Shown one piece after another: positions 1 to 64,000 of a stretch of DNA of 64,000 nucleotides. The notes under the pieces are model-generated. The model searched no databases. It was not told where the DNA came from and saw only the letters and a program-made list of their open reading frames with translations. Each line of letters begins with the position of its first letter. Position 1 is the stretch's first letter. The DNA comes from Tubulanus polymorphus (taxonomy: Eukaryota > Nemertea > Palaeonemertea > Tubulaniformes > Tubulanidae). The stretch lies in assembly GCF_964204645.1 (NCBI RefSeq), contig NC_134033.1, forward strand, positions 13,456,155 through 13,520,154. The letters are read 5' to 3'. The position numbers and the translations under genes are program-made.

Positions 1-3000
1 GTGTCTACCGTAGTTGATGTGTCAGTCGAGGATGAAGTAGACGAATCCGTTGGTGATGTCGTATCGGTACTCGCCGAGGTCGATGTGTCTACCGTAGTGG
101 AGCTGACAGTGGAGGATGAAGTAGACGAATCCGTTGGTGATGTCGTCTCGGTGCTGGCCGATGTGGATGTGTCTACCGTAGTTGATATGTCTGTCGAGGA
201 TGAAGTAGACGAATCCGTTGGTGATGTCGTCTCGATGCTCGCCGATGTCGATGTGTCTACCGTAGTTGATGTTTCAGTCGAGGATGAAGTAGACGAATCC
301 GTTGGTGATGTCGTCTCGGTGCTCGCCGATGTCGATGTGTCTACCGTAGTTGATGTGTCAGTCGAGGATGAAGTAGACGAATCCGTTGGTGATGTCGTAT
401 CGGTGCTCACCGAGGTCGATGTGTCTACCGTAGTTGATGTGTCAGTCGAGGATGAAGTAGATGAATCCGTTGGTGATGTCGTCTCAATGCTCGCCGATGT
501 CGATGTGTCTACCGTAGTTGATGTGTCAGTCGAGGATGAAGTAGACGAATCCGTTGGTGATGTCGTCTCGATGCTCGCCGATGTCGATGTGTCTACCGTA
601 GTTGATGTGTCAGTCGAGGATGAAGTAGACGAATACGTTGGTGATGTCGTCTCGGTGCTCGCCGATGTCGATGTGTCTACCGTAGTTGATATGTCAGTCG
701 AGAATATAGTAGACGAATCCGTTGGTGATGTCGTATCGGTGCTCACCGAGGTCGATGTGTCTATTGTAGTGGAGTTGTCAGTCGAGGACGAGGTAGACGA
801 ATCCGTTGTTAAGGTCGTATCGGTGCTCACCGAGGTCGATGTGTCTACCGTAGTGGATGTGTCAGTCGAGGATGAAGTAGACGAATCCGTTGGTGATGTC
901 GTATCTGTGCTCACCGAGGTCGATGTGTCTACCGTAGTTGATGTGTCAGTCGAGGATGAAGTAGACGAATCCGTTGGTGATGTCGTATCGGTACTCGCCG
1001 AGGTCGATGTGTCTACCGTAGTGGAGCTGACAGTGGAGGATGAAGTTGACGAATCGGTTGGTGATGTCGTCTCGGTGCTGGCCGATGTGGATGTGTCTAC
1101 CGTAGTTGATATGTCTGTCGAGGATGAAGTAGACGAATCCGTTGGTGATGTCGTATCGGTACTCGCCGAGGTCGATGTGTCTACCGTAGTGGAGCTGACA
1201 GTCGAGGATAAAGTAGACGAATCCGTTGGTGATGTCGTATCGGTACTCACCGAGGTCGATGTGTCTACCGTAGTTGAGCTGACAGTCGAGGATGAAGTAG
1301 ACGAATCCGTTGGTGATGTCGTCACGGTGCTCGCCGAGGTCGATGTGTCTACCGTAGTGGAGGTGTCAGTCGAGGACGAAGTCGACGAATCCGTTGTAAA
1401 GGTCGTATCGGTGCTCACCGAGGTCGATGTGTCTATCGTAGTGGAGGTGTCAGTCGAGGATGAAGTCGACGAATCCGTTGGTGATGTCGTATCGGTACTC
1501 GCCGAGGTCGATGTGTCTACCGTAGTGGAGCTGACAGTCGAGGATAAAGTAGACGAATCCGTTGGTGATGTCGTGTCGGTGCTCGCCGAGGTCGATGTGT
1601 CTACCGTAGTGGAGGTGTCAGTCGAGGACGAAGTAGTCGAATCCGTTGGTGTTGTCGTTTCGGTGCTCACCGAGGTCGATGTGTCTACCGTAGTGGATGT
1701 GTCAGTCGAGGATGAAGTAGACGAATCCGTTGGTGATGTCGTATCGGTGCTCACCGAGGTCGATGTGTCTACCGTAGTTGATGTGTCAGTCGAGGATGAA
1801 GTAGACGAATCCGTTGGTGATGTCGTATCGGTACTCGCCGAGGTCGATGTGTCTACCGTAGTGGAGCTGACAGTGGAGGATGAAGTAGACGAATCCGTTG
1901 GTGATGTCGTCTCGATGCTCACCGATGTCGATGTGTCTACCGTAGTTGATGTGTCAGTCGAGGATGAAGTAGACGAATCCGTTGGTGATGTCGTCTCGGT
2001 GCTCGCCGATGTGGATGTGTCTACCGTAGTTGATATGTCTGTCGAGGATGAAGTAGACGAATCCGTTGGTGATGTCGTATCGATGCTCGCCGATGTCGAT
2101 GTGTCTACCGTAGTTGATGTGTCAGTCGAGGATGAAGTAGACGAATCCGTTGGCGATGTCGTCTCGGTGCTCGCCGATGTCGATGTGTCTACCGTAGTTG
2201 ATGTGTCAGTCGAGGATGAAGTAGACGAATCCGTTGGCGATGTCGTATCGGTGCTCGCCGAGGTCGATGTGTCTACCGTAGTTGATGTGTCAGTCGAGGA
2301 TGAAGTAGACGAATCCGTTGGTGATGTCGTATCGGTACTCGCCGAGGTCGATGTGTCTACCGTAGTGGAGCTGACAGTCGAGGATGAAGTCGACGAATCC
2401 GTCGGTGATGTCGTATCGGTACTCGCCGAGGTCGATGTATCTACCGTAGTGGAGCTGACAGTCGAGGATGAAGTCGACGAATCCGTCGGTGTTGTCGTCT
2501 CGGTGCTCACCGAGGTCGATGTGTCTACCGTAGTTGATGTGTCAGTAGAGGATGAAGTAGACGAATCCGTTGTAAAGGTCGTATCGGTGCTCACCGATGT
2601 CGATGTATCTATCGTAGTGGAGGTGTCAGTCGAGGATGAAGTAGACGAATCCGTTGGTGATGTCGTATCGGTGCTCACCGAGGTCGATATGTCTACCGTA
2701 GTGGAGCTGACAGTGGAGGATGAAGTAGACGAATCCGTTGGTGATGTCGTCTCGGTGCTCGACGAGGTCGATGTGTCTACCGTAGTTGAGCTGACAGTCG
2801 AGGACGAAGTAGACAAATCCGTTGTAAAGGTCGTATCGGTGCTCACCGATGTCGATGTATCTATCGTAGTTGATGTGTCAGTCGAGGATGAAGTAGACGA
2901 ATCCGTTGGTGATGTCGTATCGGTACTCACCGAGGTCGATGTGTCTACCGTAGTGGAGCTGACAGTGGAGGATGAAGTAGACGAATCCGTTGGTGATGTC

Positions 3001-6000
3001 GTTACGGTGCTCGCCGAGGTCGAAGTGTCTACCGTAGTTGATGTGTCAGTTGAGGATGAAGTTGACGAATCCGTTGATGATGTCGTCTCGGTGTTCGCCG
3101 ATGTCGATATGTCTACCGTAGAGGCGCTGACAGTCGAGGATGAAGTAGACGAATCCGTTGGTGATGTCGTCTCGGTGCTCGCCGATGTCGATGTGTCTAC
3201 CGTAGTTGATATGTCTGTCGAGGATGAAGTAGACGAATCCGTTGGTGATGTCGTCACGGTGCTCGCCGATGTCGATGTATCTACCGGAGAGCCGCTGACA
3301 GTCGAGGACGAAGTAGACGAATCCGTTGGTGATGTCGTCACGGTGCTCGCCGATGTCGATGTATCTACCGGAGAGGCGCTGACAGTCGAGGATGAAGTAG
3401 ACGAATCCGTTGGTGATGTCGTCTCGGTGCTCACCGATGTGGATGTGTCTACCGTAGTTGATGTGTCAGTCGAGGATGAAGTAGACGAATCCGTTGGTGA
3501 TGTCGTATCGGTGCTCACCGAGGTCGATGTGTCTATCGTAGTGGAGGTGTCAGTCGAGGACGAGGTAGACGAATCCGTTGTTAAGGTCGTATCGGTGCTC
3601 GCCGAGGTCGATGTGTCTACCGTAGTGGAGGTGTCAGTCGAAGACGAAGTAGACGAATCGGTTGGTGATGTCGTCTCGGTGCTCGTCGATGTTGATTTGT
3701 CCACCGTAGTGGAGGTGTCAGTCGAGGACGAAGTAGACGAATCCGTTGGTGATGTCGTCTCGGTGCTCGACGAGGTCGATGTGTCTACCGTAGTTGAGCT
3801 GACAGTCGAGGACGAAGTAGACAAATCCGTTGTTGAGGTCGTATCGGTACTCACCGAGGTCGATGTGTCTACCGTAGTGGAGGTGTCAGTCGAGGACAAA
3901 GTAGACGAATCCGTTGGTGATGTCGTCTCGGTGCTCGCCGACGTTGATGTGTCCACCGTAGTGGAGGTGTCAGTCGAGGACGAAGTAGACGAATCCGTTG
4001 GTGATGTCGTCTCGGTGCTCGACGAGGTCGATGTGTCTACCGTAGTTGAGCTGACAGTCGAGGACGAAGTAGACAAATCCGTTGTTGAGGTCGTATCGGT
4101 ACTCACCGAGGTCGATGTGTCTTCCGTAGTGGAGCTGACAGTCGAGGATAAAGTAGACGAACCCGTTGGTGATGTCGTCACGGTGCTCGCCGAGGTCGAT
4201 GTGTCTACCGTAGTTGATGTGTCAGTCGAGGACGAAGTAGACGAATCCGTTGTAAAGGTCGTATCGGTGCTCACCGAGGTCGATGTGTCTACCGTAGTGG
4301 AGGTGTCAGTCGAGGATGAAGTAGACGAATCCGTTGGTGATGCCGTCACGGTACTCGCCGAGGTCGATGTGTCTACCGAAGAGGAGCTTACAGTCGAGGA
4401 TGAAGTCGACGAATCCGTTGGTGTTGTCGTCTCGGTACTCGCCGAGATCGATGTGTCTACCGTAGAGGAGCTTACAGTCGAGGATGAAGTAGACGAATCC
4501 GTTGGTGATATCGTATCGGTACTCGCCGAGGTCGATGTGTCTACCGTAGTGGAGCTGACAGTCGAGGATAAAGTAGACGAATCCGTTGGTGATGTCGTGT
4601 CGGTGCTCGCCGAGGTCGATGTGTCTACCGTAGTTGATGTGTCAGTCGAGGATGAAGTAGACGAATCCGTTGGTGATGTCGTATCTGTGCTCACCGAGGT
4701 CGATGTGTCTACCGTAGTTGATGTGTCAGTCGAGGATGAAGTAGACGAATCCGTTGGTGATGTCGTATCGGTACTCGCCGAGGTCGATGTGTCTACCGTA
4801 GTGGAGCTGACAGTGGAGGATGAAGTAGACGAATCCGTTGGTGATGTCGTCTCGGTGCTCGCCGATGTCGATGTGTCTACCGTAGTTGATGTGTCAGTCG
4901 AGGATGAAGTAGACGAATCCGTTGGAGATGTCGTCTCGGTGCTCGCCGATGTCGATGTGTCTACCGTAGTTGATGTGTCAGTCGAGGATGAAGTAGACGA
5001 ATCCGTTGGTGATGTCGTATCGGTGCTCACCGAGGTCGATGTGTCTACCGTAGTTGATGTGTCAGTCGAGGATGAAGTAGACGAATCCGTTGGTGATGTC
5101 GTCTCAATGCTCGCCGATGTCGATGTGTCTACCGTAGTGGAGCTGACAGTGGAGGATGAAGTAGACGAATCCGTTGGTGATGTCGTCTCGATGCTCACCG
5201 ATGTCGATGTGTCTACCGTAGTTGATGTGTCAGTCGAGGATGAAGTAGACGAATCCGTTGGTGATGTCGTCTCGATGCTCGCCGATGTCGATGTGTCTAC
5301 CGTAGTTGATGTGTCAGTCGAGGATGAAGTAGACGAATACGTTGGTGATGTCGTCTCGGTGCTCGCCGATGTCGATGTGTCTACCGTAGTTGATATGTCA
5401 GTCGAGAATATAGTAGACGAATCCGTTGGTGATGTCGTATCGGTGCTCACCGAGGTCGATGTGTCTATTGTAGTGGAGTTGTCAGTCGAGGATGAAGTAG
5501 ACGAATCCGTTGGTGATGTCGTATCGGTGCTCGCCGAGGTCGATGTGTCTACCGTAGTTGATGTGTCAGTTGAGGATGAAGTAGACGAATCCGTTGGTGT
5601 TGTCGTTTCGGTGCTCACCGAGGTCGATGTGTCTACCGTAGTGGATGTGTCAGTCGAGGATGAAGTAGACGAATCCGTTGGTGATGTCGTATCTGTGCTC
5701 ACCGAGGTCGATGTGTCTACCGTAGTTGATGTGTCAGTCGAGGATGAAGTAGACGAATCCGTTGGTGATGTCGTATCGGTACTCGCCGAGGTCGATGTGT
5801 CTACCGTAGTGGAGCTGACAGTGGAGGATGAAGTTGACGAATCGGTTGGTGATGTCGTCTCGGTGCTGGCCGATGTGGATGTGTCTACCGTAGTTGATAT
5901 GTCTGTCGAGGATGAAGTCGACGAATCCGTTGGTGATGTCGTATCGGTACTCGCCGAGGTCGATGTGTCTACCGTAGTGGAGCTGACAGTCGAGGATAAA

Positions 6001-9000
6001 GTAGACGAATCCGTTGGTGATGTCGTATCGGTACTCACCGAGGTCGATGTGTCTACCGTAGTGGAGCTGACAGTCGAGGATGAAGTAGACGAATCCGTTG
6101 GTGATGTCGTCACGGTGCTCGCCGAGGTCGATGTGTCTACCGTAGTGGAGGTGTCAGTCGAGGACGAAGTCGACGAATCCGTTGTAAAGGTCGTATCGGT
6201 GCTCACCGAGGTCGATGTGTCTACCGTAGTTGATGTGTCTGTCGAGGATGAAGTAGACGAATCCGTTGGTGATGTCGTATCGGTGCTCACCGAGGTCGAT
6301 GTGTCTACCGTAGTTGATGTGTCAGTCGAGGATGAAGTAGACGAATCCGTTGGTGTTGTCGACTCGGTACTCACCGAGGTCGATGTGTCTACCGTAGTTG
6401 ATGTGTCAGTCGAGGATGAAGTAGACGAATCCGTTGGTGATGTCGTATCGGTGCTCACCGAGGTCGATGTGTCTATCGTAGTGGAGGTGTCAGTCGAGGA
6501 CGAGGTAGACGAATCCGTTGTTAAGGTCGTATCGGTGCTCACCGAGGTCGATGTGTCTAACGTAGTTGATGTGTCAGTTGAGGATGAAGTAGACGAATCC
6601 GTTGGTGATGTCGTCACGGTGCTCGCTGAGGTCGAAGTGTCTACCGTAGTTGATGTGTCAGTTGAGGATGAAGAAGACGAATCCGTTGGTGATGTCGTCA
6701 CGGTGCTCGCCGAGGTCGAAGTGTCTACCGTAGTTGATGTGTCAGTTGAGGACGAAGTAGACGAATCCGTTGGTGATGTCGTCTCGGTGCTCGCCGATGT
6801 TGATGTGTCCACCGTAGTGGAGGTGTCAGTCGAGGACGAAGTAGACGAATCCGTTGGTGATATCGTCTCGGTGCTCGACGAGGTCGATGTGTCTACCGTA
6901 GTTGAGCTGACAGTCGAGGACGAAGTAGACAAATCCGTTGTTGAGGTCGTATCGGTACTCACCGAGGTCGATGTGTCTTCCGTAGAGGAGCTTACAGTCG
7001 AGGATGAAGTAGACGAATCCGTTGGTGATATCGTATCGGTACTCGCCGAGGTCGATGTGTCTACCGTAGTGGAGCTGACAGTCGAGGATAAAGTAGACGA
7101 ATCCGTTGGTGATGTCGTGTCGGTGCTCGCCGAGGTCGATGTGTCTACCGTAGTTGATGTGTCAGTCGAGGATGAAGTAGACGAATCCGTTGGAGATGTC
7201 GTATCTGTGCTCACCGAGGTCGATGTGTCTACCGTAGTTGATGTGTCAGTCGAGGATGAAGTAGACGAATCCGTTGGTGATGTCGTATCGGTACTCGCCG
7301 AGGTCGATGTGTCTACCGTAGTGGAGCTGACAGTGGAGGATGAAGTAGACGAATCCGTTGGTGATGTCGTCTCGGTGCTGGCCGATGTGGATGTGTCTAC
7401 CGTAGTTGATATGTCTGTCGAGGATGAAGTTGACGAATCCGTTGGTGATGTCGTCTCGATGCTCGCCGATGTCGATGTGTCTACCGTAGTTGATGTGTCA
7501 GTCGAGGATGAAGTAGACGAATCCGTTGGTGATGTCGTCTCGGTGCTCGCCGATGTCGATGTGTCTACCGTAGTTGATGTGTCAGTCGAGGATGAAGTAG
7601 ACGAATCCGTTGGTGATGTCGTATCGGTGCTCACCGAGGTCGATGTGTCTACCGTAGTTGATGTGTCAGTCGAGGATGAAGTAGACGAATCCGTTGGTGA
7701 TGTCGTCTCAATGCTCGCCGATGTCGATGTGTCTACCGTAGTGGAGCTGACAGTGGAGGATGAAGTAGACGAATCCGTTGGTGATGTCGTCTCGATGCTC
7801 ACCGATGTCGATGTGTCTACCGTAGTTGATGTGTCAGTCGAGGATGAAGTAGACGAATCCGTTGGTGATGTCGTCTCGATGCTCGCCGATGTCGATGTGT
7901 CTACCGTAGTTGATGTGTCAGTCGAGGATGAAGTAGACGAATACGTTGGTGATGTCGTCTCGGTGCTCGCCGATGTCGATGTGTCTACCGTAGTTGATGT
8001 GTCAGTCGAGGATGAAGTAGACGAATCCGTTGGTGTTGTCGTCTCGGTACTCGCCGAGGTCGATGTGTCTACCGTAGAGAAGCTAACAGTCGAGGATGAA
8101 GTAGACGAATCCGTTGGTGATGTCGTGTCGGTACTCGCCGAGGTCGATGTGTCTACCGTAGTGGAGCTGACAGTGGAGGATGAAGTTGACGAATCCGTTG
8201 GTGATGTCGTCTCGGTGCTGGCCGATGTGGATGTGTCTACCGTAGTTGATATGTCTGTCGAGGATGAAGTAGACGAATCCGTTGGTGATGTCGTATCGGT
8301 ACTCGCCGAGGTCGATGTGTCTACCGTAGTGGAGCTGACAGTCGAGGATAAAGTAGACGAATCCGTTGGTGATGTCGTGTCGGTGCTCGCCGAGGTCGAT
8401 GTGTCTACCGTAGTGGAGGTGTCAGTCGAGGACGAAGTAGTCGAATCCGTTGGTGTTGTCGTTTCGGTGCTCACCGAGGTCGATGTGTCTACCGTAGTGG
8501 ATGTGTCAGTCGAGGTTGAAGTAGACGAATCCGTTGGTGATGTCGTATCGGTGCTCACCGAGGTCGATGTGTCTACCGTAGTTGATGTGTCAGTCGAGGA
8601 TGAAGTAGACGAATCCGTTGGTGATGTCGTATCGGTACTCGCCGAGGTCGATGTGTCTACCGTAGTGGAGCTGACAGTGGAGGATGAAGTAGACGAATCC
8701 GTTGGTGATGTCGTCTCGATGCTTACCGATGTCGATGTGTTTACCGTAGTTGATGTGTCAGTCGAGGATGAAGTAGACGAATCCGTTGGTGATGTCGTCT
8801 CGGTGCTCGCCGATGTGGATGTGTCTACCGTAGTTGATATGTCTGTCGAGGATGAAGTAGACGAATCCGTTGGTGATGTCGTCTCGATGCTCACCGATGT
8901 CGATGTGTCTACCGTAGTTGATGTGTCAGTCGAGGATGAAGTAGACGAATCCGTTGGTGATGTCGTCTCGGTGCTCGCCGATGTCGATGTGTCTACCGTA

Positions 9001-12000
9001 GTTGATGTGTCAGTCGAGGATGAAGTAGACGAATTCGTTGTTAAGGTCGTATCGGTGCTCGCCGATGTCGATGTGTCTAACGTAGTTGATGTGTCAGTTG
9101 AGGATGAAGTAGACGAATCCGTTGGTGATGTCGTCACGGTGCTCGCCGAGGTCGAAGTGTCTACCGTAGTTGATGTGTCAGTTGAGGATGAAGTAGACGA
9201 ATCCGTTGGTGATGTCGTCTCGGTGCTCGCCGATGTCGATGTGTCTACCGTAGAAGCGCTGACAGTCGAGGATGAAGTAGACGAATCCGTTGGTGATGTC
9301 GTCTCGGTGCTCGCCGATGTCGATGTGTCTACCGTAGTTGATATGTCTGTCGAGGATGAAGTAGACGAATCCGTTGGTGATGTCGTCTCGATGCTCGCCG
9401 ATGTCGATGTGTCTACCGTAGTTGATGTGTCAGTCGAGGATGAAGTAGACGAATCCGTTGGTGATGTCGTCACGGTGCTCGCCGATGTCGATGTATCTAC
9501 CGTAGAGGCGCTGACAGTCGAGGATGAAGTAGACGAATCCGTTGGTGATGACGTCACGGTGCTCGCCGAGGTCGATGTGTCTACCGTAGTGGAGGTGTCA
9601 GTCGAGGACGAAGTCGACGAATCCGTTGTAAAGGTCGTATCGGTGCTCACCGATGTCGATGTATCTATCGTAGTGGAGGTGTCAGTCGAGGATGAAGTAG
9701 ACGAATCCGTTGGTGATGTCGTATCGGTGCTCACCGAGGTCGATGTGTCTACCGTAGTTGATGTGTCAGTCGAGGATGAAGTAGACGAATCCGTTGGTGA
9801 TGTCGTCACGGTACTCGCCGAGGTCGATGTGTCTACCGTAGTGGAGGTGTCAGGCGAGGACGAAGACGACGAATCCGTTGTAAAGGTCGTATCGGTGCTC
9901 ACCGATGTCGATGTATCTATCGTAGTGGAGGTGTCAGTCGAGGATGAAGTAGACGAATCCGTTGGTGATGTCGTATCGGTACTCGCCGAGGTCGATGTGT
10001 CTACCGTAGTGGAGCTGACAGTGGAGGATGAAGTAGACGAATCCGTTGGTGATGTCGTCTCGATGCTCACCGATGTCGATGTGTCTACCGTAGTTGATGT
10101 GTCAGTCGAGGATGAAGTAGACGAATCCGTTGGTGATGTCGTCACGGTGCTCGCCGATATCGATGTGTCTACCGTAGTTGATGTGTCAGTCGAGGATGAA
10201 GTAGATGAATCCGTCGGTGTTGTCGTCACGGTGCTCGCCGAGGTCGAAGTGTCTACCGTAGTTGATGTGTCAGTTGAGGATGAAGTAGACGAATCCGTTG
10301 GTGATGTCGTATCGGTGCTCACCGAGGTCGATGTGTCTATCGTAGTGGAGGTGTCAGTCGAGGACGAGGTAGACGAATCCGTTGTTAAGGTCGTATCGGT
10401 GCTCGCCGAGGTCGATGTGTCTACCGTAGTTGATGTGTCAGTTGAGGATGAAGTAGACGAATCCGTTGGTGATGTCATCACGGTTCTCGCCGAGGTCGAA
10501 GTGTCTACCGTAGTTGATGTGTCAGTTGAGAATGAAGTAGACGAATCCGTTGGTGATGTCGTCTCGGTGCTCGCCGATGTCGATATGTCTACCGTAGAGG
10601 CGCTGACAGTCGAGGATGAAGTAGACGAATCCGTTGGTGATGTCGTCTCGGTGCTCGCCGATGTCGATGTGTCTACCGTAGTTGATATGTCTGTCGAGGA
10701 TGAAGTAGACGAATCCGTTGGTGATGTCGTCTCGGTGCTCGCCGATGTCGATGTGTCTACCGTAGTTGAGCTGACAGTCGAGGACGAAGTAGACAAATCC
10801 GTTGTTGAGGTCGTATCGGTACTCACCGAGGTCGATGTGTCTACCGTAGTGGAGGTGTCAGTCGAGGATGAAGTAGACGAATCCGTTGGTGATGTCGTCT
10901 CGGTGCTCGCCGATGTTGATGTGTCCACCGTAGTGGAGGTGTCAGTCGAGGACGAAGTAGACGAATCCGTTGGTGATGTCGTCTCGGTGCTCGACGAGGT
11001 CGATGTGTCTACCGTAGTTGAGCTGACAGTCGAGGACGAAGTAGACGAATCCGCTGTTGAGGTCGTATCGGTACTCACCGAGGTCGATGTGTCTACCGTA
11101 GTGGAGGTGTCAGTCGAGGATGAAGTAGACGAATCCGTTGGTGATGCCGTCACGGTACTCGCCGAGGTCGATGTGTCTACCGAAGAGGAGCTTACAGTCG
11201 AGGATGAAGTCGACGAATCCGTTGGTGTTGTCGTCTCAGTGCTCACCGAGGTCGATGTGTCTACCGTAGTTGATGTGTCAGTCGAGGATGAAGTAGACGA
11301 ATCCGTTGGTGATGTCGTCTCGGTGCTAGCCGATGTCGATGTGTCTACCGTAGTGGAGCTGACAGTCGAGGATGAAGTAGACGAATCCGTTGGTGATGTC
11401 GTCTCGGTACTCGCCGATGTTGATGTGTCCACCGTAGTGGAGGTTTCAGTCGAGGACGAAGTAGACGAATCCGTTGGTGATGTCGTATCGGTACTCGCCG
11501 AGGTCGATGTGTCTACCGTAGTGGAGCTGACAGTGGAGGAAGAAGTAGACGAATCCGTTGTTAAGGTCGTATCGGTACTCGCCGAGGTCGATGTGTCTAC
11601 CGTAGTGGAGCTGACAGTCGAGGATGAAGTAGACGAATCCGTTGGTGATGTCGTATCGGTACTCGCCGAGGTCGATGTGTCTACCGTAGTGGAGCTGACA
11701 GTGGAGGAAGAAGTAGACGAATCCGTTGTTAAGGTCGTATCGGTACTCGCCGAGGTCGATGTGTCTACCGTAGTGGAGCTGACAGTCGAGGAAGAAGTAG
11801 ACGAATCCGTTGTTAAGGTCGTATCGGTACTCGCCGAGGTCGATGTGTCTACCGTAGTGGAGCTGACAGTCGAGGATGAAGTAGACGAATCCGTTGGTGT
11901 TGTCGACTCGGTACTCACCGAGGTCGATGTGTCTACCGTAGTTGATGTGTCAGTCGAGGATGAAGTAGACGAATCCGTTGGTGATGTCGTCTCGGTGCTC

Positions 12001-15000
12001 GCCGATGTCGATGTGTCTACCGTAGTTGATGTGTCAGTCGAGGATGAAGTAGACGAATCCGTTGGTGATGTCGTCTCGATGCTCGCCGATGTCGATGTGT
12101 CTACCGTAGTTGATGTGTCAGTCGAGGATGAAGTAGACGAATCCGTTGGTGATGTCGTCTCGGTGCTCGCCGATGTCGATGTGTCTACCGTAGTTGATGT
12201 GTCAGTCGAGGATGAAGTAGACGAATCCGTTGGTGATGTCGTATCGGTGCTCACCGAGGTCGATGTGTCTATCGTAGTGGAGGTGTCAGTCGAGGACGTG
12301 GTAGACGAATCCGTTGTTAAGGTCGTATCGGTGCTCGCCGAGGTCGATGTGTCTACCGTAGTTGATGTGTCAGTCGAGGATGAAGTAGACGAATCCGTTG
12401 GTGATGTCGTCACGGTGCTCGCCGAGGTCGAAGTGTCTACCGTAGTTGATTTGTCAGTTGAGGATGAAGTAGACGAATCCGTTGGTGATGTCGTCTCGGT
12501 GCTCGCCGATGTCGATGTGTCTACCGTAGAGGCGCTGACAGTCGAGGATGAAGTAGACGAATCCGTTGGTGATGTCGTCTCGGTGCTCGCCGATGTCGAT
12601 GTGTCTACCGTAGTTGATATGTCTGTCGAGGATGAAGTAGACGAATCCGTTGGTGATGTCGTCTCGATGCTCGCCAATGTCGATGTGTCTACCGTAGTTG
12701 ATGTGTCAGTCGAGGATGAAGTAGACGAATCCGTTGGTGATGTCGTCTCGGTGCTCGCCGATGTCGATGTGTCTACCGTAGTTGATGTGTCAGTCGAGGA
12801 TGAAGTAGACGAATCCGTTGGTGATGTCGTCTCGGTGCTCGCCGATGTCGATGTGTCTACCGTAGTTGATATGTCTGTCGAGGATGAAGTAGACGAATCT
12901 GTTGGTGATGTCGTCTCGGTGCTCGCCGATGTCGATGTGTCTACCGTAGTTGATGTGTCAGTTGAGGATGAAGTAGACGAATCTGTTGGTGATGTCGTAT
13001 CGGTGCTCACCGAGGTCGATGTGTCTATCGTAGTGGAGGTGTCAGTCGAGGACGAGGTAGACGAATCCGTTGTTAAGGTCGTATCGGTGCTCGCCGAGAT
13101 CGATGTGTCTACCGTAGTGGAGGTGTCAGTCGAGGATGAAGTAGACGAATCCGTTGGTGATGTCGTCTCGGTGCTCGCCGATGTTGATGTGTCCACCGTA
13201 GTGGAGGTTTCAGTCGAGGACGAAGTAGACGAATCCGTTGTTGAGGTCGTATCGGTACTCACCGAGGTCGATGTGTCTACCGTAGACGAGCTGACAGTCG
13301 AGGATGAAGTAGACGAATCCGTTGGTGGTGTCGTATCGGTACTCGCCGAGGTCGATGTGTCTACCGTAGTGGAGCTGACAGTCGAGGATGAAGTAGACGA
13401 ATCCGTTGGTGATGTCGTATCGGTACTCGCCGAGGTCGATGTGTCTACCGTAGTGGAGCTGACAGTCGTGGATGTAGTCGACGAATCCGTTGGTGTTGTC
13501 GTATCGGTACTCGCCGAGGTCGATGTGTCTGCCGTAGAGGAGCTTACAGTCGAGGATGAAGTCGACGAATCCGTTGGTGATGTCGTATCGGTGCTCGCCG
13601 AGGTCGATGTGTCTACCGTAGTGGAGGTGTCAGTCGGGGACGAAGTCGACGAATCCGTTGGTGATGTCGTCTCGATGCTCGACGATGTAGATGTGTCTAC
13701 CGTAGTAGAGGTGTCAGTCGTGGACGAAGTAGACGAATCCGTTGGTGATGTCGTCTCGATGCTCGACGATGTAGATGTCTCTACCGTAGTAGAGGTGTCA
13801 GTCGTGGATGAAGTAGACGAATCCGTTGGTGATGTCGTCTCGGTGCTCGCCGATGTCGATGTGTCTACCGTAGTTGATGTGTCAGTCGAGGATGAAGTAG
13901 ACGAATCCGTTGGTGATGTCGTATCGGTGCTCACCGAGGTCGATGTGTCTATCGTAGTGGAGGTGTCAGTCGAGGACGTGGTAGACGAATCCGTTGTTAA
14001 GGTCGTATCGGTGCTCGCCGAGGTCGATGTGTCTACCGTAGTTGATGTGTCAGTCGAGGATGAAGTAGACGAATCCGTTGGTGATGTCGTCACGGTGCTC
14101 GCCGAGGTCGAAGTGTCTACCGTAGTTGATTTGTCAGTTGAGGATGAAGTAGACGAATCCGTTGGTGATGTCGTCTCGGTGCTCGCCGATGTCGATGTGT
14201 CTACCGTAGAGGCGCTGACAGTCGAGGATGAAGTAGACGAATCCGTTGGTGATGTCGTCTCGGTGCTCGCCGATGTCGATGTGTCTACCGTAGTTGATAT
14301 GTCTGTCGAGGATGAAGTAGACGAATCCGTTGGTGATGTCGTCTCGATGCTCGCCAATGTCGATGTGTCTACCGTAGTTGATGTGTCAGTCGAGGATGAA
14401 GTAGACGAATCCGTTGGTGATGTCGTCTCGGTGCTCGCCGATGTCGATGTGTCTACCGTAGTTGATGTGTCAGTCGAGGATGAAGTAGACGGATCCGTTG
14501 GTGATGTCGTCTCGGTGCTCGCCGATGTCGATGTGTCTACCGTAGTTGATATGTCTGTCGAGGATGAAGTAGACGAATCTGTTGGTGATGTCGTCTCGGT
14601 GCTCGCCGATGTCGATGTGTCTACCGTAGTTGATGTGTCAGTTGAGGATGAAGTAGACGAATCCGTTGGTGATGTCGTATCGGTGCTCACCGAGGTCGAT
14701 GTGTCTATCGTAGTGGAGGTGTCAGTCGAGGACGAGGTAGACGAATCCGTTGTTAAGGTCGTATCGGTGCTCGCCGAGATCGATGTGTCTACCGTAGTGG
14801 AGGTGTCAGTCGAGGATGAAGTAGACGAATCCGTTGGTGATGTCGTCTCGGTGCTCGCCGATGTTGATGTGTCCACCGTAGTGGAGGTTTCAGTCGAGGA
14901 CGAAGTAGACGAATCCGTTGTTGAGGTCGTATCGGTACTCACCGAGGTCGATGTGTCTACCGTAGTTGATGTGTCAGTCGAGGATGAAGTAGACGAATCC

Positions 15001-18000
15001 GTTGGTGATGTCGTATCGGTACTCGCCGAGGTCGATGTGTCTACCGTAGTGGAGCTGACAGTCGTGGATGTAGTCGACGAATCCGTTGGTGTTGTCGTAT
15101 CGGTACTCGCCGAGGTCGATGTGTCTGCCGTAGAGGAGCTTACAGTCGAGGATGAAGTCGACGAATCCGTTGGTGATGTCGTATCGGTGCTCGCCGAGGT
15201 CGATGTGTCTACCGTAGTGGAGGTGTCAGTCGGGGACGAAGTCGACGAATCCGTTGGTGATGTCGTCTCGATGCTCGACGATGTAGATGTGTCTACCGTA
15301 GTAGAGGTGTCAGTCGTGGACGAAGTAGACGAATCCGTTGGTGATGTCGTCTCGATGCTCGACGATGTAGATGTCTCTACCGTAGTAGAGGTGTCAGTCG
15401 TGGACGAAGTAGACGAATCCGTTGGTGATGTCGTCTCGGTGCTCGACGAGGTCGATGTGTCTACCGTAGTGGATATGTCAGTCGAGGAAGAAGTAGACGA
15501 ATCCGTTGTTAAGGTCGTATCGGTACTCGCCGAGGTCGATGTGTCTACCGTAGTGGAGCTGACAGTCGAGGATGAAGTCGACGAATCCGTTGGTGTTGAC
15601 GTCTTGGTGCTCACCGAGGTCGATGTGTCTATCGTAGTGGATGTGTCAGTCGAGGATGCAGTAGACGAATCTGTTGGTGATGTCGTATCGGTACTTGCCG
15701 AGGTCGATGTGTCTACCGTAGTGGAGCTGACAGTCGAGGATGAAGTAGACGAATCCGTTGGTGTTGTCGTCTCGGTGCTCACCGAGGTCGATGTGTCTAC
15801 CGTAGTTGATGTGTCAGTCGAGGACGAAGTAGACGAATCCGTTGGTGATGTCGTATCGGTACTCGCCGAGGTCGATGTGTCTACCGTAGTGGAGGTGTCA
15901 GTCGAGTACGAAGTAGACGAATCCGTTGGTGATGTCGTATCGGTACTCGCCGATGTTGATGTGTCCACCGTAGTGGAGGTGTCAGTCGAGGACGAAGTTG
16001 ACGAATCCGTTGGTGATGTCGTCTCGGCGCTCGCCGATGTTGATGTGTCCACCGTAGTGGAGGTGTCAGTCGAGGACGAAGTAGACGAATCCGTTGCTGA
16101 TTTCGTCTCGGTGCTCGACGAGGTCGATGTGTCTACCGTAGTTGAGCTGACAGTCGAGGACAAAGTAGACGAATCCGTCGGTGATGTCGTGTCGGTGTTC
16201 GCCGAGGTCGATGTGTCTACCGTAGTGGAGCTGACAGTCGAGGATGTAGTCGACGAATCCGTTGGTGTTGTCGTATCGGTACTCGCCGAGGTCGATGTGT
16301 CTACCGTAGAGGAGCTTACAGTCGAAGATGAAGTCGACGAATCCGTTGGTGTTGTCGTCTCGGTGCTCACCGAGGTCGATGTGTCTACCGTAGTTGATGT
16401 GTCAGTCGAGGATGAAGTAGACGAATCCGTTGGTGATGTCGTCTCGCTGCTCGCCGATGTCGATGTGTCTACCGTAGTTGATATGTCTGTCGAGGATGAA
16501 GTAGACGAATCCGTTGGTGATGTCGTCTCGGTGCTCGCCGATGTCGATGTGTCTACCGTAGTTGATGTGTCAGTTGAGGATGAAGTAGACGAATCCGTTG
16601 GTGATGTCGTCTCGGTGCTCGCCGATGTCGATGTGTCTACCGTAGTTGATGTGTCAGTCGAGGATGAAGTAGACGAATCCGTTGGTGATGTCGTCTCGCT
16701 GCTCGCCGATGTCGATGTGTCTACCGTAGTTGATATGTCTGTCGAGGATGAAGTAGACGAATCCGTTGGTGATGTCGTATCGGTGCTCACCGAGGTCGAT
16801 GTGTCTATCGTAGTGGAGGTGTCAGTCGAGGACGAGGTAGACGAATCCGTTGTTAAGGTCGTATCGGTGCTCGCCGAGGTCGATGTGTCTACCGTAGTGG
16901 AGGTGTCAGTCGAGGACGAAGTAGACGAATCGGTTGGTGATGTCGTCTCGGTGCTCGTCGATGTTGATTTGTCCACCGTAGTGGAGGTGTCAGTCGAGGA
17001 CGAAGTAGACGAATCCGTTGGTGATGTCGTCTCGGTGCTCGACGAGGTCGATGTGTCTACCGTAGTTGAGCTGACAGTCGAGGACGAAGTTGGTGTTGTC
17101 GTCTCGGTGCTCACCGAGGTCGATGTGTCTACCGTAGTGGAGGTATCAGTCGAGGACGAAGTAGACGAATCCGTTGGTGATGTCGTCTCGGTGCTCGCCG
17201 ATGTCGATGTATCTACCGTAGAGGCGCTGACAGTTGAGGATGAAGTAGACGAATCCGTTGGTGATGTCGTATCGGTACTCGCCGAGGTCGATGTGTCTAC
17301 TGTAGTGGAGGTGTCAGTCGAGGACGAAGTCGACGAATCCGTTGTAAAGGTCGTATCGGTGCTCACCGATGTCGATGTATCTATCGTAGTGGAGGTGTCA
17401 GTCGAGGATGAAGTAGACGAATCCGTTGGTGATGTCGTCTCGATGCTCGCCAATGTCGATGTGTCTACCGTAGTTGATGTGTCAGTCGAGGATGAAGTAG
17501 ACGAATCCGTTGGTGATGTCGTCACGGTGCTCGCCGAAGTCGATGTATCTACCGTAGAGGCGCTGACAGTCGAGGATGAAGTAGACGAATCCGTTGGTGA
17601 TGTCGTCACGGTGCTCGCCGAGGTCGATGTGTCTACCGTAGAGGAGCTTACAGTCGAGGATGAAGTCGACGAATCCATTGGTGTTGTCGTCTCAGTGCTC
17701 ACCGAGGTCGATGTGTCTACCGTAGTTGATGTGTCAGTCGAGGATGAAGTAGACGAATCCGTTGGTGATGTCGTCTCGGTGCTAGCCGATGTCGATGTGT
17801 CTACCGTAGTGGAGCTGACAGTCGAGGATGAAGTCGACGAATCCGTTGGTGTTGTCGTCTCAGTGCTCGCCGAAGTCGATGTGTCTACCGTAGTTGATGT
17901 GTCAGTTGAGGATGAAGTAGACGAATCCGTTGGTGATGTCGTCACGGTGCTCGCCGAGGTCGAAGTGTCTACCGTAGTTGATGTGTCAGATGAGGATGAA

Positions 18001-21000
18001 GTAGACGAATCCGTTGGTGATGTCGTCTCGGTGCTCGCCGATGTCGATGTGTCTACCGTAGAGGCGCTGACAGTCGAGGATGAAGTAGACGACTCCGTTA
18101 GTGATGTCGTCTCGGTGCTCGCCGATGTCGATGTGTCTACCGTAGAGGCGCTGACAGTCGAGGATGAAGTAGACGAATCCGTTGGTGATGTCGTCTCGGT
18201 GCTCACCGAGGTCGATGTGTCTACCGTAGTTGATGTGTCAGTCGAGGATGAAGTAGACGAATCCGTTGGTGATGTCGTCTCGGTGCTAGCCGAGGTCGAT
18301 GTGTCTACCGTAGTGGAGCTGACAGTCGAGGATGAAGTAGACGAATCCGTTGGTGATGTCGTCCAGGTGCTCGCCGAGGTCGATGTGTCTACCGTAGTGG
18401 AGGTGTCAGTCGAGGACGAAGTCGACGAATCCGTTGTTAAGGTCGTATCGGTGCTCACCGAGGTCGATGTGTCTATCGTAGTGGAGGTGTCAGTCGAGGA
18501 CGAGGTAGACGAATCCGTTGTAAAGGTCGTATCGGTGCTCGCCGAGGTCGATGTGTCTATCGTAGTTGATGTGTCAGTCGAGGATGCAGTAGACGAATCC
18601 GTTGGTGATGTCGTCTCGGTGCTAGCCGATGTCGATGTGTCTACCGTAGTGGAGCTGACAGTCGAGGATGAAGTAGACGAATCCGTTGGTGATGTCGTAT
18701 CGGTGCTCGCAGAGGTCGATGTGTCTACCTTAGTGGAGATGTCAGTCGAGGACGAAGTAGACGAATCCGTTGGTGATGTCGTCTCGGTACTCGCCGATGT
18801 TGATGTGTCCACCGTAGTGGAGGTTTCAGTCGAGGACGAAGTAGACGAATCCGTTGTTGAGGTCGTATCGGTACTCACCGAGGTCGATGTGTCTACCGTA
18901 GTGGAGCTGACAGTCGGGGACGGAGTAGACGAATCCGTTGCTGATGTCGTCTCGATGCTCGACGATGTAGTTGTGTCTACCGTAGTAGAGGTGTCAGTCG
19001 TGGACGAAGTAGACGAATCCGTTGGTGATGTCGTATCGGTGCTCGCCGAGGTCGATGTGTCTACCGTAGTGGAGGTGTCAGTCGAAGATGAAGTAGACGA
19101 ATCCGTTGCTGATGTCGTCTCGGTGCTCACCGATGTCGATGTGTCTACCGTAGTGGTGTCAGTCGAGGACGAAGTAGACGAATCGGTTGGTGATGTCGTC
19201 ACGGTGCTCGACGAGGTAGATGTGTCTACCGAATTTGAGCTGACAGTCGAGGACGTAGTAGACAAATCCGTTGTTAAGGTCGTATTCGCCGAGGTCGATG
19301 TGTCTACCGTAGAGGAGCTTACAGTCGAGGATGAAGTCGACGAATCCGTTGGTGTTGTCGTCTCGGTGCTCACCGAGGTCGATGTGTCTACCGTAGTGGA
19401 GGTATCAGTCGAGGACGAAGTAGACGAATCCGTTGGTGTTGTCGTCTCGGTGCTCACCGTGGTCGATGTGTCTACCGTAGTGGATGTGTCAGTCGTGGAT
19501 GAAGTAGACGAATCCGTTGGTGATGTCGTATCGGTACTCGCCGAGGTCGATGTGTCTACTGTAGTGGAGCTGACAGTCGAGGATGAAGTCGACGAATCCG
19601 TTGGTGTTGTCGTCTCGGTGCTCACCGAGGTCGATGTGTCTACCGTAGTTGATGTGTCAGTCGAAGACGAAGTAGACGAATCTGTTGGTGATGTCGTATC
19701 GGTACTCGCCGAGGTCGATGTGTCTACCGTAGTGGAGCTGACAGTCGAGGATGAAGTCGACGAATCCGTTGGTGTTGTCGTCTCGGTGCTCACCGAGGTC
19801 GATGTGTCTACCGTAGTTGATGTGTCAGTCGAGGATGAAGTAGACGAATCCGTTGGTGATGTCGTCTCGGTGCTAGCCGATGTCGATGTGTCTACCGTAG
19901 TGGAGCTGACAGTCGAGGATGAAGTAGACGAGTCCGTTGGTGATGTCGTCCAGGTGCTCGCCGAGGTCGATGTGTCTACCGTAGTGGAGGTGTCAGTCGA
20001 GGACGAAGTCGACGAATCCGTTGTTAAGGTCGTATCGGTGCTCACCGAGGTCGATGTGTCTACCGTAGTTGATGTGTCAGTCGAGGATGAAGTAGACGAA
20101 TCCGTTGGTGATGTCGTCTCGGTGCTCGCCGATGTCGATGTGTCTACCGTAGAGGCGCTGACAGTCGAGGATGAAGTAGACGAATCCGTTGGTGATGTCG
20201 TCTCAGTGCTCACCGAGGTCGATGTGTCTACCGTAGTTGATGTGTCAGTCGAGGATGAAGTAGACGAATCCGTTGGTGATGTCGTCTCGGTGCTAGCCGA
20301 TGTCGATGTGTCTACCGTAGTGGAGCTGACAGTCGAGGATGAAGTAGACGAATCCGTTGGTGATGTCGTCCAGGTGCTCGCCGAGGTCGATGTGTCTACC
20401 GTAGTGGAGGTGTCAGTCGAGGACGAAGTCGACGAATCCGTTGTTAAGGTCGTATCGGTGCTCACCGAGGTCGATGTGTCTATCGTAGTGGAGGTGTCAG
20501 TCGAGGACGAGGTAGACGAATCCGTTGTAAAGGTCGTATCGGTGCTCGCCGAGGTCGATGTGTCTATCGTAGTGGATGTGTCAGTCGAGGATGCAGTAGA
20601 CGAATCCGTTGGTGATGTCGTATCGGTACTCGCCGAGGACGATGTGTCTACCGTAGTGGAGCTGACAGTCGAGGATGAAGTAGACGAATCCGTTGTAAAG
20701 GTCGTATCGGTGCTCGCCGAGGTCGATGTGTCTACCGTAGTGGAGCTGACAGTCAAGGATGAAGTGGACGAATCCGTTGGTGATGTCGTGTCGGTGCTCG
20801 CCGAGGTCGATGTGTCTACCGTAGTGGAGCTGACAGTCGGGGACGAAGTAGACGAATCCGTTGCTGATGTCGTCTCGATGCTCGACGATGTAGATGTGTC
20901 TACCGTAGTAGAGGTGTCAGTCGTGGACGAAGTAGACGAATCCGTTGGTGATGTCGTATCGGTACTCGCCGAGGTCGATGTGTGTACCGTAGTGGAGCTG

Positions 21001-24000
21001 ACAGTCGAGGATGTAGTCGACGAATCCGTTGGTGTTGTCGTATCGGTACTCGCCGAGGTCGATGTGTCTACCGTAGAGGAGCTTACAGTCGAGGATGAAG
21101 TCGACGAATGCGTTGGTGTTGTCGTCTCAGTGCTCACCGAGGTCGATGTGTCTACCGTAGTTGATGTGTCAGTCGAGGATGAAGTAGACGAATCCGTTGG
21201 TGATGTCGTCTCGGTGCTAGCCGATGTCGATGTGTCTACTGTAGTGGAGCTGACAGTCGAGGATGAAGTAGACGAATCCGTTGGTGATGTCGTATCGGTG
21301 CTCGCAGAGGTCGATGTGTCTACCGTAGTGGAGGTGTCAGTCGAGGACGAAGTAGACGAATCCGTTGGTGATGTCGTCTCGGTACTCGCCGATGTTGATG
21401 TGTCCACCGTAGTGGAGGTTTCAGTCGAGGACGAAGTAGACGAATCCGTTGTTGAGGTCGTATCGGTACTCACCGAGGTCGATGTGTCTACCGTAGACGA
21501 GCTGACAGTCGAGGATGAAGTAGACGAATCCGTTGGTGATGTCGTATCGGTACTCGCCGAGGTCGATGTGTCTACCGTAGTGGAGCTGACAGTCGAGGAT
21601 GAAGTAGACGAATCCGTTGGTGATGTCGTATCGGTACTCGCCGAGGTCGATGTGTCTACCGTAGAGGAGCTTACAGTCGAGGATGAAGTCGACGAATCCG
21701 TTGGTGTTGTCGTCTCGGTGCTTAGCGAGGTCGATGTGTCTACCGTAGTTGATGTGTCAGTCGAGGATGAAGTAGACGAATCCGTTGGTGATGTCGTATC
21801 GGTGCTCGCCGAGGTCGATGTGTCTACCGTAGTGGAGGTGTCAGTCGGGGACGAAGTCGACGATACCGTTGGTGATGTCGTCTCGATGCTCGACGATGTA
21901 GATGTGTCTACCGTAGTAGAGGTGTCAGTCGTGGACGAAGTAGACGAATCCGTTGGTGATGTCGTCTCGATGCTCGACGATGTAGATGTCTCTACCGTAG
22001 TAGAGGTGTCAGTCGTGGACGAAGTAGACGAATCCGTTGGTGATGTCGTATCGGTACTCGCCGAGGTCGATGTGTCTACCGTAGTGGAGCTTGCAGTCGA
22101 GGATGAAGTCGATGAATCCATCGGTGTTGTCGTCTCGGTGCTCGCCGAGGTCGATGTGTCTACCGTAGTGGAGCTGACAGTCGAGGAAGAAGTAGACGAA
22201 TCCGTTGTTAAGGTCGTATCGGTACTCGCCGAGGTCGATGTGTCTACCGTAGTGGAGCTGACAGTCGAGGAAGAAGTAGACGAATCCGTTGTTAAGGTCG
22301 TATCGGTACTCGCCGAGGTCGATGTGTCTACCGTAGTGGAGCTGACCGTCGAGGAAGAAGTAGAAGAATCCGTTGTTAAGGTCGTATCGGTACTCGCCGA
22401 GGTCGATGTGTCTACCGTAGTGGAGCTGACAGTCGTGGATGAAGTCGACGAATCCGTTGGTGTTGTCGTCTCGGTGCTCACCGAGGTCGATATGTCTACC
22501 GTAGTGGAGGTGTCAGTCGAGGACGAAGTAGACGAATCCGTTGGTGATGTCGTCTCTGTGCTCGACGAGGTCGATGTGTCTACCGTAGTGGATATGTCAG
22601 TCGAGGAAGAAGTAGACGAATCCGTTGTTAAGGTCGTATCGGTACTCGCCGAGTTCGATGTGTCTACCGTAGTGAAGCTGACAGTAGAGGATGAAGTCGA
22701 CGAATCCGTTGGTGTTGACGTCTCGGTGCTCACCGAGGTCGATGTGTCTATCGTAGTGGATGTGTCAGTCGAGGATGCAGTAGACGAATCTGTTGATGAT
22801 GTCGTATCGGTACTCGCCGAGTTCGATGTGTCTACCGTAGTGGAGCTGACAGTCGAGGATGAAGTCGACGAATCCGTTGGTGTTGTCGTCGCGGTGCTCA
22901 CCGAGGTCGATGTGTCTACCGTAGTTGATGTGTCAGTCGAGGACGAAGTAGACGAATCCGTTGGTGATGTCGTATCGGTACTCGCCGAGGTCGATGTGTC
23001 TACCGTAGTGGAGCTGACAGTCGAGGACGAAGTAGACGAATCCATTGGTGATGTCGTCTCGGTGCTTACCGAGGTCGATGTGTCTACCGTAGTGGAGGTA
23101 TCAGTCGAGGACGAAGTAGACGAATCCGTTGGTGATGTCGTCTCGGTGCTCACCGTGGTCGACGTGTCTACCGTAGTGGATGTGTCAGTCGAGGATGAAG
23201 TAGACGAATCCGTTGGTGATGTCGTATCGGTACTCGCCGAGGTCGATGTGTCTATCGTAGTTGAGCTGACAGTCGAGGATGTAGTCGACGAATCCGTTGG
23301 TGATGTCGTATCGGTACCCGCCGAGGTCGATGTGTCTACCGTAGTGGAGCTGACAGTCGAGGACGAAGTTGGTGTTGTCGTCTCGGTGCTCACCGAGGTC
23401 GATGTGTCTACCGTAGTGGAGGTATCAGTCGAGGACGAAGTAGACGAATCCGTTGGTGATGTCGTCTCGGTGCTCGCCGATGTCGATGTATCAACCGTAG
23501 AGGCGCTGACAGTTGAGGATGAAGTAGACGAATCCGTTGGTGATGTCGTCTCGGTGCTAGCCGATGTCGATGTGTCTACCGTAGTGGAGCTGACAGTCGA
23601 GGATGAAGTAGACGAATCCGTTGGTGATGTCGTCCAGGTGCTCGCCGAGGTCGATGTGTCTACCGTAGTGGAGGTGTCAGTCGAGGACGAAGTCGACGAA
23701 TCCGTTGTTAAGGTCGTATCGGTGCTCACCGAGGTCGATGTGTCTACCGTAGTTGATGTGTCAGTCGAGGATGAAGTAGACGAATCCGTTGGTGATGTCG
23801 TCTCGGTGCTCGCCGATGTCGATGTGTCTACCGTAGAGGCGCTGACAGTCGAGGATGAAGTAGACGAATCCGTTGGTGATGTCGTCTCAGTGCTCACCGA
23901 GGTCGATGTGTCTACCGTAGTTGATGTGTCAGTCGAGGATGAAGTAGACGAATCCGTTGGTGATGTCGTCTCGGTGCTAGCCGATGTCGATGTGTCTACC

Positions 24001-27000
24001 GTAGTGGAGCTGACAGTCGAGGATGAAGTAGACGAATCCGTTGGTGATGTCGTCCAGGTGCTCGCCGAGGTCGATGTGTCTACCGTAGTGGAGGTGTCAG
24101 TCGAGGACGAAGTCGACGAATCCGTTGGTGATGTCGTCTCGGTGCTCACCGAGGTCGATGTGTCTACCGTACTTGATGTGTCAGTCGAGGATGAAGTAGA
24201 CGAATCCGTTGGTGATGTCGTATCGGTACTCGCCGAGGTCGATGTGTCTACCGTAGTGGAGCTGACAGTCGAGGACGAAGTAGACGAATCCGTTGGTGAT
24301 GTCGTCTCGGTGCTCACCGAGGTCGATGTGTCTACCGTAGTGGAGGTATCAGTCGAGGACGAAGTAGACGAATCCGTTGGTGATGTCGTCTCGGTGCTCA
24401 CCGAGGTCGACGTGTCTACCGTAGTGGATGTGTCAGTCGAGGATGAAGTAGACGAATCCGTTGGTGATGTCGTATCGGTACTCGCCGAGGTCGATGTGTC
24501 TATCGTAGTTGAGCTGACAGTCGAGGATGTAGTCGACGAATCCGTTGGTGATGTCGTATCAGTACTCGCCGAGGTCGATGTGTCTACCGTAGTGGAGCTG
24601 ACAGTCGAGGATGAAGTCGACGAATCCGTTGGTGTTGTCGTCTCGGTGCTCACCGATGTCGATGTGTCTACCGTAGTTGATGTGTCAGTCGAGGATGAAG
24701 TAGACGAATCCGTTGGTGATGTCGTATCGGTACTCGCCGAGGTCGATGTGTCTACCGTAGTGGAGCTGACAGTCGAGGACGAAGTAGACGAATCCGTTGG
24801 TGATGTCGTCTCGGTGCTCACCGAGGTCGATGTGTCTACCGTAGTGGAGGTATCAGTCGAGGACGAAGTAGACGAATCCGTTGGTGATGTCGTCTCGGTG
24901 CTCACCGAGGTCGACGTGTCTACCGTAGTGGATGTGTCAGTCGAGGATGAAGTAGACGAATCCGTTGGTGATGTCGTATCGGTACTCGCCGAGGTCGATG
25001 TGTCTATCGTAGTTGAGCTGACAGTCGAGGATGTAGTCGACGAATCCGTTGGTGATGTCGTATCGGTACTCGCCGAGGTCGATGTGTCTACCGTAGTGGA
25101 GCTGACAGTCGAGGATGAAGTCGACGAATCCGTTGGTGTTGTCGTCTCGGTGCTCACCGATGTCGATGTGTCTACTGTAGTTGATGTGACAGTCGAGGAC
25201 GAAGTAGACGAATCCGTTGGTGATGTCGTCTCGGTGCTCGCGGATGTTGATGTGTCCACCGTGGTGGATGTGTCAGTCGGGGACGAAGTAAACGAAGCCG
25301 TTGGTGTTGTCGTCTCGGTGCTCACCGAGGTCGATGTGTCTACCGTAGTGTAGGTATCAGTCGAGGACGAAGTAGACGAATCCGTTGGTGTTGTCGTCTC
25401 GGTGCTCACCGTGGTCGATGTGTCTACCGTAGTGGATGTGTCAGTCGTGGATGAAGTAGACGAATCCGTTGGTGATGTCGTATCGGTACTCGCCGAGGTC
25501 GATGTGTCTACCGTAGTGGAGCTGACAGTCGAGGATGAAGTCGACGAATCCGTTGGTGTTGTCGTCTCGGTGCTCACCGAGGTCGATGTGTCTACCGTAG
25601 TTGATGTGTCAGTCGAGGATGAAGTAGACGAATCCGTTGGTGATGTCGTCTCGGTGCTAGCCGATGTCGATGTGTCTACCGTAGTGGAGCTGACAGTCGA
25701 GGATGAAGTAGACGAATCCGTTGGTGATGTCGTCCAGGTGCTCGCCGAGGTCGATGTGTCTACCGTAGTGGAGGTGTCAGTCGAGGACGAAGTCGACGAA
25801 TCCGTTGTTAAGGTCGTATCGGTACTAGCCGAGGTCGATGTGTCTACCGTAGTTGATGTGTCAGTCGAGGATGAAGTAGACGAATCCGTTGGTGATGTCG
25901 TCTCGGTGCTCGCCGATGTCGATGTGTCTACCGTAGAGGCGCTGACAGTCGAGGATGAAGTAGACGAATCCGTTGGTGATGTCGTCTCAGTGCTCACCGA
26001 GGTCGATGTGTCTACCGTAGTTGATGTGTCAGTCGAGGATGAAGTAGACGAATCCGTTGGTGATGTCGTCTCGGTGCTAGCCGATGTCGATGTGTCTACC
26101 GTAGTGGAGCTGACAGTCGAGGATGAAGTAGACGAATCCGTTGGTGATGTCGTCCAGGTGCTCGCCGAGGTCGATGTGTCTACCGTAGTGGAGGTGTCAG
26201 TCGAGGACGAAGTCGACGAATCCGTTGGTGATGTCGTCTCGGTGCTCACCGAGGTCGATGTGTCTACCGTAGTTGATGTGTCAGTCGAGGATGAAGTAGA
26301 CGAATCCGTTGGTGATGTCGTATCGGTACTCGCCGAGGTCGATGTGTCTACCGTAGTGGAGCTGACAGTCGAGGACGAAGTAGACGAATCCGTTGGTGAT
26401 GTCGTCTCGGTGCTCACCGAGGTCGATGTGTCTACCGTAGTGGAGGTATCAGTCGAGGACGAAGTAGACGAATCCGTTGGTGATGTCGTCTCGGTGCTCA
26501 CTGAGGTCGACGTGTCTACCGTAGTGGATGTGTCAGTCGAGGATGAAGTAGACGAATCCGTTGGTGATGTCGTATCGGTACTCGCCGAGGTCGATGTGTC
26601 TATCGTAGTTGAGCTGACAGTCGAGGATGTAGTCGACGAATCCGTTGGTGATGTCGTATCGGTACTCGCCGAGGTCGATGTGTCTACCGTAGTGGAGCTG
26701 ACAGTCGAGGATGAAGTCGACGAATCCGTTGGTGATGTCGTCTCGGTGCTCACCGAGGTCGATGTGTCTACCGTAGTTGATGTGTCAGTCGAGGATGAAG
26801 TAGACGAATCCGTTGGTGATGTCGTATCGGTACTCGCCGAGGTCGATGTGTCTACCGTAGTGGAGCTGACAGTCGAGGACGAAGTAGACGAATCCGTTGG
26901 TGATGTCGTCTCGGTGCTCACCGAGGTCGATGTGTCTACCGTAGTGGAGGTATCAGTCGAGGACGAAGTAGACGAATCCGTTGGTGATGTCGTCTCGGTG

Positions 27001-30000
27001 CTCACTGAGGTCGACGTGTCTACCGTAGTGGATGTGTCAGTCGAGGATGAAGTAGACGAATCCGTTGGTGATGTCGTATCGGTACTCGCCGAGGTCGATG
27101 TGTCTATCGTAGTTGAGCTGACAGTCGAGGATGTAGTCGACGAATCCGTTGGTGATGTCGTATCGGTACTCGCCGAGGTCGATGTGTCTACCGTAGTGGA
27201 GCTGACAGTCGAGGATGAAGTCGACGAATCCGTTGGTGTTGTCGTCTCGGTGCTCACCGATGTCGATGTGTCTACCGTAGTTGATGTGTCAGTCGAGGAT
27301 GAAGTAGACGAATCCGTTGGTGATGTCGTATCGGTACTCGCCGAGGTCGACGTGTCTACCGTAGTGGAGCTGACAGTCGAGGACGAAGTAGACGAATCCG
27401 TTGGTGATGTCGTCTCGGTGCTCACCGAGGTCGATGTGTCTACCGTAGTGGAGGTATCAGTCGAGGACGAAGTAGACGAATCCGTTGGTGATGTCGTCTC
27501 GGTGCTCACCGAGGTCGACGTGTCTACCGTAGTGGATGTGTCAGTCGAGGATGAAGTAGACGAATCCGTTGGTGATGTCGTATCGGTACTCGCCGAGGTC
27601 AATGTGTCTATCGTAGTTGAGCTGACAGTCGAGGATGTAGTCGACGAATCCGTTGGTGATGTCGTATCGGTACTCGCCGAGGTCGATGTGTCTACCGTAG
27701 TGGAGCTGACAGTCGAGGATGAAGTCGACGAATCCGTTGGTGTTGTCGTCTCGGTGCTCACCGATGTCGATGTGTCTACTGTAGTTGATGTGACAGTCGA
27801 GGACGAAGTAGACGAATCCGTTGGTGATGTCGTCTCGGTGCTCGCGGATGTTGATGTGTCCACCGTGGTGGATGTGTCAGTCGGGGACGAAGTAAACGAA
27901 TCCGTTGGTGATGTCGTCTCGGTGCTCGCCGATGTTGATGTGTCCACCGTAGTGGAAGTGTCAGTCGAGGACGATGTAGACGAATCCGTTGGTGATGTCG
28001 TCTCGGTGCTCGCCGATGTTGATGTGTCCACCGTAGTGGAGGTATCAGTCGAGGACGAAGTAGACGAATCCGTTGCTGATGTCTTCTCGGTGCTCGACGA
28101 GGTCGATGTATCTACCGTAGAGGCGCTGACAGTCGAGGATGAAGTAGACGAATCCGTTGGTGATGTCGTATCGGTACTCGCCGAGGACGATGTGTCTACC
28201 GTAGTGGAGCTGACAGTCGAGGATGAAGTAGACGAATCCGTTGGTGATGTCGTGTCGGTGCTCGCCGAGGTCGATGTGTCTACCGTAGTGGTGGTGTCAG
28301 TCGAAGACGAAGTAGACGAATCCGTTGGTGTTGTCGTCTCGGTGCTCACCGAGGTCGATGTGTCTACCGTAGAGGCGCTGACAGTCGAGGATGTAGTCGA
28401 CGAATCCGTTGGTGTTGTCGTATCGGTACTCGCCGAGGTCGATGTGTCTACCGTAGAGGAGCTTACAGTCGAGGATGAAGTCGACGAATCCGTTGGTGTT
28501 GTCGTCTCAGTGCTCACCGAGGTCGATGTGTCTACCGTAGTTGATGTGTCAGTCGAGGATGAAGTAGACGAATCCGTTGGTGATGTCGTCTCGGTGCTAG
28601 CCGACGTCGATGTGTCTACCGTAGTGGAGCTGACAGTCGAGGATGAAGTAGACGAATCCGTTGGTGATGTCGTATCGGTGCTCGCAGAGGTCGATGTGTC
28701 TACCTTAGTGGAGGTGTCAGTCGAGGACGAAGTAGACGAATCCGTTGGTGATGTCGTCTCGGTACTCGCCGATGTTGATGTCTCCACCGTAGTGGAGGTT
28801 TCAGTCGAGGACGAAGTAGACGAATCCGTTGTTGAGGTCGTATCGGTACTCACCGAGGTCGATGTGTCTACCGTAGTGGAGCTGACAGTCGGGGACGAAG
28901 TAGACGAATCAGTTGCTGATGTCGTCTCGATGCTCGACGATGTAGATGTGTCTACCGTAGTAGAGGTGTCAGTCGTGGACGAAGTAGACGAATCCGTTGG
29001 TGATGTCGTATCGGTGCTCGCCGAGGTCGATGTGTCTACCGTAGTGGAGGTGTCAGTCGAAGATAAAGTAGACGAATCCGTTGCTGATGTCGTCTCGGTG
29101 CTCACCGATGTCGATGTGTCTACCGTAGTGGTGTCAGTCGAGGACGAAGTAGACGAATCGGTTGGTGATGTCGTCACGGTGCTCGACGAGGTAGATGTGT
29201 CTACCGAATTTGAGCTGACAGTCGAGGACGTAGTAGACAAATCCGTTGTTAAGGTCGTATCGGTACTCGCCGAGGTCGATGTGTCTACCGTAGTGGAGCT
29301 GACAGTCGAGGATAAAGTCGACGAATCCGTTGGTGTTGTCGTCTCGGTGCTCACCGAGGTCGAAGTGTCTACCGTAGTGGAGGTGTCAGTCGAGGATGAA
29401 GTAGACGAATCCGTTGGTGATGTCGTCTCGGCGCTCGCCGATGTTGATGTGTCCACCGTAGTGGAGGTGTCAGTCGAGGACGAAGTAGACGAATCCGTTG
29501 CTGATTTCGTCTCGGTGCTCGACGAGGTCGATGTGTCTACAGTAGTTGAGCTGACAGTCGAGGACAAAGTAGACGAATCCGTCGGTGATGTCGTGTCGGT
29601 GTTCGCCGAGGTCGATGTGTCTACCGTAGTGGAGCTGACAGTCGAGGATGTAGTCGACGAATCCGTTGGTGTTGTCGTATCGGTACTAGCCGAGGTCGAT
29701 GTGTCTACCGTAGAGGAGCTTACAGTCGAGGATGAAGTAGACGAATCCGTTGATGATGTCGTATCGGTACTCGCCGAGGTCGATGTGTCTACCGTAGTGG
29801 AGCTGACAGTCGAGGACGAAGTAGACGAAGCCGTTGGTGTTGTCGTCTCGGTGCTCACCGAGGTCGATGTGTCTACCGTAGTGGAGGTATCAGTCGAGGA
29901 CGAAGTAGACGAATCCGTTGGTGTTGTCGTCTCGGTGCTCACCGTGGTCGATGTGTCTACCGTAGTGGATGTGTCAGTCGTGGATGAAGTAGACGAATCC

Positions 30001-33000
30001 GTTGGTGATGTCGTATCGGTACTCGCCGAGGTCGATGTGTCTACTGTAGTGGAGCTGACAGTCGAGGATGAAGTCGACGAATCCGTTGGTGTTGTCGTCT
30101 CGGTGCTCACCGAGGTCGATGTGTCTACCGTAGTTGATGTGTCAGTCGAAGACGAAGTAGACGAATCTGTTGGTGATGTCGTATCGGTACTCGCCGAGGT
30201 CGATGTGTCTACCGTAGTGGAGCTGACAGTCGAGGACGAAGTAGACGAATCCGTTGGTGATGTCGTATCGGTACTCGCCGAGGTCGATGTGTCTACCGTA
30301 GTGGAGCTGACAGTCGAGGATGAAGTCGACGAATCCGTTGGTGTTGTCGTCTCGGTGCTCACCGAGGTCGATGTGTCTACCGTAGTTGATGTGTCAGTCG
30401 AGGATGAAGTAGACGAATCCGTTGGTGATGTCGTCTCGGTGCTAGCCGATGTCGATGTGTCTACCGTAGTGGAGCTGACAGTCGAGGATGAAGTAGACGA
30501 ATCCGTTGGTGATGTCGTCCAGGTGCTCGCCGAGGTCGATGTGTCTACCGTAGTGGAGGTGTCAGTCGAGGACGAAGTCGACGAATCCGTTGTTAAGGTC
30601 GTATCGGTGCTCACCGAGGTCGATGTGTCTACCGTAGTTGATGTGTCAGTCGAGGATGAAGTAGACGAATCCGTTGGTGATGTCGTCTCGGTGCTCGCCG
30701 ATGTCGATGTGTCTACCGTAGAGGCGCTGACAGTCGAGGATGAAGTAGACGAATCCGTTGGTGATGTCGTCTCAGTGCTCACCGAGGTCGATGTGTCTAT
30801 CGTAGTGGAGCTGACAGTCGAGGATGAAGTAGACGAATCCGTTGTTAAGGTCGTATCGGTGCTCGCCGAGGTCGATGTGTCTACCGTAGTTGATGTGTCA
30901 GTCGAGGATGAAGTAGACGAATCCGTTGGTGATGTCGTCTCGGTGCTAGCCGATGTCGATGTGTCTACCGTAGTGGAGCTGACAGTCGAGGATGAAGTAG
31001 ACGAATCCGTTGGTGATGTCGTCCAGGTGCTCGCCGAGGTCGATGTGTCTACCGTAGTGGAGGTGTCAGTCGAGGACGAAGTCGACGAATCCGTTGGTGA
31101 TGTCGTCTCGGTGCTCACCGAGGTCGATGTGTCTACCGTAGTTGATGTGTCAGTCGAGGATGAAGTAGACGAATCCGTTGGTGATGTCGTATCGGTACTC
31201 GCCGAGGTCGATGTGTCTACCGTAGTGGAGCTGACAGTCGAGGACGAAGTAGACGAATCCGTTGGTGATGTCGTCTCGGTGCTCACCGAGGTCGATGTGT
31301 CTACCGTAGTGGAGGTATCAGTCGAGGACGAAGTAGACGAATCCGTTGGTGATGTCGTCTCGGTGCTCACCGAGGTCGACGTGTCTACCGTAGTGGATGT
31401 GTCAGTCGAGGATGAAGTAGACGAATCCGTTGGTGATGTCGTATCGGTACTCGCCGAGGTCGATGTGTCTATCGTAGTTGAGCTGACAGTCGAGGATGTA
31501 GTCGACGAATCCGTTGGTGATGTCGTATCGGTACTCGCCGAGGTCGATGTGTCTACCGTAGTGGAACTGACAGTCGAGGATGAAGTCGACGAATCCGTTG
31601 GTGTTGTCGTCTCGGTGCTCACCGATGTCGATGTGTCTACTGTAGTTGATGTGACAGTCGAGGACGAAGTAGACGAATCCGTTGGTGATGTCGTCTCGGT
31701 GCTCGCGGATGTTGATGTGTCCACCGTGGTGGATGTGTCAGTCGGGGACGAAGTAAACGAATCCGTTGGTGATGTCGTCTCGGTGCTCGCCGATGTTGAT
31801 GTGTCCACCGTAGTGGAAGTGTCAGTCGAGGACGATGTAGACGAATCCGTTGGTGATGTCGTCTCGGTGCTCGCCGATGTTGATGTGTCCACCGTAGTGG
31901 AGGTGTCAGTCGAGGACGAAGTAGACGAATCCGTTGCTGATGTCTTCTCGGTGCTCGACGAGGTCGATGTATCTACCGTAGAGGCGCTGACAGTCGAGGA
32001 TGAAGTAGACGAATCCGTTGGTGATGTCGTATCGGTACTCGCCGAGGACGATGTGTCTACCGTAGTGGAGCTGACAGTCGAGGATGAAGTAGACGAATCC
32101 GTTGGTGATGTCGTGTCGGTGCTCGCCGAGGTCGATGTGTCTACCGTAGTGGTGGTGTCAGTCGAAGACGAAGTAGACGAATCCGTTGGTGTTGTCGTCT
32201 CGGTGCTCACCGAGGTCGATGTGTCTACCGTAGAGGCGCTGACAGTCGAGGATGTAGTCGACGAATCCGTTGGTGTTGTCGTATCGGTACTCGCCGAGGT
32301 CGATGTGTCTACCGTAGAGGAGCTTACAGTCGAGGATGAAGTCGACGAATCCGTTGGTGTTGTCGTCTCAGTGCTCACCGAGGTCGATGTGTCTACCGTA
32401 GTTGATGTGTCAGTCGAGGATGAAGTAGACGAATCCGTTGGTGATGTCGTCTCGGTGCTGGCCGACGTCGATGTGTCTACCGTAGTGGAGCTGACAGTCG
32501 AGGATGAAGTAGACGAATCCGTTGGTGATGTCGTATCGGTGCTCGCAGAGGTCGATGTGTCTACCTTAGTGGAGGTGTCAGTCGAGGACGAAGTAGACGA
32601 ATCCGTTGATGATGTCGTCTCGGTACTCGCCGATGTTGATGTGTCCACCGTAGTGGAGGTTTCAGTCGAGGACGAAGTAGACGAATCCGTTGTTGAGGTC
32701 GTATCGGTACTCACCGAGGTCGATGTGTCTACCGTAGTGGAGCTGACAGTCGGGGACGAAGTAGACGAATCAGTTGCTGATGTCGTCTCGATGCTCGACG
32801 ATGTAGATGTGTCTACCGTAGTAGAGGTGTCAGTCGAGGACGAAGTAGACGAATCCGTTGGTGATGTCGTATCGGTGCTCGCCGAGGTCGATGTGTCTAC
32901 CGTAGTGGAGGTGTCAGTCGAAGATGAAGTAGACGAATCCGTTGCTGATGTCGTCTCGGTGCTCACCGATGTCGATGTGTCTACCGTAGTGGTGTCAGTC

Positions 33001-36000
33001 GAGGACGAAGTAGACGAATCGGTTGGTGATGTCGTCACGGTGCTCGACGAGGTAGATGTGTCTACCGAATTTGAGCTGACAGTCGAGGACGTAGTAGACA
33101 AATCCGTTGTTAAGGTCGTATCGGTACTCGCCGAGGTCGATGTGTCTACCGTAGTGGAGCTGACAGTCGAGGATAAAGTCGACGAATCCGTTGGTGTTGT
33201 CGTCTCGGTGCTCACCGAGGTCGAAGTGTCTACCGTAGTGGAGGTGTCAGTCGAGGATGAAGTAGACGAATCCGTTGGTGATGTCGTCTCGGCGCTCGCC
33301 GATGTTGATGTGTCCACCGTAGTGGAGGTGTCAGTCGAGGACGAAGTAGACGAATCCGTTGCTGATTTCGTCTCGGTGCTCGACGAGGTCGATGTGTCTA
33401 CAGTAGTTGAGCTGACAGTCGAGGACAAAGTAGACGAATCCGTCGGTGATGTCGTGTCGGTGTTCGCCGAGGTCGATGTGTCTACCGTAGTGGAGCTGAC
33501 AGTCGAGGATGTAGTCGACGAATCCGTTGGTGTTGTCGTATCGGTACTAGCCGAGGTCGATGTGTCTACCGTAGAGGAGCTTACAGTCGAGGATGAAGTC
33601 GACGAATCCGTTGGTGTTGTCGTCTCGGTGGTCACCGAGGTCGATGTGTCTACCGTAGTTGATGTGTCAGTCGAGGATGAAGTAGACGAATCCGTTGGTG
33701 ATGTCGTATCGGTACTCGCCGAGGTCGATGTGTCTACCGTAGTGGAGCTGACAGTCGAGGACGAAGTAGACGAAGCCGTTGGTGTTGTCGTCTCGGTGCT
33801 CACCGAGGTCGATGTGTCTACCGTAGTGGAGGTATCAGTCGAGGACGAAGTAGACGAATCCGTTGGTGTTGTCGTCTCGGTGCTCACCGTGGTCGATGTG
33901 TCTACCGTAGTGGATGTGTCAGTCGTGGATGAAGTAGACGAATCCGTTGGTGATGTCGTATCGGTACTCGCCGAGGTCGATGTGTCTATCGTAGTTGAGC
34001 TGACAGTCGAGGATGTACTCGACGAATCCGTTGGTGATGTCGTATCGGTACTCGCCGAGGTCGATGTGTCTACCGTAGTGGAGCTGACAGTCGAGGATGA
34101 AGTAGACGAATCCGTTGGTGATGTCGTCTCAGTGCTCACCGAGGTCGATGTGTCTACCGTAGTTGATGTGTCAGTCGAGGATGAAGTAGACGAATCCGTT
34201 GGTGATGTCGTCTCGGTGCTAGCCGATGTCGATGTGTCTACCGTAGTGGAGCTGACAGTCGAGGATGAAGTAGACGAATCCGTTGGTGATGTCGTCCAGG
34301 TGCTCGCCGAGGTCGATGTGTCTACCGTAGTGGAGGTGTCAGTCGAGGACGAAGTCGACAAATCCGTTGTTAAGGTCGTATCGGTGCTCACCGACGTCGA
34401 TGTGTCTATCGTAGTGGAGGTGTCAGTCGAGGACGAGGTAGACGAATCCGTTGTAAAGGTCGTATCGGTGCTCGCCGAGGTCGATGTGTCTATCGTAGTG
34501 GAGCTTACAGTCGAGGATGAAGTCGACGAATCCGTTGGTGTTGTCGTCTCAGTGCTCACCGAGGTCGATGTGTCTACCGTAGTTGATGTGTCAGTCGAGG
34601 ATGAAGTAGACAAATCCGTTGGTGATGTCGTCTCGGTGCTAGCCGATGTCGATGTGTCTACCGTAGTGGTGGTGTCAGTCGAAGACGAAGTAGACGAATC
34701 CGTTGGTGTTGTCGTCTCGGTGCTCACTGAGGTCGATGTGTCTACCGTAGAGGCGCTGACAGTCGAGGATGTAGTCGACGAATCCGTTGGTGTTGTCGTA
34801 TCGGTACTCGCCGAGGTCGATGTGTCTACCGTAGAGGAGCTTACAGTCGAGGATGAAGTCGACGAATCCGTTGGTGTTGTCGTCTCAGTGCTCACCGAGG
34901 TCGATGTGTCTACCGTAGTTGATGTGTCAGTCGAGGATGAAGTAGACAAATCCGTTGGTGATGTCGTCTCGGTGCTAGCCGATGTCGATGTGTCTACCGT
35001 AGTGGAGCTGACAGTCGAGGATGAAGTAGACGAATCCGTTGGTGATGTCGTATCGGTGCTCGCAGAGGTCGATGTGTCTACCTTAGTGGAGGTGTCAGTC
35101 GAGGACGAAGTAGACGAATCCGTTGGTGATGTCGTCTCGGTACTCGCCGATGTTGATGTGTCCACCGTAGTGGAGGTTTCAGTCGAGGACGAAGTAGACG
35201 AATCCGTTGTTGAGGTCGTATCGGTACTCACCGAGGTCGATGTGTCTACCGTAGTGGAGCTGACAGTCGGGGACGAAGTAGACGAATCCGTTGCTGATGT
35301 CGTCTCGATGCTCGACGATGTAGATGTGTCTACCGTAGTAGAGGTGTCAGTCGTGGACGAAGTAGACGAATCCGTTGGTGATGTCGTATCGGTGCTCGCC
35401 GAGGTCGATGTGTCTACCGTAGTGGAGGTGTCAGTCGAAGATGAAGTAGACGAATCCGTTGCTGATGTCGTCTCGGTGCTCACCGATGTCGATGTGTCTA
35501 CCGTAGTGGTGTCAGTCGAGGACGAAGTAGACGAATCGGTTGGTGATGTCGTCACGGTGCTCGACGAGGTAGATGTGTCTACCGAATTTGAGCTGACAGT
35601 CGAGGACGTAGTAGACAAATCCGTTGTTAAGGTCGTATCGGTACTCGCCGAGGTCGATGTGTCTACCGTAGTGGAGCTGACAATCGAGGATAAAGTCGAC
35701 GAATCCGTTGGTGTTGTCGTCTCGGTGCTCACCGAGGTCGATGTGTCTATCGTAGTGGATGTGTCTGTCGAGGATGAAGTAGACGAATCCGTTGGTGATG
35801 TCGTATCGGTACTCGCCGAGGTCGATGTGTCTACCGTAGAGGAGCTTACAGTCGAGGATGAAGTCGACGAATGCGTTGGTGTTGTCGTCTCAGTGCTCAC
35901 CGAGGTCGATGTGTCTACCGTAGTTGATGTGTCAGTCGAGGATGAAGTAGACGAATCCGTTGGTGATGTCGTCTCGATGCTAGCCGATGTCGATGTGTCT

Positions 36001-39000
36001 ACTGTAGTGGAGCTGACAGTCGAGGATGAAATAGACGAATCCGTTGGTGATGTCGTATCGGTGCTCGCAGAGGTCGATGTGTCTACCGTAGTGGAGGTGT
36101 CAGTCGAGGACGAAGTAGACGAATCCGTTGGTGATGTCGTCTCGATACTCGCCGATGTTGATGTGTCCACCGTAGTGGAGGTTTCAGTCGAGGACGAAGT
36201 AGACGAATCCGTTGTTGAGGTCGTATCGGTACTCACCGAGGTCGATGTGTCTACCGTAGACGAGCTGACAGTCGAGGATGAAGTAGACGAATCCGTTGGT
36301 GATGTCGTATCGGTACTCGCCGAGGTCGATGTGTCTACCGTAGTGGAGCTGACAGTCGAGGATGAAGTAGACGAATCCGTTGGTGATGTCGTATCGGTAC
36401 TCGCCGAGGTCGATGTGTCTACCGTAGAGGAGCTTACAGTCGAGGATGAAGTCGACGAATCCGTTGGTGTTGTCGTCTCGGTGCTTAGCGAGGTCGATGT
36501 GTCTACCGTAGTTGATGTGTCAGTCGAGGATGAAGTAGACGAATCCGTTGGTGATGTCGTATCGGTGCTCGCCGAGGTCGATGTGTCTACCGTAGTGGAG
36601 GTGTCAGTCGGGGACGAAGTCGACGATACCGTTGGTGATGTCGTCTCGATGCTCGACGATGTAGATGTGTCTACCGTAGTAGAGGTGTCAGTCGTGGACG
36701 AAGTAGACGAATCCGTTGGTGATGTCGTCTCGATGCTCGACGATGTAGATGTCTCTACCGTAGTAGAGGTGTCAGTCGTGGACGAAGTAGACGAATCCGT
36801 TGGTGATGTCGTATCGGTACTCGCCGAGGTCGATGTGTCTACCGTAGTGGAGCTGACAGTCGAGGATGAAGTCGATGAATCCATCGGTGTTGTCGTCTCG
36901 GTGCTCGCCGAGGTCGATGTGTCTACCGTAGTGGAGCTGACAGTCGAGGAAGAAGTAGACGAATCCGTTGTTAAGGTCGTATCGGTACTCGCCGAGGTCG
37001 ATGTGTCTACCGTAGTGGAGCTGACAGTCGAGGAAGAAGTAGACGAATCCGTTGTTAAGGTCGTATCGGTACTCGCCGAGGTCGATGTGTCTACCGTAGT
37101 GGAGCTGACCGTCGAGGAAGAAGTAGAAGAATCCGTTTTTAAGGTCGTATCGGTACTCGCCGAGGTCGATGTGTCTACCGTAGTGGAGCTGACAGTCGTG
37201 GATGAAGTCGACGAATCCGTTGGTGTTGTCGTCTCGGTGCTCACCGAGGTCGATATGTCTACCGTAGTGGAGGTGTCAGTCGAGGACGAAGTAGACGAAT
37301 CCGTTGGTGATGTCGTCTCGGTGCTCGACGAGGTCGATGTGTCTACCGTAGTGGATATGTCAGTCGAGGAAGAAGTAGACGAATCCGTTGTTAAGGTCGT
37401 ATCGGTACTCGCCGAGGTCGATGTGTCTACCGTAGTGGAGCTGACAGTCGAGGATGAAGTCGACGAATCCGTTGGTGTTGACGTCTCGGTGCTCACCGAG
37501 GTCGATGTGTCTACCGTAGTGGAGCTGACAGTCGTGGATGAAGTCGACGAATCCGTTGGTGTTGTCGTCTCGGTGCTCACCGAGGTCGATATGTCTACCG
37601 TAGTGGAGGTGTCAGTCGAGGACGAAGTAGACGAATCCGTTGGTGATGTCGTCTCGGTGCTCGACGAGGTCGATGTGTCTACCGTAGTGGATATGTCAGT
37701 CGAGGAAGAAGTAGACGAATCCGTTGTTAAGGTCGTATCGGTACTCGCCGAGGTCGATGTGTCTACCGTAGTGGAGCTGACAGTCGAGGATGAAGTCGAC
37801 GAATCCGTTGGTGTTGACGTCTCGGTGCTCACCGAGGTCGATGTGTCTATCGCAGTGGATGTGTCAGTCGAGGATGCAGTAGACGAATCTGTTGGTGATG
37901 TCGTATCGGTACTCGCCGAGGTCGATGTGTCTACCGTAGTGGAGCTGACAGTCGAGGATGAAGTCGACGAATCCGTTGGTGTTGTCGTCGCGGTGCTCAC
38001 CGAGGTCGATGTGTCTACCGTAGTTGATGTGTCAGTCGAGGACGAAGTAGACGAATCCGTTGGTGATGTCGTATCGGTACTCGCCGAGGTCGATGTGTCT
38101 ACCGTATTGGAGCTGACAGTCGAGGACGAAGTAGACGAATCCGTTGGTGATGTCGTCTCGGTGCTCACCGAGGTCGATGTGTCTACCGTAGTGGAGGTAT
38201 CAGTCGAGGACGAAGTAGACGAATCCGTTGGTGATGTCGTCTCGGTGCTCACCGAGGTCGATGTGTCTACCGTAGTGGAGCTGACAGTCGAGGATGTAGT
38301 CGACGAATCCGTTGGTGATGTCGTATCGGTACTCGCCGAGGTCGATGTGTCTACCGTAGTGGAGCTGACAGTCGAGGATGAAGTCGACGAATCCGTTGGT
38401 GTTGTCGTCTCGGTGCTCACCGATGTCGATGTGTCTACCGTAGTTGATGTGACAGTCGAGGACGAAGTAGACGAATCCGTTGGTGATGTCGTCTCGGTGC
38501 TCACCGAGGTCGATGTGTCTACCGTAGTGGAGGTATCAGTCGAGGACGAAGTAGACGAATCCGTTGGTGTTGTCGTCTCGGTGCTCACCGTGGTCGATGT
38601 GTCTATCGTAGTTGATGTGTCAGTCGAGGATGCAGTAGACGAATCCGTTGGTGATGTCGTATCGGTACTCGCCGAGGTCGATGTGTCTACCGTAGTGGAG
38701 CTGACAGTCGAGGACGAAGTAGACGAATCCGTTGGTGATGTCGTCTCGGTGCTCACCGAGGTCGATGTGTCTACCGTAGTGGAGGTATCAGTCGAGGACG
38801 AAGTAGACGAATCCGTTGGTGATGTCGTCTCGGTGCTCACCGAGGTCGACGTGTCTACCGTAGTGGATGTGTCAGTCGAGGATGAAGTAGACGAATCCGT
38901 TGGTGATGTCGTATCGGTACTCGCCGATGTCGATGTGTCTACCGTAGTTGAGCTGACAGTCGAGGATGTAGTCGACGAATCCGTTGGTGATGTCGTATCG

Positions 39001-42000
39001 GTACCCGCCGAGGTCGATGTGTCTACCGTAGTGGAGCTGACAGTCGAGGATGAAGTCGACGAATCCGTTGGTGTTGTCGTCTCGGTGCTCACCGATGTCG
39101 ATGTGTCTACCGTAGTTGATGTGTCAGTCGAGGATGAAGTAGACGAATCCGTTGGTGATGTCGTATCGGTACTCGCCGAGGTCGATGTGTCTACCGTAGT
39201 GGAGCTGACAGTCGAGGATGAAGTCGACGAATCCGTTGGTGTTGTCGTCTCGGTGCTCACCGAGGTCGATGTGTCTACCGTAGTTGATGTGTCAGTCGAG
39301 GATGAAGTAGACGAATCCGTTGGTGATGTCGTATCGGAACTCGCCGAGGTCGATGTGTCTACCGTAGTGGAGCTGACAGTCGAGGACGAAGTAGACGAAT
39401 CCGTTGGTGATGTCGTCTCGGTGCTAACCGAGGTCGATGTGTCTACCGTAGTGGAGGTATCAGTCGAGGACGAAGTAGACGAATCCGTTGGTGATGTCGT
39501 CTCGGTGCTCACCGAGGTCGACGTGTCTAACGTAGTGGATGTGTCAGTCGAGGATGAAGTAGACGAATCCGTTGGTGATGTCGTATCGGTACTCGCCGAG
39601 GTCGATGTGTCTACCGTAGTGGGGCTGACAGTCGAGGACGAAGTAGACGAATCCGTTGGTGATGTCGTCTCGGTGCTCACCGAGGTCGATGTGTCTACCG
39701 TAGTGGAGGTATCAGTCGAGGACGAAGTAGACGAATCCGTTGGTGTTGTCGTCTCGGTGCTCACCGTGGTCGATGTGTCTATCGTAGTTGATGTGTCAGT
39801 CGAGGATGCAGTAGACGAATCCATTGGTGATGTCGTATCGGTACTCGCCGAGGTCGATGTGTCTACCGTAGTGGAGCTGACAGTCGAGGACGAAGTAGAC
39901 GAATCCGTTGGTGATGTCGTCTCGGTGCTCACCGAGGTCGATGTGTCTACCGTAGTGGAGGTATCAGTCGAGGACGAAGTAGACGAATCCGTTGGTGATG
40001 TCGTCTCGGTGCTCACCGAGGTCGACGTGTCTACCGTAGTGGATGTGTCAGTCGAGGATGAAGTAGACGAATCCGTTGGTGATGTCGTATCGGTACTCGC
40101 CGAGGTCGATGTGTCTATCGTAGTTGAGCTGACAGTCGAGGATGTAGTCGACGAATCCGTTGGTGATGTCGTATCGGTACCCACCGAGGTCGATGTGTCT
40201 ACCGTAGTGGAGCTGACAGTCGAGGATGAAGTCGACGAATCCGTTGGTGTTGTCGTCTCGGTGCTCACCGATGTCGATGTGTCTACCGTAGTTGATGTGT
40301 CAGTCGAGGATGAAGTAGACGAATCCGTTGGTGATGTCGTATCGGTACTCGCCGAGGTCGATGTGTCTACCGTAGTGGAGCTGACAGTCGAGGATGAAGT
40401 CGACGAATCCGTTGGTGTTGTCGTCTCGGTGCTCACCGAGGTCGATGTGTCTACCGTAGTTGATGTGTCAGTCGAGGATGAAGTAGACGAATCCGTTGGT
40501 GATGTCGTATCGGTACTCGCCGAGGTCGATGTGTCTACCGTAGTGGAGCTGACAGTCGAGGACGAAGTAGACGAATCCGTTGGTGATGTCGTCTCGGTGC
40601 TCACCGAGGTCGATGTGTCTTCCGTAGTGGAGGTATCAGTCGAGGACGAAGTAGACGAATCCGTTGGTGATGTCGTCTCGGTGCTCACCGAGGTCGACGT
40701 GTCTACCGTAGTGGATGTGTCAGTCGAGGATGAAGTAGACGAATCCGTTGGTGATGTCGTATCGGTACTCGCCGAGGTCGATGTGTCTATCGTAGTTGAG
40801 CTGACAGTCGAGGATGTAGTCGACGAATCCGTTGGTGATGTCGTATCGGTACTCGCCGAGGTCGATGTGTCTACCGTAGTGGAGCTGACAGTCGAGGATG
40901 AAGTCGACGAATCCGTTGGTGTTGTCGTCTCGGTGCTCACCAATGTCGATGTGTCTACCGTAGTTGATGTGTCAGTCGAGGATGAAGTAGACGAATCAGT
41001 TGGTGTTGTCGTATCGGTACTCGCCGAGGTCGATGTGTCTACCGTAGTGGAGCTGACAGTCGAGGACAAAGTAGACGAATCCGTTGGTGATGTCGTCTCG
41101 GTGCTCACCGAGGTCGATGTGTCTACCGTAGTGGAGGTATCAGTCGAGGACGAAGTAGACGAATCCGTTGGTGATGTCGTCTCGGTGCTCACCGAGGTCG
41201 ACGTGTCTACCGTAGTGGATGTGTCAGTCGAGGATGAAGTAGACGAATCCGTTGGTGATGTCGTATCGGTACTCGCCGAGGTCGATGTGTCTATCGTAGT
41301 TGAGCTGACAGTCGAGGATGTAGTCGACGAATCCGTTGGTGATGTCGTATCGGTACTCGCCGAGGTCGATGTGTCTACCGTAGTGGAGCTGACAGTCGAG
41401 GATGAAGTCGACGAATCCGTTGGTGTTGTCGTCTCGGTGCTCACCGATGTCGATGTGTCTACCGTAGTTGATGTGACAGTCGAGGACGAAGTAGACGAAT
41501 CCGTTGGTGATGTCGTCTCGGTGCTCGCGGATGTTGATGTGTCCACCGTGGTGGAGGTGTCAGTCGGGGACGAAGTAAACGAATCCGTTGGTGATGTCGT
41601 CTCGGTGCTCGCCGATGTTGATGTGTCTACCGTAGTGGAGGTATCAGTCGAGGACGAAGTAGACGAATCCGTTGGTGTTGTCGTCTCGGTGCTCACCGTG
41701 GTCGATGTGTCTACCGTAGTGGATGTGTCAGTCGTGGATGAAGTAGACGAATCCGTTGGTGACGTCGTATCGGTACTCGCCGAGGTCGATGTGTCTACCG
41801 TAGTGGAGCTGACAGTCGAGGATGAAGTCGAAGAATCCGTTGGTGATGTCGTATCGGTACTCGCCGAGGTCGATGTGTCTACCGTAGTTGATGTGTCAGT
41901 CGAGGATGAAGTAGACGAATCCGTTGGTGATGTCGACTCGATGCTCGCCGAAGTCGATGTGTCTACCGTAGTTGAGCTGACAGTCGAGGATGAAGTCGAC

Positions 42001-42278: not shown

Positions 42279-42290
42279 TGTCTTTAATTA
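42275..42290 (-). promoter_or_regulatory. Translation start context of gene B
   Basis: The start reads ACA-ATG-G: an A at -3 and a G at +4, the favourable animal initiation context. An in-frame TAA lies just upstream (42290-42288), so the frame cannot extend further 5' without an intron. Together these fix this ATG as the likely start. No TATA box or transcription start could be fixed in the AT-rich DNA above it. Confidence 0.7.
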
Positions 42291-44095
42291 TTTGATGAGG
42301 TTTGCCTGAATCCTTTTTGAATAACATCACATTTAATCTCTCTGAGAATGATGCAAACCTTTCCGTAGTATGCGTCAAGAACTCGTAGATGATACCGATA
42401 TTTGTCTAACTGTTTAAGCCCTTTTGTTTCTTTTCTCCTGTGGATTATCAGAGTAGATTAGCTTCAAACCCACTGAAGCTATTGAAAAAACTAAAACTCA
42501 TTTTTTAAGTAAACATGACAATTTTGGTTCATCTTTTTACGTCTTCATATTTTCAAGAATATGAAATTATTGTTTGACCATTTCATTGTGATTACCCAGT
42601 AAATCATTTTCTTACCTGACCATTACCTGGTTGTTTGTATTTCAGATTGGCTCTAAACTACAATTCGTGGAAACTGTTGAGTTACCCTTCACGTAAAATA
42701 AATACGTTATTCCTTTCGTTAATTGAATTTGGTTATTGATTATTCCTTGTCGTGATGTCCCAGGACGAAGTTATAGTATATAATTTAACGCGCCTTTAAT
42801 AAGCTACCTACTATGTATGGGAGATTTACGCGGGTTTCGTTGACATATTTCTTTTAAAAATATGGGTGTAACCCAAAATTACTGAACCGTGTAGTAAAAA
42901 ATCTGATTTCCTTTTATTCTTCATATTATGACGAACATAAGCGGCAATGTTAAATATGTGTTGCGTGCCTTTGAACAAATACTATCCGGTTTTTTGGGCG
43001 TTTCACGTATACCGGTATTTTGTCAATGAACATTTCATTATACGTAAAGGTTAATATTACGTAAAGATATGAAATATAATGACTATGTGCATCAATATAT
43101 ATCAATGATACAACACAAAATTTAACATGTGTATATATTCCTAAAGAAATCGTATTTTTTATAACCGCGTTCCGGGCTGGAGCTTGACAAACAAACTGAA
43201 CATATCGTGAACCATCTGTCATCATTAAATCCCCAACCGTTAACATCTTTATTCAACAGTATATATTTCTCTTTACCGTCGTTATTTTCTGTGTTATACT
43301 GAAATAATACTGTCGGAAATAACTGAAACGAAACTTAGCTCATTCATTCGTTGGGTTGGAAAACGACCGGTTGAAGGATCAATTTAAGTAGCACCCAGAT
43401 TTGAAACTATCCTGATTTATAATATTGAATGTCAGTGAAAAAACCGAAACGATCGAAATTCACAAGTCATAGAACAAGATTTATTGTGAAACGATCTCAA
43501 AAGAAATATGTATACATTATTTACGTTCAGTATGAAATTTATTTTTCCTACAATGTCACGACGACAAAATGTACGAATACATTTCCATGACCTGATTCCC
43601 TATAGCGAGAGACAATAGTTCTCAATGCGTGTCTAAGTTATGCCATCTTTTTCGTCATAATAAATTATTTTCGTATTCAGAACTGTTTAAGAGCAAAAGA
43701 TCTTAGAATACTACCGTGTAGCTTACTTTAAAATAGGTTGCCCATGCGGAGATCTACATTAATACACTTGCTTCTGAATTTAGCATGGTCACCTTACCAC
43801 ACACTTTAACAACCATTAGAATACCGCCGTAGTTATATTCAGTTCCCATAAATGTGTGTCTGTTTCTTTTTACGTAACAAAATTTCATTTTTCAAAGCAA
43901 TCTGAGTGTCCCTCCTCTTACAGCGGACAAGCAGTAGACATAATTGCCTTATGAACTCGGGCGGTGGATAGCCCGCAGATCCTAAGTCAATAAATTGATC
44001 ACTAGGAGATTATTTTCCTTTCCATTCCAATTGCTCGGCATACTGTTTTCCCACGCCATTAGAAAATTACACAAGAACTTCTTGTGATCTCGACT
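42291..44095. other. AT-rich upstream flank of gene B, no intact gene seen
   Basis: This stretch lies immediately 5' of gene B on the minus strand, so it should hold its 5' UTR and promoter, but no core promoter element can be fixed by eye. Short open frames here have no recognisable domain and AT-driven composition. The part from about 43930 to 44095 holds weak continuation of the C-type lectin relic described at 44096-44303. Confidence 0.5.
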
Positions 44096-44303
44096 CTAGA
44101 CCCTGATTCCACCTGTCCAAACATCATCGTCGAAATTCAACTCTTCCATTAGTGTCGCAAAATGTTCCAACTCGGCTTCGTTATCGATAGCTATAAGATG
44201 ACCGCCGTCATGTTGCAGATTTTTGCGGTCTTCAAACGACCTACTTTCTTAAATGCCAACTCGTAACAAGCGTTGTCGACAAATTCTTAGTTTCCAGGAC
44301 ATT
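44096..44303 (-). pseudogene. C-type lectin domain exon relic (frameshifted, stop-bearing)
   Basis: On the minus strand, an acceptor-like ttttcag (44310-44304) is followed by the N-terminal half of a C-type lectin fold. It reads Cys-Pro-Gly-Asn, a TAA stop (44289-44287), then EFVDNACYEL, LKTAKICNM, a one-base deletion at about 44207, then GGHLIAIDNEAELEHF, and DDDVWTGGIRV before a TAG (44098-44096). This matches the family pattern CP-x-W, CY, A-x-x-C-x-x-x-GG-L-x-x-I, E, and W-x-G in order and spacing. Restoring frame needs one inserted base. Further downstream (to about 43930) a possible W-E-N-x-M-P-x-x-W stretch and a late Cys suggest the second half in a more decayed state. Rated as a pseudogene. 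An assembly or sequencing error could account for the frameshift but would not easily account for the stop as well. Confidence 0.7.
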
Positions 44304-46130
<1,827 letters not shown>

Positions 46131-46154
46131 CCCCCCTCCCCTCCCCCTCCCCCC
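46131..46154 (-). other. Four-run C tract (minus-strand G-quadruplex potential)
   Basis: The plus strand has four C runs of 6, 4, 5 and 6 bases separated by single T residues. On the minus strand this is four G runs with one-base loops, the pattern expected to form a parallel G-quadruplex, with i-motif potential on the plus strand. It sits about 2.1 kb beyond the end of gene A and 3.9 kb above gene B. A regulatory role is not shown. Confidence 0.6.
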
Positions 46155-47683
46155 ATTTACTGCCATCGAGAGTCACGTCTTTTTGATATAGTACTGTAGT
46201 AATAAATACGATGATTGAAAGGTCAACGTACATATTGTAAATGCCTGTAGTAAAGCAGTACTAAACTGTAACACACGATTCAGTGAAATATGGCACGCGA
46301 GGTTCTACAAAACTCAAATCTGTACAAAACTGTACATTCTTATACACACGAGACACACGTCGTACATGTACATGTAGTGACTATTGAATCCTAGGACGAA
46401 CAGCGATGAGACATAACGACGAACTCCGAATCCAACGAATACGTGTAACCAACGCAAAATCAGAGACGACCTGAACAAGGCAGTGCAGTTAAAGTTTTGT
46501 ACGGTCTTACATTCATTCTGTCAAAAGAATAGAGGAAACTCGGTAGAAATGCATGTTCTCTGATTGGCTGAATGCTATGTCTGTACGTACACTTCACTGA
46601 GTTTGCATTCCGGATATATCATGCTCATCACGACAGTGCGTGTACATGGTGTAGCTGCCTCAGTGCTCGAAAAAGCAAGTTTTGGCCCGCAATGTTTTAC
46701 AAATTTCATGAAATAAACAGTTGAACACTTAATTTTTTAAAGAAATTAACTACATCGATTCAGTCTCAATTCTTGTATCATTTAGTCTTCAGTAAAACAA
46801 TGCTGGATAATTCGGATGACTTCTTCTACTACGGATCTTTGATTATTTTGATATTTGATTATATGATTTATTAGACAGCCGACAGCCGATGAAACTTCAA
46901 AATTAGATAAACACAATACAATGCAATAACGGATTCTTTATTTGCATAGAATATTTCTAATGTACATTAAATCAAAAATTCATGCAGTCGTTATGAATTT
47001 TTGATTATATACATAGATTCAGTTACATAATACTGAGCAGCCCGGCAGAGCCTGAAAGCTGCGTTACGCTGGCACCATTTTAGACAAGAAAACTAACTTG
47101 AAAGTTTTATTCGTGGTGAAAAATAACTGATATACATGTATAATGACTAATATTATCGACAGTGAATTGTACAATAAGGGTCAATAAAGTCATTTCGAAT
47201 TTGAATTTATCGACAATTGAATTGAACTGTTAAGAATATAAAAATTTATAAGATGGAAAATAAGAGTCATGAAATATATCAAATAACAAAATGAACATCA
47301 AAATTCACGATTCCAATCACCATTTTGATCGCCATTATTGGTGACGTAGTGCACATCGATTCACACAAGATATATCGATTCACACAAAACCCTTCAATGT
47401 ATAAAATAATAATTTGTAACGTTATAAAAAATGAAACCAAAAGAAAACAAAACATTTGCACTTTACAACAATAAATCAGAACAGGCAGTTGAAGTGATAT
47501 AATAATCTGAGAAAAGTAGAATATTATGATAAGAAATAGATATTGCATTAGACTCATTGCAGCCACGTGGTTCTCGTTACAACGCCATAGTATTTCTGTC
47601 TATACAATAAATGATTTAAAAGATAGATCCCCAAAATCTGTGAATGGCCATAGGCATAACATCATTTTATGATCAAGATGCAT
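46155..47683. other. Intergenic stretch, possible short retroelement tail near 47.17-47.21 kb
   Basis: No supported gene. The segment caataaagtcatttcgaatt (near 47180) resembles the tails of short or long interspersed elements that end in simple repeats, but too little is present to classify it. The 95-codon minus-strand open frame at 47.3-47.6 kb is hydrophobic only because the DNA is T-rich. Confidence 0.3.
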
Positions 47684-47740
47684 CAGGGGCGGATCTGATC
47701 TAGGGTCTGATTTTCGGAGGGGCGCACCCCCAATTAGGGA
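47684..47740 (+). mobile_element. Possible DNA-transposon (hAT-type) terminal fragment
   Basis: The sequence begins caggggcggatct and continues through gattttcggaggggcgcacccc. Many animal hAT-type transposons and their non-autonomous derivatives begin with CAGGGGCGGATC followed by a GGGGGGCGCACCCC-like stretch. I see no matching inverted end within the window, so this is at best a fragment. The identification is from memory of the motif, not a search. Confidence 0.3.
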
Positions 47741-48214
47741 AGATAACAAAATTCAACCGTCAGTACTTGAGATTTTCACTAAGGCGTCATCACGTAAAAC
47801 GTACATGGCGTTCCATGTTCCTATCAGTTCCGTTCCGTGTAAAAACGCGTACGCAAACATATTTACGTCTTTTTAAAGGACCAACCATGCCATAGAAGAA
47901 ATGTTACATTTTGACTGAATAATGCAACTTTATGTAGGAATAAATGAAAAAATATCTTTCACATACGATTATACGTGCATTCGAACATATATGCTTCCAA
48001 CGGACGAGTTTGTCTCCTCGGAAATCATGATATAAACATAATACTGTTATGAAAGAAAATAATTAAAACAAGATATGCACATAACAATTAACAGAAAAGA
48101 CTAGAAGTCTGACATAACTTCTAGTTTTCACGAAATTTAGGCCTGTCACGGATTGGGCAAATACAACAAGCTTCATAATCGCACGTCTAGTACGTCTTCA
48201 AAGACTAGATCAAT
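47741..48214 (-). other. 3' flank / presumed 3' UTR of gene A
   Basis: Directly downstream of the gene A stop codon on the minus strand. No AATAAA or ATTAAA hexamer was found in the first 450 bases. The nearest variant is CATAAA at about 47934-47929. The true polyadenylation site cannot be placed. Confidence 0.4.
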
Positions 48215-48993
48215 CTATATTGTATTCGTATCCGCTTCATCCGTCTCCAGGCGAAACAGCCCTCCAGGTCTAGTTGGCATAATTCTGGGTCTCTTAATTT
48301 TGAACTGAAAACAAAATATGAATATAGAAACATAGAGAACGAGACCATCGTCAGGTGTCAACAAATAATGTATCATACCTGTTCCTTTCTATCCACCGAA
48401 GAAGATTCCACCCCACCAAACAGAGTATCGAAATAGTTATACATATCGGAATCGGCGTCATCGTCGATTTCACGGGGTAACGAAGGTGAAGGTCGTCGTG
48501 TTTGGCGTGACGATGCCATAGAGTACCACGAAAAACGACTAAACGACATCCGGCCCATATCGCGTTCCAGCGATAAACTGCTTGCATCCGTATTGACATG
48601 CTTTGAAAAATAGAAGGATAAAAACGGACGTGTATCTTTATGGCTGGTATTAACAGCTCAGATAAGCACATATAGATTACGCACTGGAGCCAAGTGCCAC
48701 AAAAGGCATCGACAAAATTACTCAAAACTGAATCGAAATACATGTATATCTAATTACAAAATTTACACACCAACGGCAGATTGTAACGACCTGTAGTGGA
48801 AAGTTGAGGTCTGGGAATTCTTGTTTCTTCGTTGATTTGTCTCCAGAATAATGCTTCCACGGAAAGTGGATCCCGATGAAGGTTACTAAAACAAAACCGA
48901 TGAATGGGTTATTTGTAGAAAACATTTTTAAGAAACCTTGCTATTAAAGTAGAAAGATGGTCACCTGGATTGTTGTCGTTTCTTCCTACGTCG
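48215..48993 (-). other. Cytoplasmic tail of mucin A (exons to 48965, 48885-48771, 48600-48379, 48304-48215)
   Basis: About 150 residues after the helix. A basic start (RRRKKRQQS) is followed by a polar middle, then an Arg/Ser/Pro patch (SSRQTRRPSPSLP), an acidic run (EIDDDADSD) next to MYNYFDTLF, and a basic stretch FKIKRPRIMPTRPGG before the end. RRPS fits a basophilic kinase site and the acidic Ser/Asp run fits casein kinase 2; both are inference. The acceptor at 48601-48605 (caaag) is the weakest junction, but it is in phase and preceded by a pyrimidine-rich tract. Confidence 0.8.
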
Positions 48994-51900
48994 TACGAAA
49001 ATGATGATAACAGTAAATATGATGGCAATTAGTAGAACACCGAAAACTGCACCGAGAGAAATGGCAATCACGTTCTGTTCTGATGAGGCAACTACAGATT
49101 GAGCGGAACACTCAGATCCTGTATATGGTTCGTTACATCTGCAAATTATACAAATAATCTATGTATTAATCTATTAACCAGAATGCCCGTAGAAAATGAT
49201 GCTTAAATTTAATGATAATAAATCACGAATTGCTTTGATCAATGATTATTGAATTCCTGATCAAGCCGATCAACTTACACACAGTACGGTTCACCAGACG
49301 CATGGGACGTATAGCATGCACCGTTTCCGCTACATGTGACTCCGTAACATCTATCTTCGCATTTTATATTCAATTGTGTTGATCTATTTGCGGGGTTGGC
49401 ACACTTATATCCGAGCGGACATAGTGCCGGATTTACACGATAACACGGATCAATCGGATTCGATTTGTGTGACTCTACGAATCAAGATAATGAATAACGA
49501 TAACATGATATATTTTGATCGCACATCGTGTAATTAAAAGCTGTCGAAAAAACTTACTGATGAAATTTTTTTTCGTCCAATTCCTGTCAACCTTATACTG
49601 TTCGATACTGAAGTTATTACTAATAAGCCTTGGTAATACTATATTATCGAGGTATTCAATAAGATCGACATTATCGTTATCCTTAAGATACCTCAGCAAA
49701 ACTGATGAGTTATACTCAACAATGTATTGATAAATAACGCTTCCATTCCTGCCAAGAAGAGAAAATTTATGTGTCAGTAGTAAAGCAAGAATAGATCTAC
49801 AAATGAAATATATGCACTTACGATAATCCTAACGTAACAATTCTCGATATAGGTGGACTTAAACCATAGTGTTCATTTCCTACCTGAAATTTTTAGAAAG
49901 GGAGTAAACCGAACAGCGAAAGTGGCTAGAGTAGTTTATTAGATAAATTCATTTTAAAATCACAAAAAAAGAAAACTCACCGCATGTCGTGCAATGTGCT
50001 CAAAAACATCAAACTCTCTCGATGTGTTGTCCGAAAAAGCTGGATTCCAGGAACGATTGATCTTTACAGAGAATGGCCCGACGCTAGTTGTTTGTAAGTA
50101 ACCTGAATTCAAAGAGCCGTAGATGTTTTGAATACTTATTAGTTAAGTAAAATGCAATTCATCATGATTCTACCAGTACTAACTTATATCTGATATCGGT
50201 ACATAGCGAGGACTAGGTGTTTGTGTGTCCACCATAGTGGAGCTGAGAGTCGAAAATGAAGTAGACGAATCGGTTGGTGTGGAACTCTCGGTGCTCATCG
50301 AGGAAACTACCGTAGTTGAGCTGACAGTCGAGGATGAAGTAGACGAAGCAGTTGGTGAAGTCGTCTCAGTGATGGGGGAAGTTGATGGGTCTACCGTAGA
50401 GAAATGTGAGGATGAAGTAGACGAAACCGTTGTGAAGGTCGTATCGGTGCTTGCCGATGTCGATGTGTCTACCGTGGTGGATGTGTCAGTCGAGAACGAA
50501 GTAGACGAATCCGTTGGTGATGTCGTCTCGGTGCTCGCCGAGGTAGATGTGTCTTTCGTAGTTGAGCTGAGAGTCGAGGATGAAGTAGACGAATCTGTTG
50601 GTGATGTCGTCTCGGTGCTCGACGAGGCAGATGTGTCTACCGTAGTTGATGTGTCTGTTGAGGACGAATTAGTCGAATCCGTTGGTGATGTCGACTCTGT
50701 GCTCGACGAGGTAGATGTTTCTATCGTAGTTGAGCTGACAGTCGAAGGAGAAGTAGACGAATCCGTTGGTAATGTCGTCACGGTGCTCGCCGAGGTCGAT
50801 GTGTCAACCGTGGTGGAGGTGTCAGTCGAGGACGAAGTAGACGAATCCGTTGTTAAGGTCGTATCGGTGCTCGCCAATGTCGATGTGGTCACCGACGTGG
50901 GACTGGTAGTCGAGGATGATGTTGACGAATACGTTGGTGATTTCGACTCGGTGCTCGACGAGGTCGATGTGTCTACCGTTGTTGAGCTGACAGTCGTGGA
51001 TGAAATAGACGAATCCGTTGCTGATGTCGTCTCGCTGCTCGCCGATGTCAAAGTGTCTATCGTAGTGGATGTGTCAGTTGAGGACGAAGTAGACGAATCT
51101 ATTGGTGACGTCGTCTCGGTGCTCGACGAGGATATGTCTACCGTAGTGGATGTGTCAGTTGAGGACGAAGTAGTCGAATCCGTTAGTGATGTCGACTCGG
51201 TGCTCGACGAGGTAGATGTGTCTACCGTAGTTGAGCTGATAGTCGAGGATGAAATAGACGAATCCATTGGTGATGTCGTCTCGGTGCTCACCGATGTCGA
51301 TGTGTCTACCGTTGTGGATGTGTCAGTTGAGGTCGAAGTAGACGAATCCGTTGTTAAGGTCGTATCAGTGCTCGCCAATGTCGATGTGGTCACCGACGTG
51401 GGACTGGTAGTCGAGGATGATGTTGACGAATACGTTGGTGATGTCGTCTCGCTGCTCGCCGATGTCAAAGTGTCTATCGTAGTGGATGTGTCAGTTGAGG
51501 ACGAAGTAGACGAAACTGTTGTTGAGGTCGTATCTGTGCTCACCGGGGTCGATGTGTCTACCGTAGTAGAGCTGACAGTCGTGGATGAAATAGACGAATC
51601 CGTTGCCGATGTCGTCTCGGTGCTCGCCGAGGTCGATGTGTCTACCGTAGTGGATGTGTCAGTCGTCGAGGACGAAGTCGACGAAACCGTTGGTGATGTC
51701 GTCTCGGTGCTCGACGAGGTAGATGTATCTACCGTAGTTGAGCTGACAGTCGAAGGAGAAGTAGATGAAATGGTTGGTGATGTCGTTTCGGTGCTCGCCG
51801 TGGTAGATGTGTCTATCGTAGTTGAGCTGACATTCGAAGGAGAAGTAGAAGAATCCGTTGGTGATGTCGTATCGGTGCTCGACGATATCGATGTGTCGAC

Positions 51901-54900
51901 CGTAGTGGATGTGTCAGTTGCGGACGAAGTAGACGAATCCATTGGTGATGTCGTCACGGTGCTCGCCGATGTTGATGTGTCCACCGTAGTGGAACTGACA
52001 GTCGAGGACGAAGTAGACGAATCCGTGGTCAAGGTCGTATCGGTGCTCGCCGATGTCGATGTCGTCATCGAAGAGGGGCTGGTAGTCGAGGACGATGTAG
52101 ACGAATCTATTGGTGATGTCGTCACGGTGCTCGCCGAGGTCGATGTGTCTACCGTAGTGGATGTGTCAGTCGAGGACGAAGTAGACGATTCCGTTGGTGA
52201 TGTCGTCTCTGTGCTCGCCGACGTCGATTTTTCTACCGTAGAGCTGACAGTCGAGGATGAAATAGACGAATCCGTTGGCGATGTCGCCTCGGTGCTCACC
52301 GTGGTAGATGTTTCGATCGTAGTTGAGCTGACAGTCGAAGGGGAAGTAGACGAATCCGTTGGTGATGTCGTCACGGTGCTCGCCGAGGTCGATGTGTCAA
52401 CCGTGGTGGAGGTGTCAGTCGAGGACGAAGTAGACGAATCCGTTGTTAAGGTCGTATCGGTGCTCGCCAATGTCGATGTGGTCAACGACGTGGGACTGGT
52501 AGTCGAGGATGATGTTGACGAATACGTTGGTGATTTCGACTCGGTGCTCGACTCGGTCGATGTGTCTACCGTTGTTGAGCTGACAGTCGTGGATGAACTA
52601 GACGAATCCGTTGCTGATGTCGTCTCGCTGCTCGCCGATGTCAAAGTGTCTATCGTAGTGGATGTGTCAGTTGAGGACGAAGTAGACGAATCTATTGGTG
52701 ACGTCGTCTCGGTGCTCGACGAGGATGTGTCTACCGTAGTGGATGTGTCAGTTGAGGACGAAGTAGTCGAATCCGTTGGTGATGTCGACTCGGTGCTCGA
52801 CTCGGTCGATGTGTCTACTGTAGTGGATGTGTCAGTTGAGGACGAAGTAGACGAATCTATTGGTGACGTCGTCTCGGTGCTCGACGAGGATGTGTCTGCC
52901 GTAGTTGATGTGTCAGTCGAGGATGAAGTAGACGAATCCGTTGGTGATGTCGTCTCGGTGCTCGCCGATGTCGATGTGTCTATCGTAGTGGAGCTGACAG
53001 TCGAGGATGAAGTAGACGAATCCGTTGGTGATGTCGTCTCGGTGCTCGCCAATGTCGATGTGTCTACCGTAGTGGAGCTGACAGTCGAGGATGTAGTCGA
53101 CGAATCCGTTTGTGTTTTCGTCTTGGTGCTCACCGAGGTCGATGTGTCTACCGTAGGTGATGTGTCAGTCGAGGATGAAGTAGACGAATCCGTTGCCGAT
53201 GTCGTCTCGGTGCTCGCCGAGGTCGATGTGTCTACCGTAGTGGATGTGTCAGTTGAGGACGAAGTAGACGAATCTATTGGTGACGTCGTCTCGGTGCTCG
53301 ACGAGGATGTGTCTACCGTAGTGGATGTGTCAGTTGAGGACGAAGTAGTCGAATCCGTTGGTGATGTCGACTCGGTGCTCGACTCGGTCGATGTGTCTAC
53401 CGTTGTTGAGCTGACAGTCGTGGATGAACTAGACGAATCCGTTGCTGATGTCGTCTCGCTGCTCGCCGATGTCAAAGTGTCTATCGTAGTGGATGTGTCA
53501 GTTGAGGACGAAGTAGACGAATCTATTGGTGACGTCGTCTCGGTGCTCGACGAGGATGTGTCTACCGTAGTGGATGTGTCAGTTGAGGACGAAGTAGTCG
53601 AATCCGTTGGTGATGTCGACTCGGTGCTCGACGAGGTCGATGTGTCTACTGTAGTGGATGTGTCAGTTGAGGACGAAGTAGTCGAATCCGTTGGTGATGT
53701 CGACTCGTTGCTCGACGAGGTAGATGTGTCTACCGTTGTTGAGCTGACAGTCGAGGATGAAATAGAGGAATCCGTTGGTGATGTCGTCTCGGTGCTCGCC
53801 GAGGTCGATGTGTCTACCGTAGTGGATGTGTCAGTCGAGGACGAAGTAGACGATTCCGTTAGTGATGTCGACTCGGTGCTCGACGAGGTCGATGTGTCTA
53901 CTGTAGTGGATGTGTCAGTTGAGGACGAAGTAGTCGAATCCGTTGGTGATGTCGACTCGGTGCTCGACGAGGTAGATGTGTCTACCGTTGTTGAGCTGAC
54001 AGTCGAGGATGAAATAGACGAACCCGTTGGTGATGTCGTCTCGGTGCTCGCCGATGTTGATGTGTCCCTCGTAGTGGACGTGTCAGTCGAGGACGAAATA
54101 GACGAAACTGTTGTTGAGGTCGTATCTGTGCTCACCGGGGTCGATGTGTCTACCGTAGTAGAGCTGACAGTCGTGGATGAAATAGACGAATCCGTTGCCG
54201 ATGTCGTCTCGGTGCTCGCCGAGGTCGATGTGTCTACCGTAGTGGATGTGTCAGTCGTCGAGGACGAAGTCGACGAAACCGTTGGTGATGTCGTCTCGGT
54301 GCTCGACGAGGTAGATGTATCTACCGTAGTTGAGCTGACAGTCGAAGGAGAAGTAGATGAAATGATTGGTGATGTCGTTTCGGTGCTCGCCGTGGTAGAT
54401 GTGTCTATCGTAGTTGAGCTGACATTCGAAGGAGAAGTAGAAGAATCCGTTGGTGATGTCGTATCGGTGCTCGACGGTATCGATGTGTCTACCGTAGTGG
54501 ATGTGTCAGTTGCGGACGAAGTAGACGAATCCATTGGTGATGTCGTCACGGTGCTCGCCGATGTTGATGTGTCCACCGTAGTGGAACTGGCAGTCGAGGA
54601 CGAAGTTGACGAATCAGTTGTTAAGGTCGTATCGCTACTCGCCAAGGTCGATATGTCCACCGTAGTGGATGTGTCAGTCGAGGACGAAATAGACGAATCC
54701 GTTGTTAAGGTCGTCTCTGTGCTCGCCGACGTCGATGTGTCTACCGTAGAGCTGACAGTCGTGGATGAAATAGACGAATCCGTTGCTGATGTCGTCTCGC
54801 TGCTCGCCGATGTCAAAGTGTCTATCGTAGTGGATGTGTCAGTTGAGGACGAAGTAGACGAATCTATTGGTGACGTCGTCTCGGTGCTCGACGAGGATGT

Positions 54901-57900
54901 GTCTACCGTAGTGGATGTGTCAGTTGAGGACGAAGTAGTCGAATCCGTTGGTGATGTCGACTCGGTGCTCGACGAGGTCGATGTGTCTACTGTAGTGGAT
55001 GTGTCAGTTGAGGACGAAGTAGTCGAATCCGTTGGTGATGTCGACTCGTTGCTCGACGAGGTAGATGTGTCTACCGTTGTTGAGCTGACAGTCGAGGATG
55101 AAATAGAGGAATCCGTTGGTGATGTCGTCTCGGTGCTCGCCGAGGTCGATGTGTCTACCGTAGTGGATGTGTCAGTCGAAGGAGAAGTAGATGAAATGGT
55201 TGGTGATGTCGTTTCGGTGCTAGCCGATGTCGATGTGTCTATCGTGGTTGATGTGTCAGTCGAGGACGAAGTAGACGATTCCGTTAGTGATGTCGACTCG
55301 GTGCTCGACGAGGTCGATGTGTCTACTGTAGTGGATGTGTCAGTTGAGGACGAAGTAGTCGAATCCGTTGGTGATGTCGACTCGGTGCTCGACGAGGTAG
55401 ATGTGTCTACCGTTGTTGAGCTGACAGTCGAGGATGAAATAGACGAACCCGTTGGTGATGTCGTCTCGGTGCTCGCCGATGTTGATGTGTCCCTCGTAGT
55501 GGACGTGTCAGTCGAGGACGAAATAGACGAAACTGTTGTTGAGGTCGTATCTGTGCTCACCGGGGTCGATGTGTCTACCGTTGTAGAGCTGACAGTCGTG
55601 GATGAAATAGACGAATCCGTTGCCGATGTCGTCTCGGTGCTCGCCGAGGTCGATGTGTCTACCGTAGTGGATGTGTCAGTCGTCGAGGACGAAGTCGACG
55701 AAACCGTTGGTGATGTCGTCTCGGTGCTCGACGAGGTAGATGTATCTACCGTAGTTGAGCTGACAGTCGAAGGAGAAGTAGATGAAATGATTGGTGATGT
55801 CGTTTCGGTGCTCGCCGTGGTAGATGTGTCTATCGTAGTTGAGCTGACATTCGAAGGAGAAGTAGAAGAATCCGTTGGTGATGTCGTATCGGTGCTCGAC
55901 GGTATCGATGTGTCTACCGTAGTGGATGTGTCAGTTGCGGACGAAGTAGACGAATCCATTGGTGATGTCGTCACGGTGCTCGCCGATGTTGATGTGTCCA
56001 CCGTAGTGGAACTGGCAGTCGAGGACGAAGTTGACGAATCAGTTGTTAAGGTCGTATCGCTACTCGCCAAGGTCGATATGTCCACCGTAGTGGATGTGTC
56101 AGTCGAGGACGAAATAGACGAATCCGTTGTTAAGGTCGTCTCTGTGCTCGCCGACGTCGATGTGTCTACCGTAGAGCTGACAGTCGTGGATGAAATAGAC
56201 GAATCCGTTGCTGATGTCGTCTCGCTGCTCGCCGATGTCAAAGTGTCTATCGTAGTGGATGTGTCAGTTGAGGACGAAGTAGACGAATCTATTGGTGACG
56301 TCGTCTCGGTGCTCGACGAGGATGTGTCTACCGTAGTGGATGTGTCAGTTGAGGACGAAGTAGTCGAATCCGTTGGTGATGTCGACTCGTTGCTCGACGA
56401 GGTAGATGTGTCTACCGTTGTTGAGCTGACAGTCGAGGATGAAGTTGACGAATCCGTTGGTGATGTCGTCTCGGTGCTCGCCGAGGTCGGTGTGTCTACC
56501 GTAGAGCTGACAGACGAGGATGAAATAGACGAATCTGTTGCTGATGTCGACTCGGTGCTAGCCGATGTCGATGTGTCTATCGTGGTTGATTTGTCAGTTG
56601 TCGAGGACGAAGTCGACGAAACCGTTGGTGATGTCGTCTCGGTGCTCGACGAGGTAGATGTATCTACCGTAGTTGAGCTGACAGTCGAAGGAGAAGTAGA
56701 ATAATCCGTTGGTGATGTCGTATCAGTGCTCGACGATATCGATACGTCTACCGTAGTGGATGTGTCAGTTGCGGACGAAGTAGACGAATCCATTGGTGAT
56801 GTCGTCACGGTGCTCGCCGATGTTGATGTGTCCACCGTAGTGGAACTGGCAGTCGAGGACGAAGTTGACGAATCAGTTGTTAAGGTCGTATCGCTACTCG
56901 CCAAGGTCGATATGTCCACCGTAGTGGATGTGTCAGTCGAGGACGAAATAGACGAATCCGTTGTTAAGGTCGTCTCTGTGCTCGCCGACGTCGATGTGTC
57001 TACCGTAGAGCTGACAGTCGAGGATGAAATAGACGAATCCGTTGGTGATGTTGTCTCGGTGCTCAACGTGGTAGATGTTTCTATCGTAGTTGAGCTGACA
57101 GTCGAAGGAGAAGTAGACGAATCCGTTGGTGATATCGTCACGGTGCTCGCCAATGTTGATGTGTCCACCGTAGTGGATGTGTCAGTAGAGGACGAAGTAG
57201 ACGAATCCGTTGGTGATGTCGTCACGGTGCTCGCCAATGTTGATGTGTCCACCGTAGTGGATGTGTCAGTCGAGGATGAAGTAGACGAATCTTTTGTGTT
57301 GGTCGTATCGGTGCTCGCCGATGTCGACGTGGTCACCGAAGTGGGGCTGGTAGTCGAGGAAGACGACGACGAATCCGTTGGTGAGATATCCTCGGTACTC
57401 GCCGCAGTGTATGAATCAACTGTAGTGGAACTGAGAGTCGAGGATGACGTAGACGAATCCGTTGGTGATGTCGTCACGGTGCTCGCCGATGTTGATGTGT
57501 CCACCGTAGTGGAACTGACAGTCGAGGACGAAGTAGACGAATCCGTGGTCAAGGTCGTATCGGTGCTCGCCGATGTCGATGTCGTCATCGAAGAGGGGCT
57601 GGTAGTCGAGGACGATGTAGACGAATCTATTAGTGATGTCGTCACGGTGCTCGACGAGGTAGATGTGTCTACCGAAGTTGAGCTGACAGTCGAGGACGTA
57701 GTAGACAAATCCGTTGTTAAGGTGGTAACGGTACTCGCCGAGGTCGATGTGTCTACCGTAGTGGAGCTGACAGTCGAGGATAAAGTCGACGAATCCGTTG
57801 GTGTTGTCGTCTCGGTGCTCACCGAGGTCGATGTGTCTATCGTAGTGGATGTGTCAGTCGAGGATGAAGTAGACGAATCCGTTGGTGATGTCGTATCGGT

Positions 57901-60900
57901 ACTCGCCGAGGACGCTGTGTCTACCGTAGTGGAGATGACAGTCGAGGATGCAGTAGACGAATCCGTTGGTGATGTCGTATCGGTGCTCACCGAGGTCGAT
58001 GTGTCTACCGTAGTTGATGTGTCAGTCGAGGATGAAGTAGACGAATCCGTTGCTGATGTCGTATCGGTACTCGCCGAGGACGATGTGTCTACCGCAGTGG
58101 AGCTGACAGTCGGGGACGAAGTAGACGAATCCGTTGCTGATGTCGTCTCGATGCTCGACGATGTAGATGTGTCTACCGTAGTAGAGGTGTCAGTCGTGGA
58201 CGAAGTAGACGAATCCGTTGGTGATGTCGTATCGGTGCTCGCCGAGGTCGATGTGTCAACCGTAGTGGAGGTGTCAGTCGGGGACGAAGTAGACGAATCG
58301 GTTGGTGATGTCGTCTCGGTGCTCGTCGATGTTGATTTGTCCACCGTAGTGGAGGTTTCAGTCGAGGACGAAGTAGACGAATCCGTTGGTGATGTCGTAT
58401 CGGTGCTCGCCGAGGTCGATGTGTCTACCGTAGTGGAGGTGTCAGTCGAAGACGAAATCGACGAATCCGTTGGTGATGTCGTCTCGGCGCTCACCGAGGT
58501 CGATGTGTCTATCGAAGTGGATGTGTCAGTCGAGGATGAAGTAGACGAATCCGTTGGTGATGTCGTATCGGTGCTCGCCGAGGTCGATGTGTCAACCGTA
58601 GTGGAGGTGTCATTTGAAGATGAAGTCGACGAATCCGTTGGTGATGTCGTCTCGGTGCTCACCGATGTCGATGTGTCTACCGTAGTGGAGGTGTCAGACG
58701 AGGACGAAGTAGACGTATCCGTTGGTGATGTCGTCACGGTGCTCGACGAGGTAGATGTGTCTACCGTAGTGGAGCTGACAGTCAAGGATGAAGTCGACGA
58801 ATCCGTTGGTTTTGTCGTCTCGGTGCTCACCGAGGTCGATGTGTCTATCGTAGTGGATGTGTCAGTCGAGGATGAAGTAGACGAATCCGTTGGTGATGTC
58901 GTGTCGGTACTCGCCGAGGACGATGTGTCTACCGCAGTGGAGCTGACAGTCGGGGACGAAGAAGACGAATCCGTTGCTGATGTCGTCTCGATGCTCGACG
59001 ATGTAGATGTGTCTACCGTAGTAGAGATGTCAGTCGTGGACGAAGTAGACGAATCCGTTGCTGATGTCGTCACGGTGCTCGACGAGGTAGATGTGTCTAC
59101 CGTAGTGGAGCTGACAGTCGAGGATGAAGTCGACGAATCCGTTGGTTTTGTCGTCTCGGTGCTCGCCGTGGTCGATGTGTCAACCGTAGTGGAGGTGTCA
59201 GTCGAAGATGAAGTCGACGAATCCGTTGGTGATGTCGTCTCGGTGCTCACCGATGTCGATGTGTCTACCGTAGTGGAGGTGTCAGTCGAGGACGAAGTAG
59301 ACGAATCCGTTGGTGATGTCGTCACGGTGCTCGACGAGGTAGATATGTCTACCGAAGTTGAGCTGACAGTCGAGGACGTAGTAGACAAATCCGTTGTTAA
59401 GGTGGTATCGGTACTCGCCGAGGTCGATGTGTCTACCGTAGTGGAGCTGACAGTCGAGGATGAAGTCGACGAATCCGTTGGTGTTGTCGTCTCGGTGCTC
59501 ACCGAGGTCGATGTGTCTATCGAAGTGGATGTGTAAGTCGAGGATGAAGTAGACGAATCCGTTGGTGATGTCGTATCGGTGCTCGCCGAGGTCGATGTGT
59601 CAACCGTAGTGGAGGTGTCAGTCGAAGATGAAGTCGACGAATCCGTTGGTGATGTCGTCTCGGTGCTGACCGATGTCGATGTGTCCACCGTAGTGGAGCT
59701 GACAGTCGAGGATGAAGTAAACGAATCCGTTGGTGATGTCGTATCGGTGCTCACCGAGGTCGATGTGTCTACCGTAGTTGATGTGTCAGTCGAGGATGAA
59801 GTAGACGAATCCGTTGGTGATGTCGTATCGGTACTCGCCGAGGTCGATGTGTCTACCGTAGTGGAGCTGACAGTCGAGGATGAAGTCGATGAATCCTTCG
59901 GTGTTGTCGTCTCGGTGCTCACCGAGGTCGATGTGTCTACCGTAGTTGATGTGTCAGTCGAGGATGAAGTAGACGAATCCGTTGGTGATGTCGTCTCGGT
60001 GCTAGCCGATGTCGATGTGTCTACCGTAGTGGAGCTGACAGTGGAGGATGAAGTAGACGAATCCGTTGGTGATGTCGTATCGGTGCTCACCGAGGTCGAT
60101 GTGTCTATCGTAGTGGAGGTGTCAGTCGAGGATGAAGTAGACGAATAGATTGGTGATGTCGTATCGGTGCTCGCCGAGGTCGATGTGTCTACCGTAGTGG
60201 AGGTGTCAGTCGAGGACGAAGTAGACGAATCGGTTGGTGATGTCGTCTCGGTGCTCGTCGATGTTGATTTGTCCACCGTAGTGGAGGTTTCAGTCGAGGA
60301 CGAAGTAGACGAATCCGTTGGTGATGTCGTCTCGGTGCTCGACGAGGTCGATGTGTCTACCGTAGTTGAGCTGACAGTCGAGGACGAAGTAGACAAATCC
60401 GTTGATGAGGTCGTATCGGTGCTCACCGAGGTCGATGTGTCTACCGTAGTTGAGCTGACAGTCGAAGGAGAAGTAGATGAAATGGTTGGTGATGTCGTTT
60501 CGGTGCTAGCCGATGTCGATGTGTCTATCGTTGTTGATGTGTCAGTTGAGGACGAAGTAGACGAATCCGTTAGTGATGTCGACTCGGTGCTCGACGAGGT
60601 CGATGTGTCTACTGTAGTGGATGTGTCAGTTGAGGACGAAGTAGTCGTATCCGTTGGTGATGTCGACTCGGTGCTCGACGAGGTAGATGTGTCTACCGTT
60701 GTTGAGCTGACAGTCGAGGACGAAATAGACGAACCCGTTGGTGATGTCGTCTCGGTGCTCGCCGATGTTGATGTGTCCCTCGTAGTGGACGTGTCAGTCG
60801 AGGACGAAATAGACGAAACTGTTGTTGAGGTCGTATCTGTGCTCACCGGGGTCGATGTGTCTACCGTAGTAGAGCTGGCAGTCGTGGATGAAATAGACGA

Positions 60901-63900
60901 ATCCGTTGCCGATGTCGTCTCGGTGCTCGCCGAGGTCGATGTGTCTACCGTAGTGGATGTGTCAGTCGTCGAGGACGAAGTCGACGAAACCGTTGGTGAT
61001 GTCGTCTCGGTGCTCGACGAGGTAGATGTATCTACCGTAGTTGAGCTGACAGTCGAAGGAGAAGTAGAAGAATCCGTTGGTGATGTCGTATCGGTGCTCG
61101 ACGATATCGATGTGTCTACCGTAGTGGATGTGTCTGTTGCGGACGAAGTAGACGAATCCATTGGTGATGTCGTCACGGTGCTCGCCGATGTTGATGTGTC
61201 CACCGTAGTGGAACTGGCAGTAGAGGACGAAGTTGACGAATCAGTTGTTAAGGTCGTATCGCTACTCGCCAAGGTCGATATGTCCACCGTAGTGGATGTG
61301 TCAGTCGAGGACGAAATAGACGAATCCGTTGTTAAGGTCGTCTCTGTGCTCGCCGACGTCGATGTGTCTACCGTAGAGCTGACAGTCGAGGATGAAATAG
61401 ACGAATCCGTTGGTGATGTTGTCTCGGTGCTCACCGTGGTAGATGTTTCTATCGTAGTTGAGCTGACAGTCGAAGGAGAAGTAGACGAATCCGTTGGTGA
61501 TATCGTCACGGTGCTCGCCAATGTTGATGTGTCCACCGTAGTGGATGTGTCAGTCGAGGATGAAGTAGACGAATCTTTTGTGTTGGTCGTATCGGTGCTC
61601 GCCGATGTCGACGTGGTCACCGAAGTGGGGCTGGTAGTCGAGGAAGACGACGACGAATCCGTTGGTGAGATATCCTCGGTACTCGCCGCAGTGGATGAAT
61701 CAACTGTAGTGGAACTGAGAGTCGAGGATGACGTAGAAGAATCCGTTGGTGAGGTCACCTCGGTAGTCGCCGATGTGGAAGTATCAACTGTACTAGAGCT
61801 CAGAGTCGAGGACGACGACGACGAATCCGTTGGTGATGTCGTCACGTTGCTCGCCGATGTTGATGTGTCCACCGTAGTGGAACTGACAGTCGAGGACGAA
61901 GTAGACGAATCCGTGGTCAAGGTCGTATCGGTGCTCGCCGATGTCGATGTCGTCATCGAAGAGGGGCTGGTAGTCGAGGACGATGTAGACGAATCTATTA
62001 GTGATGTCGTCACGGTGCTCGCCGAGGTCGATGTGTCTACCGTAGTGGATGTGTCGGTCGAGGACGAAGTAGACGATTCCGTTGGTGATGTCGTCTCGGT
62101 GCTCGCCGATGTTGATGTGTCCACCGTAGTTGAGCTGACGGTCGAGGACGAAGTAGACAAATCCGTTGTTGATGTCGTCTCGGTGCTCGCCGATGTCGAT
62201 GTGTCTACCGTAGTGGAGCTGACAGTCGAGGATGAAGTCGACGAATCCGTTGGTGTTGTCGACTCGGTGCTCACCGAGGTCGATGTGTCTACCGTAGTTG
62301 ATGTGTCAGTCGAGGATGAAGTAGACGAATCCGTTGGTGATGTCGTCTCGGTGCTCGCCGATGTCGATGTGTCTATCGTAGTGGAGCTGACAGTCGAGGA
62401 TGAAGTAGACGAATCCGTTGGTGACGTCGTCTCGGTGCTCGACGAGGATGTGTCTACCGTAGTTGATGTGTCAGTCGAGGATGACGTAGACGAATCCGTT
62501 GGTGATGTCGTCTCGGTGCTCGCCGATGTCGATGTGTCTATCGTAGTGGAGCTGACAGTCGAGGATGAAGTAGACGAATCCGTTGGTGATGTCGTCTCGG
62601 TGCTCGCCAATGTCGATGTGTCTACCGTAGTGGAGCTGACAGTCGAGGATGTAGTCGACGAATCCGTTTGTGTTGTCGTCTTGGTGCTCACCGAGGTCGA
62701 TGTGTCTACCGTAGGTGATGTGTCAGTCGAGGATGAAGTAGACGAATCCGTTGCCGATGTCGTCTCGGTGCTCGCCGAGGTCGATGTGTCTACCGTAGTG
62801 GATGTGTCAGTTGAGGACGAAGTAGACGAATCTATTGGTGACGTCGTCTCGGTGCTCGACGAGGATGTGTCTACCGTAGTGGATGTGTCAGTTGAGGACG
62901 AAGTAGTCGAATCCGTTGGTGATGTCGACTCGGTGCTCGACGAGGTCGATGTGTCTACCGTAGTGGATGTGTCAGTTGAGGACGAAGTAGTCGAATCCGT
63001 TGGTGATGTCGACTCGTTGCTCGACGAGGTAGATGTGTCTACCGTTGTTGAGCTGACAGTCGAGGATGAAATCGAGGAATCCGTTGGTGATGTCGTCTCG
63101 GTGCTCGCCGAGGTCGATGTGTCTACCGTAGAGCTGACAGACGAGGATGAAATAGACGAATCTGTTGCTGATGTCGACTCGGTGCTAGCCGATGTCGATG
63201 TGTCTATCGTGGTTGATGTGTCAGTTGAGGACGAAGTAGACGAATCCGTTAGTGATGTCGACTCGGTGCTCGACGAGGTCGATGTGTCTACTGTAGTGGA
63301 TGTGTCAGTTGAGGACGAAGTAGTCGAAACCGTTGGTGATGTCGTCTCGGTGCTCGACGAGGTAGATTTATCTACCGTAGTTGAGCTGACAGTCGAAGGA
63401 GAAGTAGATGAAATGGTTGGTGATGTCGTTTCGGTGCTAGCCGATGTCGATGTGTCTATCGTGGTTGATGTGTCAGTTGAGGACGAAGTAGACGAATCCG
63501 TTAGTGATGTCGACTCGGTGCTCGACGAGGTCGATGTGTCTACTGTAGTGGATGTGTCAGTTGAGGACGAAGTAGTCGAATCCGTTGGTGATGTCGACTC
63601 GGTGCTCGACGAGGTAGATGTGTCTACCGTTGTTGAGCTGACAGTCGAGGACGAAATAGACGAACCCGTTGGTGATGTCGTCTCGGTGCTCGCCGATGTT
63701 GATGTGTCCCTCGTAGTGGACGTGTCAGTCGAGGACGAAATAGACGAAACTGTTGTTGAGGTCGTATCTGTGCTCACCGGGGTCGATGTGTCTACCGTAG
63801 TAGAGCTGGCAGTCGTTGATGAAATAGACGAATCCGTTGCCGATGTCGTCTCGGTGCTCGCCGAGGTCGATGTGTCTACCGTAGTGGATGTGTCAGTCGT

Positions 63901-64000
63901 CGAGGACGAAGTCGACGAAACCGTTGGTGATGTCGTCTCGGTGCTCGACGAGGTAGATGTATCTACCGTAGTTGAGCTGACAGTCGAAGGAGAAGTAGAA
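48215..64000 (-). CDS. Transmembrane mucin A: repeats - SEA - EGF - TM - tail (N-terminus beyond right edge)
   Basis: Nine exons on the minus strand join in frame: 64000-50184, 50102-49981, 49883-49822, 49748-49558, 49474-49279, 49138-48965, 48885-48771, 48600-48379, 48304-48215. Every intron (73-170 bases) starts GT and ends AG, and every junction phase agrees. The window part encodes about 4,995 residues: about 4,600 of Ser/Thr repeat, then 390 of SEA domain, Cys-rich/EGF segment, one membrane helix and an intracellular tail ending TNTI-stop. The order matches membrane-tethered mucins (compare vertebrate MUC3/MUC12/MUC13/MUC17 by layout, not by claimed orthology). The expected role is an extended, negatively charged, O-glycosylated cell-surface barrier anchored by the helix. 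The signal peptide and first exon(s) lie to the right of the window. The next gene on the same strand is the related gene B, 5.9 kb further on. Confidence 0.88.
48994..49071 (-). other. Transmembrane helix of mucin A
   Basis: Twenty-six hydrophobic residues (VIAISLGAVF, GVLLIAIIFT, VIIIFV) are followed at once by the basic stop-transfer RRRKKR. With a signal peptide upstream this gives a type I orientation: repeats, SEA and EGF outside, C-terminus inside. All of it lies in one exon with the end of the EGF domain. Confidence 0.9.
49108..49474 (-). other. Cys-rich segment with EGF-like domain (exons 49474-49279 and 49138-48965)
   Basis: Ten cysteines lie between the SEA domain and the membrane. 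The last six have the EGF spacing C-x4-C-x5-C-x10-C-x1-C-x8-C (CYGVTCSGNGACY, then GEPYCVC, then NEPYTGSEC), with the usual C-x-C and a Gly before the final Cys. The intron falls within the C-x-C valine codon (phase 2). The four preceding cysteines (first at 49445-49443) form a short extra module, PCYRVNPALC-PLGYKC, of unknown family. The EGF-like domain lies directly outside the membrane, as in tethered mucins. Confidence 0.85.
49558..50102 (-). other. SEA domain, three exons (50102-49981, 49883-49822, 49748-49558)
   Basis: About 120 residues. The segment starts YLQTTSVGPFSVKINRSW, continues through REFDVFEHIA and YGLSPPISRIVTLGLS, and reaches NGSVIYQYIVEYN, then a helical VDLIEYLDNIVLPRLI. 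The G-S-V-I between a strand and an aromatic-alternating strand corresponds to the G|SVVV self-cleavage turn of mucin SEA domains. Five N-glycosylation sequons are present (NRS, NTS, NGS, NSS, NWT). The exon 2-3 intron breaks the domain at phase 0 and the exon 3-4 intron at phase 2, inside the codon for the Ser just before N-G-S. The family is assigned from pattern, not a profile search. Confidence 0.75.
50184..64000 (-). other. Giant repeat exon of mucin A (partial)
   Basis: The Ser/Thr frame is open from the right edge through 4,605 codons and ends at a splice donor ATAA|gttagt (50184/50183). Without splicing, the frame would meet TAG at 50181-50179 three bases further on. The donor leaves one base (A) that joins GT of the next exon to make Ser, which is the phase needed. 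The last ~20 residues before the donor (such as TQTPSPRYVPISDI) are no longer repeat and lead into the SEA domain. Confidence 0.85.
50230..64000 (-). repeat. 84-base coding minisatellite array of gene A (about 160 units in window)
   Basis: Same 28-codon unit as in gene B but more diverged between copies, especially toward the SEA-proximal end (50.2-50.9 kb). Typical units read STDTSTTVDTSTSAST followed by ETTSPTDSSTSS, with variants such as TTSPTSVTTST and SSTVDTST. Several multi-unit blocks recur, for example around 54.0-54.8 and 55.4-56.3 kb, where the same ordered variants are repeated about 1.4 kb apart. Confidence 0.9.

What the first reader, a model, noticed from the sequence alone, without database searches (positions are those of the whole stretch)
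1..42278. A single uninterrupted coding exon of at least 42.3 kb
From a signal-peptide ATG the minus-strand mucin frame runs 14,092 codons to the window edge with no stop, frameshift or required intron. All length changes that I found are multiples of three, and the other two minus frames hit a stop in nearly every 84-base unit, so any uncorrected indel would have ended the frame quickly. From general knowledge, the large central exons of vertebrate mucins such as MUC16 are about 20 kb, so this exon may rank among the largest in animals. The true length of the array could be even greater, or misassembled.
Basis: partly seen in the sequence, partly recalled or inferred. Interest (0 to 1): 0.85.

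Follow-up and report, generated by a model that had tools for sequence, protein, structure and literature searches.

The report
Giant membrane mucin with 70-kb exon
An animal genome carries two neighbouring genes for enormous, probably sugar-coated cell-surface proteins, the larger predicted to be read from one unbroken 70,000-letter coding block, about as large as the biggest reported for human mucins.

Summary
Gene A's first coding exon is 69,775 bp (G000:C9:13428658-13498432), about 829 units of a 28-residue Ser/Thr repeat, with no stop and no phase shift. Eight small exons follow, giving a predicted 23,648-aa single-pass membrane protein: signal-peptide-like head, mucin array, SEA-like domain, EGF-like domain, transmembrane helix, cytoplasmic tail. 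The array at the window's right belongs to a tandem paralogue, gene B (first exon 38,623 bp, about 458 units, 13,264 aa), whose tail is 97% identical. Phase, substitution and splice-site tests favour uninterrupted translation; no transcripts or reads were available. The closest known kind is the tethered mucins MUC3A/MUC3B/MUC12/MUC17. A 2026 preprint gives 23,080 aa for the longest human MUC12 haplotype, so gene A is level with it or slightly longer, not in a class of its own. The SEA and EGF matches fall below Pfam's cut-offs. The same repeat also occurs at three other places in this genome, once beside EGF_CA, VWD and weak NIDO matches on another contig, so the cassette has probably moved between gene frameworks.

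The parts
1..42278 (-). Gene A, first coding exon, the part inside the window; the whole exon is window -27496..42278 (69,775 bp), continuing left of the window to the donor AA|GTTAGT and eight small exons ending at window -29475
   Evidence: 0 stops; frame followed in fetched flank; gene model with in-frame splice junctions; open frame reported by the genome tool
42186..42278 (-). Gene A start codon and signal-peptide-like head (about 31 residues)
   Evidence: Translation; head of gene B aligns to it; 61% identity over 68 of 70 residues in the genome search. The hydrophobic core is judged by eye: gene A's did not pass my 19-residue threshold of 1.3, gene B's did at 1.8; no signal-peptide predictor was run
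1..42140 (-). 84-bp / 28-residue Ser/Thr array of gene A, the part inside the window: 502 whole units of about 829
   Evidence: TRF, segmentation, phase test
50184..64000 (-). Gene B, first coding exon, the 3' part inside the window; the whole exon is window 50184..88806 (38,623 bp, about 458 units)
49981..50102 (-). Gene B exon 2 (start of the SEA-like domain)
   Evidence: Splice sites and frame; SEA match E 0.014-0.033, below cut-off
49822..49883 (-). Gene B exon 3 (SEA-like domain)
49558..49748 (-). Gene B exon 4 (rest of the SEA-like domain, begins at the NGSV motif)
49279..49474 (-). Gene B exon 5 (cysteine-rich, EGF-like)
   Evidence: EGF_alliinase E 2.9e-5 at 24.8 bits against a cut-off of 25, EGF E 0.058 below cut-off
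48965..49138 (-). Gene B exon 6 (end of EGF-like part, transmembrane helix, start of cytoplasmic tail)
   Evidence: mean hydropathy 3.28 over 19 residues
48771..48885 (-). Gene B exon 7 (cytoplasmic tail)
48379..48600 (-). Gene B exon 8 (cytoplasmic tail)
48215..48304 (-). Gene B exon 9 (cytoplasmic tail and stop codon)

Best explanation
The frame is the first coding exon (69,775 bp) of a giant membrane-tethered mucin gene, the downstream member of a tandem pair. From the sequence: a signal-peptide-like head; about 829 in-frame 28-residue units, with 17,035 Ser/Thr in the first 23,240 residues, no cysteine in the array, and 2,880 Asp/Glu against 49 Lys/Arg; then eight small predicted exons for a SEA-like domain, an EGF-like domain, one transmembrane helix and a cytoplasmic tail; 23,648 aa in all. 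Inferred: the array is densely O-glycosylated and stands out from an epithelial surface as an acidic brush (contour length near 6 micrometres at a recalled 0.25 nm per residue); the SEA-like domain may be cleaved at NGSV, so the outer part is held non-covalently and can be shed under strain; EGF-like and cytoplasmic parts may signal. The array grew by unequal exchange and block duplication of whole 84-bp units, which keeps the frame, while selection removes frame-breaking copies.
For: Open frame through flank; one phase in 4,630 of 4,630 and 2,553 of 2,553 windows; 0 stops against 219 of 816 (A) and 118 of 414 (B) simulated units; substitutions by codon position 828/1406/2734 in A and 829/1061/1892 in B; complete in-frame gene models for both paralogues with matching exon lengths; tails identical at 379 of 392 residues; no frame-keeping pair of strong donor-like and acceptor-like sites inside the arrays, 0 of 480 and 0 of 203; composition and transmembrane segment; blocks duplicated inside the array.
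Against: No transcript, read or protein data. SEA match only E 0.014-0.033, below cut-off, and not listed when the whole tail is scanned; no SEA match in the PDB by sequence. EGF matches below cut-offs. The two other genes sharing the GSV motif gave no SEA match either. CpG test mixed: in A, C>T at codon position 2 is seen 302 times against 152 G>A at position 3, because of one Ala/Val codon (237 against 9); without it 65 against 143. Tail pN/pS rests on 8 synonymous and 13 nonsynonymous differences, too few to show constraint. 226 of 2,426 AGs in array A have as many upstream T as the weakest tail acceptor. One search's cruder column count shows 3 (A) and 6 (B) stop-type base changes; these sit in codons with other changes and make no stop.
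Confidence: 0.78

Rival explanations
1. The genomic frame is real, but the mature transcript is spliced inside the array or in several isoforms, so the 69.8 kb is not used as one exon.
For: 30 GTRAGT donor-like sites in array A and 12 in B; 226 of 2,426 AGs in A are as T-rich as the weakest tail acceptor; weaker GT and AG sites exist in compatible phases.
Against: 0 of 480 (A) and 0 of 203 (B) strong pairs within 60-5,000 nt keep the frame; mis-spliced products meet a stop after a median of 78 nt.
Confidence: 0.1
2. The array length is inflated or scrambled by assembly; the real exon is shorter or longer.
For: Internal exact repeats up to 1,969 bp and a block of about 4.7 kb at 98.5% or better. 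The read technology is unknown to me.
Against: No N in 264 kb; no phase shift in 4,630 windows; the longest exact repeat is short for accurate long reads; 408 distinct 84-nt units of 816.
Confidence: 0.08
3. It is a giant Ser/Thr protein of another role, such as a secreted slime, adhesive or cuticle protein, with the membrane tail cleaved off or skipped.
For: SEA and EGF matches are below cut-off; function is inferred from architecture alone.
Against: Transmembrane segment and tail exons kept in both paralogues.
Confidence: 0.12
4. It is a non-coding minisatellite with an accidentally open frame.
For: One antisense frame is also nearly open, 9 stops in 69.8 kb: openness alone can come from composition. 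I read it as following from the scarcity of Tyr, His and Gln.
Against: Stop avoidance, third-position bias and constant phase and in-frame junctions to head and tail exons.
Confidence: 0.01

Closest known systems
Human MUC12 (7q22 membrane mucin)
   Same: Membrane mucin whose tandem repeats lie in one giant PTS exon; longest haplotype protein 23,080 aa (PMC13345508, section 6); PTS exon 32,428 bp in T2T-CHM13 (PMC9578598, passage).
   Different: Gene A is 23,648 aa. No homology of the repeat was tested. The SEA domain here is below cut-off.
Human MUC3A/MUC3B tandem pair
   Same: Two neighbouring paralogous tethered mucins with nearly equal exon lengths except the single giant PTS exon: 15,873 bp and 39,267 bp (PMC9578598, passages); here 69,775 and 38,623 bp with equal lengths of all eight small exons.
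   Different: MUC3 genes have 12 exons (same passages), here nine coding exons, the head lying in the giant exon itself. The MUC3 cluster tails end in a class I PDZ motif (same passages); here both end in TNTI, which lacks Ser/Thr at position -2.
Mucin1-like and mucin4-like genes of the sea anemone Actinia tenebrosa
   Same: Mucins of a non-vertebrate with signal peptide, low-complexity PTS regions, SEA and transmembrane helix (PMC9080433, passages); the C4 gene with the same repeat has pieces like the MUC4 type.
   Different: The passages seen speak of no giant exon; the word exon does not occur in that paper's main text.

Membership tests
Mucins in general | Long Ser/Thr(/Pro)-rich tandem-repeat region in the ectodomain | tested here: met
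   17,035 Ser/Thr of 23,240 residues in A, 9,346 of 12,856 in B; proline 3.1-3.2%. O-glycosylation itself not testable
Membrane-tethered mucins (MUC3/MUC12/MUC17 kind) | Repeat region in one giant exon followed by small exons | tested here: met
   Gene models A and B; predicted, no RNA
Membrane-tethered mucins (MUC3/MUC12/MUC17 kind) | SEA domain | tested here: inconclusive
   Best Pfam match of the segment, but E 0.014-0.033 and 14.8-15.9 bits against a cut-off of 26.4; absent from the whole-tail scan and from PDB sequence search
Membrane-tethered mucins (MUC3/MUC12/MUC17 kind) | EGF-like domain next to SEA | tested here: inconclusive
   EGF_alliinase E 2.9e-5 (24.8 bits, cut-off 25), EGF E 0.058; betacellulin EGF E 0.95 in PDB
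Membrane-tethered mucins (MUC3/MUC12/MUC17 kind) | Single transmembrane helix and cytoplasmic tail | tested here: met
   One segment in the tail at mean hydropathy 3.28, followed by RRRKKR; by hydropathy only
Membrane-tethered mucins (MUC3/MUC12/MUC17 kind) | Class I PDZ motif at the C-terminus | tested here: not met
   Both tails end TNTI; motif named for the MUC3 cluster in PMC9578598. A feature of that cluster, so I file the genes with tethered mucins in general and not as orthologues of that cluster
Membrane-tethered mucins (MUC3/MUC12/MUC17 kind) | Autocatalytic cleavage in SEA and apical display | not testable with these tools
   NGSV present; that SEA domains cleave at such a GS is recalled
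Secreted gel-forming mucins | VWD and cysteine-rich flanks of the PTS region | tested here: not met
   No VWD match in tail or head of the pair; no cysteine in the array

The most novel reading that the evidence does not exclude
A non-vertebrate animal has built, in parallel with the human MUC3/MUC12 cluster, a tandem pair of giant tethered mucins, and gene A holds the longest coding exon yet described in an animal (69.8 kb). Its Ser/Thr cassette has moved between unrelated mucin frameworks on different chromosomes (SEA-like/EGF-like/TM here; beside EGF_CA, NIDO and VWD matches at C4:0.6 Mb; short arrays at C4:1.51 Mb; another Ser/Thr-rich frame at C9:2.52 Mb), so that being a mucin spreads as a repeat.
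Probability: 0.4. Interest if true: 0.75.

Novelty: new member of a known kind. Interest (0 to 1): 0.62.

Why it matters
It gives a complete predicted gene for one of the longest coding exons known in an animal, outside the human mucins, on a 16-Mb contig without gaps in the region. It makes questions testable: how a 71-kb coding message and a polypeptide of roughly 2.3 MDa before glycosylation are made and exported, how a tandem-repeat frame is kept over some 829 units, and how one repeat cassette came to sit in several gene frameworks of one genome. [quoted passage not shown] if this animal is an invertebrate and the SEA call holds, this pair, like the sea-anemone case (PMC9080433, passages), speaks against that.

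Tried and rejected
Rfam: 0 matches in window 42000-50400. tRNA scan of the window: 0 genes. NCBIfam: no match for two tail segments. PDB by sequence: betacellulin EGF at E 0.95 only, none for the SEA-like part at E up to 10. The CpG comparison as frame evidence was mixed. A first gene model had misplaced splice sites and was mended. Non-coding satellite was rejected on stop avoidance, phase and splice junctions. Papers: ten searches answered; I saw listings with abstract beginnings, and opened three papers (PMC13345508: section 6 and passages; PMC9578598 and PMC9080433: passages). Nothing seen there names a longer animal coding exon than human MUC12, but only open PMC papers are held and most listed ones were not opened, so this is no proof of absence.

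Full report
What was checked. The window is G000:C9:13456155-13520154 of a 267.8-Mb genome in 77 contigs. The minus-strand frame from the ATG at 42278 has no stop to the window edge, 14,092 codons. I fetched 80 kb to the left and 120 kb to the right and joined them to the window in a script; the 264 kb hold no N. The open frame then runs from 42287 to -27501, 23,263 codons from stop to stop, and a second one from 88860 to 50179, 12,894 codons. Asked with the head of gene A, the genome tool reports open frames of 23,262 and 12,893 aa at the same two places and no third match among 6 candidates.

Gene models. Shortly before the stop of each giant frame lies a donor (AA|GTTAGT). Eight further exons of 62 to 222 bp, with introns of 73 to 170 bp, keep the frame to a stop codon in both genes (a first attempt had misplaced splice sites). 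Splice sites were placed by eye and by comparing the two copies. Gene A: first exon 69,775 bp, CDS 70,947 bp, 23,648 aa. Gene B: first exon 38,623 bp, CDS 39,795 bp, 13,264 aa. The tails agree at 379 of 392 residues and at 96.4% of DNA with introns; a stretch upstream agrees at 85% with many gaps; downstream likeness ends after about 220 bp. A genome search with the tail protein gave 16 matches, all inside these two genes. I read this as a tandem duplication whose 3' parts were later homogenised (inference).

The array. TRF reports one 84-bp family through the window. My segmentation gives 829 units in A and 458 in B; 816 of 828 and 414 of 457 spacings are 28 residues. Since units were cut on the protein, spacings in threes are no independent test. 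The DNA-level test is the phase of 30-nt windows against the consensus: 4,630 of 4,630 in A and 2,553 of 2,553 in B are in one phase (4,581 and 2,373 at 80% match or better). Mean identity to the consensus is 92.8% in A and 89.1% in B, with 408 distinct of 816 and 252 distinct of 414 full-length units. Substitutions by codon position are 828/1406/2734 in A and 829/1061/1892 in B. If they ignored the frame, a mean of 219 of 816 units in A and 118 of 414 in B would carry a stop; none does. Counted by change type, 0 of 176 seen types make a stop in A (9 of 252 could, P 1.5e-5) and 0 of 150 in B (8 of 252 could, P 6e-4). The cruder column count lists 3 and 6 such base changes, which in their own codons make no stop. 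The CpG comparison is mixed: 302 against 152 in A goes against constraint because of one Ala/Val codon (237 against 9) and 65 against 143 without it; in B it is 162 against 309, or 83 against 309 without that codon. The other minus frames of A hold stops in 774 and 515 of 828 units. One antisense frame of A has only 9 stops, which I explain by the scarcity of Tyr, His and Gln in the protein.

One exon or several. Inside array A all 30 GTRAGT sites lie in phase 0, and the 219 T-rich YAG sites in phase 2 (189) or 1 (30): 0 of 480 pairs at 60 to 5,000 nt keep the frame, and mis-spliced products meet a stop after a median of 78 nt; in B 0 of 203 pairs keep it. Against this, 226 of 2,426 AGs in A are as T-rich upstream as the weakest tail acceptor, and weaker sites in compatible phases exist. 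No RNA data were available.

Assembly. The longest exact repeat inside A is 1,969 bp and the longest block at 98.5% or better is about 4.7 kb. Accurate long reads would resolve this, but I do not know which reads were used.

Protein. In A 17,035 of the first 23,240 residues are Ser or Thr; the array has no Cys, 2,880 acidic and 49 basic residues. Each tail has one strongly hydrophobic segment (3.28 over 19 residues) followed by RRRKKR. Gene B's head passes the same hydropathy threshold, gene A's does not; no signal-peptide predictor was run. The first tail domain matches Pfam SEA best, E 0.014 to 0.033 when given alone, below the cut-off, and SEA is not listed when the whole tail is scanned. 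The next domain is EGF-like just below cut-offs. NGSV lies where SEA domains self-cleave (recalled). Segments from two other places of this genome share GSV in an alignment of four, but I picked them by eye and they gave no SEA match.

The repeat elsewhere. A search with ten units gave 13 matches at C4:0.6 Mb, C4:1.51 Mb and C9:2.52 Mb, a lower bound, since very common words are skipped and 8 of 11 candidates were scored. At C4:595778-600542 an open frame of 1,588 codons holds 28 such units and a second Ser/Thr repeat. Downstream of it on the same strand lie pieces that match EGF_CA (E 3.8e-11), VWD (E 3.1e-6) and, below cut-off, NIDO (E 0.0013); a fourth piece gave no match. That they form one gene is inferred. 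C4 units match their best A unit at 95.5% and best B unit at 94.8% on average. So one cassette probably sits in at least two different mucin frameworks.

Comparison. Human MUC3B exon 2 is 39,267 bp and the MUC12 PTS exon 32,428 bp in T2T-CHM13 (PMC9578598, passages); the longest MUC12 haplotype protein is 23,080 aa in a 2026 preprint (PMC13345508, section 6), whose exon I infer to be near 68 kb. Gene A is level with this or slightly longer. I file it as a new member of a known kind, the giant tethered mucins, with the SEA domain unproven and without the PDZ motif of the MUC3 cluster (both tails end TNTI).

Limits. Function is inferred from architecture. The 0.25 nm per residue and the mean residue mass behind 2.3 MDa are recalled or assumed values.

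Noticed in passing
window 50184-64000, continuing to 88806: The second array is the 3' part of a second giant mucin gene (gene B) with its own head, tail and stop.
   Followed up: yes
L036, L026, L031 (G000:C4:589000-601795): The same 28-residue repeat (28 units) lies in an open frame of 1,588 codons next to EGF_CA and VWD matches and a weak NIDO match: a mucin framework unlike A and B sharing their cassette.
   Followed up: partly
L029, L030 (G000:C4:1507509-1515668): Two near-identical genes with short arrays of the same repeat after a segment with a GSV motif; no Pfam SEA match.
   Followed up: partly
L033-L035 (G000:C9:2522611-2533092): Arrays of the same repeat joined to a different Ser/Thr/Gly repeat.
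   Followed up: no
window 1-42278, plus strand: A plus-strand frame antisense to the array is nearly open, 2 stops in 42.3 kb, most likely because the protein hardly uses Tyr, His or Gln.
   Followed up: partly
window 44100-44290, minus strand: By eye a broken C-type-lectin-like piece upstream of gene A; Pfam gives no match for it. An intact-looking Lectin_C match (E 5.6e-7) lies upstream of gene B at 90469-90843 and a Kringle match (E 7.4e-16) at 96371-96745, outside the window.
   Followed up: partly
window 45268-45519: AT microsatellite of 126 dinucleotide copies between the two genes.
   Followed up: no
window coordinates 155355-156770 and 139236-139652 (right flank, outside the window): A reverse-transcriptase frame (RVT_1 E 7.3e-20) and a diacylglycerol-kinase exon (E 1.1e-7).
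   Followed up: no
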